DNA from: Acidobacteriaceae bacterium
Lineage (GTDB): Bacteria; Acidobacteriota; Terriglobia; Terriglobales; Acidobacteriaceae
DNA: 64,000 nt
Assembly (NCBI GenBank): GCA_003131315.1
Contig: PKUV01000038.1
Span: 90,439-154,438 of the forward strand
Direction of reading: 5' to 3'
Positions within the stretch are counted from its first letter, which is position 1. Every line of letters begins with the position of its first letter. The position numbers and the translations under genes are program-made. Under the pieces are notes generated by a model. It made no database searches. It was given only the letters and a program-made list of their open reading frames with translations, and had not been told where the DNA came from. This document shows, one piece after another, positions 1-64,000 of this stretch.

Positions 1-164
1 CCGGCACCATTGCGAAGGTTGCAAGTCTGGTTGCGATCGTGATCGGCGGCTACGGCTTCGCGCATGGCGAACCCGGCGCAAAAAAGGCGCTCGCCGGAGT
101 CGCCACCGGAACGGGCATTGCCGTTCTCGCTGTGAATGTCCTGAGTTGGCTCTGGGGCGTATAG
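1..164 (+). CDS. TrbC/VirB2-type conjugative pilin, C-terminal part (5' end outside window)
   Basis: The reading frame starts before the window and runs from base 3 to a TAG at 162-164, giving 53 residues. They form two hydrophobic stretches separated by a short charged loop with Gly-Glu-Pro-Gly, ending in Leu-Ser-Trp-Leu-Trp-Gly-Val. That is the usual layout of TrbC/VirB2 pilins, which are inner-membrane proteins polymerised into a conjugative pilus. The call rests mainly on the next two genes, a TrbD/VirB3-like protein and a TrbE/VirB4-like ATPase, which follow TrbC in trb operons. The sequence alone would not identify the family. Confidence 0.6.
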   Translation, partial: GTIAKVASLVAIVIGGYGFAHGEPGAKKALAGVATGTGIAVLAVNVLSWLWGV

Positions 165-223
165 CGCCTTTCCCAGCTACCTTCAACTCTTTAACTCGAC
201 ACGCTTAGTTAGGCGAGAGACTT

Positions 224-526
224 ATGCCAGACAAACCACAGCAGAAGCATCGCACAAATCGAGTCTTCAAGAACCTGCATAAGCCGCTCACCTACTTGGG
301 AGTGGAACGCACGCTGTTCTATTTCGTCTGCGTCGGCGCGGTGGGGGCCTTCAATATCTTCAACTCCATCCTCGCGGGTATCGCTGTCTTCCTTGGCGGT
401 TTTGCCTTCGGCCATTGGGTAACGAATAGCGATCCGGCGTTCGTCCGCATCCTGGCAAAGTCCGAACGCTACAAGCTGCGCTATGACGCAGCCAAACAGC
501 ATGTCCCCTGTGTGGAGGTGGTCTGA
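224..526 (+). CDS. TrbD/VirB3-like conjugal transfer protein
   Basis: This is a 100-residue protein with a basic N-terminus followed by a hydrophobic hairpin (about residues 30-68) and a charged C-terminal tail, the typical size and layout of VirB3/TrbD inner-membrane components of type IV secretion systems. Its stop codon overlaps the start of the VirB4-like gene by one base (ATG at 526), as usual for this translationally coupled pair. It appears intact, but the downstream ATPase is truncated, so the system cannot work from this locus. The gene could only be a relic or complement another element. Confidence 0.65.
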   Translation: MPDKPQQKHRTNRVFKNLHKPLTYLGVERTLFYFVCVGAVGAFNIFNSILAGIAVFLGGFAFGHWVTNSDPAFVRILAKSERYKLRYDAAKQHVPCVEVV

Positions 527-1218
527 TGCTGCGTCTCGACAAAGTTATCAAGCCGTGGAAAGAGAGCGCGGCTCTCAACGACCACATCAACTTATACGGC
601 TTCTGGAATGAGACGGCCTTTCTTACTAAGAGCGGCGATGTTGGCATGGTTCTCAGTATTCCGGGCGTGGACTACGAAAGTCTTGACCGCTCGGAACAGG
701 AGTACGCGGTGAAGCGGTTGGAGGCAGCGCTCAAAGCGTTTGGCCTAGGCTTCCACGTTTACCAATACCTCTTCAAATCGAACCGCCCCGACATACCATT
801 CGCAAGATATGACGACCCTATTGTGGAAGCAGCTATCGGCCAGCGGAGGGAGTTCTTTGAAGCGAAGCGTGACCATCTTTATCAGGTTGAAATCTTCTAC
901 TGCGTCCTGGTCGAAGGCGCTAGGTCAAAGACCGGCGTGGGCGCGGCGCTCGCCCAGCTCCTTCGCGATCCTGCCGGAGCCATCGGTGAATTGAAAGCGC
1001 AGTTCACGAGCGCCAGCATGAAGACGCTGTTGCGTACGCACATCGAGCGCGATCTCGCACGGCTCGACCAGCGCGTGCAGGCATTCACTCGACAGCTCGC
1101 GGATTTCATGCAAATCGAGGTCTTGAATCGACAGGGACAGTTCACGTTTTTCCGCCGGTTGCTGAACTATGACGACTGGCGTGTTGCCGGTAGGCCGCAG
1201 TCCACGCAGTTTCTCGAT
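526..1218 (+). pseudogene. VirB4/TrbE conjugative ATPase, N-terminal fragment
   Basis: The first about 230 residues read as the N-terminal domain of a VirB4/TrbE ATPase, including the region around residues 213-229 that contains a Tyr-Asp-Asp-Trp-Arg-Val-Ala-Gly segment typical of the family. Full-length members have about 800 residues with Walker A and B motifs. These are absent here. After about base 1210 the frame continues as unrelated Arg-rich sequence to a stop at 1401, while another frame picks up the C-terminus of a VirB11-type ATPase. I read this as a deletion joint between two transfer genes. The ATPase that would energise pilus assembly is therefore broken. Confidence 0.7.
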
Positions 1219-1462
1219 TCATGCCAACTCGGCAGAGAAAGCGCTTTGCCGTTTCGCCAATCTGGTCATGCGCAACAATGCGCAGACGACCTTCTCCGAT
1301 ACCGAAGCGGAGATCGGAGAAGCTGTCGATTTCGTCGTCCATGTCGAGCGTCAACCGGGCCGCCGGGTCATCCGCGAGTTGCTGGCGCTTCGCGGTTATG
1401 ACCGCGATGCGAACCGCTTCCTGATCGAGCCGGTGTTCGAAGTGAAACATGCCACAGCCTAG
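1204..1462 (+). pseudogene. TrbB/VirB11-type ATPase, C-terminal fragment
   Basis: In the frame one base off the VirB4 fragment, about 85 residues match the C-terminal part of TrbB/VirB11 secretion ATPases: an Ile-His-Ala-Asn-Ser-Ala segment (family His box region), then an Ile-Gly-Glu-Ala-Val-Asp-Phe-Val-Val-His stretch and a Gly-Arg-Arg-Val-Ile-Arg-Glu segment. The Walker A part lies in the lost sequence. In normal trb operons trbB lies upstream of trbC, so finding its tail after trbE needs a deletion between tandem copies or a rearrangement. It overlaps the next small gene by 14 bases. Confidence 0.65.
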
Positions 1463-1904
1463 AACACAGAACGCGACGAATATTGCCGTCAACTTCCCCA
1501 GCGATTCCACTTGGAACCCCGGTGACTTCCGGCTGGATATTTCAGCGGCGGATGCCATGCTTTCGTCCCGTGCAATCCCATTGCGAAAGCATCCCGGCAA
1601 GCGCACCAATTCCGAACACGATTGGGCGTGGGTTCTGCATGAACTTGCCCACGAAAAAGACGCCGCGAAGCTAACACGCTCTCTGGCTTCGCGCCGCGCC
1701 GATAAACCCAGTCCTCTTTATTACGCACAGCGGACGGTCGATGTTGCATCGGCCAGACTTTGGCTCATCGAAAGTATTCCGATGGACGACGTTGTCACGA
1801 TGCTTGAAGTTCGCCGCCGCTTCGAGATTCCCGCCGCACTTTGCTTCGCTCGTGCGCGGGAGATTGCGCAGACGGCGCAGAGGGTGCGGGTGTCGAAGGC
1901 ATGA
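1449..1904 (+). CDS. hypothetical protein of the conjugative remnant
   Basis: This is a 151-residue soluble protein without a signal peptide or membrane segment. I do not recognise the family. It overlaps the VirB11-like tail, as genes in transfer operons often do, and its composition suggests a real gene: a Trp-rich motif around residues 58-62, then an Arg/Ala-rich helical C-terminus. The region between it and the following MobC-like gene (1905-2090) contains no further gene. Confidence 0.45.
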   Translation: MPQPRTQNATNIAVNFPSDSTWNPGDFRLDISAADAMLSSRAIPLRKHPGKRTNSEHDWAWVLHELAHEKDAAKLTRSLASRRADKPSPLYYAQRTVDVASARLWLIESIPMDDVVTMLEVRRRFEIPAALCFARAREIAQTAQRVRVSKA

Positions 1905-2090
1905 TCCTCCATTCAATTTCGTGGCGGCGCAAGAACGGTGCTTCGCACCGGAAGAATGTTGACACTCCACCCCTGATAGGGAACTGCCCAGATACTTTGG
2001 TATCTCGGCAGATACCACTGAAAACACGCGGTCTCGGAATAAAGCGCTATCTGGACAGATACCGGCATTAGCAAACAATGGAGGTTCCGT

Positions 2091-2480
2091 ATGGCTGAGG
2101 TTGACATGATCGAGGAACGAAGTTCGGAGAAGCTGCGAGGGCGCGACCGGCGCTCTCGCAACCTGAGTACCAAGCTCAGAGCAAACGAGGCGAAGGCAGT
2201 CGAAGAGGCTGCGTCGCGCGCCGGCAAAACACCGAGCGAATGGGCGCGCGATCTATTGCTGCGCAGTATTGTTATCGGCAGTCACACGCAGATGGAGATG
2301 CACATCTTCACCGAACTCGTCGGCATTCAAATGCTGCTGATGAACACGCTCGAACCGTTGCTGCGTGGCGACAAGATTGCCCAGGAACAGCTCACCATCC
2401 TCTTTCGCCAAGTCCAGACAACCAAGGCCACGAAGGTGCAGGAACTCCTCGCCAAGCGCAGCCAGAACAAGGAGAAATAG
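2091..2480 (+). CDS. MobC/relaxosome-type ribbon-helix-helix protein
   Basis: A 129-residue protein with a basic N-terminus followed by a segment (about residues 24-50) with Leu-Ser-Thr-Lys-Leu, then Ala-Lys-Thr/Pro-Ser-Glu-Trp-Ala-Arg and Leu-Leu-Leu-Arg. This is the ribbon-helix-helix signature shared by plasmid mobilization proteins of the MobC/TraJ type, which bind oriT and help the relaxase. A strong GGAGG ribosome-binding site lies 6 bases before the ATG. It sits just upstream of a VirD4-like coupling-protein start, fitting a relaxosome role. No relaxase gene is present in the window. Confidence 0.6.
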   Translation: MAEVDMIEERSSEKLRGRDRRSRNLSTKLRANEAKAVEEAASRAGKTPSEWARDLLLRSIVIGSHTQMEMHIFTELVGIQMLLMNTLEPLLRGDKIAQEQLTILFRQVQTTKATKVQELLAKRSQNKEK

Positions 2481-2482
2481 CC

Positions 2483-2572
2483 ATGCCCGCCGTCCAACAA
2501 TGGGGTCGCAAGGAGTCGATCGTCTGGCCGCCACGCGGCTATCTCTACACGCTCGGCGCACTCTGCCTCTCG
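2483..2572 (+). pseudogene. VirD4/TraG coupling protein, N-terminal stub
   Basis: The frame opens two bases after the MobC-like stop with residues (Gln-Trp-Gly-Arg-Lys-Glu-Ser, Trp-Pro-Pro-Arg-Gly-Tyr) that look like the start of a VirD4/TraG-type coupling protein. After about 30 codons it becomes meaningless and ends at 2638. From about base 2570 another frame encodes the tail of a flavin-binding dehydrogenase subunit. The joint marks one edge of the conjugative remnant. The identification as TraG is from position and N-terminal flavour only. Confidence 0.4.
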
Positions 2573-2892
2573 CCTATCGCAAGCTGCGTATCCGCGGCTC
2601 GATTGACTACCCGCTCGCCGGAGTCGCCGTGGTTCTGAAGCGGTCCAACGGACACATCGAAGACGTACGCGTCGGACTGACTGCCGTGAATCCCGCGCCC
2701 GTGCTGGTGAAAGGTGCCACCGAACTCCTGGCAGGGAGGCGCATGACGGAAGAGTGGGCTGAAGCCGCCGGTGTTCTCGCAGCCCAGACCGCGAAACCGC
2801 TGACAACCTCGGCCCTGACTCCTGAGTATCGTCGCGAGATGATCCGTGTGTTCACGAAACGCGCGGTTCTTTCGCTCGCTACTGAACCCTAA
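2570..2892 (+). pseudogene. FAD-binding subunit of a molybdopterin dehydrogenase (HcrB/CoxM type), C-terminal fragment
   Basis: From about 2570 one frame gives roughly 106 residues that fit the C-terminal domain of the FAD-binding medium subunit of xanthine-dehydrogenase-family enzymes: Asp-Tyr-Pro-Leu-Ala-Gly-Val-Ala-Val near the start, a Val-Gly-Leu-Thr-Ala-Val-Asn-Pro-Ala-Pro segment, and a Tyr-Arg-Arg-Glu-Met segment near the end. The closest relatives I can think of are 4-hydroxybenzoyl-CoA reductase beta subunits, which would fit the aromatic-CoA flavour of the neighbouring island. The N-terminal FAD-binding part and the partner subunits are missing. Confidence 0.6.
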
Positions 2893-3032
2893 CTCCTGGC
2901 TGCTGCTGTCCTCCGCAAAAACCTGCGACGGACTGAACGTGCACGAGTCTCGGTGCAAATGGGGGGAGCTTTTTGTCTACCAGCACCAAAGAGGCTCGTC
3001 GAGTGACGCAGTCTGTGGGAAGCTGAGCTCCC

Positions 3033-3173
3033 ATGTTACAGCTTCCATTCGCTTGGCGGCGTGACTTTCGTTCCGTCCTAACCGTCGTCTGGGAACTGCT
3101 GCGGGATGGACTGCAGTTCATGAACGTCGTCGCCCGCTCCCAAACAGCGGTGGTGGCGGAAGTCCTGTCGGGT
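3033..3173 (+). pseudogene. integrase-core (IS3/IS481-like) transposase, N-terminal fragment
   Basis: About 47 residues (Trp-Glu-Leu-Leu-Arg-Asp, Phe-Met-Asn-Val-Val-Ala-Arg-Ser, Val-Val-Ala-Glu-Val-Leu) resemble the N-terminal leader of rve-type transposases frequent in acidobacterial genomes, in which the next residues would read Phe-Leu-Arg-Lys-Gln-Leu. Here the sequence diverges into an unrelated tail after that point. The catalytic DDE domain is absent. The match is from memory of the family, so it is tentative. Sequence 3174-3412 after it holds no gene I can support. Confidence 0.4.
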
Positions 3174-3412
3174 TGGACTGTCTCGAACCGACGTCTCGAT
3201 TTGCAGGTGATATTTTCATACTAGACGAATCAGACGCGCCAGTGGTCCCCACGCCAGGGCCTGTGGCATTAGCAGAACTCAGCGACGGGAGTCACAGTGA
3301 TAGCAGTCACCGATCAAAACCGGACTTCTGGGAAGTTTGCGGCTGCGATTGAGGAGATTCTTCCTGGCTGACGGCCAACTCTGACCTTACCGTCGCGGCA
3401 CCACTCTGATGA

Positions 3413-3592
3413 TTGATTGGTGGCACGGAGGCCACCCGTCATGAAGCAGAAGCCAACTTCCAGAAGAAGAGACGCAGCAGCGCCAAATCCGTCCTACGCC
3501 TGACCGACCTCGAACACGCCAAGGCCGCAGTCTTGAACAGTCTCACTTGCCCGGATGCTCAGCGGGAATGCCGTCACGCGATCGACGAATTC
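3413..3592 (+). pseudogene. tyrosine recombinase/integrase, N-terminal fragment
   Basis: About 60 residues with Ser-Ala-Lys-Ser-Val-Leu-Arg-Leu, Asp-Leu-Glu-His-Ala-Lys and Ala-Val-Leu-Asn-Ser-Leu-Thr followed by Arg-His-Ala-Ile-Asp-Glu-Phe. This is the start of the SAM-like core-binding domain of a site-specific recombinase common in acidobacteria. The match stops at about 3592, where the same frame continues as a different protein tail. The catalytic Arg-His-Arg-Tyr domain is missing, so it is inactive. Confidence 0.5.
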
Positions 3593-3757
3593 AAGCGCGC
3601 GCGAGTCCTTTATCACCTGATCACCACCCGCCAACCATACGAAGAGAGCATCTTTGCGGCCATGGAAGAGAGTGCGCGACAGCGTCAGTTCGTACGTTTG
3701 GCAAAGCAAGCAGCTGGCCTTGGCTTTCATCTTACCCCCACTGGAAGTGTTCATTAG
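3593..3757 (+). pseudogene. possible IS110-like transposase, C-terminal fragment
   Basis: The frame of the integrase fragment continues for 54 residues with Leu-Tyr-His-Leu-Ile-Thr-Thr-Arg-Gln-Pro-Tyr, then a basic helix and Gly-Phe-His-Leu-Thr-Pro. C-terminal ends of IS110-type transposases have this pattern (a Tyr-His-Leu-Leu helix, then a Lys/Arg-rich helix with a Leu-Gly-Phe segment). The in-frame joint to the integrase fragment suggests one element inserted into or deleted part of another. The identification is weak. Confidence 0.35.
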
Positions 3758-4048
3758 GAGGGATCTAGCGTTGCTGAAGACTGCGAAACTGTGAGAGGTG
3801 AAAACTGGGCATCGTGATGTGTCCAGCGCGTACATGTGGTGGTGCGCTAAGGTTCGACTACGCACAGACTGAGGTGTTTGAAATGCCGGCATCCATATAT
3901 GAGCGTCGTGGCATTTATCCTTCCGAACTGCGCGACCCGCCAGTCCGCCGTCGCCTTGGTCGCGAACTGAAGCTGTGACAGGCTGTCTCTTGCTCATAGA
4001 CAATCGTGTTTGCCAGGCTCATGCACGACGGGTCAGTCTTGGAGCGTT
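3758..4048. other. gene-free scrap between mobile remnants and the methyltransferase
   Basis: No intact gene is visible. A short plus-strand stretch near 3806-3870 reads Gly-His-Arg-Asp-Val-Ser-Ser, reminiscent of the His box of tyrosine recombinases, but it is too short to call. The segment separates plus-strand mobile fragments from a minus-strand methyltransferase. Confidence 0.3.
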
Positions 4049-4900
4049 CTAAGCACGGACTGCGATCATCAGCCCGCTAGGTCCGGGCAAGCGCACTGGG
4101 CGCACATCCGAGAAGCCCGCTTTCCGTAACCAACTCGTGTATTCCGGCTCGCTATAGCTGCTGCCCGCTCGCGTGCCCACCAGCATGTTCAGCGAGAACA
4201 GAGCGGCAGCACGGGGAGCGGTCTTGCTTGGTTCCAGAATAAAATCCTGTACGACCACCTGCCCCTTGGGAGCAAGTGCGTTGTAGGCCCGTTGGAATAG
4301 CTTGCGGTTCTGTTCGGGAGAAAACATATGACAAATCGCAGAGGCCAGAATCATGTCGTAATTCTCTCCCAGCGGATCGCTCAACAGGTCGCCCACTCGC
4401 GCGCTGATGTGGTCAGCAAGCCCAGCTTTCCGGATGTTTTCTTGAGCGAGAGGAACGACATCGTCCAGATCCAGAATTTCCGACTTCAGCCCAGGTACGG
4501 CCCGCGCAAAAGCAATGGAATACGCTCCCGATCCGCCACCCAGGTCCAACATACGCTTGATTCCTCTGGTCCCGATCGCCTTCACCACCGCGCCGACCCG
4601 CTCCTTGGCATTGCGGTCCATGGCTGCACTGAAAGCTGTCACCCAGTTGTCTTCGCGACTGCGGGCCTCGACCGACGTCCCGCCGCGCACGCACTCCGTC
4701 AACGCGGACCAACGCTGCCACAGGTGAGCGGTGTGCATAAGGCCACCGCAGGCATTGTCGCGCGACCCCTCCGAGAAGAAACGGGTACTGGCTGGAGTGT
4801 TGAAGAAAGTTCCATCTCTCTTGTCGAGCAGCTTCAGACTGACCAGCGCGTTCAGCAGCATCTCTGTTGCTCGTGAGTCAGCGTGAATTTTCTGCGCCAC
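4049..4900 (-). CDS. SAM-dependent O-methyltransferase, 5'-truncated
   Basis: This encodes a class I methyltransferase of the plant-type/hydroxyneurosporene O-methyltransferase family: a dimerisation winged-helix part (Ser-Arg-Ala-Thr-Glu-Met-Leu-Leu), then the SAM-binding motif Leu-Asp-Leu-Gly-Gly-Gly-Ser-Gly (about residues 117-124). Members usually have about 330-340 residues. Here only 283 are available from a GTG at 4900, and the frame closes with a stop just upstream, in the middle of the dimerisation domain. The first about 50 residues therefore appear lost, probably by the same rearrangements that scrambled 1-4 kb. The catalytic domain looks intact. The substrate is unknown, probably a phenolic or enol hydroxyl. 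Confidence 0.75.
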   Translation of the reverse strand: MAQKIHADSRATEMLLNALVSLKLLDKRDGTFFNTPASTRFFSEGSRDNACGGLMHTAHLWQRWSALTECVRGGTSVEARSREDNWVTAFSAAMDRNAKERVGAVVKAIGTRGIKRMLDLGGGSGAYSIAFARAVPGLKSEILDLDDVVPLAQENIRKAGLADHISARVGDLLSDPLGENYDMILASAICHMFSPEQNRKLFQRAYNALAPKGQVVVQDFILEPSKTAPRAAALFSLNMLVGTRAGSSYSEPEYTSWLRKAGFSDVRPVRLPGPSGLMIAVRA

Positions 4901-5129
4901 GTGCTCGGCGGAAGCACCACTAGCAACGACCGATTATATCTATCCCGTCGGTGCCGGGCCTTGCCCTGATCCGAGTGCCGGCCCCGGATTCCGGGGGCAC
5001 GTGCCCATGCACGAGCAGGTGTTTTCCCATGCGAAATCCTGAACGGCAGAGGTATAGTTATGCATTCAAGCTGGTTTGCCCGTCCGGCGGGTTGTGCGAG
5101 CATCGTGCGGCGGGACCGGAGAGTCGTGC

Positions 5130-6752
5130 ATGCTCGGAACGATGATGCCGTATCCGCTTACCCTGAATAGCCTGCTGGAGCGTGTGGGCCAGCTTTTTCC
5201 TTCCGTCGAAGTCGTCGCCCGTATTCCTGGGAAATCGGTGCTTCGCACTAGTTACGGCGAAGCCTACCGCCGGGCCCGTGCCTTGGCCGAGATGCTGCAG
5301 AAAGCCGGCCTCGAGCGCGGTGACCGCGTCGCCACGCTCATGTGGAACCAGCATGTCCATCTGGAAGCCTACCTCGGCGTTCCCGCTGCCGGGGGTGTTC
5401 TGCACACGCTGAACCTTCGTTTGGCCCCCCAGGAACTGGCTTACATCGTGAACCACGCGCAAGACCGTATCCTGATCGTGGACGACGTTCTGCTGCCGCT
5501 CTACGAGAGTTTCGCCGGCCAGGTAAATCTGGAGCGCGTCCTGGTGGTCCGGCTGAGCGGGGCTCCGGTCCCCGCAGGCTGCGAGGATTACGAGGAATTC
5601 ATTCGCGGGGCGAGCGGGGACTTCGCGTATCCCGACTTGGACGAGAACGAGGCGGCGGGCATGTGCTACACCTCGGGCACCACGGGCACGCCCAAGGGGG
5701 TGGTGTATTCCCATCGGGCGCTGGTCCTGCACGCGATGAACTTTGCTCTTCCCGATGTCTGCTGCATTTCCCAGCAGGACGTGCTCATGGCGCTGGCCCC
5801 GATGTTTCACGTGAATGCCCACGGCGTGCCTCTGACCGCCGTGATGACCGGAGCCAAGCTGGTGTTTCCGGGACGCTATCTCGACCCGGAAAGCGTGCTC
5901 GAATTGTTCGAATCGGAGCAGGTCACCTTCGCCTCCGCGGTGCCGACGGTCTGGCTGGGGATCCTGCAGGCGCTGGAAAGTCAACCCGGCCGCTGGAAGC
6001 TGGCTCCCGGCATGCGCGGCATGGCGGGCGGGTCCGCCGTTCCCGAGAGTTTGCTGCGAGGATTGGATCGCCAGGGCATTCCGATCACGCATTGCTGGGG
6101 CATGACCGAAACCACCCCGATTGTCACTGCCAGCAACCTCAAGTCCTACATGCGAGATTGGCCGGAGGACCGGCGCTACGAGATGCGGGCGCGGCAGGGA
6201 CGGCCATCACCCTTCACGGAAATCCGCGCCATGGCCGGCGACGATCCTGCGCCCTGGGACGGCGCCACCCCGGGCGAACTGCAGGTCAAAGGCCCCTGGG
6301 TGGCGGCCAGCTACTACAACATGCCGCAAGGGGGAGAGCGCTGGAGTTCGGACGGCTGGCTCCGCACCGGGGACGTCGCCAACATTGACGCGGAAGGCTA
6401 CGTCAAGATCGTGGATCGCACCAAGGACTTGATCAAGTCTGGTGGTGAATGGATCAGCTCTGTGGATTTGGAGAACGCGATCATAGCCCATCCCGACGTA
6501 CGGGAGGCTGCGGTCATCGCAGTTTCCCATGCCAAGTGGCAGGAGCGCCCGCTGGCGGTCATTGTCCCCCGGGAAGGAGCGCAGCTCAACCCTTCCACTC
6601 TGCGGGCCTTCCTGGCGCCGAAGTTTGCCAGCTGGCAGTTGCCCGATGCGTTTGTGTTCGTCGAGCAACTCCCGCACACTTCCACGGGAAAGCTGCTCAA
6701 GGCTGCGTTGCGCAAGCAATATCGCGACTGGGTTTGGGAGAAACCCTCGTAG
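5130..6752 (+). CDS. AMP-forming acyl-CoA synthetase
   Basis: A 540-residue ANL-family ligase that activates a carboxylate to its acyl-CoA through an acyl-adenylate. The P-loop motif Tyr-Thr-Ser-Gly-Thr-Thr-Gly-Thr-Pro-Lys-Gly is present, as are the Trp-Gly-Met-Thr-Glu-Thr adenine motif, the Thr-Gly-Asp motif and the hinge Asp-Arg-Thr-Lys-Asp. The catalytic Lys lies in Thr-Gly-Lys-Leu-Leu-Lys near the C-terminus. I chose the ATG at 5130 (GGAGAG at good distance) over an in-frame upstream TTG at 5076. Length and motifs fit medium/long-chain or aryl-chain ligases. The substrate cannot be read off. Downstream genes encode E1 alpha/beta, suggesting joint use of branched-chain or aromatic acyl-CoA. 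Confidence 0.85.
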   Translation: MLGTMMPYPLTLNSLLERVGQLFPSVEVVARIPGKSVLRTSYGEAYRRARALAEMLQKAGLERGDRVATLMWNQHVHLEAYLGVPAAGGVLHTLNLRLAPQELAYIVNHAQDRILIVDDVLLPLYESFAGQVNLERVLVVRLSGAPVPAGCEDYEEFIRGASGDFAYPDLDENEAAGMCYTSGTTGTPKGVVYSHRALVLHAMNFALPDVCCISQQDVLMALAPMFHVNAHGVPLTAVMTGAKLVFPGRYLDPESVLELFESEQVTFASAVPTVWLGILQALESQPGRWKLAPGMRGMAGGSAVPESLLRGLDRQGIPITHCWGMTETTPIVTASNLKSYMRDWPEDRRYEMRARQGRPSPFTEIRAMAGDDPAPWDGATPGELQVKGPWVAASYYNMPQGGERWSSDGWLRTGDVANIDAEGYVKIVDRTKDLIKSGGEWISSVDLENAIIAHPDVREAAVIAVSHAKWQERPLAVIVPREGAQLNPSTLRAFLAPKFASWQLPDAFVFVEQLPHTSTGKLLKAALRKQYRDWVWEKPS

Positions 6753-6850
6753 CCCCGGCCCAGCGGGAAACTGGCAGGCGGGCGGGCGCAAAGCGGCAAA
6801 AATTTGGGGATACGCCGGACAAGTGTAGTGCGGTATCCCACGGAAACCTC

Positions 6851-7885
6851 ATGGCCACGGTAACTCGCAAACTGGGCAGTCGACTTCTTCATACCATGAA
6901 GCTGATGCGGGAACTGGAGCACCGCATCGAGAACCTCTACCGCCAGGGCAAGATCGTGGGCGGAGTGTTCATCGGGCGGGGGCAGGAGGCGATTTCCGCC
7001 GGCAGCGCCGTTCAGACCTTGCCGGAAGATGTCGTCTGCCCCAGCCATCGCGACCTCGCCGCTTTTCTCCTTCGTGGCCTGCCACCCTGGATGGTCGTAG
7101 CCAATTACCTGGGCCGAAAGGACGGCCCGACACGCGGGCGTGACGGCAACACCCACCTGGGCGCGCTTCCGCTGGGCATCATTTCTTTTATCAGCTCGAT
7201 GGCCGCGATCGTTCCGGTGGCCAACGGAGTCGCCTTCTCCTTCCAGTACCGCAAACAGCCGAATGTCGTGCTGTGCTATTTCGGGGACGGGGCGACCAGC
7301 CGGGGCGAGTGGCATGAGGCCCTGAACTTCGGGGCCGTCTTCAAGTTGCCCATCGTGTATCTGTGTGTCAACAACCAGTATGCGTACTCGACACCGGTGA
7401 GCCGCCAGATGGCGGTCGAGCACATCACGGACCGCGCCCAAGGCTATGGGATTCCCTGCCAGCGGGTGGACGGCAACGATGTTCTCGCCGTCTATGAAGC
7501 CGCGCAGAAAGCCATCGCGCGGGCGCGGAAGGGAGAGGGCCCGACGCTGCTGGAGTGCGAAACCTTCCGCATGAGCGGCCACTCGGCCCACGACCAAGCC
7601 GAATACGTGCCCAAGGAACTGTTTGAAAAGTGGAAAAAGAAAGATCCGATTCTGCGGTTCGAAAAGTACCTGCTGGAGCACAAGGTGCTTTCCCGTCGAG
7701 ACATTGACGAGCTCTACGCCAAAGTGCAAGCCGAAGTGGAAGCGGCCGTGACCCGCGCCGAGCAGTCTCCGTATCCGGATCCGGGTGAGCTGCTTGAGGG
7801 CGTGTATGCGTCAGCGGAAGAAGATCATTCACTACCGATGACACAGAGGACACGAGGAAAGCGGGAAACGAACCCATGCCAGTGA
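6851..7885 (+). CDS. 2-oxoacid dehydrogenase E1 component, alpha subunit
   Basis: This 344-residue protein is the thiamine-diphosphate-binding alpha subunit of a pyruvate/branched-chain/acetoin dehydrogenase E1. The ThDP motif starts with Gly-Asp-Gly-Ala-Thr-Ser and ends at Asn-Asn-Gln-Tyr-Ala-Tyr, and the Gly-His-Ser phosphorylation-loop region is present. The start ATG at 6851 opens about 100 bases after the ligase stop. It overlaps the beta-subunit gene by 10 bases, so the two are coupled. No E2 or E3 gene lies nearby, so these E1 subunits must use core components encoded elsewhere. The alternative is a free-standing E1 role. Confidence 0.88.
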   Translation: MATVTRKLGSRLLHTMKLMRELEHRIENLYRQGKIVGGVFIGRGQEAISAGSAVQTLPEDVVCPSHRDLAAFLLRGLPPWMVVANYLGRKDGPTRGRDGNTHLGALPLGIISFISSMAAIVPVANGVAFSFQYRKQPNVVLCYFGDGATSRGEWHEALNFGAVFKLPIVYLCVNNQYAYSTPVSRQMAVEHITDRAQGYGIPCQRVDGNDVLAVYEAAQKAIARARKGEGPTLLECETFRMSGHSAHDQAEYVPKELFEKWKKKDPILRFEKYLLEHKVLSRRDIDELYAKVQAEVEAAVTRAEQSPYPDPGELLEGVYASAEEDHSLPMTQRTRGKRETNPCQ

Positions 7886-8856
7886 TGACCTATATCGAGG
7901 CGATCCGCCAGGGAATCTGGGAGGAAATGGAACGCGATGACCGAGTCTTCATGATTGGCGAAGACATCGGGGCGCACGGCGGCGCCTTCAAGCTCTCAGC
8001 CGGCATGCAGGAACACTTTGGTCCCAACCGGATCGTGGACACCCCGCTGGCGGAAAATGCCTTCGTGGGAGCTGCCATTGGCGCCGCGCTCATGGGCCTG
8101 CGGCCGATCGTCGAAATGCAGTTTGCCGACTTCATTTCCACCTGCTACGACCTGATCGTCAACTACGCCGCCAAAGCCCGCTACCGCTGGGCCGCCGGTG
8201 TTCCCATCGTCATACGCGGACCTTCGGGAGGCGGTGTCCGTGGCGGCCCCTTCCACTCCAACAACCCGGAGATCGCTTTTGTCCATACGCCGGGGCTGAA
8301 GGTCGTGGTGCCCGCGACTGCCTACGATGCGAAGGGGTTGATCAAGGCGGCGATTCGCGACCCCGATCCGGTGCTGTACTTTGAGCACAAACTGCTGTAT
8401 CGGCGAATCAAAGAGGATGTGCCGGCGGAGGATTACGTCGTGCCGCTTGGTCAGGCCCGCGTGGCTCGTGCCGGCACCGACATTTCCGTCATCACCTACG
8501 GAGCCATGGTGTACGTCGCTTTGGAAGCCGCGGAGAAGCTGGCCCAAGAAGGCGACGGCGTGGATGTGGAAGTGATCGACCTGCGCTGCCTGGTTCCACT
8601 AGACAGGGAAGCTGTGCTGGCGACCGTCCGCAAAACCAGCCGCGTGATTTTGCTGCACGAAGATACGCGCACGGCGGGCTTCGCCGGCGAACTCGCCGCG
8701 CTGATCGCGTCCGACGCTTTCGATTACCTGGACGCGCCCGTCCTGCGCGTGACCGCGCCCGATTGTCCAGTACCCTACAGCCCGCCGCTGGAGGACGCGT
8801 TTCTGCCCCACGCCGCCGACGTCATAGCCGCCGTCCGGCGCTCGATGGCGTACTAG
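7876..8856 (+). CDS. 2-oxoacid dehydrogenase E1 component, beta subunit
   Basis: This 326-residue partner of the preceding alpha subunit has the E1-beta layout: an N-terminal Pyr domain with Gly-Glu-Asp-Ile-Gly, a Glu-Met-Gln-Phe-Ala-Asp stretch and Gly-Pro-Ser-Gly-Gly-Gly, followed by a transketolase C-terminal domain with Leu-His-Glu-Asp. It decarboxylates a 2-oxoacid and passes the acyl group to a lipoyl E2. The gene overlaps its upstream partner and is convergent with the U32 gene, whose stop lies 4 bases away. The last bases include one copy of a 16-bp repeat. Confidence 0.9.
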   Translation: MPVMTYIEAIRQGIWEEMERDDRVFMIGEDIGAHGGAFKLSAGMQEHFGPNRIVDTPLAENAFVGAAIGAALMGLRPIVEMQFADFISTCYDLIVNYAAKARYRWAAGVPIVIRGPSGGGVRGGPFHSNNPEIAFVHTPGLKVVVPATAYDAKGLIKAAIRDPDPVLYFEHKLLYRRIKEDVPAEDYVVPLGQARVARAGTDISVITYGAMVYVALEAAEKLAQEGDGVDVEVIDLRCLVPLDREAVLATVRKTSRVILLHEDTRTAGFAGELAALIASDAFDYLDAPVLRVTAPDCPVPYSPPLEDAFLPHAADVIAAVRRSMAY

Positions 8857-8869
8857 CGGCTATCTCCAT
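8854..8869. repeat. 16-bp direct repeat, copy 1 (left of the U32 pair)
   Basis: The sequence TAGCGGCTATCTCCAT occurs here, covering the stop codons of the convergent E1-beta and U32 genes, and again at 10975-10990. The two copies bracket the two U32 genes almost exactly. Confidence 0.7.
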
Positions 8870-9921
8870 CGTCCCGCGCTCTCCCGCAGATGGCTTCTGT
8901 TTGTGGTTGCTCCCGCGTTGTAATAGCACATTTCTCCCGGGACGCACGGCGCAACACTCTCGCGAAGAGTCTGCGCGTACCCTTGAACGGCTTCTTCGAG
9001 GGCCCCGTTTCGTGTCTTCTCCACGACCGCCCGGACCAGCCTCAGACTGGCCAGCTTGCGCAAGGAGGACGCTTCGCGGCCGACAATCTTCACTGCGGAA
9101 ATGCCCATACGGTGGAAGGCGGGGATGGCGCAAAGGCCGCACGGCGCCAGCGGCAGTGCGGTCTGCGGCCGGGCCGAGCAGGCGTAATTGGTGAGCGCGT
9201 CAATGCGGCGATGAAAATCCTGCAGGAGCGTGTTTATCTCCTCCTCTTCTCCTGAAGCCCAGGGTGCGCCGGAAAGCTTGAAAGACTGCGAGTCCATCCG
9301 CGCCAGTCCCACGCAAAAGGCGCCCACGGAACGGTGGTGGGTCGTGAGGCAGAACCCCTCCTCGAAAATGCACCCGTCGTTCAGGATGAACACCTCGAGT
9401 TCGATCTGAGAGCCGATTTCGCAGGCAATGCGCCCGATCTCTGCCAGCGTAAGGCTGCGAGGCAGAATGACGCGGCGCACTCCGAGCGACTGGAAGAAAC
9501 GGACGGCAGCCACATTCAACGACGCGGCGATGGAACTGAGATGCAGGGCGCAGGGCAAGTCCTGTTTCGCCAGTTCCAGGATCAAGGCCGGATCGGAGAC
9601 GATCAGCCCATCCACGCTGGCTTCCTCGACATAGCGGCGGGCGAGGTCCAGCACCAGTGGCAGTTGGCTGGCGGTGTAGGTCTGAGCGTTCAAGGTCACA
9701 AACACGGGCACGGAACGGCCGTGAGCCTGTTGGACGACCCGGGCAAGATCCGAGAAGGTGCGCAGGTTCCCGCCAGCCGGACTGCGCCGGTTCAGCCAGA
9801 TGGCGCCGCTGTAACGGGCCACCCACTCTTCCGGCACCAGGCCGCAGTAAAGTTCCTCCGCCCCGTTGGCCAGGAGCATCTCGGTTTCTTCCGGCGAATT
9901 CAAGGGTGCCAGAATTTTCAT
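8860..9921 (-). CDS. U32 family protein, UbiU-like (putative 4Fe-4S O2-independent hydroxylase subunit)
   Basis: This 353-residue TIM-barrel protein belongs to the U32 'peptidase' family. It starts Met-Lys-Ile-Leu-Ala-Pro with a Glu-Leu-Tyr-Cys-Gly segment and has the family core Glu-Val-Phe-Ile-Leu-Asn-Asp-Gly-Cys. Cysteines C184, C191 and C203, plus C261 or C264, follow the pattern of the 4Fe-4S ligands of UbiU (Cys-x6-Cys, a third Cys, then a distal one). UbiU-UbiV perform O2-independent hydroxylation in ubiquinone synthesis with prephenate as oxygen donor. It lies 7 bases after the UbiV-like partner, downstream of the amine dehydrogenase genes. I infer an anaerobic hydroxylase role. The substrate is unproven. 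Confidence 0.75.
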   Translation of the reverse strand: MKILAPLNSPEETEMLLANGAEELYCGLVPEEWVARYSGAIWLNRRSPAGGNLRTFSDLARVVQQAHGRSVPVFVTLNAQTYTASQLPLVLDLARRYVEEASVDGLIVSDPALILELAKQDLPCALHLSSIAASLNVAAVRFFQSLGVRRVILPRSLTLAEIGRIACEIGSQIELEVFILNDGCIFEEGFCLTTHHRSVGAFCVGLARMDSQSFKLSGAPWASGEEEEINTLLQDFHRRIDALTNYACSARPQTALPLAPCGLCAIPAFHRMGISAVKIVGREASSLRKLASLRLVRAVVEKTRNGALEEAVQGYAQTLRESVAPCVPGEMCYYNAGATTNRSHLRESAGRWR

Positions 9922-9928
9922 CTTGCGC

Positions 9929-10855
9929 TCACATGGGCAAGTCCGGCTGGTAGATCACCCGGCCCACCCCTCGGGCCTCCGCTCCCAGCAGGAAGCGCTC
10001 GAGCACCTCGGTATTGGGGCAGTAGAAAAAAGTGTTTCCGCGCTGATAAAACACCGTGCCGTCGGTGGGCAGGGTAGTACCGACGAAGCGGTGCTCCGTA
10101 AGGTAGAGCCGACACTCGCGCTGACACCGCTGCATGGGCCGAAATCGCTCACTCTCCTCGAGATGGAGCGCGCCGGTCATGCATTGCCGTCCCGTAGTTA
10201 CGAAACCATAGGGGAAGTAAAACGCCACCTGAAACGGGAGCCGGCGCAGGTCCGAGGTAGAGTCTTGAAGCAAGATGTCCAGTTCCACCGTCTCGACACC
10301 ATAGTGGCGTAGCAGGCGCTGCAGCGATGGCATCTCGAGTTCGCCCGGCTGCATGGAAGCGCGGATGCCCTCCGGGGCATCCGGTGCGTTGTACAAGGGG
10401 GTGACGCGCGGATCTCGCATCGTTTTATTCAAAAGGCGTCCACGAACCGGCTGCAACACGTCAAACTCTTCGTGCAGCACCTGCAATGTGCCCCAGTCGT
10501 TGAATACCACTTCCGTACCGTTGGACTGAGAGGCGAGCCAGGCAAAAAGAGGCCGGAGTTTGTCCAGGCCAGCGTCGGTGACCGGTGGGGTCAGGAAGGT
10601 GATCGCCAAGCCGCGCTCCCACAGCTCGCGGCACACTTTAGAGAAGCTCTCGCGCGCCGGGATCAGGTACTGGCAAAATTCGTTGCCCAGGTAGGCGCGT
10701 TGCGGGCGAACCGGCCCAGCCACCCGTTGGACCACATCCGCCGCCGCGACCTGCAAATCGCTCAACGGAAGTTCAGATCTCCGGGGTTGGCACGAAAGAA
10801 AGTCGTCGCAGTGTGCCAGGGAGCTTCCGTCCGCAACGTGAATGGCCCACTCCAT
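9929..10855 (-). CDS. U32-like protein, UbiV-like partner
   Basis: This 308-residue protein is more diverged than its neighbour but keeps UbiV features: Tyr-Leu-Gly-x3-Cys (C61) where UbiV has Tyr-Leu-Gly-Glu-x-Val-Cys, then C225, and a Cys-x3-Cys pair (C244, C248), i.e. one early and three clustered late cysteines as in the 4Fe-4S site of UbiV. There is no signal peptide, so it is cytoplasmic. It precedes the UbiU-like gene by 7 bases, implying a heterodimer. It follows qhpB on the same strand after 334 bases. The start ATG at 10855 has only a weak ribosome-binding site. Acidobacteria mainly use menaquinone, so an ordinary ubiquinone role is unlikely (established trait of the phylum). Confidence 0.65.
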   Translation of the reverse strand: MEWAIHVADGSSLAHCDDFLSCQPRRSELPLSDLQVAAADVVQRVAGPVRPQRAYLGNEFCQYLIPARESFSKVCRELWERGLAITFLTPPVTDAGLDKLRPLFAWLASQSNGTEVVFNDWGTLQVLHEEFDVLQPVRGRLLNKTMRDPRVTPLYNAPDAPEGIRASMQPGELEMPSLQRLLRHYGVETVELDILLQDSTSDLRRLPFQVAFYFPYGFVTTGRQCMTGALHLEESERFRPMQRCQRECRLYLTEHRFVGTTLPTDGTVFYQRGNTFFYCPNTEVLERFLLGAEARGVGRVIYQPDLPM

Positions 10856-11189
10856 AAGCGGGTGCCCGTGTGGTCAGTTCCTTTCCGGTCTCGCCTGACT
10901 CTGGCCGGACCGGCTGATTGTACTCCTGCAGAACAGGCTCGGACACGGCCATGATGGGCACAGCGCTGTAGCTTTAGCGGCTATCTCCATTGGGAATCCG
11001 ACACGCTCGTGGCGGCGCAATCGCCGATTCCAAGTCCCACGGCGGTGACGTCACGAAACGTAGAACCCAAATTAAATTCGAACGCGCGGTTAACTGACGA
11101 AAGATCGCCATCTCGTCAGCGAACGCACGACGATGGTTTTACAAGGCGGGGTGAGATAGGTTCTAGTTCTTGCCGCCTTCCAGAAACGG
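10856..11189. other. gap between qhpB and the U32 pair
   Basis: This 334-base stretch has no gene I can support. It contains the second 16-bp repeat copy (10975-10990) and a GC-rich area around 10890-10920 with CCGG-type inverted segments. It may hold a promoter for the U32 pair, but I see no convincing -35/-10 pair. Confidence 0.4.
10975..10990. repeat. 16-bp direct repeat, copy 2 (right of the U32 pair)
   Basis: Identical over 16 bases to 8854-8869. On the minus strand it reads ATGGAGATAGCCGCTA. The distance between copies is about 2.12 kb, equal to the U32 pair plus its leader. Confidence 0.7.
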
Positions 11190-12320
11190 CTAGGGCACCG
11201 CTCCCGGCGGCAGGGCGCGCAACTGACTGGAGCTCGGGTCGCCGGGAAGCTCGATGCGGCGTATGAGTTTCAAACTCTGCGCATCGTAAACGTCCACGAA
11301 CGGGCCGGCCGACGACGGCAGGTAGACTTTCTTGCCGTCGCGCGTGAGGTTAACGACGTAGGCGGTCCGTTCCGTATCGCGCACCTCAGCAATCTTGCGT
11401 TGCGTCAGATCCACTACCACCAGCTGGTTCATGACCATATAGGCCCGCTTGCGGTCGGGTGAGACTACCGAAGAATACAAAGGAATGGGCGGGCCCAGTT
11501 CCATGAAGTCCAACTTTCCGGTGTCCACGTCCATGTTGACCAGGCCGAGCACGAGCTTGTGCGTAAGCGGGTTGGTGGCGAAATAGGGCATGCTCACGAT
11601 TCCGCTCTGCTCGTACTGACTAAAGAAGGGAAGGGTGTCCATGGGGCTCTGATCGGGAGGCAGGCCGGTGCGCATAGGCACCGTTTCCACCACACGCCGC
11701 TGCGCCAGATCAATGAAGTAGACATCTCGTCCCCAGGCGATCAGGCGGTTCGGGTCCGCCGGCACGAACAGGCTGACCACGCCGTCGGGCGCGTCCATGA
11801 TCTTCTTCTTTGCGTGCGTGTTCAGGTCCACGGACCAGATTTCCGGCGGCATCGCCACATATTCATCGGGAAGTTCCTTGACTGGACGAATATGGGCAAA
11901 CAGGCGGTCTCCCTTGCGGCTCAACGCCAGGCCGAAAATGTTGATCTTGACGCCCGGCTGCGCCAGATCAATCACGTCTTCCACTTTCCGGTCTGGTACA
12001 TTCACGACCTCGATCTTGGCGCGGCCGTCGGTGGTCAGGAAAACGTGTTTGCCGTCGGGAGAAGGGATGACCTCCTTCGGGGAACGACCCTTGGTGGGAA
12101 TCTGGGCAACGATTTCATCGCGGTTCGTATCAATGACCAGCAGCCCTGTGGGGTGGATGCCGAGGACGAAGTAGTCGTGGTCCTGGCTCCAGCTCAGGGA
12201 GGTGGCCAGCAGCAGGAGGCCGAGCGCGATTGCAAGTTGCGCGCGACGACCGGGCCGAAGGAGCGGGCTTCTAAGAATGACGCGAGTGGTCCCAAACATG
12301 ACCGTCCACCGGCCTTTCAT
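11190..12320 (-). CDS. qhpB: quinohemoprotein amine dehydrogenase beta subunit
   Basis: This 376-residue protein is a seven-bladed beta-propeller of the QHNDH beta/methylamine-dehydrogenase heavy-chain type. It has an N-terminal signal peptide (hydrophobic run Leu-Ala-Ile-Ala-Leu-Gly-Leu-Leu-Leu-Leu, cleavage probably after Ser-Trp-Ser-Gln) and YVTN-like repeats such as Leu-Val-Ile-Asp-Thr-Asn-Arg and Pro-Asp-Gly-Lys-His-Val-Phe. It caps the catalytic gamma subunit in the periplasm. I chose the ATG at 12320 because it overlaps the qhpC stop as ATGA. Reading further upstream runs over qhpC. A second, diverged copy lies at 33703-34821. Confidence 0.88.
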   Translation of the reverse strand: MKGRWTVMFGTTRVILRSPLLRPGRRAQLAIALGLLLLATSLSWSQDHDYFVLGIHPTGLLVIDTNRDEIVAQIPTKGRSPKEVIPSPDGKHVFLTTDGRAKIEVVNVPDRKVEDVIDLAQPGVKINIFGLALSRKGDRLFAHIRPVKELPDEYVAMPPEIWSVDLNTHAKKKIMDAPDGVVSLFVPADPNRLIAWGRDVYFIDLAQRRVVETVPMRTGLPPDQSPMDTLPFFSQYEQSGIVSMPYFATNPLTHKLVLGLVNMDVDTGKLDFMELGPPIPLYSSVVSPDRKRAYMVMNQLVVVDLTQRKIAEVRDTERTAYVVNLTRDGKKVYLPSSAGPFVDVYDAQSLKLIRRIELPGDPSSSQLRALPPGAVP

Positions 12321-12673
12321 TGGTTGTCCGTCGGCACCAGATCCAGCTTGCGCCAGTCCCGCGCCGCCGAGGCGCACTTGTCCGACCATTCCAGAAAGCT
12401 CGTCAGCTGATCGGGCAACTGGGCCGGCCACCAGCATTCGTCGTAGCAGCCGTAGAGATCGGCTTCCATGGGCTGGCACAGGCCCGTCATCTGGCCGGAA
12501 CTGTCGGCCTCCCACCCGGGATCGAAGATGAGCGCGCAGCCCAACGGGAGCTGGGGCGCCTGCAGCGCCCGCACGTCGGGCTTGCTCTCCGCCCGGGAGC
12601 CGCTGTCGGCTTGCTGGTGTGCCGCCGCCTCGATCTTTCGGGCTTTCTTATTGAGTGGCTTCAAGTGTTTCAT
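12317..12673 (-). CDS. qhpC: quinohemoprotein amine dehydrogenase gamma subunit (CTQ-bearing catalytic peptide)
   Basis: This small subunit carries the cysteine tryptophylquinone cofactor. With the ATG at 12673 it has 118 residues. Every crosslink residue of the family is present at the right spacing: C46-E55, C66-D72 and C80-D88 (thioether links made by QhpD) and C76-W82 (the CTQ pair), including the Gly-Cys-x3-Cys-Trp-Trp-Pro-Ala segment. The 40-odd residues before C46 include a basic leader, longer than the 28 residues described in Paracoccus, and would be removed by QhpE. It is not a Sec signal. An alternative GTG start at 12694 overlaps the qhpA stop. Confidence 0.93.
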   Translation of the reverse strand: MKHLKPLNKKARKIEAAAHQQADSGSRAESKPDVRALQAPQLPLGCALIFDPGWEADSSGQMTGLCQPMEADLYGCYDECWWPAQLPDQLTSFLEWSDKCASAARDWRKLDLVPTDNQ

Positions 12674-12690
12674 ATGAAATTTGCTCCGCG

Positions 12691-14271
12691 TCACGGTATC
12701 AGGGTGTCTCTCATCTTGGGAATGCTCACCAGCAGGTAGGCGCGTGCCTTCATTGCTTTGGCGTCATTCCCCGGTTTGTATTCGGCCGTTACATAGACGT
12801 CGCCGCTGTTTTCGGCGCTACGGTAACGTTTCGGATTCGGCCCCTCGGTCGCGGGAGTAAATAATCCGTTCTGATCGATGGAGCCGACAAACTCCCGATC
12901 CTTGTCGTCGTAGGCGTTGTAAAGCTCTTCGATTGCCCAGTTCGGCTTGACGACGCCTATCTCGAGGTCGTCGTCGTTGCCGGGAACGCCATCAGGACCG
13001 CGGTTGTACGCGCGCGCTTCAAACTGGACGTACTGCTTGGAATAGTGAATCCCGCCCAGTCGCGCCATCGTCCGCTCCGGCAAGACGCGAATGTAGTCCA
13101 CCTTGTCGTACACGCAGAGCAAATCCTTGGCTGTGGCCGTGCCCACTTGCACCACCCGCCGGCCATTTTTCGCATCCGCCGCGACCGTGGCCTCCACCGT
13201 AATCCGATCGGTTGTGGCGGCCGTGATCTTCTCGACCTTCAGGCCATCGCCCAAGCTCAGATCTCCCGGTTTCACATTGGCCGGCAGGTCGGCTCCATAG
13301 ATGCGCAGCTCGATGTTCTTGGCGCCAGACTGTACGGTCTTCGGAAACACGGCGACGAGGCGGGGCTGCCCGTCCCGGCGGTAGAGAGTTTCCTCACCTG
13401 CGATTCCCGGCCGTTCGACGCCCAGCCAGCGACCGCGCAGCGTCGTACCGTCGGCGGAAAGATGATAGATTTCCCGGCCCTTTGCCCCCTCCAGCCACTG
13501 GGCATTGCCTCTCCAGGAAGCCGCTCCATACCAGTGTCCGGTACCGGTGCGGGTCGTGCTGGCGCCGTCGGCGAACTCCAGCGCAGCCTGAGTCTGCCGC
13601 GAGCCGTCGGCCGCCACGCTCATCTTGATCTGTCCCACGTAATCGCCCTTGCCCGCCTGATACCCTCGAACCACCCAGGCGGTTTCGCCGGGAGCAGTCT
13701 GGTTCTTTTCCCGCTGCCATTCCGGAGTTTCCAGCGGGAACTGCTGGGCCAGGTAGGCGAGCGCTTCATCGGACGTAGTCATCCAATCCATGTAGCGATG
13801 CTGATAAACGATGGTGGGGATGATGGCCAGCAGGAAGCTCTTCAGCTTGAGCCATTCCTCTTTGGTCCGACGCTGGGCTGCAATCCTGGCGTAGCTGTGG
13901 CAGGTCGCGCAGGCCGTTCGGACCGCTTCGTTGGGAATCTGCTCCTGATCTTCGCGCTGCTCCAAGGCATAGCTGATCTTGTCCACCTCCGAAGCGGTGA
14001 GGCCTTGCTGATCCCCCAGGTACTGCACGATGGCCCGCGCTTCCGCCGGAGTCAGGCTCACCTTGTGCAGTTGCACCATGCGCCGTACGGTTTCCTCCCA
14101 CCCCTCGGGTGTCTTGCGCTGGTAGGAGATGCGGCTCATGCGCTGCTGGGAATCGAGGGTATGGCAGCCGCCACACTTGTCTTGCACAAGTTGGCTCTTT
14201 ACGGGGATGCCCTCAGCCCACAGCATTGCGGTGAGAGCGGCAGTCGTCAGTGTTATCGCCAGGAATCGCAT
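12691..14271 (-). CDS. qhpA: quinohemoprotein amine dehydrogenase alpha subunit (diheme cytochrome c)
   Basis: This 526-residue periplasmic subunit accepts electrons from CTQ. The sequence shows a signal peptide (residues 1-19), two c-type heme motifs, Cys33-Gly-Gly-Cys-His and Cys121-Ala-Thr-Cys-His, and three beta-rich domains typical of QHNDH alpha, with a lipocalin-like part around residues 160-290 and Ig-like domains after. The enzyme oxidises primary amines to aldehydes plus ammonia. The stop overlaps the alternative qhpC start. It follows the aldehyde dehydrogenase by 37 bases, so the aldehyde product can be handled by the same transcript. Confidence 0.93.
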   Translation of the reverse strand: MRFLAITLTTAALTAMLWAEGIPVKSQLVQDKCGGCHTLDSQQRMSRISYQRKTPEGWEETVRRMVQLHKVSLTPAEARAIVQYLGDQQGLTASEVDKISYALEQREDQEQIPNEAVRTACATCHSYARIAAQRRTKEEWLKLKSFLLAIIPTIVYQHRYMDWMTTSDEALAYLAQQFPLETPEWQREKNQTAPGETAWVVRGYQAGKGDYVGQIKMSVAADGSRQTQAALEFADGASTTRTGTGHWYGAASWRGNAQWLEGAKGREIYHLSADGTTLRGRWLGVERPGIAGEETLYRRDGQPRLVAVFPKTVQSGAKNIELRIYGADLPANVKPGDLSLGDGLKVEKITAATTDRITVEATVAADAKNGRRVVQVGTATAKDLLCVYDKVDYIRVLPERTMARLGGIHYSKQYVQFEARAYNRGPDGVPGNDDDLEIGVVKPNWAIEELYNAYDDKDREFVGSIDQNGLFTPATEGPNPKRYRSAENSGDVYVTAEYKPGNDAKAMKARAYLLVSIPKMRDTLIP

Positions 14272-14308
14272 GGTTGATCGTCCGCCTTGAGCGAAACTAA
14301 GCAGTTTT

Positions 14309-15781
14309 TCAGTTCGGCAGGCTCACCCACACGCTCTTCACCTGCGTGTAACTCTCGAGTGCGTGTACGCCCAGTTCGCGGCCGAATCCGCTCATCTTAT
14401 AGCCGCCGAAGGGCGAGAGACTGCTGATCACGTTGTAGGTGTTCACCCAGACCGTTCCGGCTTTGAGCTTGCGAGCCATGGCATGGGCTTTGCCGACATC
14501 ACGCGTCCACACCGCCGCCGCCAGCCCATAAAAGGTGTTGTTGGCGCGGGGCACAACTTCGTCCATGTCTTTGAACCGGATGACCGAAAGCACCGGCCCA
14601 AAGATCTCCTCGCGCGCGATCTTCATGGAGTCGTTAACCCCGTCAAAGATGGTGGGATTGACGAAGTAGCCGCGCTTGGTGGGCTGGTCGCCTCCCGTTC
14701 GCAGCGTGGCTCCCTCGGCTTTGCCGATGTTGATATAGCGCAGCACTTTGTTCAGGTGGTCCTCGGAAATCAAGGCCCCGATCTGGGTCGAAGGATCCAT
14801 GGGGTCGCCGACTTTCATCTTGCCGGCCTGTCCCACCAGCTTGTCCATGAACTGGTCGTACACCGACTCCTGTAGGAACAGGCGCGATCCAGCACAACAG
14901 ACTTCACCCTGGTTCCAGAAGATACCCATTAAGGAACCGGCGACGGCCGCGTCCAGGTCCGCGTCGGCGAAGACGATGTTGGGCGACTTGCCGCCCAGTT
15001 CGAACGAGATCCGCTTTAGCGTCCCGGCCGCCTCGCGCATGATGGTCTGGCCGGTGATGTACTCGCCGGTGAAGGCGATCTTGTCCACGTCCGGATGGGT
15101 CACCAGAGCGGATCCGGCAGTCGGCCCAAATCCCGGCAGCACGTTCACAACACCAGGAGGGATGCCCGCTTCCAGGCACAGCTCGCCTAACCGCAACGCG
15201 CTTAAAGGTGTCTGTTCCGCGGGTTTCAGCACCACGGTGTTTCCGGTGGCCAGCGCGGGTCCAAGCTTCCAGGCCGCCAGCAGCATGGGGAAGTTCCAGG
15301 CCACGATCTGGCCGACGACGCCGATCGGTTCCCGCAGCGTGTAGTTGAGAAACGGCCCAGGGACAGGAATGGTCTCCCCGTGCACTTTGTTAGCCCAGCC
15401 AGCGTAGTATTCGATGCAGTCGGCGACCAGGGGAACGTCGATGTTGCGCGAGTCGGAGATGGGCTTGCCGTTGTCCATCGTTTCTAGTTCGGCCAAGTCA
15501 TCGCGATGTTCCATGATCAGGTCGGCGAGCTTCGACAGGACCCTGCCACGGTCGGTGGCGGTCATCTTGCTCCACGGCCCCTCTTCGAAAGCCTTGCGCG
15601 CTGCCTTGACCGCGAGATCCACGTCGGCCTTGTCGGCTTCGGCAACGGACGTGATGACTTCGCCGGTCGCAGGATTGAGGGTGTCGAAACGCTTGCCCGA
15701 AACAGCCTCGCGCCATTGGCCATCAATTAACAGCTGGGTCGGACCGTTGTAGGTGGCGAGTGGTTTGATTGCAGTTGCCAT
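14309..15781 (-). CDS. NAD(P)-dependent aldehyde dehydrogenase (phenylacetaldehyde/betaine-aldehyde type)
   Basis: This 490-residue ALDH-superfamily enzyme has the usual length and motifs: Phe-Glu-Leu-Gly-Gly-Lys-Ser-Pro with the general-base Glu, the nucleophile segment Gly-Glu-Val-Cys-Cys-Ala-Gly-Ser, and Glu-Ile-Phe-Gly-Pro-Val. It converts an aldehyde to the acid. The ATG at 15781 is preceded by an AGGAGG box 6 bases upstream, a strong signal. Its position directly before qhpACB suggests it oxidises the aldehyde released by the amine dehydrogenase. By homology aryl-acetaldehydes are plausible substrates, which would fit the PaaX regulators nearby, but the sequence does not fix this. Confidence 0.92.
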
Positions 15782-15849
15782 TGGTACCTCCTATTGGATT
15801 CTGCGAGTATAGAACTTGCGCTCCGGTACGGAAACAATCCCCGTCTCCA

Positions 15850-18800
15850 TCACCACGAGATCTTCAATCCAAACTGAAGCTCCCGCGGAGAATAGGCCTG
15901 GGTTGACTTGCCAAAGGTCAAGAAGTTGGTGCTCAGTCCTGCTTGCTGCAAAATTCCTGCGAGTCCCAGGTCACCATCGGGCAGGTACAGGTTAACCCGG
16001 TTGAGCGCGTTGAAAGCCTCCGCCCGGAACTGGATTTTGCCTTGCTCTCCCAGGAGCCGCGCTTTGAAATTGCGTACCAGGGAGAGGTCTAGGCCCTTAT
16101 AGTTGGGGCCACAGAATGTGTTGCGCCCCACATTTCCGTTTGTGCCGGTAGCGGGCTGCACGAATGAGAAGTTCGGCTGATTGGCCTGCGACTGGAATAA
16201 TCCGTTCGCGTAATCATGTGGGGAACGGCAACCCACGCTATTGCCAAAGACTGGACTGGCGTTTGGACGATCATACGCGTTGCCGGTGGGAGGCGCTTGC
16301 GCTGCTCCGCCACCGTCTCCGTTATAGTCCACGACTGAATTGAAAACCGTGAAAGGCCGGCCGGATTCGTAAGAAAAAATTGTGTTGATCTGCCAGCCGC
16401 TGGCCAGGGCGCGAACGACCGGACCCTGCTTGGACATCTGGCCGATTTCCCAAACCCCGTTGGCGGTCAGGCGATGGCGGATGTCGAAGCTGGAACGTCC
16501 ATAGTCGAGGCGGGGTTTCGAAGCATCCATAGTGCCGTTGTAGCCGGTCCCCGCGCCAATGAAGTCGCCGGCATTGGCGTCGTCCTGGACGTCGAGTGCC
16601 TTGCCGTAGGTATAGCTGGTTTGCAGGAGGTAGCCGTGGCTGAACTGTTTCTTCAACTGCACCGAACCGCCGTTGTAGTTGGAAGACCCGGTCGTGGTGA
16701 GGTAATCCAAGGTTGACAGATACGGTTCTGCCAAAAGACAGTTCGGAGCATTTCCTAAAATGCACGGCACAGCGGGCGGGAGCCCGCCGGTCACGCGGTT
16801 GGGATTATTCGTAAAACTGAGGCGGTGTCCCTGGTTTCCGGAGTAACTTAACTCCAGCATCCAGCTACTGGCCAGTTCGTACTGCAGAGTGAGGTGCCAC
16901 TGCTCTACGTAGGGAGTTTTCAGGTGCTGGTCAATGGCCATCACTTCCGCGGAAAGGCAGCCGTTTGGCCGGGTTGGATCCAACATGCCACTCGCGTTAA
17001 GGCCTCCCCCATAAGGCACGCCTCCGACGGCCGGAGGAAGTACGGGAGGATTTTGGAAAACATTCGCGACCGTGTAATCGGGCATGGGGCAATTCGTCAG
17101 TCCGGGCACGGCCAAGGCGAACGCGCTATAGGGAGGAGTGAAGCGGGCGGGCTCACTTAGGAGGTCGTTGTGGAGGCGATCATAGTTGATCGCCCAGGCG
17201 CCACGCACTGAAAACTTCCCGTTGCCCATTGGGTCCCAGGCCAGTCCCAGAAGAGGGGCATAATTCCGATAATTCGGCTTGTAGAGCTGATCTAGCTTGC
17301 CGAGTGTAGCGCCGGCCAGCTGCTCCTGGAGCGTGCTTCCCGACCCTAAGGTCATGCCCGCCTGTTTGCCGTCGGTTTCCTGGATTACTCCAAAGTACTC
17401 CCACCGCAGCCCAGCGTTGATGGTCAGGTTCTTTGCGAGTTTCCAATCATCCTGGAAGAACCAGGCAAAGTCGCGCCGGCGGAAGTGGCGCTGATGGTTG
17501 GCACTCGACATGATACTGAGACCTGTGACGGGATCGATTTGTACTTCGTAAGCGAAAGGGCTGTCTGTGACGAGCCCTGCCAGGTTTGCGAAAACGTAGG
17601 CGCCGCGACCGGCGGCATCAAACAGGCTAGCCTCCAGATCATGGTTGTATTCCACGCCCATCTTTATGCCGTGCCGTCCACGGGTGACTAAGACGTTGTC
17701 CTTGAAGTTGAAAGCGTTATTGGTAAAGGCAATGGGAACAAACCAGTCGGAACCGAAACCCAGGGTCAGATCGTTCAGAAAAAAGTTCGGGGCGTTGTTG
17801 GGAAAGGCGTCGGTAGCGGCTCGATTGCGCAGGTAGCCGAAGACGAAGTTGTTCAAGAGACTTTGGCCGAAAAGGTGAGTGTATCCAACCGCCAGGTTGC
17901 CAATGAAACCATCGCTCGGACGCCGGAAGCCGCGCACGATGCGTCCTAATCCGCCGTAGGTCGTAAGTTCGCCGGCGCCGTTGCTCCGGGGATAGTCTCC
18001 TACCCAACGCACGAAAACTTTGTCGTTGACGCGAAAGTCATGGTCGATCTTCGCTACGTACTGGTCGGTCGTGTTGTGATTGATTGCCTGGCCGACTCCG
18101 ATGCCGACATCCGGAGAGCCGTCAGGCTGGATGTGCACGTTCTCGGCCGTGCCCGGTTTGATATAGGAAGGGCCGGGGAAGTTCTGGAATAAGTAATTCG
18201 CCACGCTATTGGGATAAGTGGCGGCCACATAGCTCCGCAGTTGCGGCGTTTCCACCTGAACGTCCCGAGTACTGCCGCGTTTTTCACGGAAGCCTTCGTA
18301 GGCCAGGAACCAGAATGTTTTGTCCTTGCGGATGGGGCCCCCGAGAGTAAATCCGAACTGGTTATGGATAAGCGCGGAAGGCTTGGCGAGATCGAAATAA
18401 TTGCGGGCATTGACACCGGCGTTGCGGTGAAACTCCCACAGCGAACCATGGATCTTGTTGGTGCCGGACCTGGTGGCCACGTTAATGTCGGCCCCGAAAT
18501 TCCGTCCGTACTCGCGGCCGAAATCGTTGGTGGAAACCTGGAACTCCTGAACGGCATCGAGGATGGGCGCAACCGCAGGAATTCCGCCGAGCCCGTTATC
18601 GTTATTGGGCGCGCCATCCAGCATGAAATTGGCGGAGCGGATGTTCTTTCCATACGAGACAAAACCCATGTCATAGACCGAGTTGTTGTAATAGGTGGGC
18701 ATGAGAACACGGGTGGGCGCTGTGCCCGGTTCCAGCACCGGCAACTGGTAAATGTTGCGGCGAACCAGCGGCAGCTCCTCGACCTGTTTCTCCTCGACGA

Positions 18801-19227
18801 TATTCGTCGTGCCCACATCCTCGGTATTGACGAGCACCGGCCGGTCGGCCACTTCGACGGTTTCTTTCACCATGCCCACGCTTAGCGTCATATCCACGCG
18901 CGTGGTTTCTCCCACGTGCAGGGTCACGTTACTGGTGACGGTCGTCTTGAACCCCGCTTTTTCCGCGCGGACTTCATAGATCGCTGCCGCCAGGTCGGAG
19001 ATGCGATACAGGCCGTCGGCGGTGGTGACATCGGACCGGGTCTGGTTGGTGGCGAGGTTGCGCAGGGTGACGGTGGCGCCCTCGATGGTGGCGCCTCCCT
19101 GGTCCCGCACGCCGCCCACCAGCGTGGCGCTAGTCAGCTGGGCGTATCCGGCGCCGGTGAAGACGAGAACGGCGACGACGAGTCCAGCACAAAAACGACT
19201 CCAATCAGAGCGCAGTTGCGGTTTCAT
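15850..19227 (-). CDS. Oar-like TonB-dependent outer-membrane receptor
   Basis: This 1125-residue outer-membrane protein has a signal peptide (to about residue 29), a carboxypeptidase-regulatory-like beta-sandwich (about 35-115, with Gly-Gly-Val-Arg-Asp-Gln-Gly-Gly), a plug domain with Leu-Asp-Gly-Ala-Pro-Asn-Asn-Asp, and a long beta-barrel ending in aromatic Trp. Such receptors import large or scarce substrates in Acidobacteriota. It heads the minus-strand run leading into aldehyde dehydrogenase and qhpACB (68 bases to the next gene), so it may take up the amine substrate or a larger carrier of it. An AGGAGC box precedes the start. The upstream region holds a promoter candidate. Confidence 0.9.
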   Translation of the reverse strand: MKPQLRSDWSRFCAGLVVAVLVFTGAGYAQLTSATLVGGVRDQGGATIEGATVTLRNLATNQTRSDVTTADGLYRISDLAAAIYEVRAEKAGFKTTVTSNVTLHVGETTRVDMTLSVGMVKETVEVADRPVLVNTEDVGTTNIVEEKQVEELPLVRRNIYQLPVLEPGTAPTRVLMPTYYNNSVYDMGFVSYGKNIRSANFMLDGAPNNDNGLGGIPAVAPILDAVQEFQVSTNDFGREYGRNFGADINVATRSGTNKIHGSLWEFHRNAGVNARNYFDLAKPSALIHNQFGFTLGGPIRKDKTFWFLAYEGFREKRGSTRDVQVETPQLRSYVAATYPNSVANYLFQNFPGPSYIKPGTAENVHIQPDGSPDVGIGVGQAINHNTTDQYVAKIDHDFRVNDKVFVRWVGDYPRSNGAGELTTYGGLGRIVRGFRRPSDGFIGNLAVGYTHLFGQSLLNNFVFGYLRNRAATDAFPNNAPNFFLNDLTLGFGSDWFVPIAFTNNAFNFKDNVLVTRGRHGIKMGVEYNHDLEASLFDAAGRGAYVFANLAGLVTDSPFAYEVQIDPVTGLSIMSSANHQRHFRRRDFAWFFQDDWKLAKNLTINAGLRWEYFGVIQETDGKQAGMTLGSGSTLQEQLAGATLGKLDQLYKPNYRNYAPLLGLAWDPMGNGKFSVRGAWAINYDRLHNDLLSEPARFTPPYSAFALAVPGLTNCPMPDYTVANVFQNPPVLPPAVGGVPYGGGLNASGMLDPTRPNGCLSAEVMAIDQHLKTPYVEQWHLTLQYELASSWMLELSYSGNQGHRLSFTNNPNRVTGGLPPAVPCILGNAPNCLLAEPYLSTLDYLTTTGSSNYNGGSVQLKKQFSHGYLLQTSYTYGKALDVQDDANAGDFIGAGTGYNGTMDASKPRLDYGRSSFDIRHRLTANGVWEIGQMSKQGPVVRALASGWQINTIFSYESGRPFTVFNSVVDYNGDGGGAAQAPPTGNAYDRPNASPVFGNSVGCRSPHDYANGLFQSQANQPNFSFVQPATGTNGNVGRNTFCGPNYKGLDLSLVRNFKARLLGEQGKIQFRAEAFNALNRVNLYLPDGDLGLAGILQQAGLSTNFLTFGKSTQAYSPRELQFGLKISW

Positions 19228-19392
19228 TCCTGCTCCTCTCCCGGAAACGATGTTATGAGTCCGGTTCCATGCCTTGCCTATCCAAGAGAGGCGGACTGAG
19301 CGGCTGCGGTCCGCGCTGCTTCGCGCGGAAACTCGCGCTGCGACCGTCCCCCTATTTATTACATTTTCTTCACGCCAGCGTGATGGGGCGTA

Positions 19393-19421
19393 ATGCTATA
19401 ATCGCTTCCCGTTGTTGTCAA
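19393..19421 (-). promoter_or_regulatory. candidate sigma-70 promoter for the receptor-qhp operon
   Basis: On the minus strand TTGACA (19421-19416) is followed after 17 bases by TAGCAT (19398-19393). A TATAAT hexamer also lies on the plus strand at 19397-19402, so the 287-base divergent region may fire both ways. This would leave a leader of about 160 bases before the receptor start. Confidence 0.4.
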
Positions 19422-19514
19422 GGTCATTTATCAGAGTCCATTTAGGGTGAGAATTTGTGGTAAGGTTGCCGGCCAGTTTGTGATTCTTGCGACAGCGCGC
19501 GCACGAACGCAGCC

Positions 19515-20417
19515 ATGAACGCACGTAGAGCCATCTTCGAAATCTACCTTGACTACGTGCAGTACTACGGCGGCTCCATCCGCTTGCGGAGCCTGCTGGC
19601 CCTGGGCGAGGAACTGGGACTGACGACCACTGCTATGCGCGCGGCCCTGTGCCGGCTGTGCAGCCAGGGATGGCTGCAAGTGACCCCATGGGAGAAACAG
19701 AGCTTCTATGCCCTGACAGAAATGGGCCGGGAACGCGTCGAGGAAGCGGCGCCCAGAATTTTTGCTCCTCATGCGGAAAAGTGGGATGGCCAATGGACGA
19801 TGCTGACCTATTCTCTGCCGGAGAAGGTGCGCCCCCATCGCGACCGGCTGCGGCGGGAGTTGACCTGGTTGGGCTTCGGTCCGCTTCTGCCTTCGGTCTG
19901 GATTAGTCCGCGTCCCGTCGTCGAATTGACTCTGCGCCACCTGGGTCAGCGCCAGTTAGACGGTTTCGTGCATTTGTTCCGCGCCCGCCACGTGAATTCT
20001 CTGGCTTACGACGAATTGGTGGGAAAGTGCTGGAACCTGAAAACCGTGCAGAGGCAGTACGTGAAGTTCACTCGGCACTGGGAGCCGGCGTGGCAGAGTT
20101 TTCAATCCCGTTTCAACTCCGGCCATCCGCCGGACGAGAGCGTCTGCTTCGAGGGCAAGATGCGCCTGCTCCACGAATACGGGAAGTTCCTGCACATTGA
20201 TCCCGGCTTGCCCTCTGAACTTTTGCCGGCTGGCTGGCCCGGGACAACCGCCTGGCGAGTGTTCCGCGAATGTCACCTCCTGCTGGCGGAAAGGGCACTG
20301 AACTTTTTCGAGCGGCACTTCCAGGGACCGCCGGAGACACAACCGCAGCAGAACGAAGGCCGCCAGAAAGCTCTGCACAACGTGTATGAACTGGCGCAAC
20401 TTACCTATGGAGGCTAG
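19515..20417 (+). CDS. PaaX-family transcriptional repressor (copy 1)
   Basis: This 300-residue regulator has the PaaX layout: an N-terminal winged helix (about residues 8-75, with a Gly-Gly-Ser-Ile-Arg segment and a Thr-Ala-Met-Arg-Ala-Ala-Leu-Cys-Arg-Leu recognition helix), a central Cas2-like domain starting near Trp-Asp-Gly-Gln-Trp-Thr, and a PaaX C-terminal domain with a Leu-Pro-Ala-Gly-Trp-Pro-Gly segment. Known PaaX proteins repress phenylacetate or related genes until phenylacetyl-CoA binds. It is divergent from the receptor-qhp operon and overlaps or abuts an enoyl-CoA hydratase, so it probably controls both directions. Confidence 0.85.
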   Translation: MNARRAIFEIYLDYVQYYGGSIRLRSLLALGEELGLTTTAMRAALCRLCSQGWLQVTPWEKQSFYALTEMGRERVEEAAPRIFAPHAEKWDGQWTMLTYSLPEKVRPHRDRLRRELTWLGFGPLLPSVWISPRPVVELTLRHLGQRQLDGFVHLFRARHVNSLAYDELVGKCWNLKTVQRQYVKFTRHWEPAWQSFQSRFNSGHPPDESVCFEGKMRLLHEYGKFLHIDPGLPSELLPAGWPGTTAWRVFRECHLLLAERALNFFERHFQGPPETQPQQNEGRQKALHNVYELAQLTYGG

Positions 20418-20421
20418 CGAC

Positions 20422-21183
20422 GTGCAACTCGAGACCATGCGCTGTGAAGTCAAAGGCCCGGTCGCTCATGTCACCTTGAACCGCCCGGATGTCTTGAACG
20501 CGATGAACGTGCAATGGGCTCATGATTTTCTGGCCATCGCGGAAGATCTGAAGCGAAATTCGCAGGTGAAGATCGTGGTCATCCGCGGCGGCGGCCGCGC
20601 GTTTTCCAGCGGCATTGACCTGAAGGCGCTTTCCCGCCGCGAGTTCCCCTTGGAGTGGTTCCGGGTCTACGAACGGGGTCTGCGGGCCATTGAGACCATG
20701 GATAAAGTGGTCATCTCCGCCATCCACGGCTATTGCATCGGCGGCGGACTGCAGGTCGCCCTGGCCAGTGACATCCGGATTGTCGCCGAGGGCACAAAGT
20801 TCGGACTCACCGCCGTCAAAGAGTGCCTGGTTCCCGGCATGGGAACCTACCGTTTGGCCCGCTTCATCGGCCCGGGACGCGCTAAGCGCATCATCCTTTC
20901 CGGAGAGTTCATTGATGCCCAGGAAGCGAATGCCATGGGATTGATCGACTACCTGGTGCCGCAAGCGGACTTCGACAAGCGCGTGGCAGAAATCACCCAG
21001 GTCTATCTGAATGCCGCCTCCGAGGGACAGCGTCAGGCCAAGCGCCTGGTGAACCTGGCTTTCGACCTGGATTGGGATGAGTTTCTCGAAAAATACATCG
21101 AGGCTCAGGCCGCCGCCTTGGCCTCTGAACAACATGAAGAGGCGATGGCAGCATTTCGCGAAAAACGCGAGCCACGCTTTTGA
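20422..21183 (+). CDS. enoyl-CoA hydratase/isomerase family protein
   Basis: This 253-residue crotonase-fold enzyme has the oxyanion-hole segments Arg-Ala-Phe-Ser-Ser-Gly-Ile-Asp and His-Gly-Tyr-Cys-Ile-Gly-Gly-Gly. It would hydrate or isomerise an enoyl-CoA. I chose the GTG at 20422 because GGAGG (20409-20413) lies 8 bases before it, just after the PaaX stop. ATGs at 20407 and 20386 are in-frame alternatives overlapping the PaaX gene. Of the two catalytic glutamates of true hydratases, one position is not obvious, so isomerase or other crotonase chemistry is possible. It is co-transcribed with PaaX copy 1. Confidence 0.85.
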   Translation: MQLETMRCEVKGPVAHVTLNRPDVLNAMNVQWAHDFLAIAEDLKRNSQVKIVVIRGGGRAFSSGIDLKALSRREFPLEWFRVYERGLRAIETMDKVVISAIHGYCIGGGLQVALASDIRIVAEGTKFGLTAVKECLVPGMGTYRLARFIGPGRAKRIILSGEFIDAQEANAMGLIDYLVPQADFDKRVAEITQVYLNAASEGQRQAKRLVNLAFDLDWDEFLEKYIEAQAAALASEQHEEAMAAFREKREPRF

Positions 21184-21262
21184 GGCGAAGTCCGGAAAAG
21201 AAGCGCTTCGGCGACCTTCTCGTACTACGCTTTCTTGACGGCTTCAGCCGCGAATCGAAAGC

Positions 21263-21844
21263 CTAGCGGGAAACCAGACAAGGTGTGCCGCCCGCCGCCT
21301 GTTCCAACCACGCATTCGCCAAGCCGAATCCCGCCTCCAGCGCTCGCCGGTTGATTTCCTGCGTCCCCTTGGGAACGCGGGCCAGGACTGCCTTGTGGAG
21401 ATCCTCTTTGGAAGCCAGTCCCGACAGCATGCCAACGATTCCCACGCAGACCATGTTGGCCACGACTTCCTTCGCCAGTTTCACGCGTGCGGTCTGCAGG
21501 ATCGGCAAACGGCACAGGCGAAACGACCCCGGCGGAACTACCGAAACTCGGTTCTCGTCAACGATCAGGATCCCATCGTTCTTGAGTTGGGGGCTGTAGG
21601 AATCACAAGCTTTCTGAGTCAGGGCCAGCAGCAGGTCGAGCCGGGTGCAGATGGGATAGTCCACCGGCTCGTCGCTGACGACAACATCCGAACGACAACT
21701 GCCGCCGCGCGACTCGGGCCCGTAGGACTGCGTGTAGGTGACTTGCTTCCCGCCGTAGATTCCGACGGCTTCGGCCACGATTGCGCCTGCCAGCACAAGC
21801 CCCTGGCCGCCTTCTCCGCTGAGCCGAATCTCGTAACGCTCCAT
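21263..21844 (-). CDS. 2-oxoacid:acceptor oxidoreductase gamma subunit
   Basis: This 193-residue protein matches the gamma (pyruvate/2-ketoisovalerate ferredoxin oxidoreductase catalytic-domain) subunit: an N-terminal Gly-Glu-Gly-Gly-Gln-Gly loop and a Gln-Ser-Tyr-Gly-Pro-Glu-Ser-Arg-Gly-Gly segment typical of KorC-like subunits. With the two genes upstream it makes an alpha/beta/gamma enzyme converting a 2-oxoacid, CoA and oxidised ferredoxin to acyl-CoA and CO2. It is 6 bases after the beta gene and convergent with the hydratase. The intervening 79 bases contain only a short palindrome, GAAGCGCTTC. Confidence 0.88.
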   Translation of the reverse strand: MERYEIRLSGEGGQGLVLAGAIVAEAVGIYGGKQVTYTQSYGPESRGGSCRSDVVVSDEPVDYPICTRLDLLLALTQKACDSYSPQLKNDGILIVDENRVSVVPPGSFRLCRLPILQTARVKLAKEVVANMVCVGIVGMLSGLASKEDLHKAVLARVPKGTQEINRRALEAGFGLANAWLEQAAGGTPCLVSR

Positions 21845-21850
21845 AGTCGT

Positions 21851-22675
21851 CTACTCCCGCATGTCGGGACGCACCGCGCCCGCAAAATTCTGATCCAACG
21901 TGGCCAAATATTCGGGCGCCGAATCCTGGTGCAGAATGCCGGTCAGCAATTTGCCCTTGCGCCGCTCCGGCGGCAAGGCGGCTGCAGCCTTTGCGTCCAG
22001 CGTGTTCTGCTTTTGAGTGAAGAGCATGTCCGACGGGCTGCCGACTCGATTGAAGCGCCCAAAGAATTCGGGACAGTCACTGAGAATTTCCACGAAGGAA
22101 AAACCATTGTGCTGAAGCGCCGCCGCGATCAGCCTTTCCACTGCGGCCGGTTCGTAGGTGATGCCGCGGGCCACAAAGGTGGCGCCGGCCGCCTCGGCCA
22201 GCCGACAGGAGTCAAAGGCGCGCTCGGTCTGACCCTTGGGACTGGTCGTGCTGATCTTGCCCGGAGTCGTCGTGGGGGCGGATTGCCCGCCGGTCATGCC
22301 GTAGATCTCATTGTTCAACAGCAGGCAGGTCATCGCCAGGTTGCGCCGCGCTGCATGAATCAGGTGATTGCCCCCGATGGACAACGCGTCGCCGTCGCCG
22401 GTGATCACAATTACCTTCAGCTCCGGCCGCGCCAGCTTGATTCCGGTGGCGAACGCCAAGGGCCGCCCGTGCGTAGTGTGCAGCGTGTTGAAGTCCACGT
22501 AGCCCGACAGCCGGCTGGAGCAACCGATGCCGGAAACCACCATCACTTCATCCTTGCTGAGGCCCAGCGAATGAATGGCGCGCAACATCGCGCCCAGCAC
22601 GATGCCGTGTCCGCACCCCGGACAAAGCATGTGGGGAAACATGTCAAGCCGCAAGTATTCTTTGAAATCAAACAT
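21851..22675 (-). CDS. 2-oxoacid:ferredoxin oxidoreductase beta subunit (ThDP-binding)
   Basis: This 274-residue subunit binds thiamine diphosphate and a 4Fe-4S cluster. It has the Cys-Pro-Gly-Cys-Gly-His segment near the N-terminus, a later Gly-Ile-Gly-Cys-Ser-Ser, and the ThDP/Mg motif Gly-Asp-Gly-Asp followed by Asn-Asn-Glu-Ile-Tyr-Gly-Met-Thr-Gly-Gly-Gln. This is the KorB pattern. It overlaps the alpha gene by 8 bases, so the subunits are coupled. Whether the substrate is 2-oxoglutarate, branched-chain or aromatic 2-oxoacids cannot be told from the sequence. Confidence 0.92.
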   Translation of the reverse strand: MFDFKEYLRLDMFPHMLCPGCGHGIVLGAMLRAIHSLGLSKDEVMVVSGIGCSSRLSGYVDFNTLHTTHGRPLAFATGIKLARPELKVIVITGDGDALSIGGNHLIHAARRNLAMTCLLLNNEIYGMTGGQSAPTTTPGKISTTSPKGQTERAFDSCRLAEAAGATFVARGITYEPAAVERLIAAALQHNGFSFVEILSDCPEFFGRFNRVGSPSDMLFTQKQNTLDAKAAAALPPERRKGKLLTGILHQDSAPEYLATLDQNFAGAVRPDMRE

Positions 22676-23825
22676 GAGTTTCCCTTCCCGCTTTCAGCAC
22701 TGCCAGAATTTCCTCCGGGGTGATGGTCTCTCCGTCGGCCTTCAGGCAGGTATCGATACGTTTCGCATTGCCTGCGGCTCGCTGCACTTCGCCGAGCATC
22801 TGTCCCAGGTTCATCTCGGCGACGACGATGCGGTCCACCTGTTCCGCCAGGGCGGCGATCTCCTCCGTGGGGGACGGCCACAACGTGATCGCGCGAAACA
22901 GTCCGGCCCGGATTCCCTGCGCTCGGGCTAGGCGGAGCGCCTGCCGCGCCGCCGCCGAAACAATGCCGTAAGCGAACACCACCACCTCGGCGTCATTGCA
23001 ATCCACGGTTTCAAACTGGACGATATCCCGGCGCTGCCACTCGATCTTGTCGTGGAGGCGCCGCTGCGTGGCGGCGATCACCGCCGGGTTCTGCGTGGGA
23101 TAGCCGCGCTCGTCGTGCGCCAATCCGGTCACATGGTAGCGGTAGCCGTCGCCAAACGGCGCCATCACCGGCACTCCGTCCTCGCCGGGAGCGTACGCCA
23201 GATGCCTGCCGGGCGCGCCCGTGGGCTTCTTGCGGTTCTCAATCGGGAGTTTGGCGAGCGCCGCCATGTCCACTTTCTCGTACATGTGGGCGACCACCTC
23301 GTCACACAGCAGCGTGACCGGCGTGCGCAGCCGCTCCGCCAGGTTGAAGGCCCGCACCGTCAGCTCGTAAAACTCCTTCGGGGAGGCCGGCGCCAGCGCG
23401 ATGCTGGGATGGTCGCCGTGCGTCCCCCAGCGCGCTTGCATGACGTCGCCCTGGGACGGCGAGGTCGGCAAGCCGGTGCTGGGCCCGCCCCGCATCACGT
23501 CCACGATCACGCATGGCACCTCGGCATACGCGGCGTATCCGATGTGCTCCTGCATCAGCGAAAACCCGGGCCCGCTGGTGGCGGTCATCGCCTTTTTGCC
23601 GGCCAACGAAGCCCCAATCACCGCCGCCAAAGAAGCGATTTCATCCTCCATCTGGATAAACCTGCCGCCCACCTCAGGCAGCAACCGCGCCAGCTTTTCC
23701 GCGATCTCCGACGAAGGGCTGATGGGATAGCCGGCGAAGAACCGGCATCCGGCCGCGATGGCGGCTTTGGCGCAAGCGGTATTGCCGGCCAGCAGTTCGA
23801 TCGAGTTGGCGGTAGAGGTTGCCAT
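22668..23825 (-). CDS. 2-oxoacid:ferredoxin oxidoreductase alpha subunit
   Basis: This 385-residue KorA-type subunit has Gly-Tyr-Pro-Ile-Ser-Pro-Ser-Ser-Glu near residue 33, Glu-Asp-Glu-Ile-Ala-Ser, and a Ser-Gly-Pro-Gly-Phe-Ser segment, followed by a transketolase C-terminal domain. The start ATG at 23825 is 11 bases after the IorB-ferredoxin stop. Reading further upstream only runs antisense to known coding. It is the first gene of the KorABC group, but the spacing shows that both oxidoreductases are one transcript. Confidence 0.9.
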   Translation of the reverse strand: MATSTANSIELLAGNTACAKAAIAAGCRFFAGYPISPSSEIAEKLARLLPEVGGRFIQMEDEIASLAAVIGASLAGKKAMTATSGPGFSLMQEHIGYAAYAEVPCVIVDVMRGGPSTGLPTSPSQGDVMQARWGTHGDHPSIALAPASPKEFYELTVRAFNLAERLRTPVTLLCDEVVAHMYEKVDMAALAKLPIENRKKPTGAPGRHLAYAPGEDGVPVMAPFGDGYRYHVTGLAHDERGYPTQNPAVIAATQRRLHDKIEWQRRDIVQFETVDCNDAEVVVFAYGIVSAAARQALRLARAQGIRAGLFRAITLWPSPTEEIAALAEQVDRIVVAEMNLGQMLGEVQRAAGNAKRIDTCLKADGETITPEEILAVLKAGRETHV

Positions 23826-23836
23826 GGTTGCGGATT

Positions 23837-24694
23837 CTAGTGCACGTTGACCGCGAGATCCGGACAAAGCCACTCGCAGAGCATGCAGCGAATACAACTG
23901 CTTGCGTCGGCCACGACTGCCTTCTTGGCGTCGTTCATCTTCAGGCAATTCTGCGGACAAACGACGACGCAGATCTCGCAGCCCTTGCACCAGGTCTCGC
24001 GAATTTCAATATCGGCAATTGCCAGGCTGGCAGCGGCTTCCTGCGCCGGCGCTGCGGCCGGTTCTTCTTCGGCTGCCGGGAACTGCATGTTTCGCCCCGC
24101 CAGAAAAGCCCGCCGGTTGATCTCGCGCGCCTGCGGCTTCACGCTGCGCTCGATCGCGCTGGTCCAGTCTTCCGTGGAAAACTCGCAGACATTGGAGAGT
24201 ACCCCCAGCAGAACCGTGTTACTGACCCTGGGATTGCCCAACTCCATGGCCAGCGACTCAGCATCGAGCACGCGCACATCCCCGAGTTGCTGGCGGAGCG
24301 AGCGCTGAATCTCCTGCGGATAGCGCACGGCGGCTTGCGGACGCCGGTCCAGGCACGAAGCGGGCGGAACCCGCTGGCGCAGATTCGTGATCAACGTGCC
24401 GCCCGGCTTCAGGTACTTGCTCCAGCGCAAAGCCTCCGCCGGCTCGAAGGCCAGCAGCACGTCGCCTTCGCCCGGCTCGATCAGGGGAGACAGCACCTTG
24501 CGCCCGTAGCGCACGTGAGTGTACACAACGCCACCCCGCTTGGCCATGCCGTGAACTTCGCTCTTCTTGACGTCGTAGCCGGAGGCCAGGCAGACCGTGG
24601 CTAGGATGTCGCTGGCGGTCAGCACGCCCTGTCCGCCCACGCCCACGATCAGTACGTTTTGTACCTGGCCGTTTTCCACGCCACTCCTCATCAT
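23837..24694 (-). CDS. indolepyruvate:ferredoxin oxidoreductase beta subunit fused to a 2[4Fe-4S] ferredoxin
   Basis: This 285-residue protein has an N-terminal IorB/gamma-type domain (Gly-Val-Gly-Gly-Gln-Gly loop, then Lys-Arg-Gly-Gly-Val-Val) and, after an Ala/Glu-rich linker near residues 205-225, a ferredoxin domain with Cys-x2-Cys-x2-Cys-x4-Cys-Pro and Cys-x2-Cys-x2-Cys-x3-Cys-Pro patterns. The ferredoxin half looks like the delta subunit of KorABCD enzymes, so one polypeptide may serve both oxidoreductases. The ATG at 24694 overlaps the iorA stop. The order iorA, this fusion, korA, korB, korC supports electron sharing. Confidence 0.85.
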   Translation of the reverse strand: MMRSGVENGQVQNVLIVGVGGQGVLTASDILATVCLASGYDVKKSEVHGMAKRGGVVYTHVRYGRKVLSPLIEPGEGDVLLAFEPAEALRWSKYLKPGGTLITNLRQRVPPASCLDRRPQAAVRYPQEIQRSLRQQLGDVRVLDAESLAMELGNPRVSNTVLLGVLSNVCEFSTEDWTSAIERSVKPQAREINRRAFLAGRNMQFPAAEEEPAAAPAQEAAASLAIADIEIRETWCKGCEICVVVCPQNCLKMNDAKKAVVADASSCIRCMLCEWLCPDLAVNVH

Positions 24695-26511
24695 TGCGAA
24701 CGCCCAGCCGAAACGTCCGGCAGGGGCACAATCGCTTCCGTCGGACACCAAAGCGCACACACCGCACATCCGATGCAGGTCGCCGGATCAATCGTCACCT
24801 TGTGCTGGCCTTCGTGGATCTCATCGGTCCACGTGATGGACGGGCAGCCCAGGTTCATACATAACTGGCAGGCGTTACATGCCGACGCCGCGACTTCGTA
24901 GGGTGCACTGCGAATCGACGCGGGCGAAACCACGCAAGGACGGTTGGTGATCACCACGGAGACGCCGTCGTGATTCACCGCCGCCTTCAGCGTGCGGAAC
25001 ACCGCGGGTACGTCGTAAGGGTCCACCACCTGCACCTGTTCCACCCCGAGCGCCTTGCAGACCTTGGCAATCTCGATGGTGCGGGAGATCTCACCGCGCA
25101 GATTGCGCCCGGTGCCCGGGTGGTCCTGCCCGCCGGTCATCGCCGTGGTGTGGTTGTCGAGAATCAGCACTGTGATCCGGGCGCCGTTGTAAACGGCATC
25201 AATCAGGGGAGGAATGCCCGAATGAAAGAAAGTTGAATCCCCGATGGTGGCTACCACCGGCCGCGAAGTGACCCCGCCCTTTTGCAGGCCAATGGCCATG
25301 CCGATGCTGCATCCCATGGCCAGCGTGGTCTCAATCGCTGCCAGCGGCTCGTAGACGGCCAGGGTGGAGCAGCCGATGTCACCCACGACCAGGGCATTCA
25401 TCTTCTTCAGCACCAGGTAGGGGATGGTGTGCGGACAGCCTGGACACAAAGCGGGCGGACGAAACAGGTTCTGCGAAACCGGCAGCTTGCTGGTCTCCGT
25501 TGGCGGCGCTGGCGCCGGCAGCACGCCCGCCTTCTGAAAGCCCTCCCTCACCCGTTCGGGCGTCAGTTCTCCCAGGCGCGAGAAAAACGTTTTCCCTTCG
25601 ACCGCAATTCCACCGGCCTTGCACTGGTCTTCCAGCACCGGCTCCAGTTCCTCGACAACGAACAGCCGCTCCACGCTGGCGGCAAACTCCCGCACTGTTT
25701 GCATGGGGAGCGGGTACGTAAATCCCAGTTTGAGCACGCTGGCTTCCGGCAGGACTTCCTTCACGTACTGGTAGCAGACCCCGCTGGTAATCACGCCCAC
25801 AGACGCGCTGCCCTTTTCCCAGCGGTTCAGCGGCGTCTGCTCAGAGAATTCCTCGAGCTGCGCGAGCCGTTCGAGAACCTTCTCGTGGCGGACGCGAGCA
25901 TTGCTCGGGACCAGCACGTACTTGGAAGGATCGCGCTGATACGTTTTGGCCGGGGCCGCAAGAATCTCGCCCATCTCGACCATCCCCTTGGAGTGGGAAA
26001 GCCGGGTGGTGGTGCGCAGAATTACCGGGGTATCGAAACGCTCGCTGATGGCGCAGGCCTGGCCAACAAAATCCTTCGCTTCTTGACTGTCGGAAGGCTC
26101 CAGCAGGGGGATCGCAGCAAAGCGTGCATAGATGCGGTTGTCCTGTTCGTTCTGCGAGCTGTGCACACCTGGATCGTCCGCGCTGACGATGACCAGAGCC
26201 GCCCGCACGCCGGTGTAGGCCACGCTCATCAGGGTGTCGGCGGCCACGTTGACTCCCACGTGCTTCATTGTGACTAGGGTGCGGGACCCTGCCAGCGCGC
26301 CGCCTACCCCGACGTCGAGGGCCACCTTCTCGTTGGGCGACCAGGCCACATAACCTTCCGTATCAATGTGGGCCAGTGTTTCCAGAATCTCGGTGCTGGG
26401 CGTGCCCGGATAGCCGGTGGCGACGCGGATGCCGCTCTCCACCGCCCCACGCGCAATTGCCTCGTTCCCCGAAAGCAGCACTCTGGTCGCTACTGCGTTG
26501 TCGATCGCCAT
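24691..26511 (-). CDS. iorA: indolepyruvate:ferredoxin oxidoreductase alpha subunit
   Basis: This 606-residue subunit combines the pyrimidine and ThDP domains: Gly-Tyr-Pro-Gly-Thr-Pro-Ser-Thr-Glu near residue 33, and Gly-Asp-Ser-Thr-Phe with Asp-Asn-His-Thr-Thr-Ala-Met-Thr-Gly-Gly-Gln further on. It ends with a C-terminal ferredoxin domain carrying Cys-x2-Cys-x2-Cys-x4-Cys and Cys-x2-Cys-x2-Cys-x3-Cys. Known IorAB enzymes oxidise arylpyruvates (indolepyruvate, phenylpyruvate) to arylacetyl-CoA. That product class is what PaaX proteins sense, which links this operon to the two PaaX genes. A regulatory site candidate lies upstream. Confidence 0.9.
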   Translation of the reverse strand: MAIDNAVATRVLLSGNEAIARGAVESGIRVATGYPGTPSTEILETLAHIDTEGYVAWSPNEKVALDVGVGGALAGSRTLVTMKHVGVNVAADTLMSVAYTGVRAALVIVSADDPGVHSSQNEQDNRIYARFAAIPLLEPSDSQEAKDFVGQACAISERFDTPVILRTTTRLSHSKGMVEMGEILAAPAKTYQRDPSKYVLVPSNARVRHEKVLERLAQLEEFSEQTPLNRWEKGSASVGVITSGVCYQYVKEVLPEASVLKLGFTYPLPMQTVREFAASVERLFVVEELEPVLEDQCKAGGIAVEGKTFFSRLGELTPERVREGFQKAGVLPAPAPPTETSKLPVSQNLFRPPALCPGCPHTIPYLVLKKMNALVVGDIGCSTLAVYEPLAAIETTLAMGCSIGMAIGLQKGGVTSRPVVATIGDSTFFHSGIPPLIDAVYNGARITVLILDNHTTAMTGGQDHPGTGRNLRGEISRTIEIAKVCKALGVEQVQVVDPYDVPAVFRTLKAAVNHDGVSVVITNRPCVVSPASIRSAPYEVAASACNACQLCMNLGCPSITWTDEIHEGQHKVTIDPATCIGCAVCALWCPTEAIVPLPDVSAGRSQ

Positions 26512-26562
26512 GTTTCCAGCTCTGGTCTATATATTACGAGATTACGACAGACAGACAATTAG

Positions 26563-26571
26563 TGTAATACA
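26563..26571. promoter_or_regulatory. candidate PaaX operator upstream of iorA
   Basis: TGTAATACA is a near-perfect palindrome (TGTA-A-TACA), 52 bases before the iorA start. A TTGACA hexamer lies on the minus strand at 26598-26593. A related TGTATTATA stands upstream of PaaX copy 2 (27663-27671). The link to PaaX is inference. Confidence 0.3.
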
Positions 26572-26627
26572 TTTCAGCACAGAAATCCATATTGTCAAGA
26601 GAAAAGTGCGCGCCGGCCCGGCGGGGG

Positions 26628-27581
26628 TCAGTCGCCCGGGAGGAAGGCGGCCACGGGCTCGTGGACGGACTCGAAGGGGTTCTGCAGGGCTTGCAGTCGG
26701 GCCTGTACCCGGTTCCAGCGCGTGTCGGTCGGCGCCCGAAAGACCTGTTCAAAGAAGCGGATGGCGCCCTCCGCCAGCAGCTGGTAGTAATCCCGGAACA
26801 ACTGCCAGGCGGCCGACCCGGGCCATTCCCGGGGCAACAATTCCGCCGGCAGGCTGGGATCCACGAACAGGAACTTGCGGTACTCGTGGACCAGCCAGGT
26901 CTTGTCGGAAAAGCATTCCTGGTCCGCCATGGGATCATTACGCTCCGCGCGCGCCCGGCAAGCTCTGAAACGTGGCTGCCAGGTGGCGATGAACTGGCCA
27001 TACTGCCGGGCAATGGCAGGAATATCCCAGCAGCGCTCGACAATTTCCTGGCGTGAGGAAGTGCCGATGTGGCGTGCCGTAAAGGCCTCGACGCCCTTGC
27101 CGATCTCCTGTAAACGCAGATGGTTCAGCGCCACCCGCGCGACCGGGTTGGGCGAGATCCAGGTTGCCGTCGTCAGTCGCCCGAAGCCCAGCCACTCCAT
27201 TTCCCGGCGTAGCCGGTCCCGCTGCTCGCGTTTGCCCTCGGAGGGACCCAGGGTGACCACGGTCCACTGTCCGTCCCAGGCGTCGCGGTGCGCATGAAAG
27301 ATCCGGTGGGCGGCTTCCTCCAGGCGCTCCTGCCCGCGTTCGGTCAGACCGTAGTAACTCAGCTTCCCGTCGCGTGTGGCCTGGAGCCATCCCTGCTGAC
27401 ACATGCGCGACAGCGCCGTCCGCACGGCACCCGAGGAAAAGCCCAGCTGCTCCATCAGCGAGATGAGGCTTCCCGTCCAGATGCTGCCGCCGAAATGCAG
27501 GATGTAATCCCCGTAGAGGGTGAAGAGCACGCCACGAGCTTTCAGTGCGCTGCTCATATGTTTGGCGATCGGAGTCGGCAT
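26628..27581 (-). CDS. PaaX-family transcriptional repressor (copy 2)
   Basis: This protein of about 317 residues has the same architecture as the gene at 19515: a winged helix with Gly-Gly-Ser-Ile-Trp-Thr-Gly-Ser-Leu and Ser-Gly-Ala-Val-Arg-Thr-Ala-Leu-Ser-Arg-Met, a central domain starting at Trp-Asp-Gly-Gln-Trp-Thr, and a C-terminal Leu-Pro-Arg-Glu-Trp-Pro-Gly segment. I chose the ATG at 27581 (GGAAAAG upstream). An ATG at 27629 lies too close to the likely -10 box for comfort but is possible. It sits between iorA and the acyl-CoA synthetases, so it probably controls the 2-oxoacid oxidoreductase run and itself. Confidence 0.83.
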   Translation of the reverse strand: MPTPIAKHMSSALKARGVLFTLYGDYILHFGGSIWTGSLISLMEQLGFSSGAVRTALSRMCQQGWLQATRDGKLSYYGLTERGQERLEEAAHRIFHAHRDAWDGQWTVVTLGPSEGKREQRDRLRREMEWLGFGRLTTATWISPNPVARVALNHLRLQEIGKGVEAFTARHIGTSSRQEIVERCWDIPAIARQYGQFIATWQPRFRACRARAERNDPMADQECFSDKTWLVHEYRKFLFVDPSLPAELLPREWPGSAAWQLFRDYYQLLAEGAIRFFEQVFRAPTDTRWNRVQARLQALQNPFESVHEPVAAFLPGD

Positions 27582-27662
27582 CAGTCGCTTTTCCGCGGGC
27601 CACCTTGCGGCGGGGTGTGCCTGGTGCATACTATATCACTTTTCTGTGTATTGTCGATGAAC

Positions 27663-27671
27663 TGTATTATA
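27663..27671. promoter_or_regulatory. candidate operator/-10 region upstream of PaaX copy 2
   Basis: On the minus strand TATAATACA overlaps a consensus TATAAT (27671-27666). A second CAATACA lies 11 bases further. The AATACA word is shared with the site upstream of iorA. No good -35 hexamer is seen. Confidence 0.3.
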
Positions 27672-27760
27672 TGTGAAGAGCGGGCCCGGCGCCAGAATCA
27701 CCACGTCGAAACGGGACCGAGACGTCATAAGAATCGCGCACCAGGAAACGCGTGCCAGGC

Positions 27761-29371
27761 TTACGCCGGACTCTGTTTTTTCTCCTGCTCGTGCCGCCGG
27801 AGTTCCACTCGCCGGATTTTCCCGCTGACCGTCTTGGGCAACTGCTCGAGAAACTCGATCGCGCGCGGGTACTTGTAGGGAGCGGTCGTCTTCTTTACAT
27901 GCTCTTGCAGTTCTTTCACCAGTGCAGGGGAACCCTCATAACCTTCACGCAGCACGACAAAAGCTTTCACGATGAGCCCGCGCACGGGATCCGGGCTGCC
28001 CACCACCGCGGACTCCACCACCGCTGGATGCTCCAGGAGCGCGCTCTCCACTTCAAAGGGACCAATGCGATAGCCGGCGCTGATGATCACGTCGTCAGCG
28101 CGGCCCACGAACCAGTAGTATCCATCTTCATCCCGGTAGGCGCGGTCGCCGGTCACATACCACTCGCCGCGACGGGTGCGCGCTGTCAGGGCGGGTTCTT
28201 TCCAGTATTCCCGGAACAGCGAGGGGGGCGAGCCGCGCAGCGCAATTTCGCCCTCCTCTCCGGCGGGCAGCGGATTCCCGTCAAAGTCCACGATCGCAAT
28301 TTCGTGTCCCGGCATGGGCTTACCCATCGAGCCCGGCTTTACCGGCAGGCTGGGGTGGTTGCAAACCGTGATGGTGCTCTCGGTCTGTCCGTAGCCGTCG
28401 TAGATGGTCAAGCCGGTGCCTTCGCGCCACACCTCGATGACCTCGGGATTCAGCGGCTCTCCCGCCGCCGCCACGTGCCGCAATGCAAAATGGTATTTCT
28501 TCAAGTCTTCCTTCACCATGACGCGAAACGCCGTCGGTGGCGCGCAGAACGTCGTGATCCGGTACTTCTCCAGAAGTTCCAGCGTCTTCTTCGCCTCGAA
28601 GTTTCCCGCATAGGAAAACACCTGCGAACCCACGTGCCAGGGGCCGAACAGGGTGCTGTAGGCAGCCTTGGCCCAGCCCGTGTCGGAAAGGTTCCAGTGC
28701 AGATCGTCGGGGCGCAGGTTGAGCCAGTATTCGCCGGTGACGCGATGGGCATAGGTGTAGGCGTGCGAATGCAGCACCATCTTCGGACCGCCGGTGGTTC
28801 CGGAGGTGAAATAGATCAGCGCCCGGTCACTCGCCAAGGTCGGCTCCGCGCGGAACTCCGTCGCCGCCTTCTCCATGGCATGCTCATACCCGACCCAGCC
28901 GGGACGCGTACCGCCCACCAGGATGCAATGCTTGAGTCCGGGAATGTCTTTGCGGGCGGTCTCGACCTTGGCGCAGTTGTCCACGTCCGTGACGATCGCT
29001 TTCGCTTCCGACAACTGCGTCCGGTAGGCAATGTCTTTGGGTTGCAGCAAAGTGGCGCCGGGAGCGGCCACCGCGCCCACCCGCAGAAGTCCCAACATCA
29101 CCACCTGCCAGGCGGGTATGCGCGGCAGGATCACCACCACCACGTCGTCCTTACCGATCCCGAGGCTGGCCAGAACATTGGCGAACTGATTCGAGAGCCG
29201 GCGCAGATCCCGAAAGCTGTAGCGCTCTTCGTGGCCTTGCTCGTCGCACCAGAGCAACGCTGGACGCGTCGCATCGTGCGCGTGCCGGTCCACAACGTCG
29301 GTTGCGAAGTTGAAGCGCTCCGGCAAATCCCAGCGGAAGTTGTTGTAAAACTCAAGGTATGGGTCGCTCAC
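27761..29371 (-). CDS. AMP-forming acyl-CoA synthetase (medium-chain/AcsA-like)
   Basis: This 536-residue ANL ligase has the P-loop Tyr-Phe-Thr-Ser-Gly-Thr-Thr-Gly-Gly-Pro-Lys, Gly-Tyr-Gly-Gln-Thr-Glu, and Asp-Asp-Val-Ile-Ile-Ser-Ala-Gly-Tyr-Arg-Ile-Gly in the hinge. The catalytic Lys is in Thr-Val-Ser-Gly-Lys-Ile-Arg-Arg. The hinge and Trp-Asn-Leu-Ser-Asp-Thr-Gly-Trp resemble acetyl- or medium-chain acyl-CoA synthetases. The start is a GTG at 29371 with GAGG 4 bases away. It follows a second ligase by 6 bases, so both are co-expressed and may activate acids of different size from amine oxidation. Confidence 0.88.
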   Translation of the reverse strand: MSDPYLEFYNNFRWDLPERFNFATDVVDRHAHDATRPALLWCDEQGHEERYSFRDLRRLSNQFANVLASLGIGKDDVVVVILPRIPAWQVVMLGLLRVGAVAAPGATLLQPKDIAYRTQLSEAKAIVTDVDNCAKVETARKDIPGLKHCILVGGTRPGWVGYEHAMEKAATEFRAEPTLASDRALIYFTSGTTGGPKMVLHSHAYTYAHRVTGEYWLNLRPDDLHWNLSDTGWAKAAYSTLFGPWHVGSQVFSYAGNFEAKKTLELLEKYRITTFCAPPTAFRVMVKEDLKKYHFALRHVAAAGEPLNPEVIEVWREGTGLTIYDGYGQTESTITVCNHPSLPVKPGSMGKPMPGHEIAIVDFDGNPLPAGEEGEIALRGSPPSLFREYWKEPALTARTRRGEWYVTGDRAYRDEDGYYWFVGRADDVIISAGYRIGPFEVESALLEHPAVVESAVVGSPDPVRGLIVKAFVVLREGYEGSPALVKELQEHVKKTTAPYKYPRAIEFLEQLPKTVSGKIRRVELRRHEQEKKQSPA

Positions 29372-29377
29372 ATGGCC

Positions 29378-31090
29378 TCACGCAGTTTCGATCTTTGCCG
29401 CAGCCTCTAATCCCAGTTCTTCCGTGGATATCTGCCGCATCTTGAATTTCTGGATCTTTCCGGTCACCGTCATCGGGAACGAATCCACGATCTTCACGCA
29501 CCTGGGAATCTTGTAGGCCGCGATCTTGCCCTCACAGAACTTGCGGATGTCCTCGGCGGAGAGTTTCGCGCTGGCTTCCAGTCTCACCCACGCCACGACC
29601 TGCTCACCGTATTTCCCGTCGGGCACGCCGATCACCTGCACGTCGCTGACGCCGAGACAGGTGTACAGGAACTCTTCAATCTCGCGCGGGTAGATGTTCT
29701 CGCCACCGCGAATGATCACGTCCTTGGCCCGGCCCGTGATCTTGCAGTAGCCGTTGGCGTCCATGGTGGCGAGGTCGCCCGTGTGCAACCAGCCGTCGCG
29801 ATCAATCGCCTTCTGGGTTGCCTCGGGGTTCTTGTAGTACCCCTTCATCACCAGGTATCCGCGCGTGCACAGCTCGCCCGGAGTCCCGCGGGGCACGATC
29901 TCCCCGCTGATGACGTCCACAATCTTGACCTCCGTATGAGGCAGGGGCTTGCCGACGGTGGTCACGCGCAGCTCCAGCGGGTCGTCCACCGTGGTTTGCG
30001 TGATCACCGGAGAAGACTCCGTCAACCCGTAGGCAATGGTCATTTCTTTCAGGTGCATCAACTGCACCACGCGCTTCATCACCTCAATGGGGCAGGGGGA
30101 ACCGGCCATGATGCCCGTGCGCAGCGTGCTCAGGTCGAAGCGCGCAAACTGCGGATGGTCCAGTTCGGCAATGAACATGGTGGGCACGCCATGCAGCGCG
30201 GTACAGCGTTCGGCCTCGACCGCCTCCAGCGTCGCGAGCGGGTCGAAGAAAGCCGCAGGAATGACCATGGTGGCGCCACTCACCACGCAGCCCATATTGC
30301 CCAACACCATCCCGAAGCAGTGGTAGAAAGGCACGGGAATGCAGAGCCGGTCCCGGTGAGTGAACTTCATGGCCGCGGCGATCAGCAGACCGTTGTTGAC
30401 GATATTGTGGTGGCTGAGCGTGGCGCCTTTTGGGAATCCTGTGGTGCCGGATGTGTACTGGATGTTGATGGGATCGTCGAATGACAGCAAGGCCTCGCGC
30501 TGGCGGAGCTCCTCCTCCGGCACGCCGCGGCCCATTTCGCGTAGCTCGTCCCAAGCCAACATCCCAACCTGCCTGCCCTCCCCGATGAAGACCAGGTTCT
30601 TGAAATGGGGCAGCGCGGCCGAGTGCAGTTCACCCGGTCTGGCCGCCGCCAGCTCCGGACAGAGGCCGTGCACGATGGCAACGTAGTCGGCATCGCGAAA
30701 CCCCTGGCCCAGCAGGAGGGTGCTGCATTCGGACTGGCGTAATACGTACTCCAGTTCGAAAGCGCGGTTGGCGGGGTTGATGTTGACGAGAATGGCGCCA
30801 ATCTTGGCGGCGGCAAACTGGGTGACCACCCATTCGGCACAGTTCGTCGCCCAGATCCCGATCCGGTCTTCCTTCTGAATGCCCAGCCGCAGCAGGCCTC
30901 GCGCCAACAGTTCTACTTCTTCCAGGAACTGCCGGTAGGTATAGCGACGCTTTTGGTGCCGGACCACCAGTGCGTCCTGATCGGGATAGGAGCGGGCGGA
31001 AACGTCGAGCACATCTCCAATCGAACGGCCGAGCAGCGGGATGTCTCCCGTGCCGTGGGCGTAGCTGCGTTCTCTGGTCACTTCCGCCAT
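29378..31090 (-). CDS. AMP-forming acyl-CoA synthetase (FadD-like)
   Basis: This 570-residue ANL ligase has Tyr-Thr-Ser-Gly-Thr-Thr-Gly-Phe-Pro-Lys-Gly, Ala-Tyr-Gly-Leu-Thr-Glu-Ser-Ser-Pro, Thr-Gly-Asp-Leu-Ala-Thr, and the hinge Gly-Arg-Ala-Lys-Asp-Val-Ile-Ile-Arg-Gly-Gly-Glu-Asn. The catalytic Lys is in Thr-Gly-Lys-Ile-Gln-Lys. It would activate a fatty or arylalkanoic acid. It starts 26 bases after the qhpE stop on the same strand, tying CoA activation to the QHNDH maturation genes. The substrate is open. Confidence 0.88.
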   Translation of the reverse strand: MAEVTRERSYAHGTGDIPLLGRSIGDVLDVSARSYPDQDALVVRHQKRRYTYRQFLEEVELLARGLLRLGIQKEDRIGIWATNCAEWVVTQFAAAKIGAILVNINPANRAFELEYVLRQSECSTLLLGQGFRDADYVAIVHGLCPELAAARPGELHSAALPHFKNLVFIGEGRQVGMLAWDELREMGRGVPEEELRQREALLSFDDPINIQYTSGTTGFPKGATLSHHNIVNNGLLIAAAMKFTHRDRLCIPVPFYHCFGMVLGNMGCVVSGATMVIPAAFFDPLATLEAVEAERCTALHGVPTMFIAELDHPQFARFDLSTLRTGIMAGSPCPIEVMKRVVQLMHLKEMTIAYGLTESSPVITQTTVDDPLELRVTTVGKPLPHTEVKIVDVISGEIVPRGTPGELCTRGYLVMKGYYKNPEATQKAIDRDGWLHTGDLATMDANGYCKITGRAKDVIIRGGENIYPREIEEFLYTCLGVSDVQVIGVPDGKYGEQVVAWVRLEASAKLSAEDIRKFCEGKIAAYKIPRCVKIVDSFPMTVTGKIQKFKMRQISTEELGLEAAAKIETA

Positions 31091-31116
31091 GCATCTCTTC
31101 CATCTTAAGCCTTGCT

Positions 31117-31878
31117 TCAGGCTTCGAAACGAGCGGCTGCTTCTTCCATGGGCGTTGCTTGCGCAATCAAAAACTCTATGATTTCTTCGTGCCGTGCCTG
31201 CGGCTTCTGCTGCAGGATCCGAGCCACGCGGGCGGTGATGTGGGCGGCAGCAAAACTGTGCCCTCGTAAGTTGAGGCTTTGCGGACGTCCCGGCAGCGGG
31301 CGCGGACTGGGATGGGCGCGGAACGGCACAGCCTCGTCAGGGCAATAGAAGTGCTCGTCCCAGGCACACCGCTGGTCTCCCGCGACTGCGATCACGTTGG
31401 CGAAGCTGGCTGGGAACCACTCTCGCTCCTCGTCCCCGGCAGCCGCCACCAGAATCATGCCGTGCCGGATGGCCTCGTCACAGGCGTCCTGCAATACCTC
31501 CCGGTGCTCCGCCCGCTCCGTCCCCAGGCTGATGTTGACCGCGTGCATACCGTGCTCGATCGCCCAGCGAATCGCCGCCGCCACGACCGCGGCCTGCGTC
31601 CGCAATTTCCGGTCAAAAACTTTCACGGCGTACAGTTCAACTTCCGGCGCCTTGGCGCGGATCACGCCGGCAACGGCCGTCCCGTGACCCAGCAGGTCGC
31701 GAAAATCCGGATCGAACTCCAGGCTGCCATCTCCGTGCCGGCGGACGTGAACTCCGCCTGCGGCCTCGCGCACGTGCGAGTGAAGGGCGTTGATCCCGCT
31801 GTCCAGGACTGCAACCCGCACGCCCTGGCCATCCTTGTTCGGCAGGCCAATTCCGGCTGACCGGTTCCGAGAGTTCAC
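31117..31878 (-). CDS. qhpE: subtilisin-like protease for amine dehydrogenase gamma-subunit leader
   Basis: This 253-residue S8-family protease has no signal peptide. The triad is visible: Asp26 in Val-Leu-Asp-Ser-Gly, His65 in Gly-His-Gly-Thr-Ala-Val-Ala-Gly, and Ser208 in Gly-His-Ser-Phe-Ala-Ala-Ala-His. In known systems QhpE cleaves the leader from crosslinked QhpC in the cytoplasm. Here its GTG start overlaps the qhpF stop by 4 bases, supporting the assignment. Oddly, the oxyanion-hole Asn found in most subtilases (Ala-Ala-Gly-Asn) reads Ala-Ala-Gly-Asp, so activity may differ. Confidence 0.85.
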   Translation of the reverse strand: MNSRNRSAGIGLPNKDGQGVRVAVLDSGINALHSHVREAAGGVHVRRHGDGSLEFDPDFRDLLGHGTAVAGVIRAKAPEVELYAVKVFDRKLRTQAAVVAAAIRWAIEHGMHAVNISLGTERAEHREVLQDACDEAIRHGMILVAAAGDEEREWFPASFANVIAVAGDQRCAWDEHFYCPDEAVPFRAHPSPRPLPGRPQSLNLRGHSFAAAHITARVARILQQKPQARHEEIIEFLIAQATPMEEAAARFEA

Positions 31879-33692
31879 GACGCCACCGCCTCCGCGCCGC
31901 GAACGGTTTGTCGCACGCGAGCCGCGTGCTGTAACTCCCGGTATAAACCCTCCACCTCAGCCAAGCGCTCGTGCGTTCCCACCTGCACGACTTCGCCTTG
32001 ATCGAGCACCAGGATCTCATCGGCATCTCGCACCGAAGACAACCGGTGGGTGATGACCAGCGCCGTGCGTTCCCTGAGACACTCCTCCAGCGCCAGCCAG
32101 ATCCGCGATTCTGTCAGCACATCCAAAGTGGAAGTGGCCTCATCGAAGATCCATAATCTGGCGTCCCGCAGCACCGCCCGCGCAATCGCGATCCGCTGGC
32201 GCTGGCCGGTCGAGAGCTTAAGGCCACGTTCCCCGACCACCGTCTCCATGCCCTTGGGCGTGGAAAGAATGAATTCTTCCAGGTCTGCCTTGCGTGCCGC
32301 TTCCCACACCTGCTCGCGAGAGGCGCCCCAGTGGGCGTAGCGAATGTTCTCCTCGATGCTGGTGTGGAACAGAAAGGGCTCGGAACTGACCACCGCAAAC
32401 TGCTCCCGCAACGAACGCACCTGCAGGTCGCGCAGGTCATGGCCGTCGAAATACACTGCTCCTTGCTGCGGATCGTAGAAGCGCAACAGCAGGTCCACGA
32501 GCGTGGATTTGCCCGCTCCGCTCGGCCCGACGATCGCCAGGCGGCGTCCCGGCGACAGGTTGAAACTGACTCCACGCACTACCGGGATTCCCGGCTGGTA
32601 GGCAAAGGTGACGTCGCGGAACTCCACCTCGCCCCTCGTCGCGCCCAGCGCTACCGCGCCCTCCCGCTCCCGCACTTCCGGCGGAAGATCGAGAAACTCA
32701 AAAACACGATCCAGCGAAACCCGGGCGCGCTGCAGGCTGAGGTAGAGTCCAATCACGTTTTGCAGCGGGCTCAGCAGGCGTGCCTGGTAGGCAGCGAACG
32801 CCACCAGCGCTCCCAGGCTCATGCTCCTCACGATCACCTGGTGGCCCCCATAGAGCAACAGAACCAGCGTGCTCAGGCTCATGAAGATGGCGGGCAGCCC
32901 GCCCGCATACGCGGAGACCACCTGGTACCGCAGCACGCTCGCGATGTACCCCTGGTTTTTCTGTGTCAGCTTCTCCGCCTCGGCATCCTCCGCGCCCACG
33001 GTAGTGATCCACTTCATGCCATGCAGCGATTCCAGCACTGTACTGCTCAAATCGGCATTGTGCTCCCGCACCACGCGCGCCTGCTGTGCGATCCGCCGCC
33101 GGTACGGCACCAGTGCCCAAAAACTGAAAGGCACCAGCACAAAGCCCAGAAGAAACAGTTTCCAGTTGAGATAGACCAGCACCACAACCGTGCCCAGTAG
33201 GGTCAAGGCACTCAGCGCCAGACTGAACAAGGCATCGGTCGCGACCGACTGGACCTCCGCGACGTCGCTGTTCAGCCGGGAAACAATCTCGCCCGTCCGG
33301 GTTTGGGCATAGAAGCGCGGCGAAAGTGTTTGCAGGTGGCGAAAAACAAATACCCGCATCTCCATCAGGATGCGGGATGAAACCGCAGTGTACAGGTAGC
33401 GGGTGACGGCGCCAGTGACGAAGCTCAGCACCACCAGCGCGGCCAGCACCAGCGTCGCCACCAGCAGCAGGTGCGGCTTCCGCCCCACCAGCACATCGTC
33501 AATCAGGAACTTGGCGCCCAGAGGGTACACCAGGCCGAGCAAAGTGGAGAGCAGGGTCAGACCGAAAACCAGCGCAAGCTTGCCGGCGTGTGGACGTACG
33601 AAAGGGAAGACCCGGCGCAACTGTCCGAGCCCTGCTGCCGGCGCGCCCGCGCCGGTCCGGTCACTCCCTGCCTGCCTGGACTCGGTGCTCAT
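31875..33692 (-). CDS. qhpF: ABC transporter (permease-ATPase) exporting the amine dehydrogenase gamma subunit
   Basis: This half-transporter of about 605 residues has an N-terminal six-helix membrane domain (about residues 30-310) and a C-terminal ATPase with Walker A Gly-Pro-Ser-Gly-Ala-Gly-Lys-Ser, signature Leu-Ser-Thr-Gly-Gln-Arg-Gln-Arg and Walker B Leu-Trp-Ile-Phe-Asp-Glu-Ala. In QHNDH systems QhpF exports the matured gamma subunit to the periplasm. Position between qhpB copy 2 and qhpE supports that over a general lipid/drug exporter. I chose the ATG at 33692, 10 bases after the preceding stop. An in-frame GTG at 33716 overlaps that gene. Confidence 0.85.
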   Translation of the reverse strand: MSTESRQAGSDRTGAGAPAAGLGQLRRVFPFVRPHAGKLALVFGLTLLSTLLGLVYPLGAKFLIDDVLVGRKPHLLLVATLVLAALVVLSFVTGAVTRYLYTAVSSRILMEMRVFVFRHLQTLSPRFYAQTRTGEIVSRLNSDVAEVQSVATDALFSLALSALTLLGTVVVLVYLNWKLFLLGFVLVPFSFWALVPYRRRIAQQARVVREHNADLSSTVLESLHGMKWITTVGAEDAEAEKLTQKNQGYIASVLRYQVVSAYAGGLPAIFMSLSTLVLLLYGGHQVIVRSMSLGALVAFAAYQARLLSPLQNVIGLYLSLQRARVSLDRVFEFLDLPPEVREREGAVALGATRGEVEFRDVTFAYQPGIPVVRGVSFNLSPGRRLAIVGPSGAGKSTLVDLLLRFYDPQQGAVYFDGHDLRDLQVRSLREQFAVVSSEPFLFHTSIEENIRYAHWGASREQVWEAARKADLEEFILSTPKGMETVVGERGLKLSTGQRQRIAIARAVLRDARLWIFDEATSTLDVLTESRIWLALEECLRERTALVITHRLSSVRDADEILVLDQGEVVQVGTHERLAEVEGLYRELQHAARVRQTVRGAEAVAS

Positions 33693-33702
33693 CCATGGCC
33701 CA

Positions 33703-34821
33703 TCATCGAACTGCACCCTGGGGTACGACGCGCAGCGCGGTTACGCTTCCGTCCCCGGAGAGTTCGATTTTCTTGATCTGCTTCAGGGTCTGCGTGTCGT
33801 AGATGTCCATAAAAGGTCCGGCCCCGGAGACGTACAGCTTCCGCCCATCGCGGGAGATGTTAGTTACATATTTCGTCCGATCCAGGTCAAGGACATTCGT
33901 CACACGGCGGCTTTCCAGATCCACGGCCACCAGCTGGTTCATGACCGCATAAGCCCGTTTGCGGTCCGGAGACACCACGGCAGAAAACAGCGGAACGGCA
34001 GGTCCCAGCTCGACCAGGTCGGTCTTGCCCGTTTCCACATCAATGTTCACCAGCCCCATCACGCTTTTCCCGTTCAGGGGATTCGTCGTGTAGTAGGGCA
34101 TCGAAAAAATTCCGCTCTGCTCGTACTGGGCAAACAACGGGAGGCTGTCGAGCGGGCCGTGGGAAGGGTCCGGCGTAATCAGGGGGAACTTATCGATAAT
34201 CCGGCCCTGCGCGATATCAATAAAATAAAGATCGCGCCCCCAACCCACCAGCCGCTTCCCGTCCCCCAGTGCGATCAGCGAGGCAACTCCTTCGGGCACC
34301 TCGGCAATCTTGCGCGACTTGCGGGTACTCAAGTCGTAGGCTAGGATCTGCGGCGGCTCCGCCTGGTATTCGTCTGCCAGCAATCGCACCGGCTTGACGT
34401 GCACATACAGCACCTTGTCGTCCGTGCTCAAGGCCGTGCCGTAAATCACGAATTTGTATCCGGGAGGAGCCAGTCTGATAACGTCTTCCGCCTTGCGGTT
34501 GACGAAGTCCACGATTTCGATCTGGCTGCGCCCCTCGGTAGTGACATAAAGATGCTTGCCGTCTCGGGAACATTCGATTTCCTTGGGAGCGCGGCCGCGC
34601 AGGGAAATCTCGCCAACCACTTCATCACGGCTGGTATCCAACACGATCAGCGCGTGCGGATGGACGCCCATCACCATGTACTCGCGTCCGGCCGCCTGCG
34701 CCCATAACGGCACGGCCGCCGGCAGAAACAACAAGCCGATCGCCAGCAGGCAAAACCAGCCCGTCTTTGGCTGCCACCGTATTCTCCGAGCTTGAACATT
34801 GCCAACCAGGGTTCGCATCAT
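33703..34821 (-). CDS. quinohemoprotein amine dehydrogenase beta-like propeller (second copy)
   Basis: This 372-residue propeller has a signal peptide (hydrophobic run about residues 21-40 ending Leu-Trp-Ala-Gln) and is a clear paralogue of the qhpB at 11190. It shares Gly-Val/Ile-His-Pro near the N-terminus, an Asp-Thr-Ser/Asn-Arg-Asp-Glu repeat, Glu-Gln-Ser-Gly-Ile in the middle and Pro-Asp-Arg-Lys-Arg-Ala-Tyr. It is linked to qhpD, F and E rather than to the alpha and gamma genes, and no second alpha or gamma gene is present. It could replace the first beta under other conditions or serve maturation. It starts at the ATG 34821 (or the next codon), 5 bases after the qhpD stop. Confidence 0.85.
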   Translation of the reverse strand: MMRTLVGNVQARRIRWQPKTGWFCLLAIGLLFLPAAVPLWAQAAGREYMVMGVHPHALIVLDTSRDEVVGEISLRGRAPKEIECSRDGKHLYVTTEGRSQIEIVDFVNRKAEDVIRLAPPGYKFVIYGTALSTDDKVLYVHVKPVRLLADEYQAEPPQILAYDLSTRKSRKIAEVPEGVASLIALGDGKRLVGWGRDLYFIDIAQGRIIDKFPLITPDPSHGPLDSLPLFAQYEQSGIFSMPYYTTNPLNGKSVMGLVNIDVETGKTDLVELGPAVPLFSAVVSPDRKRAYAVMNQLVAVDLESRRVTNVLDLDRTKYVTNISRDGRKLYVSGAGPFMDIYDTQTLKQIKKIELSGDGSVTALRVVPQGAVR

Positions 34822-34826
34822 TGCCC

Positions 34827-36440
34827 TCAGCTCCGTCTCTCAATCGCTTTTTCAAAGAAAGCGGGATTCCTTTCCATGATTTCTCCGTAGCATTCTAGAC
34901 CCAAATCAATCCAAGTGCGGATCCATTCGCAGTAGTGCGGATTGCCGTGGTAGAGGTCGCCGTACCGGGTGTGCGCTTCGTGATGACAACCGCCCGAGCA
35001 GATGTGCCGCACCCAGCAGGTCTGGCAGGGCGCCTTATGGCTCAGATGAGCGTTTTCCAGAAACTCTGCCTGCTTCTCCACATCCAGCCCGTCGTACACG
35101 GAACCCAGGCGGTGTTCCGGCGATTCCAGGAAGCGATGACATAAATAAAGGTCGCCCTTGGCGCCCACGCCCAGCAAACCCAGTCCGGCCCCGCAGGGAT
35201 AAGCCTTCACGATCCCGGCGTGCAACTCGGAAAGCAAATTGGAAAGGTTGGAGAACCCGAGATACTCGTCCCTGGCCGCCTTCTCCACGTACAGCCGGGA
35301 GAGCTGCCGAAACGCGCCCATGATCTCCCACAGTTCTTCCGCAGTCAGGGCGTAGTCGTCGCGGTCGGCGGAAGTCACCGGCGCGAAACCAACTTCGTGG
35401 AAGCCCATCTCCTTCAAGTGCCAGAAGCACTCCTCCACCGCCGTAACGCCGTGCGTCAGTGTGGCGCGGGCCGCTACGCGGCGCGTCTTGTGGTTGCGCA
35501 GCAGGTTGAGCACCCGGGGATGGATCATGTCGTAGGAGCCGAGTCCGCTTTTATACGTGCGCCGCAGGTCGTGATACTTCTTCGGCCCGTCGATGCTGAC
35601 CGCGACTCCGATCCCGCTGTCGCTCAAAAATTCGATTACTTCCGGAGTCAGGTAGGTGGCGTTCGTGGTCATGCTGAATTCCACGCGCTTGCCCGCCTTG
35701 CGTCCTGCCTCGTTGGCGTAAACCACCAGGCGGCGGATCAGCGCCAGATTCATCAAAGGCTCTCCGCCGAAAAACACCAGCGTCACGCTGTCGCTGTCTC
35801 CGGAGTTTTGCAGAAGAAAATCCACGCTGCGGCGAGCCGTCGCTTCGTCCATCATCTGGCGCGGCGCTCCGTAGTCGCCTTGCGCCGCGAAGCAGTAACT
35901 GCATCCCAGGTTGCAGTCGTTCGCCACATTGAGCACGAGGCTTTTCTGGGGAAAGGGCAACGGCGGGAGCTTCGGCGCCGCGAGCCCGGTCGCGTCTTCC
36001 CGCACACCACGAAGCCGGATCGCACCCATTCGGCCGAGTTCCGACAAGACTCCCCGGATCTCTTCGCGGGAATGTTCGCGTTCGAATGCGGAATACAACT
36101 TGGGAAAGGCGACGGGAGGGTTTCCGGTCGCCTGCTCGCCCACGGTCGCAGCCGGTGGACCTTCCGTTCCGCTGCGAAGGAAATTCAGGATCTTTCCTCC
36201 CAGTTCGTCCACGGCGAAGATGCCTGTGGTCGCAACCACCATCACGTACTCGCAGCCGCTGACCGAAACTTGCCGGACTTCACCAAGCTGTAGACTGGGT
36301 TCGGTGACCGCTTCCTCTTGCGGCCGCGCTGGCGGCACGGACAGGAGCGATTCACCCGGCTGGAGGCGAACGCCGGCCTGCGGCATCAGCCGCGAAAGCG
36401 GGAAGAAATTCTGCGCGCTGCCATACCGGGACGTTCCCAT
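34827..36440 (-). CDS. qhpD: radical SAM/SPASM maturase for amine dehydrogenase gamma subunit
   Basis: This protein of about 537 residues inserts the Cys-Asp/Glu thioether links into QhpC. The radical-SAM motif Cys-Asn-Leu-Gly-Cys-Ser-Tyr-Cys lies near residue 176, followed by Phe-Phe-Gly-Gly-Glu-Pro. The C-terminal SPASM domain has several clustered cysteines, including Cys-x2-Cys-x5-Cys-x3-Cys, binding auxiliary clusters. The N-terminal part (about 55-150) would be the peptide-recognition and PqqD-like region. I chose the ATG at 36440 because AGGTGA lies 6 bases before it. GTG codons at 36455 and 36449 are alternatives. It heads the minus-strand maturation run. Confidence 0.92.
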   Translation of the reverse strand: MGTSRYGSAQNFFPLSRLMPQAGVRLQPGESLLSVPPARPQEEAVTEPSLQLGEVRQVSVSGCEYVMVVATTGIFAVDELGGKILNFLRSGTEGPPAATVGEQATGNPPVAFPKLYSAFEREHSREEIRGVLSELGRMGAIRLRGVREDATGLAAPKLPPLPFPQKSLVLNVANDCNLGCSYCFAAQGDYGAPRQMMDEATARRSVDFLLQNSGDSDSVTLVFFGGEPLMNLALIRRLVVYANEAGRKAGKRVEFSMTTNATYLTPEVIEFLSDSGIGVAVSIDGPKKYHDLRRTYKSGLGSYDMIHPRVLNLLRNHKTRRVAARATLTHGVTAVEECFWHLKEMGFHEVGFAPVTSADRDDYALTAEELWEIMGAFRQLSRLYVEKAARDEYLGFSNLSNLLSELHAGIVKAYPCGAGLGLLGVGAKGDLYLCHRFLESPEHRLGSVYDGLDVEKQAEFLENAHLSHKAPCQTCWVRHICSGGCHHEAHTRYGDLYHGNPHYCEWIRTWIDLGLECYGEIMERNPAFFEKAIERRS

Positions 36441-36721
36441 GTTTGTCACCTGCACGATCTATGCAAGCTCCCGCTGGGCCAAGGCGAATCCCTGTATTAC
36501 CCGCACGCCAGAATCGCCGGTCCCATTTCGGGTGCTGGCAAGTGTAGCCGCCTCCAGACGAATTGTCACCACCGGAAGCCGGAAGCCGGGTTCTTGGGTG
36601 TAAAATTCTCGCGCCCGCTACGGCGCCGTGAGGCCCCGGCCACGGGGTTCCTCGGCAGCAGCGGCACGGAAGAAGCACGCTCGCCGCTGCGCCGGGAAGA
36701 GACGGTAAGAAGGAGGCCATC

Positions 36722-37525
36722 ATGGCAACACAGACTGTGGGGACATCTACTACCTACCAGAACGTGAAATTTGAACGCGAGGGAACTCTGGCGGTGGTCA
36801 CGCTCAACCGTCCTAGCCGCCGCAACGCGCTCTCCCTCGATCTCATGTACGAGTTGACGGACTGTCTCACAGCGATCGGCCGCGATCATGAGATTCATGC
36901 CGTCATCCTGGCGGCTGCCGGAACCGTCTTCTGCTCGGGACACGACCTCGGAGAGATGGTCGGCAAGAACATCAACGATTACCGGCACATTTACGACACC
37001 TGCACCGACCTGATGACGAAAATCCAGTCCATTCCCCAACCGGTGATTGCCGAGGTGCGCGGCACTGCCACCGCAGCCGGCTGCCAACTGGTGGCCACCT
37101 GTGATTTGGCCGTCGCTTCCGACAAGGCCGCCTTTGCCACCCCCGGCGTCAAGCTGGGGCTGTTTTGCACCACGCCGATGGTGGCGCTCAGCCGCGCCAT
37201 CGGCCGCAAGCGCGCCCTGCAGATGCTGCTGACCGGCGAAATGATCCCCGCCGCCACCGCTGCGGAGTGGGGCCTGGTGAACCTGGTTGTCCCGGCCGAC
37301 GCTCTCACCCAGGAAACCCGCAAATTGGCGCAGAAAGTAGCCGCCGCCAGCACGCTCACCCTCGCACTGGGGAAGCAGGCGTTTTACACTCAAATCGACC
37401 TCGACCAGCCCAAGGCCTATGCCTACGCCAAGGAAGTGATGAGCATGAACTCGCTGGCGATGGACGCTCAGGAAGGTATGACGGCCTTTCTTGCGAAAAG
37501 GCCGGCGTGCTGGGTCGGGCGCTGA
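36722..37525 (+). CDS. enoyl-CoA hydratase family protein (ECHDC3-like)
   Basis: This 267-residue crotonase-fold protein has Thr-Val-Phe-Cys-Ser-Gly-His-Asp-Leu and Gly-Thr-Ala-Thr-Ala-Ala-Gly-Cys-Gln as oxyanion-hole segments. An AGGAGG box precedes the ATG ideally. The layout resembles ECHDC3-type enoyl-CoA hydratases rather than the classical fatty-acid enzyme. It is divergent from qhpD, with 281 bases between, which must hold promoters both ways. It may process an unsaturated acyl-CoA from the amine-derived acid. Confidence 0.87.
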   Translation: MATQTVGTSTTYQNVKFEREGTLAVVTLNRPSRRNALSLDLMYELTDCLTAIGRDHEIHAVILAAAGTVFCSGHDLGEMVGKNINDYRHIYDTCTDLMTKIQSIPQPVIAEVRGTATAAGCQLVATCDLAVASDKAAFATPGVKLGLFCTTPMVALSRAIGRKRALQMLLTGEMIPAATAAEWGLVNLVVPADALTQETRKLAQKVAAASTLTLALGKQAFYTQIDLDQPKAYAYAKEVMSMNSLAMDAQEGMTAFLAKRPACWVGR

Positions 37526-37562
37526 GAGCGCACCGTAGCTGCTGAAGACCATCGCCGGCAGG

Positions 37563-38516
37563 TCAGCGGGGAGACGCTGGACTGACCGGCACCGGAACTT
37601 TCTTATGTCCGGAGAGTTCGTCCGCGGTCTGCAGGATGTCGTCGCGGGCGTAGTCGTCGAAGAAGGCCCAATTCCTCTCTTTCGATCGCACGCCGAGAAG
37701 GACTGCCTCCACTAACGCGTTGCCAGATTTCCCATCAGCTTGGGCTCGGCCGACGGCCGCTCGCAAATCCACCAGATATTGCCGGAACGTGGAAACGTCC
37801 CCCGCGGTGGCGACCTCGCCGTGACCCGGCACGAACGTGGACGAGCCGTGCTCGGACTGAAGTGCGGCAAGAGTGCGAACCCAGGATTCGGTCGTGGCAT
37901 CGATCAGGTTCGGGAAGTGGTTCTTCCACAGCAGATCGCCGCAGAACACTACTTTCGCATCGGGCACAAAGACGACAGAATCGCTGCCGGTGTGGCCAGG
38001 GTAGTATCGAACCTCAAGGATCCGAGTCCCCAGATAAAGATCGATTCGGTCGTCATAGACCACATCCGGCAAAGTCAGCGATTGCACCCGGGCCCTGATC
38101 TCCGGGGGTATGGGATCGGTCCAGAACTTCAAGTTCTCGCTGCGCATCCAGGCGCGCACGTTGCGGTGGGCCACGATGATGGCGCCCGCGCCGGCAAAGA
38201 CGTCATTTCCGTTCACGTGGTCGATGTGGTAGTGGGTATTGACCACAAAACGGATCGGCAGCGGTGTGATCTTGCGAATCTCTGCCAGAAGTTCCTTGGC
38301 TGCTTCCGGATCCTGGAAAGTGTCGATGACCGCGACCCCGTTATCCCCCACGACGAACCCGGAATTACCAAAGGCCTTCCCGGCATCGCTGGCAATGACC
38401 GCCCACACCCCATCGCCGACTTTGCGGAGCGTGAAGTCTGGAGCACTTGCGGCGGCACTGAAGCACGGCAGCGCAACGAGGACGAGAAACAGCAAGACCA
38501 ACGACCGGTGTCTCAT
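37563..38516 (-). CDS. periplasmic metallo-beta-lactamase-fold hydrolase (SoxH/quinoprotein-relay type)
   Basis: This 317-residue protein has a signal peptide (about residues 1-23) and the zinc motif His-Tyr-His-Ile-Asp-His, then Gly-His-Thr-Gly-Ser-Asp, Cys-Gly-Asp, and Pro-Gly-His-Gly as the metal-binding loops. It resembles SoxH-like and 'quinoprotein relay' metallohydrolases, which often stand near quinoprotein dehydrogenase genes. That proximity holds here (qhpD lies 1.1 kb away on the same strand). The substrate is unknown. I chose the ATG at 38516, with GGA 8 bases upstream, because an earlier start would lengthen the N-region before the signal. Confidence 0.8.
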   Translation of the reverse strand: MRHRSLVLLFLVLVALPCFSAAASAPDFTLRKVGDGVWAVIASDAGKAFGNSGFVVGDNGVAVIDTFQDPEAAKELLAEIRKITPLPIRFVVNTHYHIDHVNGNDVFAGAGAIIVAHRNVRAWMRSENLKFWTDPIPPEIRARVQSLTLPDVVYDDRIDLYLGTRILEVRYYPGHTGSDSVVFVPDAKVVFCGDLLWKNHFPNLIDATTESWVRTLAALQSEHGSSTFVPGHGEVATAGDVSTFRQYLVDLRAAVGRAQADGKSGNALVEAVLLGVRSKERNWAFFDDYARDDILQTADELSGHKKVPVPVSPASPR

Positions 38517-38589
38517 GGTTGAATTCCTACCCCGGACAGGATACCCCACGCAAACAAGACCGGTGGAAAAACATGCCCGTTAGAAGTTT

Positions 38590-38690
38590 GATCGGACGTT
38601 GGAGAAGCTGGAACTCATCAGCCTAGGACTGACGCCGGCGCTCGAAAAGCAGATTGCGGTGCTAAGAAGCATGACGATGGGCCTTTAGGA
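38590..38690 (+). pseudogene. possible transposase remnant in a gene-poor gap
   Basis: In the 38517-38888 gap one frame reads Leu-Glu-Lys-Leu-Glu-Leu-Ile-Ser-Leu-Gly-Leu-Thr-Pro and Lys-Gln-Ile-Ala-Val-Leu-Arg-Ser-Met before a stop, a style seen in IS110-like proteins. It is too short to name with confidence. Nothing else is visible up to the chimeric gene at 38889. Confidence 0.25.
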
Positions 38691-38888
38691 ACAGATCGTG
38701 GAACAAACTCGGAACCGACTACGAAGGAACAGCATGGAAAACTTCATTCGAAAATGATTTGCGAGCGGTGCCTCATTTTCGACAGGGTTTGGAGAGATTC
38801 GTTATCAGATCTCGACCGAACTCTCGAGGGCAAGCTGCTGCGGGTCGACTTGACCTGCTCGTGCTTCGATGAAACGTACGGTCACACC

Positions 38889-39557
38889 CTAGTTGCGCAG
38901 TATCAACCAAGGGAAAATATCGGCAGGGAAATCCCCATCAACGACTAAGGCCTCATCTCCGCGCCGCCACTGCGTTCCATTCGCCAGTAGGTCAAGCCCG
39001 TAGCTTGTGCTGTTCCCAAGAATGATGTCTTCGGGCGCCGCGCCTATTAGCTTGCCGAGCGCTGCTCTCAGCCGCTTGGGCACTTCAAAAAAATCTTCAT
39101 CCCGAAGGAGCATGTGTTCCGGGGTGTGAACAAAAGTCCGAAACGCGCTGCCTCTCAGCCGCCGCCAGAAATTCTCAAGTGCCGTCAACGTCCGCAGATA
39201 CCAACAATCGCGGGGGTAGGTGAATGCGAGCAGTCCACGCGTTCGCGCGGCTGCTCCTCGGAGCAGCGCCGTTGCATCTGGGTAGCAGCAGACAACGCGG
39301 TGGAGTGTCACTACGTCGTCATCGGTCAAGGTATCTGCGATCACGGCAAAGTCGCCGAGGAGGTATTGGGTGGGACGTGATCCGTAGAGTGATCCAAGTT
39401 CCGCTCGTGCGACCTCCAGAGACGCAAACGACGCTTCGACTCGGGTTGCGGCAACTTCCCATCTTGCCCGAAACGCGGTGACCTGCGTATTGTTGCGGGG
39501 TGAAGTTTCCGCGTTGACCGGCGATCTGGCCGCAAGACTTCGATCGCTTGTAACCAT
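38889..39557 (-). pseudogene. chimeric ORF: methyltransferase fragment fused to class V aminotransferase fragment
   Basis: This 222-residue frame joins two unrelated partial proteins. About residues 40-149 look like the C-terminal part of a class I methyltransferase of a Mg-protoporphyrin-like type (Val-Val-Thr-Leu-His-Arg-Val-Val-Cys-Cys-Tyr, Tyr-Pro-Arg-Asp). Residues 150-222 look like the N-terminal part of a class V aminotransferase (Gly-Asn-Ser-Thr-Ser-Tyr-Gly-Leu-Asp-Leu, Val-Asp-Gly-Asp-Phe-Pro). The frame ends abruptly at 38889 without the PLP lysine, and the SAM-binding part is absent. The joint is near 39107. Whether the fused protein is made is unknown, and a function is unlikely. 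Confidence 0.6.
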
Positions 39558-39578
39558 CTACGACCGTTAGGAAAGTCC

Positions 39579-40931
39579 ATGGAAAAGCCACCTCGCACGT
39601 TCTGGCAGATTTGGAACATGAGCTTCGGTTTCCTCGGCATCCAGTTTGGCTGGGGATTGCAGATGGCGAACATGAGCGCCATCTACGAATACCTGGGCGC
39701 AAGGGCCGATCAGATTCCGATTCTCTGGCTGGCCGCGCCGTTGACTGGATTGATCGTGCAGCCGATCATCGGCCATGCCAGCGACCGCACGTGGGGCCGG
39801 TTGGGCCGGCGCCGTCCTTACTTTCTCGTTGGCGCGATTCTGAGTTCGATGGCGCTCATCCTGATGCCGCGCAGCTCCGCACTCTGGATGGCCGCTGGCT
39901 TACTGTGGGTTCTCGACGCCTGCATCAACATCAGCATGGAGCCATTCCGCGCATTTGTGGCCGACCTGCTGCCGGAATCTCAGCGCACTCGCGGCTTTGC
40001 CATGCAGAGCCTGTTCATCGGGCTGGGCGCGGTGATTGCCTCTGCGCTGCCTTACCTGCTGACCAATGCTTTTCACGTGTCTGGAACCAGGGCTGCGGGG
40101 ACGATTCCCTTCACTGTGCGCCTCTCTTTTTATATCGGCGCCGCGGCGTTCCTGGGCGCTGTACTTTGGACCATTGTTACGACGAAGGAATATCCGCCGG
40201 AAAATCTGGCAGAGTTTCAGAGAGAGAAGACCGAGCGCGCGGGCTTCGGTGCAGGTGCTCGCGAAATCATGGCGTCAATTCGCGAGATGCCCCGTACCAT
40301 GCGGCAACTCGCATGGGTGCAGATTTGTACGTGGCTGGGGTTGTTCTGCATGTGGCTTTACTTTCCGGTGGCGGTGGCGCGGAATGTCTTTGGCGCCTCC
40401 GACACGAATTCTCCTCTCTATTCCGCGGGAGTGGAGTGGGCGGGGATCTGTTTTGCTATGTACTCGCTAGTGTGTTTCGGATTTTCATTCGTGTTGCCCG
40501 CGCTCGCCCGGCAGTACGGGCGCAAGGCAACTCACAGCCTCTGCCTGATATGCGGCGGCTTAGGACTGCTTTCCGTGGCCGTGATTCACAGCAAGTATCT
40601 GCTGTTGCTCTCCATGGCCGGAGTCGGAGTTGCCTGGGCCAGCACGCTCTCGATGCCCTACTCAATTCTTGCCGGATCGCTGCCCCACGGAAAGACCGGA
40701 GTCTATATGGGGATCTTCAACTTCTTCATCGTGATTCCGGAGATCACGGCATCGCTTGGCTTCGGCTGGGTCATGGGCCATCTGCTGAACAACAACCGGA
40801 TTTCCGCAGTGGTGGCGGGCGGAATCTTCTTCATGCTGGCCGCGGTGCTGACGCATCGTGTGGAAGACCTGTACGACCTGCGGCATCCGAGCGGTTCGCT
40901 TCCGGGCGATGCCGTCGCGGCAAAGTCTTGA
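39579..40931 (+). CDS. MFS/GPH-type sugar transporter (maltose or sucrose:H+ symporter-like)
   Basis: This 450-residue membrane protein has twelve predicted helices and the SLC45/sucrose-maltose symporter features: Gln-Phe-Gly-Trp-Gly-Leu-Gln near residue 20, Pro-Ile-Ile-Gly, and the [12 protein letters not shown] loop between helices 2 and 3. It would import a disaccharide such as maltose. The neighbours (regulator, TonB receptor, GH13 enzyme) fit maltodextrin breakdown with uptake of the product here. It starts 21 bases from the chimeric gene's start on the other strand. Confidence 0.85.
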
Positions 40932-40989
40932 ACTCAACTTGAGTGGAAATTCGACCACGCGACAGGGGGATGAGGGCAGCCGGAACAAT

Positions 40990-42258
40990 TCACCGTGCGC
41001 GCACGGCGACGAGTTCGGTTTCGACCGGCACACCGCGAGCGATCTTCACTCGGACCAGCGCTTCGAAAGGCTTTATCGGTCCCGCACTAGAGCCCGGAAT
41101 CTCATGCAGCAATTTTTCCACAGAATCCTGGCGGCAAACAAACTCCACCGCGCCTTGCGTCCCGAACGTGGTCGTTCCCGCCAGAATCATCACGAACCGA
41201 GCGGAACCCATTCCCGGCACCAGTCCGACGACCGAATAATCTTCCGTCAGCGGGGCATTGGAAGGACTGGCGAGGTAGGTGCTGGCCTCGCCCGGCTTCG
41301 GATGTTTGCTGACGATCGCAAGGTCGCCTTGACGCGGACCCGACGCCACCCTTTGAAAAACGAATTCCTGCGTGCCGGGAATGTCGAGCAACGAAAGATT
41401 TTCTGAAGGAGAGCCGACAAAGATCAGGTTGTTATTCTTCACGTCGTCGAGCGAGAACAAGCTCCCGCGCTTCACCCGGATCCTCCGTCCCAGCGTTCCG
41501 AACACCTCATCGAGCGCGTGGATGGCCAATACCTCTCCCACTCCGGTGTAGTGGTCGTACACGGCGACCTTCGAATCCTGACGCGAATTGTAGTAACGCA
41601 TGCCCGTCTCCGGCCGTCCGACGAAGGCAGCATTGCTGAAGATCACCCAAGGCTCCTCGACTCCGGAGGTAAAGGGTCGCCAAAACGCAGCGAGAGGTCC
41701 GGCGGCCCGAGGTGCGCTGGGCGCCGCCATCGCGGGTTCGGGCAGTTTCCGGTTCCACAGCAGGCTCCCCAGAACGATCAGCGAGGTGATGAGTCCGACC
41801 AAGAGCAAAACGACGGCAATCCGCCAGCGTGCCGGGACGGTTTCGACCGCAACGCTGCGCGGCGCCTCGCGCGGAGGCACGGCCTGAAGCTGCGGCTGCG
41901 GATCGATCAGTCTCGCCTCGGAGGTAAGGTGATAGCTTCCTTTCGGAATCTTGACCAGGATGGGATCCGCCACTCCCTCCCCGGCGTAGTACTCCGCCAG
42001 CTTCAGGCGAAGACGTCCGGCTTGCACCCGGATGGTGGAGTCAGATTGCGGATCAAAGTCGGTGGACCGCCCATACACTTCGGTGGCAATCTGATACTCC
42101 TTCAACGGCGCGTCGGGATGATCGAGGGATTGTTTTGCGAGGTATTGCAGCAGCTTGCAAAGGGACTCGGAGCCCCGCAGGCTATGACTTTTAATAATGT
42201 TATCTATTTCTTGGAAGAACTGTTCGGGCGAGGGGGCGAAAGTGCGTGTCACGGCCAT
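40990..42258 (-). CDS. winged-helix transcriptional regulator with membrane anchor and periplasmic sensor domain
   Basis: This 422-residue protein has an N-terminal winged-helix-like DNA-binding domain (about 1-115), a single transmembrane segment around residues 146-168 (a run of Val/Leu/Ile), and an about 250-residue extracytoplasmic domain with Trp-Val-Ile-Phe-Ser-Asn-Ala. This CadC-like layout is common in Acidobacteriota next to Oar-like receptors. It is divergent from the receptor at 42445, with 186 bases between, and probably controls it. A paralogue stands at 50099, likewise beside a receptor. Confidence 0.75.
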   Translation of the reverse strand: MAVTRTFAPSPEQFFQEIDNIIKSHSLRGSESLCKLLQYLAKQSLDHPDAPLKEYQIATEVYGRSTDFDPQSDSTIRVQAGRLRLKLAEYYAGEGVADPILVKIPKGSYHLTSEARLIDPQPQLQAVPPREAPRSVAVETVPARWRIAVVLLLVGLITSLIVLGSLLWNRKLPEPAMAAPSAPRAAGPLAAFWRPFTSGVEEPWVIFSNAAFVGRPETGMRYYNSRQDSKVAVYDHYTGVGEVLAIHALDEVFGTLGRRIRVKRGSLFSLDDVKNNNLIFVGSPSENLSLLDIPGTQEFVFQRVASGPRQGDLAIVSKHPKPGEASTYLASPSNAPLTEDYSVVGLVPGMGSARFVMILAGTTTFGTQGAVEFVCRQDSVEKLLHEIPGSSAGPIKPFEALVRVKIARGVPVETELVAVRAR

Positions 42259-42444
42259 TTAACATTGACGTAACAGGGGATCGTATCCTGGTACAACAAT
42301 GGCATTTTACTCCTGTAACCGTTTAAAGACCTAGTGAAACCTCCACCGGGGACAGCTTTGTACCAAAACTTGCAGATCTTAACCGGGCATGCGTAGGGTT
42401 CTCTAAACCAACGTCTCTCGATGTCCCCGAAATTGGAGAAAATA

Positions 42445-45400
42445 ATGAAGAGTAAATTCTTTCTGGTTCTCATTCTTGTGCTCTGCCTGACCGGTTTGGC
42501 GTTGGCTCAGACGGACACAGCCCGTCTTATGGGAACGATCACAGATTCTACTGGCGCCGTCATGCCGAACGCGACCGTTACGGTGACCGCCGCCGGAACC
42601 GGACGGGCGATAACCGCGAAAACGGGCGCTTCGGGCGAGTACACCGTCAATGCTTTGCCGATCGGAAAGTACTATGTTGAGGTGAAGCAGGAAGGCTTTA
42701 AGACGGCGCGCGCCGACTTTTCCCTCGAAATTTCCCAAGTCCTCGAGATCAGCTTGAAGCTGGAAACTGGCGCCGCCTCCATAACCGTGGACGTGACCGG
42801 CGAAGTGCCGCTGGTGGATACGTCTACTTCGAGCGCCGGCGAGGTGATCCAAGGACGGCAAATAGTGGATCTCCCGCTCAACGGACGCAACTTCACCTCG
42901 CTGGCCCTGTTGACCCCGGGCGTCAGCCGCGGCCAATATTCGAACAACGCAAGCGCGCCGAACAACAATGCCGAAACTTGGCGCAACGCCGAATCCGGCG
43001 GCGGCGCACTGGCCGTCAATGGCCTGCGGCCTCAGTCCAACAACTTCATGCTCGACGGCCTCGACAACAATGATTCCATGGTCAACACGCTCATAATCTT
43101 CCCGGCGATTGAAGACATCGCGGAATTCAAGACTACGACCAGCACTCCTCCGGCCGAGTTTGGCCGCTCCGGCGGCGCGGTGGTGCAGGTTGCCACCAAG
43201 TCAGGAACCAACGAGTATCACGGTGCCGTGTATTGGTTTAACCGTTCCAGGGAGGGCGCCGCGAATACCTTCGGCAACCCCCTCACTCCCGAGCTAAGCC
43301 GCAATCAGTTTGGCGCCACGCTGGGTGGAGCGATCTGGAAGAACAAGCTGTTCGCCTTCGTCGACTACCAGGGTTGGCGTCAGAACGTGCCGGCGGGTGT
43401 TACCTACAACCATGTGCCGACCGCCAAGATGCGGACCGGCGACTTCACCGAGCTGCTTGCACCGGGCACAGGGACCGCGACCAGCGTGCCCTACTACGGC
43501 GACGGCACACCCGCGCACCCGGGGCTGCCAGGTTGCTATGCTGCCTATTTGGCCAATCCCACGGCCTTCACTCCTGGCATGGGATACATCTACAATCCTC
43601 AGACCTGCCTGCCGTTCGGTTGGGGAACCTCGCAGCTCAACATCATTCCGGGTGGCACGGGTGGCCTCCAGAACCCCGTCGGCATGGCGTATCTGAACGC
43701 GTTTCCAAATCCCAACATCAGCGGCGCGAACCCGGCAACGAACGACAACAACTTCCGCGGCCCGCAACAGAACATCACGAAAATGAACGACTACGATGCG
43801 CGACTGGATTTTGTCGCCACGTCCAAAGACACTATTTTTGCCCGCTATAGCCTCGATCAGGATTTCCTGGACAATACGCCTTGGCTGGTTGGTGCCAATA
43901 ACGCCCAACACTTCCTGCCCTCCGGCAACGGCAACAACCCGCAGCATCCGCGTCAACTCGCCGTGGGCTACACCCGGCTCATCAGCAACACCCTGATCAA
44001 CGAATTCCACTATGGTTACTCGCGTCCGTATTACGGGTACCAGCAACCGGGCTTTGGCATTCCGATGGCTGCCAATCTTGGGATTCCCAACGCCAATACC
44101 TCCCCCTTGCTGGGTGGCATGGCCCTCATCGGCGGCTGGTACGGGAACCTGGCCTACGTTGGCGACTACGGCCCATATCTCGTCGTCGAGCCGACACACC
44201 AGTTCACCGATGCCGTGAGCTGGACCAGAGGAAAACATGTCTTCAAGTTTGGCGGCAGCATTATCCATCGCGACGTGAATTGGACCCAGGCCAATCAGGC
44301 CAAAGGCTACTTCTGGATCGACGACGGCAACTATGGCGGGATGCCCGCTCCAACCTCGGCCCATGGAACTTTTACCGGATATGAGCCCGCCGAGTTGGCT
44401 GGCGGCTTCGTAGGCGCCTACGGAGTCGGCGCATTCAACGGGTACTACAACACGCGGAGCTGGGAGAACGGCTTCTTTGCGCAAGACGACTTCCGCGTCA
44501 ACCGCAGGCTGACGTTGAACCTCGGCCTGCGTTACGACCTGTTCACCTGGCCGAAAGAAGCCAACAACCATATGTCCAACTTCGATCCCACGACAGGGAC
44601 GCTGGTTGAGGCCGGTACAACCGCCGGATGGAACGCCTCTTTGATCAACACGCCGAAGAAGAATTTCGGCCCGCGCATCGGATTTGCCTACGACCTGTTT
44701 GGGACTGGCAAAACCGTGCTCCGCGGCGGATATGGCCTGTTCTACTACCTGGACCGCGGCGGCGTTGCCAATGAGCTTTCGGAGAACCCGGACTTCAACG
44801 GCACCCAGACCTACTACGCGTGCCCGACGTTGACGACCTGCGGGACTGGCTATCGCTTTACACTTAGCGGAGCGGCGCCCAACGGAAGCACCGATCCGAC
44901 CGTAGCCACAGGAGCCCTACCGGCTAAAATCGGCATCGACCCGAAGGCCCTGACTTCCAGCGCTAATGTAATTTACTGGCCGAAGAACAGCCCGAGCTCG
45001 CACATCCATCAATGGAACGTGCAGATCGAGCAGGCGTTGGGCAGCAAGACATCGTTGAACCTGGGATACGTTGGGACGAAGATGGGAAATCTTGCAACGC
45101 CCTTCAACGCGAATGCGGGGGCTCTCGGCACGGGCACACACTGGTTCTCGAACGTGGGTAACATCGGCGAGTATGCGATGATCGGCAGCGGAAACTACAA
45201 CGGTCTGCAGACGAAGCTGACTCACCGGATGAGCAACGGACTGATGGTCACTGCGGCCTACACCTGGTCGCACACGCTGGATAACTCCGCCGACGCGCTC
45301 AGCAGCGCAACGAACGGCATCCTGGTGGGCAGCGGCGGGGTGCCACTGCTGCAATACCAACGCGGCAACTCGAACAGCGATCAGCGTCATCTGTTTGCCG

Positions 45401-45909
45401 CCAGTGCCATCTACGAGCTGCCCTTCGGACGTGGAAAAAGCTTCGGCCACGATATCTCGAAGGTGGCTGATTACGTGATTGGCGGCTGGCAGTGGAACAA
45501 CGTGATTGTGCTGGCCAGCGGCACGCCGATGGACATCCAAGGTGCGCCGGGCAGCCCGAATGGCCGCCCAGATTACCACGGTGGATGCAGGACCGGCGTT
45601 TCGTGGCAAGTCTGGATCAGCTGTCCGGCGGGTGCATTCACTGCTCCTGCTGGGCTGGTCGGCAATCTGCCCCGTAACGCCTTTCCTGGACCTGGAACAC
45701 GCACCTGGGACACCTCGCTCTCGAAGAGCTTCACCGTCACCGAACGGGTGAAGGCGGAGCTCCGTGCCCAGGTATACAACCTGACCAACACGCCCCAGTT
45801 CCAGATTCCGGACACCAACTACAACAACGGCGACTTCGGCAAGCTGACCTCGCCTCGGCTCTCGCCCACCAATCGAGAGCTCGAACTCGCGCTGCGGGTA
45901 ATCTTTTAA
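42445..45909 (+). CDS. Oar-like TonB-dependent receptor of the maltodextrin locus
   Basis: This 1154-residue receptor has a signal peptide ending Ala-Leu-Ala-Gln (about residue 22), a carboxypeptidase-regulatory-like domain (about 28-105, with Gly-Thr-Ile-Thr-Asp-Ser-Thr-Gly-Ala), a plug domain and a barrel ending in Val-Ile-Phe. I chose the ATG at 42445 because GGAG lies 7 bases before it and the signal peptide starts there. It should import maltooligosaccharides for the amylase downstream. A terminator-like hairpin follows. Confidence 0.9.
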   Translation: MKSKFFLVLILVLCLTGLALAQTDTARLMGTITDSTGAVMPNATVTVTAAGTGRAITAKTGASGEYTVNALPIGKYYVEVKQEGFKTARADFSLEISQVLEISLKLETGAASITVDVTGEVPLVDTSTSSAGEVIQGRQIVDLPLNGRNFTSLALLTPGVSRGQYSNNASAPNNNAETWRNAESGGGALAVNGLRPQSNNFMLDGLDNNDSMVNTLIIFPAIEDIAEFKTTTSTPPAEFGRSGGAVVQVATKSGTNEYHGAVYWFNRSREGAANTFGNPLTPELSRNQFGATLGGAIWKNKLFAFVDYQGWRQNVPAGVTYNHVPTAKMRTGDFTELLAPGTGTATSVPYYGDGTPAHPGLPGCYAAYLANPTAFTPGMGYIYNPQTCLPFGWGTSQLNIIPGGTGGLQNPVGMAYLNAFPNPNISGANPATNDNNFRGPQQNITKMNDYDARLDFVATSKDTIFARYSLDQDFLDNTPWLVGANNAQHFLPSGNGNNPQHPRQLAVGYTRLISNTLINEFHYGYSRPYYGYQQPGFGIPMAANLGIPNANTSPLLGGMALIGGWYGNLAYVGDYGPYLVVEPTHQFTDAVSWTRGKHVFKFGGSIIHRDVNWTQANQAKGYFWIDDGNYGGMPAPTSAHGTFTGYEPAELAGGFVGAYGVGAFNGYYNTRSWENGFFAQDDFRVNRRLTLNLGLRYDLFTWPKEANNHMSNFDPTTGTLVEAGTTAGWNASLINTPKKNFGPRIGFAYDLFGTGKTVLRGGYGLFYYLDRGGVANELSENPDFNGTQTYYACPTLTTCGTGYRFTLSGAAPNGSTDPTVATGALPAKIGIDPKALTSSANVIYWPKNSPSSHIHQWNVQIEQALGSKTSLNLGYVGTKMGNLATPFNANAGALGTGTHWFSNVGNIGEYAMIGSGNYNGLQTKLTHRMSNGLMVTAAYTWSHTLDNSADALSSATNGILVGSGGVPLLQYQRGNSNSDQRHLFAASAIYELPFGRGKSFGHDISKVADYVIGGWQWNNVIVLASGTPMDIQGAPGSPNGRPDYHGGCRTGVSWQVWISCPAGAFTAPAGLVGNLPRNAFPGPGTRTWDTSLSKSFTVTERVKAELRAQVYNLTNTPQFQIPDTNYNNGDFGKLTSPRLSPTNRELELALRVIF

Positions 45910-45965
45910 TCTAGCGCGCAGGGACGGCGCTTGAGTGCGGTTCTCAAGCGTCTCCCGATTCGTTT

Positions 45966-46003
45966 GAGCCGAGAAGCAGGATACGCTCCCGGCTCTCTTT
46001 TCT
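45966..46003 (+). terminator. candidate Rho-independent terminator after the receptor
   Basis: GAGCCG (45966-45971) pairs with CGGCTC (45990-45995), extended by two more pairs with one mismatch, and is followed by TCTTTTCTT. It lies between the receptor stop and the GH13 start. Confidence 0.45.
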
Positions 46004-46064
46004 TGATTTGTTTGCTCCGCGTTGCTCGGTTGGTCTGTCTCAAGCCGGGCTGCCGGTAACTGCC

Positions 46065-47921
46065 ATGAAAAACAAACGCACCATTGCGCTATTGCTGATC
46101 GTGGTCTGCCTGCTCGCGCTGCCGGCATGGCCGCAGTCGGATGCCAGGGCGGGGCAAGTTCCCGTAGTTCGCAAGATCGATCCGCCAAACTGGTGGGTGA
46201 ACTACACGCCGGAGCTCACGCTGCTGCTCACCGGCGAAAATCTTTCCGGTGCGCGCGTGGTGAGCGCTTCGAAAGGCGTGGGAGTCGTTGGGACGGACGC
46301 TTCGTCGAACGGGCACTATCTCTTCTTGCGGTTGAAGGTTTCGTCCTCGCGCCCCGCGACGGCGCAGCTTAAGTTGAACACAGCTTCTGGTTCGACCTCC
46401 GTGCAGTTGCCGCTGTTGGCTCGTGCGGACTCCCGCGGCCGCTTCGAAGGTTTCTCTCGCGACGACGTCATTTACCTGATCATGCCCGATCGCTTCGCCG
46501 ACGCCGATCCGTCGAACGACCGGCCCGCGGGCTCGACCGGAGTGTACGACCGCGGCAAGCCTATGGCATATCACGGCGGCGATTTGCGCGGCATTCGAGA
46601 GCATCTTGCATATCTGCACGACCTCGGCGTCACCACGCTGTGGCTCACTCCTGTGTGGAAGAACACCGACACCGACTACCACGGCTATCACGTCGTCGAC
46701 TTCTACGCCCTCGACGATCACATGGGATCGATGCAGGAATACCAGGCACTGGTTGCCGACGCCCACAAGCTTGGCATGAAGGTGTTGATCGACTACGTCG
46801 TCAATCACACCGGTCCCCATCATCCCTGGGCCAACGACCCACCGACGGCTACGTGGCTGCACGGCACACCAGCGCACCATCTGGAGCCCGCCTATACGTT
46901 CTCAGGGCTGGTCGATCCGCACGCTTCGCCGCGCGAGTATCTCGCCACGCTCGAAGGCTGGTTTGCGAGCAAGTTGCCCGATCTGAATCCGGACGATCCC
47001 GCGCTCGCCCTCTACCTGGCGCAGAATGCGATGTGGTGGACGGAGACCGCGCAACTGGATGGATTCCGCCTGGATACGTTTCCGTATTCCTCGCGACAGT
47101 TCTGGAGCGGATGGCATGAGCGACTGCGCCATGTCTATCCGCGGATCAACGGTATCGGTGAAGTGGCGGACGGCGATTCGACCATCACGTCATTCTTTGA
47201 AGGCGGACGAAAGCAGTTCGATGGCATCGACTCCGGCCTCGCCACGGTCTTCGACTTCCCCCTCTGTTATGCCTTGCGCGACGTGGTCATCAAGGGCGCG
47301 CCGATGCAGAAGATCGTCGATGTTCTTCGGCACGACGAACTCTACACGCATCCGGAGATGCTGGTCACTTTCATCGGCAATCACGACGACCGGCGCTTCG
47401 TGAGTGAAGAAGGCAGCAACCCGGCCAAACTAAAAGCCGCATTGTCGCTTCTGCTGACGTTGCGCGGGATTCCGCAAATTTATTCCGGTGACGAAATTGG
47501 GATGCCGGGCGGCGACGACCCCGACAACCGGCGCGACTTTCCGGGAGGTTTTCCGGGCGATCCGCGCAACGCCTTCACCGCCAGCGGCCGCACCGCCGAA
47601 CAACAGGATGTATTCGCGTACGTGCAGTCGTTACTGGCGCTGCGCAAGGGCCACGCTGCCCTGCGTACCGGAAAGCAGTGGCACATCGGATGGGACGACA
47701 CTTATTATGCTTTCCTGCGCGAGTTGCCGGAAGAAAAGCTGCTGGTCGTGTACAACAACGCCCCGAAGACGCTCGAACTCAATATCCCCGTCGAAAACAC
47801 GCCGCTTGAAACTGCGCACCAGTTGCAGACGATGTTCGGGAATACGTCCGCGGAACTTGTAACCGGCAAAGTGCACGTCTCACTACCGGCCCAGACAATC
47901 GCCGTGTTCAGCGTGCGTTAG
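46065..47921 (+). CDS. GH13 cyclomaltodextrinase-like alpha-glucan hydrolase
   Basis: This 618-residue secreted enzyme has a signal peptide (about residues 1-22), an N-terminal immunoglobulin-like cyclomaltodextrinase domain with Pro-Pro-Asn-Trp-Trp, and the GH13 barrel. Conserved regions are seen: Asp-Tyr-Val-Val-Asn-His, Gly-Phe-Arg-Leu-Asp-Thr (nucleophile Asp), Gly-Glu-Val (acid/base Glu) and Phe-Ile-Gly-Asn-His-Asp. It should cut maltodextrins or cyclodextrins. The start ATG at 46065 begins the signal peptide, and the 19 in-frame codons before it are not convincing. It acts with the receptor at 42445 and the sugar transporter at 39579. Confidence 0.9.
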   Translation: MKNKRTIALLLIVVCLLALPAWPQSDARAGQVPVVRKIDPPNWWVNYTPELTLLLTGENLSGARVVSASKGVGVVGTDASSNGHYLFLRLKVSSSRPATAQLKLNTASGSTSVQLPLLARADSRGRFEGFSRDDVIYLIMPDRFADADPSNDRPAGSTGVYDRGKPMAYHGGDLRGIREHLAYLHDLGVTTLWLTPVWKNTDTDYHGYHVVDFYALDDHMGSMQEYQALVADAHKLGMKVLIDYVVNHTGPHHPWANDPPTATWLHGTPAHHLEPAYTFSGLVDPHASPREYLATLEGWFASKLPDLNPDDPALALYLAQNAMWWTETAQLDGFRLDTFPYSSRQFWSGWHERLRHVYPRINGIGEVADGDSTITSFFEGGRKQFDGIDSGLATVFDFPLCYALRDVVIKGAPMQKIVDVLRHDELYTHPEMLVTFIGNHDDRRFVSEEGSNPAKLKAALSLLLTLRGIPQIYSGDEIGMPGGDDPDNRRDFPGGFPGDPRNAFTASGRTAEQQDVFAYVQSLLALRKGHAALRTGKQWHIGWDDTYYAFLRELPEEKLLVVYNNAPKTLELNIPVENTPLETAHQLQTMFGNTSAELVTGKVHVSLPAQTIAVFSVR

Positions 47922-48599
47922 TGGAATGAAAAACTGAACTGTTCCCGACTCCGTCCTTTCAGATGTGGAATGATTCGTGACCGCGACAGATCACAATTTA
48001 TCGGGCGAGATTCGCCAGACCACTCCGGCTTTCAGATTTGTCAGCCAAATCGAGCCCGGACCCGCACGAACGCTGTCTCCGCTTCGCCACAGGCTGCTAG
48101 AGTTGCTGAATTACGGCGATTTCCCGCGATTTTCAGAGCAAAGCAGCCGGATTTCTCTGCAGCCCAGACTAACTGACGAAGGGAGAAGGATTCGAACTCT
48201 CAATACAGTTTCCAGCTGTGCCTCTACGAGTCCATGTGTCACTGACTTAGCGGAATTTCGTCCTAGAAACGAGCGCACCAGAGAAACGTACTAGGCCCGG
48301 CCACAGGATCAAGTAGTCCGGTTTGTGTGGCCGGTCTACGGGCGAAGGCTTGGCGATCATCGGGCACGAAGGCGCGGTGGTCGAGCCGGTTCGACTCTCA
48401 AAGTGGTTTGCAGACTGACTGCTTGCTCACTGGCGAGTCCGAAGTGTAGAGAAAATCTCACGTAACGTGCGGCCGGAAACACGGAGTTTGAGGAGTCTTG
48501 AGCCAACTTCGAGAGATCAGTCGCCACACTTCAGCGAGTTGAGCGTACTTCGAGCAAATGGATTGTTTCCGAGCCGAGATTCGGGCGCAGTCAGACCAG
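47922..48599. other. gene-free interval with decayed sequence
   Basis: No intact gene is visible. The first part (to about 48160) has short open frames without recognisable content. A tRNA-like piece follows at 48177. The stretch up to about 48599 may contain the most decayed N-terminal part of the DUF932 gene found downstream. Confidence 0.35.
48177..48250 (-). other. tRNA 3'-half-like sequence (possible tRNA-Ser relic)
   Basis: On the minus strand an anticodon-arm-like hairpin (ACAG, loop CTGGAAA with GGA in anticodon position, CTGT) is followed by GAGAGTTCGAATCC, a T-arm with the standard TTCGAAT loop, then TTCTCCCTTCG and TCA. No matching 5' acceptor strand is found, so a whole tRNA is not present. 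It may be an attachment-site copy or a decayed gene. Confidence 0.3.
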
Positions 48600-49268
48600 G
48601 CGGCGCAAGTGCACGAGATACCGACCTGTGGGGAGTGCCGCCTTCTCTTGTCGAAGGATCGCACTTCCAAATGACCTACGCTCGCCATTCGAGTCTCGAT
48701 AATTGAAATGCTTCGATCGGTCTTAGCGTCCGGAACGCAGATCGAAGCTCGTGGGAAAGATTCATGCGCGGCCGCCGCTTGAGAGTTCCGAAACCCCCAC
48801 AGTCTGGACGTGACTGTGAGAAGCGAAAGACGAGGTTCTGGACGATTGGTCGCTATCCATTGTTGTCGCATTGTCCCAGGTGTGTTCACTCCCGTGCTCG
48901 CGAAACACTCAACGTCTTTCTCGCTCATCGACTGTATCTCCGTTGGGGTCGACCGGATGCAGCGAAACTTCGAGCCGATGCGAAAGCAAGTGGAAGCCTG
49001 GCAGAGAAGTGAATTGACGGACCTCACCGCCAAAGTGGTCATCTACGAAGCGTTTATCGAGGGAAGACTCGAAGCTCCCAAACACCTCGCCCGTAGCGTG
49101 CATGACCTCTACTTCGAGCCAAAGTACGAAGAATTTCGGCCTCGTACGATCTGGAGTCTCTCGAATGCGTTTACATCTGCATTCAAGGAACCGGATCCCA
49201 TCCCACAGTTCAAGGCCACGGCGAAGCTGGGCGAATTCCTGGAAGCCCGGTTCTCACAATCGTTCTAG
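48600..49268 (+). pseudogene. DUF932 (phage/plasmid-type) protein, frameshifted and 5'-decayed
   Basis: From about 48868 to the TAG at 49266 one frame gives a clean 130-residue C-terminus with Ser-Val-Gly-Val-Asp-Arg-Met-Gln-Arg-Asn-Phe, Glu-Gly-Arg-Leu-Glu-Ala-Pro-Lys-His-Leu and Pro-Arg-Thr-Ile-Trp-Ser-Leu-Ser-Asn-Ala-Phe, typical of DUF932/TIGR03299 proteins found on plasmids and phages. An earlier family segment (Ser-Ile-Gly-Leu-Ser-Val-Arg-Asn-Ala) is readable near 48714 in another frame, so the gene is frameshifted and its first half decayed. It marks a mobile-element relic. Confidence 0.6.
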
Positions 49269-50037
49269 TCCTCGGTGCTGTGTCGGCCGGCCGGCCCTTC
49301 CCAACAAGTAATCCCACTTTGCTTAGACGACCCATGCGGGCGAGGCTCGCCCGCATGGGCTGAAGAGTCACCGTCATGTCTGCATTGTTCCCGCTTGGGC
49401 AAATTGCGGCCACGCCTGGGCGCTTCTGGAACCCCAGGCACAACGCTACCATCTATCTCCAACCGCGCGCTGGGGGTGCTGGACGATCACGCCGCTTCCT
49501 TCTGCTCCTGGCGCCCTCTTTAGCGTTTTCGCGGACGAAACTTATTGCCGCGAACACAAGGAATGCTACGAACGCAAGCCACAACACAAGTAGAACAACC
49601 TCAAAGACTCGCTCTCCTTGATCGAAGAACCGGTCCCACGGAAATGAAAATACTGCCGTGGTAAGGAAGCGAGGTTGATCTGCAGACACTCCATTTGTGT
49701 AAACCGGAGTGCCGGAACCGAGAACCCTATCTTTTAGACTTGGGCAACCATCTTTCGGGTGTTCAAGGCTATCTTTCGGCCAATTCCTGAAGGGGCGCGG
49801 ACGCTGCGATGAACCCGCGTGCGTTATCAGCTCTGGCTATCCGGCACTGCTCCGCAAAAAGAAAAATAGAATCAGCGTTGCTCTGCGTAAATCTGTGGCG
49901 AGAGAAAGTCTACGCCGAAGCCCCAAAGCCGCACCGAGAATGAGGCTTTCGCTTTTCATGTCAATCCTCCACGAGCTTAGACTCCTTAGAGTCTCTAACA
50001 AAACCCCCAGTTTCGAACTACGCTGGCGCCGGCTGAA
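49269..50037. other. gene-poor interval after the DUF932 relic
   Basis: The segment holds a perfect palindrome (49331-49359, listed separately). A minus-strand frame at 49453-49689 could encode a 78-residue protein with one hydrophobic helix and an Arg-rich tail, but its ribosome-binding site is poor and I do not count it as a gene. Nothing else is supported. Confidence 0.4.
49331..49359. repeat. 29-bp perfect palindrome
   Basis: Two 14-base arms (CCCATGCGGGCGAG and its exact complement) flank a single central base. There is no T-run on either side, so it is not a standard terminator. It could be a REP-like repeat or an element end. Confidence 0.7.
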
Positions 50038-50100
50038 TGGAGAGAAGGTGAGGATTTGAACCTCCGGCCCCCTGGTCCGTCAATTCCAGCCGCTGCGATT
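50038..50100 (-). other. tRNA 3'-end-like sequence with encoded CCA
   Basis: On the minus strand GGAGGTTCAAATCCTC forms a T-arm, followed by CCTTCTC, a discriminator T and CCA at 50040-50038. No 5' strand GAGAAGG is found where it should be. It overlaps the end of the regulator gene at 50099. It may be an attachment-site duplicate of a tRNA 3' end. Confidence 0.3.
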
Positions 50101-51295
50101 ACCACATGTGAGTAGCGACGACGGTGGGGACAGAGGGGGAACCCGAAATCACTTCGACATGCAGAACGATCTGAACATTCTTCTGCTGCCATCCTGCGGG
50201 TAATCTGCGGAGCGCCTCCTGCAGAAGGGTTGGATTCGTGACAAGGTCGGCAGCAGCCTCTGTGCCATAGTGCGAGATGCCTGTGATCTCAACAATGATG
50301 TTATTCGTGCCGGGATAAAGCACGCGCGACACAATTGCATAGTCCTCACTTAGTTCGGGATCGTCGGGGTGGGTCTTGATGGTCCAATTCGTGGGAGTAC
50401 CATCCTGCAACACTCCGAAAGGGCGGCGGGACAAATCGATCGAATAGCGAAAGTGCTCTCCGATTTCATGCCATTGGGTATAGGAGAACCCCACCAGAAC
50501 CGCCGGTGCCGTGCGCAGATCCCGGAACGAGACGTCATTTCCGATGCGCAGTTTGTAGGGCTGTCCCATCCGGCTCAGCATGTCGGCGATTTGCGATGCG
50601 GCATTTACGTCACTCACCGCGACAAACCGGTTTGGGATCAGGGCAAAATCTTCAACCCGGGCGGGCCGGTCGCCGCCCGAACTTCCGACGGGCGAGTACA
50701 CGGGCACCGGTGCCGTGCACACAAACACCGCCTTGTGGCTCTGAAAGACCGGCGACCAGAATTGATCGAGGGCCGACGCCGGCCGCTGGCGTAGCCAGAA
50801 AAATCCTGATATCACAAGGCCCAGAAGGACCACAGCACCGCCGATTAGAAAGAGCGGTGACCGGACCCGGCGCTTCGCCGCGGCGGGCTGTTCTTCGCGC
50901 TTGAGGTGGCGGAACTCTGGAACATAGGTACCTGGAGGCAAATCGATCAAAACCTGGGCATCTGCAGGCCCGCTGAGGTAGTAGGAACGTAGTCGCTTTC
51001 TGACCTCGCCAGCCTTGACCCGAACCCCGGCATCTTCGCTGGGATCGTACGACGCCGGCTTGCCAAATACCTCAATCCCGATCGTGCGCTCTTTAAGAGT
51101 ATCGGGATGGCCGTTCAGGGTGTTCTCGACCACATAGCGCAGGAAACTCTGGCAGAGCTTGCTGGACTGAAAATCGTGGCTGGCAAGCACCCGATCTAAT
51201 TCTTCACGAACGAGGGCGTCGGTTATCCCCGATTCGGCATGACTCGCCCCTGGACCGGGAGTCCCAAGCGAGTATGAGACATGTGCCACAGTCAA
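50099..51295 (-). CDS. winged-helix regulator with membrane anchor, paralogue of 40990
   Basis: This 398-residue protein has the same three-part layout as the gene at 40990: a winged-helix-like domain (about 25-130, with Ser-Phe-Leu-Arg-Tyr-Val-Val and a Gly-Thr-Tyr-Val-Pro end), one transmembrane helix near 146-165 and a C-terminal sensor domain. Part of the sensor (Asp-Asp-Pro-Glu-Leu-Ser-Glu-Asp-Tyr-Ala-Ile-Val) mirrors the paralogue. It probably controls the receptor at 53050 and the enzymes behind it, although a TPR gene lies between. The signal sensed is unknown. Confidence 0.72.
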   Translation of the reverse strand: MTVAHVSYSLGTPGPGASHAESGITDALVREELDRVLASHDFQSSKLCQSFLRYVVENTLNGHPDTLKERTIGIEVFGKPASYDPSEDAGVRVKAGEVRKRLRSYYLSGPADAQVLIDLPPGTYVPEFRHLKREEQPAAAKRRVRSPLFLIGGAVVLLGLVISGFFWLRQRPASALDQFWSPVFQSHKAVFVCTAPVPVYSPVGSSGGDRPARVEDFALIPNRFVAVSDVNAASQIADMLSRMGQPYKLRIGNDVSFRDLRTAPAVLVGFSYTQWHEIGEHFRYSIDLSRRPFGVLQDGTPTNWTIKTHPDDPELSEDYAIVSRVLYPGTNNIIVEITGISHYGTEAAADLVTNPTLLQEALRRLPAGWQQKNVQIVLHVEVISGSPSVPTVVATHMW

Positions 51296-51459
51296 CTCCG
51301 GTACCGAATGTTAGCATACCCCCCGGGCGGGAAGGGACGCCGACTTGAGGCGCAAACCGTTCCTGGCGACAGGGTTGGACTGGCGCGCCGAACAGGTTCG
51401 AAACAGGCACATAACCTCCGGGTGACGGGCAAATCCGTCCCCCCGATTTCCGACGGACG

Positions 51460-52668
51460 CTATTGCGGGATGTCGGGGTTGAGCGCCTGTGAATTTCCGG
51501 ACTCTTTATATATGTGCACATAGGCCGAACGCAGGCGTTCCTTGGCCTCGCGCAATTGTTTGAAGGTTGCGACCTCGCTGGCGGCCTCGGAAATGCGGCC
51601 CAGTTGCCGATACGCCTGCGAAAGACGATAGTGTGCTTGCGCATCGAGCGCATCGACAGCAACGGCATGGCGCAGGTGTTCCAGTGCCTGATCGAGCTGA
51701 CCGGCGGACATCAGCACCTTGCCCAGGCCGACCTGCGCTTCCGGATCGTCGGGCGCCAGTTCCGCGGCGCGCCGGTAATGGCTGAGGGCAGCATCCATAT
51801 CGCCGTGCAAACTGAAGAGCGCGCCCAGTCGGCTTTCCGCCTTGGCATCGCCAGGATTGACGGTCAGTGCGGTCTCGAACTCTTTTTGCGCATCCTGTTG
51901 CGACTGCTCCGACATGGAATCTTCCAGAATGGCTTCCCCCAACTCAAAATGCGCCCCAGGGAGACGTGGGTCGATCCGAACCGCTTCGCGATATTGCGCT
52001 ATGGCGCCCTTGGCATCTCCCTCGGTGACCAGGTGCTGGGCAAGGAGTTCGTGCATCCGGGCGGAATTGGGGGCGATCAGGGCCAGGCTGTCGCGGGCCT
52101 GTGTCGCCAGGTCCGTGTGGACCCGGTAGACAACATAGAGAACGTCCACGTTCGTCGGGTCCAACTTCTGAAGCACGGCCAGAACCGCCGAAGTCTTCTC
52201 CAGATCCCCCTGCTGATAATCGAGTTCGGCCAGAGCCATGCCGGCGCGAATCTGCAATTTCTTATCCTGCAGATGCGGAAACGATTTTTCCAGGAGGGTT
52301 TTCGCGGAGTCGAATCTCCCCTGGGCCTTTTCGCATAAGCCGAGGATCGCCTGCGCTTTCCAGAGGGAAGGCTGGAGCCGCAGCGCCTGTCGAAGATTTT
52401 GACTGGCTGCGGCAAAGTTCCCCTGTAAAAACTCGACGACACCCAGATTCCCCCGCGCCTCGACGTTTTTGGGATCGAGCGCGAGAACGGCATTCAACTC
52501 GCGAATCGCTGCCTCAAACTGCTTATCGGCCACAGCCTGCTGAGCGCGGGCGAGGTGTGCTTGCATCTCGCGTTTCGGATCGGAGGCCCCCGCCTGAGCG
52601 GAAAGACAGACAAGAGTGCAAGAGAAGAACATCAGGAAAAAGACGGCCACACGTAAAATTGTTGACAT
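51460..52668 (-). CDS. secreted/periplasmic tetratricopeptide-repeat protein
   Basis: This 402-residue protein has a signal peptide (about residues 1-25, ending Leu-Ser-Ala-Gln-Ala) and about nine TPR units, seen as repeated Leu-Gly-x2-Glu/Leu and Ala-x3-Tyr/Leu-Asp-Pro patterns such as Ala-Val-Leu-Ala-Leu-Asp-Pro-Lys-Asn. TPR solenoids bind partner proteins. The ATG at 52668 has GGGAGC 6 bases before it. Reading further upstream adds only unrelated residues. It stands between a regulator and a TonB receptor, so a scaffold role in that locus is plausible but not shown. Confidence 0.8.
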   Translation of the reverse strand: MSTILRVAVFFLMFFSCTLVCLSAQAGASDPKREMQAHLARAQQAVADKQFEAAIRELNAVLALDPKNVEARGNLGVVEFLQGNFAAASQNLRQALRLQPSLWKAQAILGLCEKAQGRFDSAKTLLEKSFPHLQDKKLQIRAGMALAELDYQQGDLEKTSAVLAVLQKLDPTNVDVLYVVYRVHTDLATQARDSLALIAPNSARMHELLAQHLVTEGDAKGAIAQYREAVRIDPRLPGAHFELGEAILEDSMSEQSQQDAQKEFETALTVNPGDAKAESRLGALFSLHGDMDAALSHYRRAAELAPDDPEAQVGLGKVLMSAGQLDQALEHLRHAVAVDALDAQAHYRLSQAYRQLGRISEAASEVATFKQLREAKERLRSAYVHIYKESGNSQALNPDIPQ

Positions 52669-53049
52669 GCGCGCTCCCAAGTCAGCGGTAGAGTAGCACG
52701 AGTATTTCCGAGGCACTGTCTGCGCCTCATGGAAATTGCGGGCTGCCCGCCGGCATCTGTGAAAATGCGTAGGTTGCGTTGGCATGGGACCAACTTTCTC
52801 CGCAATTCGGTAGTCAGCCGTCGCAGCCATCCAAAAAATTGCCTGCGATCTTGTTTCAAACCTGCCACTGAACTGTTTCGAACTTGACGCCACCGGCAGG
52901 GACGGCAGAGAAAGGTAGGCTCAGCGTGTGTTCATTCCTACAGCGCGGACGGGATGTGCGCCCGAATCGAGGCACGTTTGATTGTTGAAATGTTTTACAT
53001 AATGAGGCTGTCCAAGCCCTACTGATTTGCGCATAAGGAGATACTGGTG
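52669..53049. promoter_or_regulatory. divergent intergenic region (TPR gene / receptor)
   Basis: This 381-base region separates two divergently transcribed genes and must carry promoters for both. The only clear signal is an AAGGAG ribosome-binding site at 53035-53040 for the receptor. I see no convincing hexamer pair. Confidence 0.4.
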
Positions 53050-56000
53050 ATGTCGCCCTTCGGTTCAAAGTTGCGTTTTGCTTTCGTCCTCGCCTTATTA
53101 ATCTCTTCGTTCTTCAACCGGGCGGTGGCCCAGGGTCGGCAAAGCGGAGAAATCCGTGGAACGGTGATGGACCAAACCCAGGCGTTGATCACGGGAGTCA
53201 AAGTCACCATCACGAACGTCACGACGGGCGTGAGCCACGTGGCCACCACCGACGCGTCGGGTGTGTACGACGTGCCCTTCGTACAGCCAGGTGAGTATAG
53301 CGTCACCTTTGCCAAGGACGCCTTCAAAACCCTGACCCGCTCCGGCATTACTCTGAGTGTGGAGACGATCACCGTTAATGGCGCGCTGGAAGTCGGCGCC
53401 GCCTCGGAAAGAGTAACCGTCTCGGGCGATGCGCCGCTGGTGCAGACCGAGTCCGCCGAAAAGAACACCACCCTTACTGCAGCCTTCGTCAGTTCTGCTC
53501 CCAGCATTAATCGCAGTTGGCAGGACTTGCTTGCAGCCCTGCCCGGAGTGAACCCCGGCAGCGGGGAAAACTCCAGTGGCTCCGGCGTCGGGGTGAACGG
53601 GCAGGAACGGTTCTTTTCCAGTTGGCAGATTGACGGTGGCACCGCGATGTTCGGGCAGTCCTCGAATCCGAACTACGTGTCGAACCCGACAGAGACGATT
53701 CAGGAAGTCAGCCTCAGTACGGCAAATTTTGGCGCCGAGCACGGCAACGGCCTGTCAGTTTTCAACGTGATCACCAAGAGCGGCACCAACAAATTTCACG
53801 GCGCCGTTTACGAGTACATCGAGAACGATGTGCTGAACGCTCAGAACAAGTTCGCCCAACCGCCTCCGTTCAACAAACCGGCAGTTCGATGGAACGAATA
53901 CGGCTTCAACCTCGGCGGGCCCATCAAGAAAAACAAGGCCTTCTTTTTCTTTAGCTATGAGAGGAATCCCAACCACAGCTTTGGCCCGGACCTACGCTCC
54001 TACCCGACGACCGGGCTCCAGCCGAACGGAGGGCAGGGGTATCGCGAGGGCGACTTCTCCGCGTTGTTGGGGGCGCCTGCGGTTGACGGTGGCGGCAGTC
54101 CCATTATCAACCCCTGTAACAACCAGCAGGTTCGCCAAGGACAAATCTACGATCCGCTCACGACGCAAACCGTGACTTGGAACGGTCAACCGGTGGTTTG
54201 CCGGATGCCTTTTGCCGGGAACATCATTGACCCAAGCCGCTTCGACCCGGCGGCGGTTGCCATCCAGCAGAACTTTCCCATTCCGAACGTTCCAGGAGCG
54301 GGGAACGTGAACAACTACTACAGCACCCAGTCGAACTGGAACGTGATGAAGCAACTGATGTCGTGGTACAACGCCAAGGTCGACTACGACTTCACGCCCA
54401 AGAACCGGCTGACTGCGTCGCTTGCGTGGTCGAATTATGACCAGAGTTTCACACGGCCCGATTGCAGCATTGACTGCGCTCACTGGAAAGGCAACCAGCC
54501 GCAGGGACAGATTACGAATGTCTGGACGATCAGCCCGAACGTGGTGAATGAATTTCGTTTTTCCCTCAGCCGCGCCTACGGAATCGCTACAAACGCGAGC
54601 AGTGGCGGAGGATGGCCATCCAAACTAGGGCTAAGCAATCCGGCTGGAGATCTTTTTCCGAACATCTGGATCAACGGAAACCTGAACACCGACATCGGGA
54701 ACCCCGACGCTCCGCCCGCGATTGACGTCGAGACGAGCTTTGTCGAGTCGGACGCCGTTACCTGGGTGCGCGGAAAGCACATCTTGAAGTTCGGCGGCGA
54801 GTTCGACCGCTGGTGGGTGAACACCGGATGGGGAACCGCGACCGAAGGCGGCTTCTGGTGGGGCGGCGTATTTACGCAGAATCCCGTTGACCAGGGTCTG
54901 CCGTCGGGCAGCGTGCCCACCGAAGGGGAAGGTTACGCCGATTTTCTTCTCGGCTTGCCGAACTCATGGTGGATCTCGATCAATCCTGAGACCGGCGGAC
55001 GGATGTGGAGCACCCAGGCTTTCGTTCAGGACGAATACAAGGTCAAACCGAATCTCACGTTAACGCTGGGATTGCGCTACGTGGCGCAGAGTGGATGGAG
55101 CGAAGTACAGAATCGCGTCTCGGGCTTCCAGCCTTCGATCAAGAATCCGGCCGACGGCTCGATGGGCGCGATGTGGTACGGCGGCCAATACGGACACACG
55201 GCCATGACCAACACGATCCCGCACTTCTTTGCCCCACGAGTGGGAGTGGCGTGGTCTCCGAAGAATGACTGGTCCGTTCGCGGAGGATTTGGTATCTACA
55301 ATATCTTTGCCGGACAGAACACGATCGCTCCGGCCATAGCTTGGGGCCAAGGCTGGGTCCCGGTAGGGAATATGTGGTGTCCGGACTCGCCGCTCTTCCA
55401 ACTGGGCAACCGCACTTCAAACTGGCAAGATCCCAATGGTGGAAGCTCGAACTGTTATTCCAATCAGTTTGGGATCGGACCGCCGTCACCCATTTATCCC
55501 ACCAACCAGAACCGGACTGCGGATCTGTTCAACGGTCTCAACGTGAACTACACGCCGTTTAACATACCCATGGAATACTATGCCGAGTACCAGTTTGACA
55601 TTCAGCATCAGTTCGCGCACGGAGTCGTGCTGGACCTCGGCTACGTGGGGAACCGGGGATTCAATATTCAACTGGGCAGGGACATCAACCAGATTCGGCT
55701 GACGGGTCCGGGCGCCGGCACCCGGCCTAACCCGAACTTCAACCAGATTGATGCCTCCCTGTTCGATGGCCGCGGCAACTACAACGCTCTGCAAATCATT
55801 GCCAAGAAGCAGTTCGCCCATGGATTGTCGTTTGCCGTGAACTATGCCTGGGCCAAGGTGCTGGATACGCAGACCGGCGGCGGGTGGGGTGGCTCGGGAT
55901 CTTCCGAACGTCACTCGGGGAATTATCAGAACGCATACAACATGAATGCGAACTACGGTCCGGCGTCGAACGACATCCGCCACACCTTTAACGGCAGCGT

Positions 56001-56607
56001 GACATACAACCTTCCGTTCGGTAATGGAAAGCAGTTCCTGAACCAAGGTGGAGTGCTGGACGGGATTGTCGGCGGCTGGGAACTCTCTTCGATCTTCCAT
56101 GTGCGCAGTGGTGTGCCGACGACTGTGATCGTGGGCTACGACGGAGCTGGAGTGGGATCGGGGCAATGGCGCCCCAATCAGATCGCAGATCCTAACCAGG
56201 CGGGCCCGGTGGCGGCAAATTCGAATATTCAATGTCAATATCTTGCCGGGCAGCCGATCCCAAATACGGACCTCGTCGGAATTGCTCCTGCGCGCGTGCA
56301 CACGATGAGCAGTTGGTTCAACCCTTGCGCTTTTACTACCCCCCAAGGCGGCACCTTCGGCAACGTGGGTAGGGATACCATTTACGGACCAAACTGGCGA
56401 ACGGTTGACTTGGCGTTGCTCAAGAACTTCCGTTTGGGCCTGCTCGGTGAAGGCGGGGGATTGCAGTTTAAGCTCTCGGCCACAGATGTGTTCAACCACC
56501 CGAACCTGGGTTTGACGGATTCAACCTATACCGACGGTGGCTTCGGCCAAATCAGTTACGCCAACACCAGTCGGCAACTACAGGTTGGAATGAAGATCAC
56601 CTTCTAG
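53050..56607 (+). CDS. Oar-like TonB-dependent receptor of the N-acetylhexosamine locus
   Basis: This 1185-residue receptor has a signal peptide ending Ala-Val-Ala-Gln (about residue 27), a carboxypeptidase-regulatory-like domain (about 33-110, with Gly-Thr-Val-Met-Asp-Gln-Thr-Gln), a plug with Ala-Leu-Pro-Gly-Val-Asn-Pro, and a barrel ending Lys-Ile-Thr-Phe. AGGAG precedes the ATG at 53050 by 9 bases. A GTG directly before it is an alternative. It probably imports amino-sugar-containing glycans for the downstream esterase and GH84 enzyme. Confidence 0.9.
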   Translation: MSPFGSKLRFAFVLALLISSFFNRAVAQGRQSGEIRGTVMDQTQALITGVKVTITNVTTGVSHVATTDASGVYDVPFVQPGEYSVTFAKDAFKTLTRSGITLSVETITVNGALEVGAASERVTVSGDAPLVQTESAEKNTTLTAAFVSSAPSINRSWQDLLAALPGVNPGSGENSSGSGVGVNGQERFFSSWQIDGGTAMFGQSSNPNYVSNPTETIQEVSLSTANFGAEHGNGLSVFNVITKSGTNKFHGAVYEYIENDVLNAQNKFAQPPPFNKPAVRWNEYGFNLGGPIKKNKAFFFFSYERNPNHSFGPDLRSYPTTGLQPNGGQGYREGDFSALLGAPAVDGGGSPIINPCNNQQVRQGQIYDPLTTQTVTWNGQPVVCRMPFAGNIIDPSRFDPAAVAIQQNFPIPNVPGAGNVNNYYSTQSNWNVMKQLMSWYNAKVDYDFTPKNRLTASLAWSNYDQSFTRPDCSIDCAHWKGNQPQGQITNVWTISPNVVNEFRFSLSRAYGIATNASSGGGWPSKLGLSNPAGDLFPNIWINGNLNTDIGNPDAPPAIDVETSFVESDAVTWVRGKHILKFGGEFDRWWVNTGWGTATEGGFWWGGVFTQNPVDQGLPSGSVPTEGEGYADFLLGLPNSWWISINPETGGRMWSTQAFVQDEYKVKPNLTLTLGLRYVAQSGWSEVQNRVSGFQPSIKNPADGSMGAMWYGGQYGHTAMTNTIPHFFAPRVGVAWSPKNDWSVRGGFGIYNIFAGQNTIAPAIAWGQGWVPVGNMWCPDSPLFQLGNRTSNWQDPNGGSSNCYSNQFGIGPPSPIYPTNQNRTADLFNGLNVNYTPFNIPMEYYAEYQFDIQHQFAHGVVLDLGYVGNRGFNIQLGRDINQIRLTGPGAGTRPNPNFNQIDASLFDGRGNYNALQIIAKKQFAHGLSFAVNYAWAKVLDTQTGGGWGGSGSSERHSGNYQNAYNMNANYGPASNDIRHTFNGSVTYNLPFGNGKQFLNQGGVLDGIVGGWELSSIFHVRSGVPTTVIVGYDGAGVGSGQWRPNQIADPNQAGPVAANSNIQCQYLAGQPIPNTDLVGIAPARVHTMSSWFNPCAFTTPQGGTFGNVGRDTIYGPNWRTVDLALLKNFRLGLLGEGGGLQFKLSATDVFNHPNLGLTDSTYTDGGFGQISYANTSRQLQVGMKITF

Positions 56608-56733
56608 CCAGATGACTCCCCCAGGAGCAATCGGCGGGGCACCGCTCATCACGGCGTCCCAGACCGGCCTGAAGCAAGTCTTCCATTGGAACTTGATCCA
56701 AGAGCGTTCGAAGCCGAGGTCTCGCGTTCCTTT

Positions 56734-57471
56734 ATGAAACCAATCTTTGTTCTTCTAGCCAGCTTGATTCTGTCGGCCAATGTGGCGGCGCAGCAGCCGT
56801 CGGATCCTTGCGCGTCTCTCAAGGAAGACCAGCACGCAATGGAGTTGAGATTGCGCGACTGGCCCGACTTGGCCAAGTATCGGGAAGACGATGCCAGGCT
56901 GGGTACGCCCGCGAAGGGAGAGTCGAGAGTCGTGTTCCTGGGCGATTCCATCACGGAATTCTGGGCCCTGTCCGACTCCTTCCACGGCAAGCCCTATGTG
57001 AACCGTGGTATCAGTGGGCAAACCACGCCGCAGATCCTTCTACGCTTTCGCCAGGACGTGATAGCGCTGAAGCCAAGGGTAGTGGTAATCCTCGCCGGCA
57101 CCAACGATATCGCGGAAAACACCGGCCCCATCACGCTGGCGGCGATCGAAGACAACCTGACGTCCATGGTGGACCTGGCGAAGCGAAACGGAATCCGCGT
57201 GGTTCTTTCTTCACTCGTACCGGCTTTCCAATATCCGTGGAGGCCGGACCTGGCGCCGGTGGAAAAGATTCGCGCTTTAAATGACTGGATAAAAGACTAC
57301 GCCGCGAAGGAGAGGTTGGTTTTTCTCGACTACCACTCGGCCATGGCGAATGACAAGCGCGGTCTGAAGGCGGAACTGTCCGAGGACGGAGTCCACCCGA
57401 ACAAAGCTGGCTATGCCTTGATGGCGCCTCTGGCGGAGAAGGCAATCGCCGCGGCGTTAGCCAAGAACTGA
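56734..57471 (+). CDS. secreted SGNH/GDSL-family esterase
   Basis: This 245-residue hydrolase has a signal peptide (about residues 1-19, ending Val-Ala-Ala-Gln) and all SGNH blocks: Gly-Asp-Ser-Ile-Thr (Ser nucleophile), Gly-Ile-Ser-Gly-Gln-Thr (Gly), Gly-Thr-Asn-Asp (Asn) and Asp-Gly-Val-His-Pro-Asn (Asp-x2-His). Such enzymes often deacetylate glycans. The ATG at 56734 begins the signal peptide, and upstream in-frame codons lack one. It lies 12 bases before the GH84 gene, so the pair likely removes acetyl or other esters and then cuts the glycan. Confidence 0.88.
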   Translation: MKPIFVLLASLILSANVAAQQPSDPCASLKEDQHAMELRLRDWPDLAKYREDDARLGTPAKGESRVVFLGDSITEFWALSDSFHGKPYVNRGISGQTTPQILLRFRQDVIALKPRVVVILAGTNDIAENTGPITLAAIEDNLTSMVDLAKRNGIRVVLSSLVPAFQYPWRPDLAPVEKIRALNDWIKDYAAKERLVFLDYHSAMANDKRGLKAELSEDGVHPNKAGYALMAPLAEKAIAAALAKN

Positions 57472-57483
57472 GAGTCGTCCCCT

Positions 57484-60012
57484 ATGCGAGGCAGGCTAGC
57501 GCTGGTTGTTGTCTGTGTCATCACGCTCTTCACTCCGTTCGCAACGGGGCGAGTCAAGGCGACTTGGACGGTTGTTTCCAGCGGTAAGGTCGACAGCCGG
57601 ATTCAGCGTCAGTTGCGCGAGCTTGCATCCCAAAATGGAGTGCCCCTCCGCTTCTCGGGCGATGTCGAGCAAAACACCGGCCCACAGCGCGATGCCGACA
57701 GCCTACTGATCCAGTTGGACAGCGTGGCCGATCCCAGCGCCTTCCTGGCCGAGCTCAAGCGGGAAGCCCGCGGCTCGGAGGTTGAACCCACGGCGGAGCT
57801 GAGCAACGAAGGCTATATTCTGCGCTGCTCTTATTCACATGCTCCTGCTTCACATGGTCCTGCGCCTAATCGCATTCGCATTGAGGCGGCCTCGGCCACC
57901 GGTCTTCACAATGCGCTGCTGCGGATTCCGGACCTTCTGGCAACCGGGGCCGCGAAGCTTTCCCTCGACCTCGTCCCCCACCCGCAATCCGTGCGCCTGC
58001 AAAAAGGTGGCATGGAAGCGATCATCGCCGATTATCCCTCGTTCCCCATTCGCGGTATCGTTGAGGGCTTTTATGGGCCGCCCTGGAGCCACGATGACCG
58101 GCTTGACGTGCTGCGTTTTGAAGGGCAGCACGGAATGAACATTTACATTTACGGCCCAAAGGACGATCCCTATCACCGCAAGCTCTGGCGGGAACCGTAT
58201 CCGCCAGAACAGATGCAGCATCTCGGCGCACTTGCGGCCGTCGCGAACGAGAACTTCGTTGACCTCAGCTTCGCCATCAGCCCCGGTCTTTCCATGACCT
58301 ATTCCAGCGAGGCGGATTTCCAGACTCTCGCCCACAAGTTGGAAAGTGTTGGCCAGCTGGGGATCTCGAATTTCGCCCTCTTCCTGGACGACGTTCCGCA
58401 GGAACTGGTCCATCCCGAGGATCGCAAGCGATTCAAGACGCTCGCCCAGGCCCATATCCAGCTCATTAACCGTTTGCACGACCATCTCAAATCGCTCTCC
58501 CCAAAAAATCGTTTGACGGTTTGTCCCACCACCTACACCAACGAATGGGGCAAGCGCGACTACATTCGGGAACTGGGGGCGGGCGTCCGTCCTGAGATAC
58601 CGCTGGATTGGACGGGAACAGAAGTCATCCCGCGGGCCATCACGGCGGCGCAAGCTGAGGAATGGGGCGCCTACATCCGCCGCAAACCTCTCGTGTGGGA
58701 CAACTATCCCACCAATGACAGTGACTCGTGGTGGCTGAATCTGGATCCCCTGCGCGGGCGGGACGCCGGACTTTTCGCCGCGACCCAGGGCTTGTTTTCC
58801 AATCCCATGAATCAGGCGCATGCCACCCTGATTCCCCTCCAGACCGTGGCCGACTTTTTGTGGAACCCGCGGGCATACGATCCTGAGAAATCGCAGGTGC
58901 ATGCGCTCATCAGTCAGTATGGCCAGGACGCGCCGGCTCTCCTCGCCCCGCTGCTCAGGATTTTCACGGCGGAAGGGGGAGACGGCTTGATCTTCAGATC
59001 TATTTTTGAAGAGAGTTGGACTCCGGTTGACGTCTCGGCCGTCGAGTCGCAAGTTTCCCGCTTAAGTTCCTTGGTCGCCGCCCTGCGGGGCCAGGGCAGG
59101 TTCGAAAAGCTGGTGTCCGAAATCTCCCCCCTCCCGGACTTGCTCCGCGCTCAACTGGCCCGTGTTCGGACGGACGCCGCGTTCAAGCACCTGCCCGACG
59201 GCAAAATCCAGTGGGACCGCGAGCGAGATGTTCTGAAAGCATCCAGGGTCTCCGGCAAGCTTGTTCTCGATGGCGATTTTTCGAAGTGGGAGTCCGGAAC
59301 TTTATACCTGCTGAACAAGAATTCCAAGATTGTGGACGGGGAAGGCCTCTGGAAAGGGCCGTCGCGGTTTTCCGCTCGGGTCGCGTTAGCTTGGGACGAA
59401 GAGAACCTTTACTTCGGGGTTGATGTCACCGATCCTGAGCTTTACCAGCCTTTCTGGGGACGAGGAGTGCAGAACGGAGACGCGTTCCGCCTGATCCTTG
59501 ACACGATAGTGCCCATCGCAATAAAGCCCGGAAGGCCAACCGGCGTATTCGACCTCTATCTAAGTCCCGGAAACTTTGCCGATGTGAAGCCCAGTATCTA
59601 CTGCGACGAGGACTTCTTTCCCTTACGGTCCCGTCCACACGACTACAACCAGGAGATTCGGGCAGCCTGGAAGAAAACGGCGACTGGTTTTTCTGGCGAT
59701 GTCGTTGTGCCGGCAGCCTTCTTCGCGCGCCAGAATTTTGCGCTGGGCCAGAAAATCGGGCTGAGCTTCGGGGTGCAAAAGGTTTTCCCGCCCCAAGATC
59801 CGTTTGAGGAAGATCCGGCCCGGATCGTCTTTTCCTCGAAGGAAGGCGGCTTGTTCCCGGTTGAATCACAAAGCCCGGCCACGTTTCAGCGAATGGAGCT
59901 GGTGGACCCATCAAGTGGTTCAAGACCCAGATCCCAGGTGTTTTGGCGCATACCGGACAGTGCCGGGCGAAGCTGCGGTCCGCGATGCCGAGGACGGTGG
60001 CGTCCAATCTAG
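57484..60012 (+). CDS. GH84-family beta-N-acetylglucosaminidase (NagJ/hyaluronidase type) with CBM9-like tail
   Basis: This 842-residue enzyme has a signal peptide, an N-terminal domain like that of GH20/84 enzymes (about 30-175), a catalytic barrel starting Arg-Gly-Ile-Val-Glu-Gly-Phe-Tyr-Gly and carrying the Asp-Asp pair in Phe-Leu-Asp-Asp-Val, and a C-terminal CBM9-like domain (about 590-800, starting Leu-Asp-Gly-Asp-Phe-Ser). It should remove beta-linked GlcNAc by substrate-assisted catalysis. The last about 25 residues are Arg/Pro-rich and may be out-of-frame sequence after a late frameshift. It ends the locus that begins with the receptor at 53050. Confidence 0.87.
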   Translation: MRGRLALVVVCVITLFTPFATGRVKATWTVVSSGKVDSRIQRQLRELASQNGVPLRFSGDVEQNTGPQRDADSLLIQLDSVADPSAFLAELKREARGSEVEPTAELSNEGYILRCSYSHAPASHGPAPNRIRIEAASATGLHNALLRIPDLLATGAAKLSLDLVPHPQSVRLQKGGMEAIIADYPSFPIRGIVEGFYGPPWSHDDRLDVLRFEGQHGMNIYIYGPKDDPYHRKLWREPYPPEQMQHLGALAAVANENFVDLSFAISPGLSMTYSSEADFQTLAHKLESVGQLGISNFALFLDDVPQELVHPEDRKRFKTLAQAHIQLINRLHDHLKSLSPKNRLTVCPTTYTNEWGKRDYIRELGAGVRPEIPLDWTGTEVIPRAITAAQAEEWGAYIRRKPLVWDNYPTNDSDSWWLNLDPLRGRDAGLFAATQGLFSNPMNQAHATLIPLQTVADFLWNPRAYDPEKSQVHALISQYGQDAPALLAPLLRIFTAEGGDGLIFRSIFEESWTPVDVSAVESQVSRLSSLVAALRGQGRFEKLVSEISPLPDLLRAQLARVRTDAAFKHLPDGKIQWDRERDVLKASRVSGKLVLDGDFSKWESGTLYLLNKNSKIVDGEGLWKGPSRFSARVALAWDEENLYFGVDVTDPELYQPFWGRGVQNGDAFRLILDTIVPIAIKPGRPTGVFDLYLSPGNFADVKPSIYCDEDFFPLRSRPHDYNQEIRAAWKKTATGFSGDVVVPAAFFARQNFALGQKIGLSFGVQKVFPPQDPFEEDPARIVFSSKEGGLFPVESQSPATFQRMELVDPSSGSRPRSQVFWRIPDSAGRSCGPRCRGRWRPI

Positions 60013-60284
60013 GTTCCCCCTCGAATCAAGTCCGAGAATCAAGGTTAGACTAGACCCAGACTTTCCGTAGGCAGGTCTCAGCAATGTTGCCGATCTTCAG
60101 ACCTTCCAACACAATCTGCCACTTATTTTCCGGGGTTCTCTGGACTCTCGGCTTTCTTGACATTCTCGCCTCCTGGCAGAGGCCCCAAGCCTAACTAACT
60201 TCCGTGTCCAGTTCTACAGGGGTGCACTACACGAACCATTGAATTTCAATTGATTTCAGTCCCGATTTAGCTGTACGACTTGCC

Positions 60285-60539
60285 CTATACTGCGAGCCTG
60301 GGTCGAGACTCTTCCACTCGAATCGGCTTCCCCCACAAAATCACGCCGTTCAAGCGTGAGATAGCCTTCTCGGCTTCGAGGTGGTTGGTCATTTCTACAA
60401 ACGCGAACCCACGTGAATATCGAGTTTCAGGATCGGTCATGATTTCCACTCCTTCGACTGGTCCGTACGTTTGAAACAACGTACGAAGCTCATCTGGTGT
60501 CCCGTTTGAGGCAAGATTTCCAACAAATACGTTTGTCAT
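60285..60539 (-). CDS. RRM-domain RNA-binding protein
   Basis: This 84-residue protein is a single RNA-recognition motif: RNP2 Val-Phe-Val-Gly-Asn-Leu near the N-terminus and RNP1 Arg-Gly-Phe-Ala-Phe-Val-Glu-Met in the middle. Bacterial small RRM proteins bind RNA and respond to stress or cold. I chose the ATG at 60539, directly before the first strand, with GGTGAT before it. An upstream in-frame extension of 11 residues lacks domain content. The C-terminal glycine-rich tail seen in cyanobacterial members is missing. Confidence 0.85.
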   Translation of the reverse strand: MTNVFVGNLASNGTPDELRTLFQTYGPVEGVEIMTDPETRYSRGFAFVEMTNHLEAEKAISRLNGVILWGKPIRVEESRPRLAV

Positions 60540-60655
60540 ATCACCGTTTCTAATGATGACTTCGAGTGTCACCAGGTTCAGACACCTTCAGGTACTCTTT
60601 AGTCAGTCCGGGAAGGCGAGATTAACCGCCTTCCCGTGTCGAAAAACTCATAGTT

Positions 60656-60976
60656 CTACGCTGCTGCGTGAACGGCGATCTTATGGAAGGTCGAGTTGAC
60701 AACGTCAGAGGTCTGAACCTTGGGCGTTCCCTCGATAAATCTTGCCATGGTCTTCAACACTTCAGGGTAAGTATTGGTGTTGTAAGTGTCTGAACTGGCT
60801 TTGTTGTCCCACAGACTGATGGCAGTCACATCGATTCCGCCGGGACCGGAGAATGTAATTTCGTCCTTAAAGCCATTCTGCCTGCGAAGTAACGGAAGAA
60901 TGTCCTTGTCAAATGTTCGGGTGTAATCAGAAAGCATATTGGATTTCAGATGAAAAGAGACGTTGCGTGCAAACAT
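60656..60976 (-). CDS. small protein with antibiotic-biosynthesis-monooxygenase-like fold
   Basis: This 106-residue protein alternates strands and helices in the order of dimeric alpha-beta barrels (Val-Ser-Phe-His-Leu-Lys, then Ile-Leu-Pro-Leu-Leu-Arg-Arg-Gln-Asn-Gly-Phe-Lys, Ala-Ile-Ser-Leu-Trp). Such proteins include ABM monooxygenases and many of unknown role. The start at 60976 has AAGGAGGT 7 bases upstream, a strong signal. I do not assign a reaction. Confidence 0.65.
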   Translation of the reverse strand: MFARNVSFHLKSNMLSDYTRTFDKDILPLLRRQNGFKDEITFSGPGGIDVTAISLWDNKASSDTYNTNTYPEVLKTMARFIEGTPKVQTSDVVNSTFHKIAVHAAA

Positions 60977-61770
60977 ATCAACCTCCTTAAGGTTGTCATT
61001 CGCTAAGATAGGGAGAACTTCAGATGGACTGACTTAGTTCAGGGAACCTGAAAGAGGAGAAGGATGCTCACTCCACCCAGCGGGTGCATTTAGGTGGCCT
61101 TCTGCATCGACGCGCAACTTATTGTATCGATACATTAGAAAGCATATCCGGCACTGCAGAGTTTGGGGTTCCGTCGTGTACTTTTGGCGGAAAGCAGGCA
61201 CAAACGGCAACCTTTAAGACGGAATGACAGTCACAACGGGTCCGGCAGCGGGCCGCCGGCACAGTGCTCGGAGATCATGTTCAGTTCGGTGACCGGCAAA
61301 ACTGTTATCAGCCTGGTATAAATTTGACTGTCTGTTCACAACCGCTCACATTCGATGGAACAGCACTCAGCAAGAAAGGTGCGGGGCGGACGAGCAATCC
61401 CGCGTGGATTTGTTTTAGAAGTGGATACAGCGCTGCCCAGACATACGGCGACGAAGTGAGCCAGTAGCGGTGGCACCCGGAGGCGAAAAGCCTGGCACCT
61501 GATGGGAACGGCTGCGGCTCGCACAGTAAGAGATAAACCACCAATCTAGTCACCATTTCCACCCAATTGAGAACGTTTTAACCCGACTTAGGGCTTTCTT
61601 CCTGTGCCGAAAGGGAATCCTTTCGGCTCAGTTCCCGATTTGCCGACCTTCCAGGAAGTTGCGGAGGTTTCTTCCGGCAGAGAGAACTTGACCGCTGCCG
61701 TCTGAAAACCCGCCGTCGATTTTGCGAGATTTCCGCGAATAGGGCTGGAAAAGTGATCCGAAGGCTAGCG
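60977..61770. other. gene-free interval with one hairpin
   Basis: Short frames exist but none has a recognisable product or ribosome-binding site. A perfect 9-bp hairpin (GCCGAAAGG at 61606-61614, loop GAAT, CCTTTCGGC at 61619-61627) stands alone without a T-run. Confidence 0.45.
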
Positions 61771-61887
61771 TTATCGCCCCGCTCCGTAGTACTTCCAAAA
61801 CATGTACCCAAAGCCGAGCAGAGAGATGGCCACGAGAATCAGTGATCCAATCCACCAAAAATCAGGCTTCGGTCTTGTTTGCGCCAC
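61771..61887 (-). CDS. 38-residue single-pass membrane protein
   Basis: From a GTG at 61887 to a TAA at 61771-61773 the frame encodes a short basic N-terminus with Lys-Pro-Asp-Phe-Trp-Trp, one hydrophobic helix (Ile-Gly-Ser-Leu-Ile-Leu-Val-Ala-Ile-Ser-Leu-Leu-Gly) and a polar tail with Trp-Lys-Tyr-Tyr. GAGGT lies 8 bases upstream. The composition is clearly that of a membrane peptide, not noise. I do not know a family; small subunits or regulators of membrane complexes look like this. Confidence 0.55.
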   Translation of the reverse strand: MAQTRPKPDFWWIGSLILVAISLLGFGYMFWKYYGAGR

Positions 61888-62262
61888 CGTGCACACCTCG
61901 CTCCGAGGATCACCCGAAGCCAGGCCAGAGTCAAAGAACCAAAGTAATCCGCACGGGTGCTGGGTTGGGCCTCAGCAACAGGGCGGTGACTCGCCGCACT
62001 TAGCCTCCGACTACAGGCGTCGCAAGCGTGAATTGGCATGCGCCGAAAGGCAACAGTTTTCGGCATGTTCAGTTCGGGCACGGGCGTATACTCAGGTTTT
62101 CTTGATCACGAAGACCCATCGTTGCGGCTAGACCACAACCCTGCGCCTTCGCGATTAAGCTGCCTTCCGGCGAACCGGGCAAGGAAGGGGCATTTATATC
62201 TTGCATCTCTACGCTTAAAGAAACTCATGCGCTCAACCCAACGCCCTGCAAAAGGAGCGATC
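61888..62262. other. gene-free interval before the omega-like gene
   Basis: No gene can be supported in this stretch. It should hold the promoter for the small gene at 62263, but no clear hexamers are seen. Confidence 0.4.
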
Positions 62263-62478
62263 ATGCGTTCTGATCGTATACACAGGGCTTTGGTCAATAT
62301 CCCGAATCGCTTCATGTTGTGCCGACTAGTCTCAGTGGCAACACGGAAATACCATGACCCTGATAGGCGGGTTCAAGACGTCATCAACGATGTAATTGGG
62401 TGGTTCGCCGATGCAGAATTCGCGACGCAGCAATTGAGAATTCTCGCGGACCTTGAGACGAAACTCCCCGCCGTATAG
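62263..62478 (+). CDS. small protein resembling RNA polymerase omega-like acidobacterial proteins
   Basis: This 71-residue protein starts at an ATG with AAGGAG 6 bases upstream. The segment Ala-Leu-Val-Asn-Ile-Pro-Asn-Arg-Phe-Met-Leu-Cys and Ala-Thr-Arg-Lys-Tyr-His recalls the Asn-Arg-Phe-x-Leu helix and the Ala-x-Lys/Arg-Ala-Arg helix of RpoZ-like proteins, though without the Glu-rich tail. It lies just before an RpoD-like sigma gene, which makes a link to transcription attractive. The family assignment is tentative. Confidence 0.45.
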   Translation: MRSDRIHRALVNIPNRFMLCRLVSVATRKYHDPDRRVQDVINDVIGWFADAEFATQQLRILADLETKLPAV

Positions 62479-62611
62479 CTGTATCGGCGAAAATCAGAGG
62501 TGGACCCCTTTTAGGCTTCAACCGGCGTTTAACGCGACAGCTCTCGATCGGAAGCTTCAGTTATTGTCAAAGCACCTTTTGCTCCATGCGGGAAGGCGCT
62601 GAAAGGGATTC

Positions 62612-62698
62612 CGCTTGGCTCTTGACGACGTTAAGAAACTCATTGATGCCGGAAAGGAAAAGGGGTATCTCGCCTACAACAGAGGTGGAGGTGAATGA
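62612..62698 (+). pseudogene. sigma-70 region 1.1 remnant, out of frame with the following sigma gene
   Basis: A frame ending at a TGA (62696-62698) reads Leu-Asp-Asp-Val-Lys-Lys-Leu-Ile-Asp-Ala-Gly-Lys-Glu-Lys-Gly-Tyr-Leu, which is the start of RpoD region 1.1 in this phylum. The downstream sigma frame begins one base earlier. So region 1.1 has been cut off by a small deletion or frameshift. Confidence 0.65.
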
Positions 62699-64000
62699 CG
62701 ATTCCCAATGATGTCCGTTCTCCGGAGGATCTGGACGACGTGCTTGCCACCATCGGCACGCTGGGCATTGACGTGCTTGAACGCCAGCCCGAGCTACCTT
62801 TCTCGGTCGTGAAAAGAAAATTTGAGGAGGAAGTGGAGCCCGGCGAGGACCTCGGACTCGACTTGGCCCCCGGCGCTGTTGAACAGACCGACGATCCGGT
62901 CCGCATCTACCTGCGCGAGATGGGCGTAGTCCCTCTGCTCACCCGTGAAGGGGAAGTGGACATTGCGAAGCGTATCGAGCGCGGACAGCGGCGAGTGCTG
63001 AAGGCGCTTTCACGCTCGCCTATTGTGATCCGCCAGGTTCTGGCCATTGGCGAGGATTTGAAGCGCGGCGTACGCTCGATCAAGGAAATTGTCGTCTTCG
63101 ATGAGGAAGAGATCACTGAGAAGGTCCTGCAGAACGGCGTCAAGGACACCACGTGCCGCATCGACGAGTTGCAGAAGCATTACAAGAGAGCTAGCCAGCT
63201 GGCCGGACGGCTATCGACCATTCCGGCTGAAAAGAAAGCACGCGAATACAGCCGCTGCCGATGCAGGCTGGGCCGCGAGATCGTTCGGATTTCGCTCATC
63301 ATCCGCAACCTCGGTTTCACCAACTTAGAGCGCAAACGCGTGATCGATCGGGTGAATAAAACCATGGACGTCATGCGCTCTCTCGACCGCCGGGTCAGCA
63401 ACCTGGAAAGGAAGATTGAGAGCACGCGCAGCGAAGAACTCAAGAAAGATTACCGCAAGACCCAGCGGCGGCATCGCGCCGACCTGGAAAGGTTGGAGTG
63501 CGATGCCGGAGTGGCCTTTAAGGAGCTGCACCGCACCCAGCGCGAAATGATCCAGGCCGAGATGGACGGGGAGCAGGCCAAGCACGAGCTCATCGAGGCC
63601 AACCTGCGCCTCGTGGTTTCCATCGCCAAAAAGTATGCCAATCGCGGGCTGCAGTTCCTGGACCTGATTCAGGAGGGCAACGTCGGCCTCATGAAGGCGG
63701 TGGACAAGTTTGAGTACCGCCGCGGCTACAAATTTTCCACCTATGCCACGTGGTGGATTCGCCAGGCCGTCAGCCGCGCCATTGCCGACCAGGCGCGCAC
63801 CATCCGCCTCCCGGTGCACATGATCGAGGTCGTCAACAAGCTGATCCGCACTTCGCGGCAACTGGTCCAAGCGTTGGGGCGCGAACCCACGTCGGCAGAG
63901 ATTGCCAAGCAGATGGACATTCCCGAGGCCAAGGTGCGCAAGGTGCTCAAGATCATGCAGGTACCGATCTCGCTGGAGACGCCAATCGGCGAGGAGGGGG
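62695..64000 (+). CDS. RpoD-type sigma-70 factor, truncated region 1.1 (3' end outside window)
   Basis: At least 435 residues are visible. They include Val-Arg-Ser-Pro-Glu-Asp-Leu-Asp-Asp, region 1.2 ([10 protein letters not shown]), a non-conserved charged insert, and region 2 (Glu-Ala-Asn-Leu-Arg-Leu-Val-Val-Ser; [11 protein letters not shown]). Region 3 begins near the window edge. The ATG at 62695 has GGAGGTGA directly before it, a very strong signal, so translation probably starts here and leaves out most of region 1.1. It may be a second primary-like sigma factor. Neighbours are a small omega-like gene and no ribosomal or DnaG context. Confidence 0.85.

Follow-up and report, generated by a model that had tools for sequence, protein, structure and literature searches.

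In Bacteroidetes, a polysaccharide utilization locus devotes one outer-membrane transporter and secreted hydrolases to each glycan, and many paralogous loci occur in a genome. Sugar-responsive regulators of the CUT type, for their part, are cytoplasmic. In the CUT loci of Xanthomonas and aquatic Proteobacteria, a TonB-dependent receptor, a degradative enzyme, an inner-membrane transporter and a regulator are found together, and the sucrose CUT locus is controlled by a repressor that responds to intracellular sugar (PMC1790865). ToxR-like regulators combine a DNA-binding domain, a single membrane helix and a periplasmic sensor in one protein (PMC5430869); ChiR of Salmonella, a ToxR-like protein that controls a chitinase operon, is reported to be presumably without the periplasmic sensor (PMC10109510). 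Among the titles and abstract openings searched, with subscription papers outside the coverage, no published regulator-receptor pairing of the type described below was found.

Few soil bacteria are as abundant as the Acidobacteriota, and yet little is known about how they locate and import the glycans of plants and microbes. Here, we analyse a window, that is, the whole stretch of 64,000 nucleotides from an Acidobacteriaceae bacterium (contig PKUV01000038.1), for which a repeated design had been proposed. As the original prediction had it, the window contains two paralogous one-helix regulators, each accompanied by a large receptor and a glycoside hydrolase. Pfam places both receptors in OMP_b-brl_4, and the hydrolases are a GH13 and a GH84, respectively.

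The two loci

The features of locus 1 (39579-47921) and locus 2 (50099-60012) are listed in Table 1.

Table 1. Genes and putative DNA elements of the two loci (positions in the window).
Locus	Feature	Position	Strand	Remarks
1	MFS sugar-symporter-like transporter	39579..40931	+	MFS_1 match; end-to-end with regulator 1
1	Regulator 1 (P0001, 422 aa)	40990..42258	-	N-terminal winged-helix-like domain, single membrane helix, sensor domain at the C-terminus
1	Candidate operator TTTAACATTGACGTAACA	42258..42275	+	Two TAAC half-sites, 11 bp apart; putative
1	Second conserved block, divergent intergenic region, GTAACCGTTTAAA..TAGTGAAACCT	42315..42342	+	Putative
1	Receptor 1 (OMP_b-brl_4, 'Oar-like')	42421..45909	+	Likely start ATG 42445, judged from sequence
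1	Secreted GH13 with cyclomaltodextrinase N-domain	46008..47921	+	Likely start near 46065, from translation
2	Regulator 2 (P0004, 398 aa), paralogue of regulator 1	50099..51295	-	Alignment, AlphaFold model, hydropathy
2	Secreted TPR protein	51460..52893	-	Likely start near 52668, from translation
2	Candidate operator GAACTGTTTCGAACTTGACG	52870..52889	+	Putative
2	Receptor 2 (OMP_b-brl_4, weak TonB plug match)	53047..56607	+	Likely start ATG 53050, judged from sequence
2	Secreted SGNH/GDSL esterase	56686..57471	+	Pfam scan
2	Secreted GH84 beta-N-acetylglucosaminidase	57484..60012	+	Weak Glyco_hydro_20b-like N-domain, below cut-off

Both receptors, which the original prediction named 'Oar-like', are 1.1-1.2 kaa long and consist of a PF25183 barrel (Pfam E 8e-202 for receptor 1 and 6e-196 for receptor 2) with an N-terminal CarboxypepD_reg domain. 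Of the two, only receptor 2 matches Plug (PF07715), at 24.8 bits against a cut-off of 23.9, and both are probably TonB-dependent. A third receptor in the window adjoins a PaaX-type regulator instead. The best NCBIfam model for the MFS gene is the GPH sucrose/proton symporter, below cut-off, and the gene was assigned to locus 1 because it is retained beside relatives of P0001 (L253, L255-L258). Likewise, the TPR gene, which separates regulator 2 from receptor 2, is retained in the P0004 orthologous loci L093, L094, L096 and L099. The neighbouring GH13 and MFS symporter suggest maltodextrin as the substrate of locus 1, while the GH84 and the esterase point to a GlcNAc-containing glycan for locus 2. 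The GH84 gene falls beyond the interval 40990-57471, for which the design had been described.

The intergenic DNA was compared among divergent regions. The density of GTAAC is 3.13/kb in regulator-receptor intergenic regions versus 0.89/kb in other divergent regions, and it is also raised (1.57/kb) upstream of receptors that have no adjacent regulator. The 11-bp repeat occurs in 33 of 75 regulator-receptor regions versus 28 of 173 others, and this half-site spacing is only modestly above those of 9, 10 and 22 bp. In the window, the exact TAAC repeat is present once, where 0.37 would be expected by chance, and the candidate operator containing it, TTTAACATTGACGTAACA, abuts the start codon of regulator 1. 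A scan of 42200-42500 for sigma-70 promoters and terminators yielded nothing. A single operator common to both loci was not found: the GTAAC repeat is found near regulator 1 and many of its relatives and is absent at regulator 2, where a different GAAC block occurs. The element GAACTGTTTCGAACTTGACG is conserved in those P0004 orthologous regions that extend to it (L264/L093, L266/L096 and L099).

Architecture of the regulators

P0001 and P0004 are 23% identical (E 2e-24) in an alignment spanning most of both lengths, and neither exceeds any Pfam cut-off. A single main hydrophobic segment is present in both, the hydropathy maxima over 19-residue windows being 2.79 from residue 149 in P0001 and 2.55 from residue 148 in P0004, and in the AlphaFold model of P0004 the helix 147-169 separates two folded domains (pLDDT of the regulator models, 88 and 84). 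Among 157 distinct family members, 127 have one such segment, 22 have two, one has three and seven have none. The N-side of the helix is the more positive one in 65 of 100 members, and this weak charge bias, together with the hydropathy, suggests that the C-domain is periplasmic.

The C-terminal sensor domain spans residues 184-422 in P0001 and 172-398 in P0004. In its predicted fold it resembles BcsB and the accessory domains of GH67, GH115 and GH84 enzymes. The P0001 domain aligns with residues 478-722 of BcsB over 166 residues (Z 12.7), and 125 residues of GH67 are matched with Z 11.3 (P0001) and 10.9 (P0004); Z ranges from about 10 to 12.7 for BcsB, GH67, GH115 and GH84 and is lower for GH20-type folds, while the Foldseek E-values of these matches are all >0.001. 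No sequence homology was detected by hhalign between the sensor domain and the GH84 N-domain (probability 0.1), and consequently the common fold proves no common function. Among six sensor domains searched against Pfam with E <=10 allowed, five have no match and the sixth has one at chance level (E 0.098). Against PDB sequences, neither P0001 nor a 68-member profile gave more than chance matches. The CadC and ToxR sensor structures are missing from the fold-match lists, which excludes nothing.

Regulators and receptors as neighbours

The original prediction proposed counting how often regulators and receptors co-occur over acidobacterial genomes. The association is far above chance. In the phylum sample a divergent receptor is the next gene for 41 of 73 called regulators, and the corresponding counts are 33 of 71 in the named genomes and 11 of 18 in the genus and its relatives. 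The phylum loci are the best 80 by E-value of 138 non-own matches, the named sample takes 80 of 160 confirmed stretches, and loci without a full regulator in simple gene calling were omitted (9/80 named, 7/80 phylum and 2/20 genus). After duplicates were removed (7 of the 20 genus loci, whose contigs equal those of named loci in length, were treated as the same records), 84 of 155 distinct regulators have a divergent receptor as the next gene. In the non-redundant family this holds for 58 of 103 members, and 70 of 103 have a divergent receptor within 5 kb. By contrast, the count is 1/19 for regulators that share the N-domain and end in a different C-terminus (Fisher 2e-5; one of 20 loci omitted, the set being taken from the relatives search and not the phylum sample) and 24/1413 for other genes (Fisher 1e-56). 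The repeated design is therefore not random, in keeping with what had been proposed. It should be noted that the C-domain control is not clean, because 2 of 3 N-domain-only regulators in two finished genomes also face a receptor; pooled with the former, they give 3/22.

These two genomes were chosen as single contigs with many family members. In them, 10 of 13 and 7 of 19 regulators have a divergent receptor at less than 6 kb, compared with means of 0.49 and 0.55 after rotation. Moreover, the distance matrices of regulators and receptors are correlated (r 0.41; 49 pairs from 18 genomes), and none of 5000 within-genome shuffles reaches this value. Random association is thus rejected by the gene controls, the genome rotation and the within-genome shuffles. 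Nearly half of the regulator family has no receptor as the immediate divergent neighbour. No receptor at all is present in the surrounding stretch for 31 of 144 called regulators (19/71 named and 12/73 phylum), some of these stretches ending early, and in the finished genome G281 9 of 19 regulators have none within 6 kb among the 61 receptors listed.

Distribution and neighbouring enzymes

The design had been called phylum-specific. For the full-length architecture, 79 of the 80 loci taken from the named collection, in one scan of genome contigs keyed on the P0004 branch, are in Acidobacteriota-titled records, but the DNA-binding domain alone occurs well outside the phylum. Nor is the design phylum-wide: with up to 10 candidates scored in each genome, the regulator family was seen in at least 33 of the 297 genomes of the phylum, and 23 of these 33 belong to the same taxonomic family as the window. 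The genome of the window has at least 75 PF25183 pieces (65 of 85 candidates scored), or about 64 genes or fragments once split pieces are merged, so two regulators stand against some 60 receptor genes; in the two finished genomes, 10/61 and 7/61 of the receptors listed have a family regulator. Only a minority of receptors is thus served by the regulator family. As most of those listed for this genome and for the two finished relatives are without a family regulator, the proposal of a general alternative to the Bacteroidetes loci was not borne out. Its negative part was supported for the families searched: SusD_RagB (PF07980) has no match in the whole genome, with a positive control in Bacteroides, FecR has four matches in the genome and none on the window's contig (C17), and no ECF sigma/anti-sigma or hybrid two-component regulator was found among the nine locus proteins scanned.

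Secreted hydrolases beside the receptor had also been predicted, and they are present in only part of the loci. Of 44 proteins scanned behind paired receptors in the phylum sample, 13 are glycoside hydrolases or lyases, compared with 1 of 24 behind receptors without a regulator in the own genome (Fisher 0.011), where the control receptors are the 20 best-scoring PF25183 receptors outside the window. In the named sample at least 3 of 26 scanned proteins are of this kind; the scan covered 26 of 46 receptor-downstream proteins, with TPR proteins, the loci orthologous to that of P0004 and a single very long frame omitted, and its Pfam tally rests on 25 of 30 families. Combined, the count is 16/70 (Fisher 0.032 versus 1/24). 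Note that these counts are a reading of family tallies, with one protein per catalytic family member. The enzymes include GH1, 2, 3, 9, 13, 28, 31, 43, 106 and 115, alginate lyase, sulfatases and esterases, and other downstream products include TPR proteins, a kinase, GGDEF/EAL and ASPIC proteins. For example, two entries on pACIX901 of Granulicella tundricola labelled 'hypothetical protein', ACIX9_RS19955 and ACIX9_RS20075, contain C-domain matches and face, respectively, a TonB receptor with a GH1 and a receptor with a xylanase.

Discussion

We consider it probable that each locus works on its own as a unit for glycan uptake, under a one-component transmembrane regulator. The periplasmic C-domain would read an oligosaccharide admitted by the matching receptor, and the signal would cross the single helix and alter DNA binding by the cytoplasmic domain, whose targets may be GTAAC-type half-sites that lie in tandem in the promoter region common to both genes. 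In the presence of the glycan, expression of the receptor and the enzymes would rise, as might that of the regulator; that the regulator activates rather than represses is a guess. Through its sensor domain, every member of the family would answer to a particular glycan.

Could the regulator, instead of a free sugar, sense the envelope or the receptor itself, so that the two would resemble a surface-signalling pair that has no sigma factor? The cue may be, for instance, the N-terminal CarboxypepD_reg domain of the receptor or its transport state. Pairwise co-inheritance, and a juxtaposition that recurs whatever enzyme neighbours it, would be expected of a protein partner no less than of a sugar ligand; however, the sensor fold is common mainly to carbohydrate-handling proteins and some members have no nearby receptor. 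Neither point is decisive, and we regard this explanation as unlikely. Much less credible still, indeed very improbable, is that two numerous families merely meet in common nutrient islands with no functional coupling. The abundance of receptors in the own genome would favour such proximity, but it is contradicted by the rotation and gene controls, by the divergent arrangement, in which the median gap between the genes is 222, 239 and 294 bp for the three samples, and by the co-inheritance within genomes.

The DNA-binding domain bears on another explanation, namely that these are ordinary ToxR/CadC-like family members that happen to sit at CUT-like loci, with only the sensor being new. The layout is indeed the same, with a DNA-binding domain, one helix and an outer domain; P0001 has a weak Trans_reg_C (PF00486) match (16.0 bits, E 0.013), and the N-domain resembles the SaeR DNA-binding domain (Z 7.3 over 87 residues). 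However, the P0001 match is below the cut-off of 26.2, P0004 has none, the matches of 68 family members at E 0.01 do not include Trans_reg_C, and a PF00486 profile search of the genome found nothing on the window's contig. In addition, the N-domain of the P0004 model is made up of helices and a hairpin wing, and the N-terminal four-stranded sheet is missing from it. We therefore hold this explanation to be rather improbable.

The frequent pairing with receptors, often near glycan enzymes, suggests that the family represents one-protein sensors turning on the uptake of particular sugars. A wider reading is somewhat less likely than not: the family would constitute transmembrane glycan sensors of Acidobacteriota, which a single genome may hold by the dozen, joining a sensor of the GH accessory fold to a non-OmpR DNA-binding domain, with each copy dedicated to and co-inherited with one receptor, as a one-protein substitute for the Bacteroidetes logic of SusD plus sigma/anti-sigma or hybrid two-component regulators. 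The family was previously uncharacterised, and both annotated members examined are labelled as hypothetical. It offers a sequence handle, whose neighbours mark which receptor may serve which glycan, and allows loci to be predicted in genomes lacking SusD. The model is open to test in cultured strains, such as Granulicella tundricola MP5ACTX9.

Compared with known systems, these would be CUT-like loci under a one-component regulator of the ToxR/CadC type, in a genome with no match to SusD_RagB. Like the CUT loci, locus 1 has all four of receptor, enzyme, transporter and regulator, and locus 2 would be a partial CUT locus, since no transporter is among its scanned proteins. Unlike in CUT loci, the regulator is transmembrane, comes from one expanded family and is divergent from an OMP_b-brl_4 receptor. 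Both loci pair an outer-membrane transporter with secreted hydrolases, as the SusC/SusD loci of Bacteroidetes do, whereas the genome has no SusD_RagB match, the contig has no FecR-type anti-sigma and the regulator is one-component. Like CadC, ToxR, TfoS and ChiR, the regulators join all three modules in one protein, with the sensor presumably on the periplasmic side. They differ from these ToxR-like regulators in a DNA-binding domain that is below or without Trans_reg_C and modelled without the N-terminal sheet, in the predicted fold family of the sensor and in their frequent partner, a divergent outer-membrane receptor. Finally, the sensor is predicted to be folded like BcsB and the accessory domains of GH67, GH115, GH84 and GH20 enzymes, its relation to the GH84 N-domain being undetectable in sequence, but unlike them it is fused to a membrane helix and a DNA-binding domain.

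Each of the two loci in the window (see the table below) sets a regulator near a large outer-membrane receptor belonging to OMP_b-brl_4. The regulators, P0001 at locus 1 and P0004 at locus 2, share 23% identity (E 2e-24) over an alignment spanning most of both proteins, and each has one main hydrophobic helix between a putative DNA-binding N-domain and a putative sensory C-domain. Locus 1 falls within the CUT definition of PMC1790865, and locus 2 agrees with part of it. The TPR protein of locus 2 has counterparts near other regulator-receptor pairs (L175, L209, L214 and L261-L263); these either separate the two genes of the pair or follow one of them, the receptor in some loci and the regulator in others.

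Genes of the two loci and the third receptor in the window
Feature	Locus	Position	Strand	Remark
MFS transporter	1	39579-40931	+	
Regulator 1 (P0001)	1	40990-42258	-	
Receptor 1	1	42421-45909	+	
GH13	1	46008-47921	+	
Regulator 2 (P0004)	2	50099-51295	-	
TPR protein	2	51460-52893	-	between regulator 2 and receptor 2
Receptor 2	2	53047-56607	+	
SGNH esterase	2	56686-57471	+	
GH84	2	57484-60012	+	
Third receptor (OMP_b-brl_4)		15850-19227	-	faces divergent PaaX-type regulator (region 12691-20417)

Neither regulator matches any Pfam family at cut-off: for Trans_reg_C, P0001 scores 16.0 bits, under the cut-off of 26.2, and the Pfam scan gave no match for P0004. Among 68 aligned members only two chance-level families appeared at E 0.01, each in one member. 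The regulators form a family that has no name and does not pass as Trans_reg_C. In the AlphaFold models (pLDDT 88 for P0004 and 84 for the P0001 C-domain), the N-domain forms a bundle of helices with a wing of two strands, closest to the SaeR DNA-binding domain (Z 7.3), and is without the N-terminal four-stranded sheet that PMC5430869 describes for OmpR-type domains, as in CadC. Both C-domains share BcsB and GH67, GH115 and GH84 enzymes as structural neighbours (P0001 against BcsB, Z 12.7 over 166 residues), with GH20-type enzymes ranked lower and an archaeal S-layer cell-wall anchor also in the list. Foldseek supports these matches weakly, with best E-values of 1.3e-2 and 2.2e-3, and profile comparison of the C-domain with the GH84 N-domain was negative. 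This likeness of predicted fold renders carbohydrate sensing plausible, short of proof.

With a C-domain profile and up to 10 candidates scored per genome, the family was found in at least 33 of 297 phylum genomes, including, among those listed, at least 23 of 31 of the same family (own genome included), at least 2 of the same class and at least 8 from other families. The own assembly (6.0 Mb, 194 contigs, near-complete) holds two full-length members, both inside the window, and two further proteins carrying the N-domain alone. One of these (L033, 1450-3570, contig C77) has a C-terminus of repeats, which we take to be TolB-like; the other (L034, 1147-1989, contig C95) is apparently a shortened copy, its N-domain running straight into the late C-terminal part. 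Two finished genomes, G281 and G265, have 19 and 13 members, and the largest expansion seen is in Granulicella sp. S156 (50 match pieces with P0004, several per protein). Among named records, those nearest to regulator 2 come from metagenome assemblies of Terriglobia and Acidobacteriaceae, and Acidobacteriota-type titles stand on 79 of the 80 loci kept from 160 confirmed stretches of the named genome collection. The exception (L121; member 42-43% identical to P0004) is titled Nevskia soli, isolate BOG_genome_mining.15, a title that could be wrong. P0004 has matches in 269 of the 72,556 records of the plasmid collection, one of them reaching at least 80% coverage; among the 20 matches listed, two Granulicella records cover 93% and 75% of it, and the other 18, mostly Rhizobiales and some annotated as adenylate cyclase, stay within residues 1-147. 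By itself, therefore, the N-domain occurs widely as a module; joined to this C-domain it appears, within the searches made, to be restricted to Acidobacteriota. Although present in Rhizobiales and other bacteria, the N-domain is still under every Pfam cut-off in the window proteins.

The association of regulator with receptor, as the original prediction had it, was correctly seen. Genes were called by a simple longest-ORF rule, and regulators and receptors were assigned by profiles. A divergent receptor is the next upstream gene for 33 of 71 regulators in the named genomes, 41 of 73 in the phylum sample and 11 of 18 in the genus and relatives, and lies within 5 kb, though not next, for another 10, 10 and 5, respectively. 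Pooling gives 155 distinct regulators, 84 with a receptor next door and 104 with one within 5 kb; in a non-redundant set of 103, each with at least 1.5 kb of upstream sequence, the numbers are 58 and 70, compared with a divergent receptor next to 1 of 19 N-domain regulators with a different C-terminus and 24 of 1413 remaining genes of the same loci. In G265 and G281, selected as single-contig genomes with many members, at least 10/13 and 7/19 regulators have a divergent receptor within 6 kb, a pairing reached in 11 and 3 of 20,000 rotation trials. Since two of the three N-domain-only proteins there also face a receptor, which brings the pooled control to 3/22, the pairing is far stronger when this C-domain is present but may extend to proteins that lack it. 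Over 49 pairs from 18 genomes, distances among the regulators correlate with those among their receptors (r 0.41; reached by 0/5000 within-genome shuffles), a signal arising partly from vertical inheritance of whole loci, the sense in which we speak of co-inheritance.

From receptor to regulator, the pairing is weak. Among the best 61 receptor candidates in each finished genome, 10 and 7 face a family regulator. The own genome has two regulators for some 64 receptor genes or gene fragments, as counted after joining 75 matched pieces from the best 65 of 85 candidates, and no family member was found in the stretches examined around 20 of its best-scoring other receptors. The third window receptor shares its family with receptors 1 and 2, but has another regulator and nutrient; behind it are an aldehyde dehydrogenase and a quinohemoprotein amine dehydrogenase subunit.

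The genes behind the receptors differ as well. Regulator-paired receptors of the phylum sample are followed by GH1, GH2, GH3, GH13, GH28, GH31, GH43, GH106, GH115 and alginate lyase (13 of 44 proteins by our own tally), and those of the named sample by GH3, GH9 and GH31 (at least 3 among 26 scanned). Behind the 20 unpaired own-genome receptors, one of 24 genes encodes a glycoside hydrolase (GH9), the rest being permeases, peptidases, dehydrogenases and others. Going by this difference (13/44 vs. 1/24; Fisher 0.011), receptors accompanied by the regulator tend to be the glycan-related part of a wider repertoire. In cultured Granulicella tundricola, two C-domain-matching "hypothetical proteins" on pACIX901 face such gene sets: one a TonB-dependent receptor accompanied by a GH1 beta-glucosidase, the other a receptor-like protein accompanied by an endo-xylanase. 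Proteins of 840-854 aa also lie straight behind receptors (L192, 12531-15050; L203, 12827-15349; L194, 458-3016; L207, 12503-15064); that of L192 matches no Pfam family at E 1e-12, two others are 61% identical to it, and they are possibly an undescribed secreted enzyme.

The motif GTAAC occurs at 3.13/kb in 75 regulator-receptor intergenic regions (2.53/kb in 65 once the genus set is removed), 2.24/kb upstream of 61 regulators that lack a neighbouring receptor, 1.57/kb upstream of 77 receptors that lack a neighbouring regulator and 0.89/kb in 173 other divergent regions. Pairs of copies 11 bp apart, with no more than two mismatches, follow in 33/75 (24/65), 26/61, 20/77 and 28/173 of these regions, respectively; spacings of 9, 10 and 22 are likewise raised. 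TTTAACATTGACGTAACA (42258-42275) borders directly on the regulator 1 start codon and is retained in close relatives of that regulator, and GAACTGTTTCGAACTTGACG (52870-52889), the differing block of locus 2, is retained in orthologous regions long enough to include it. Both are candidate operators.

The loci had also been proposed as a phylum-specific alternative to Bacteroidetes utilization loci, from which they differ by the absence of a SusD_RagB partner at both. That proposal is not supported as worded, and is better restricted to a single regulatory arrangement that is common in certain Terriglobia and serves part of their receptors. The window regulators differ from the ToxR/CadC type by failing the Trans_reg_C test; each would work like a one-component switch of that type at a CUT-like locus.
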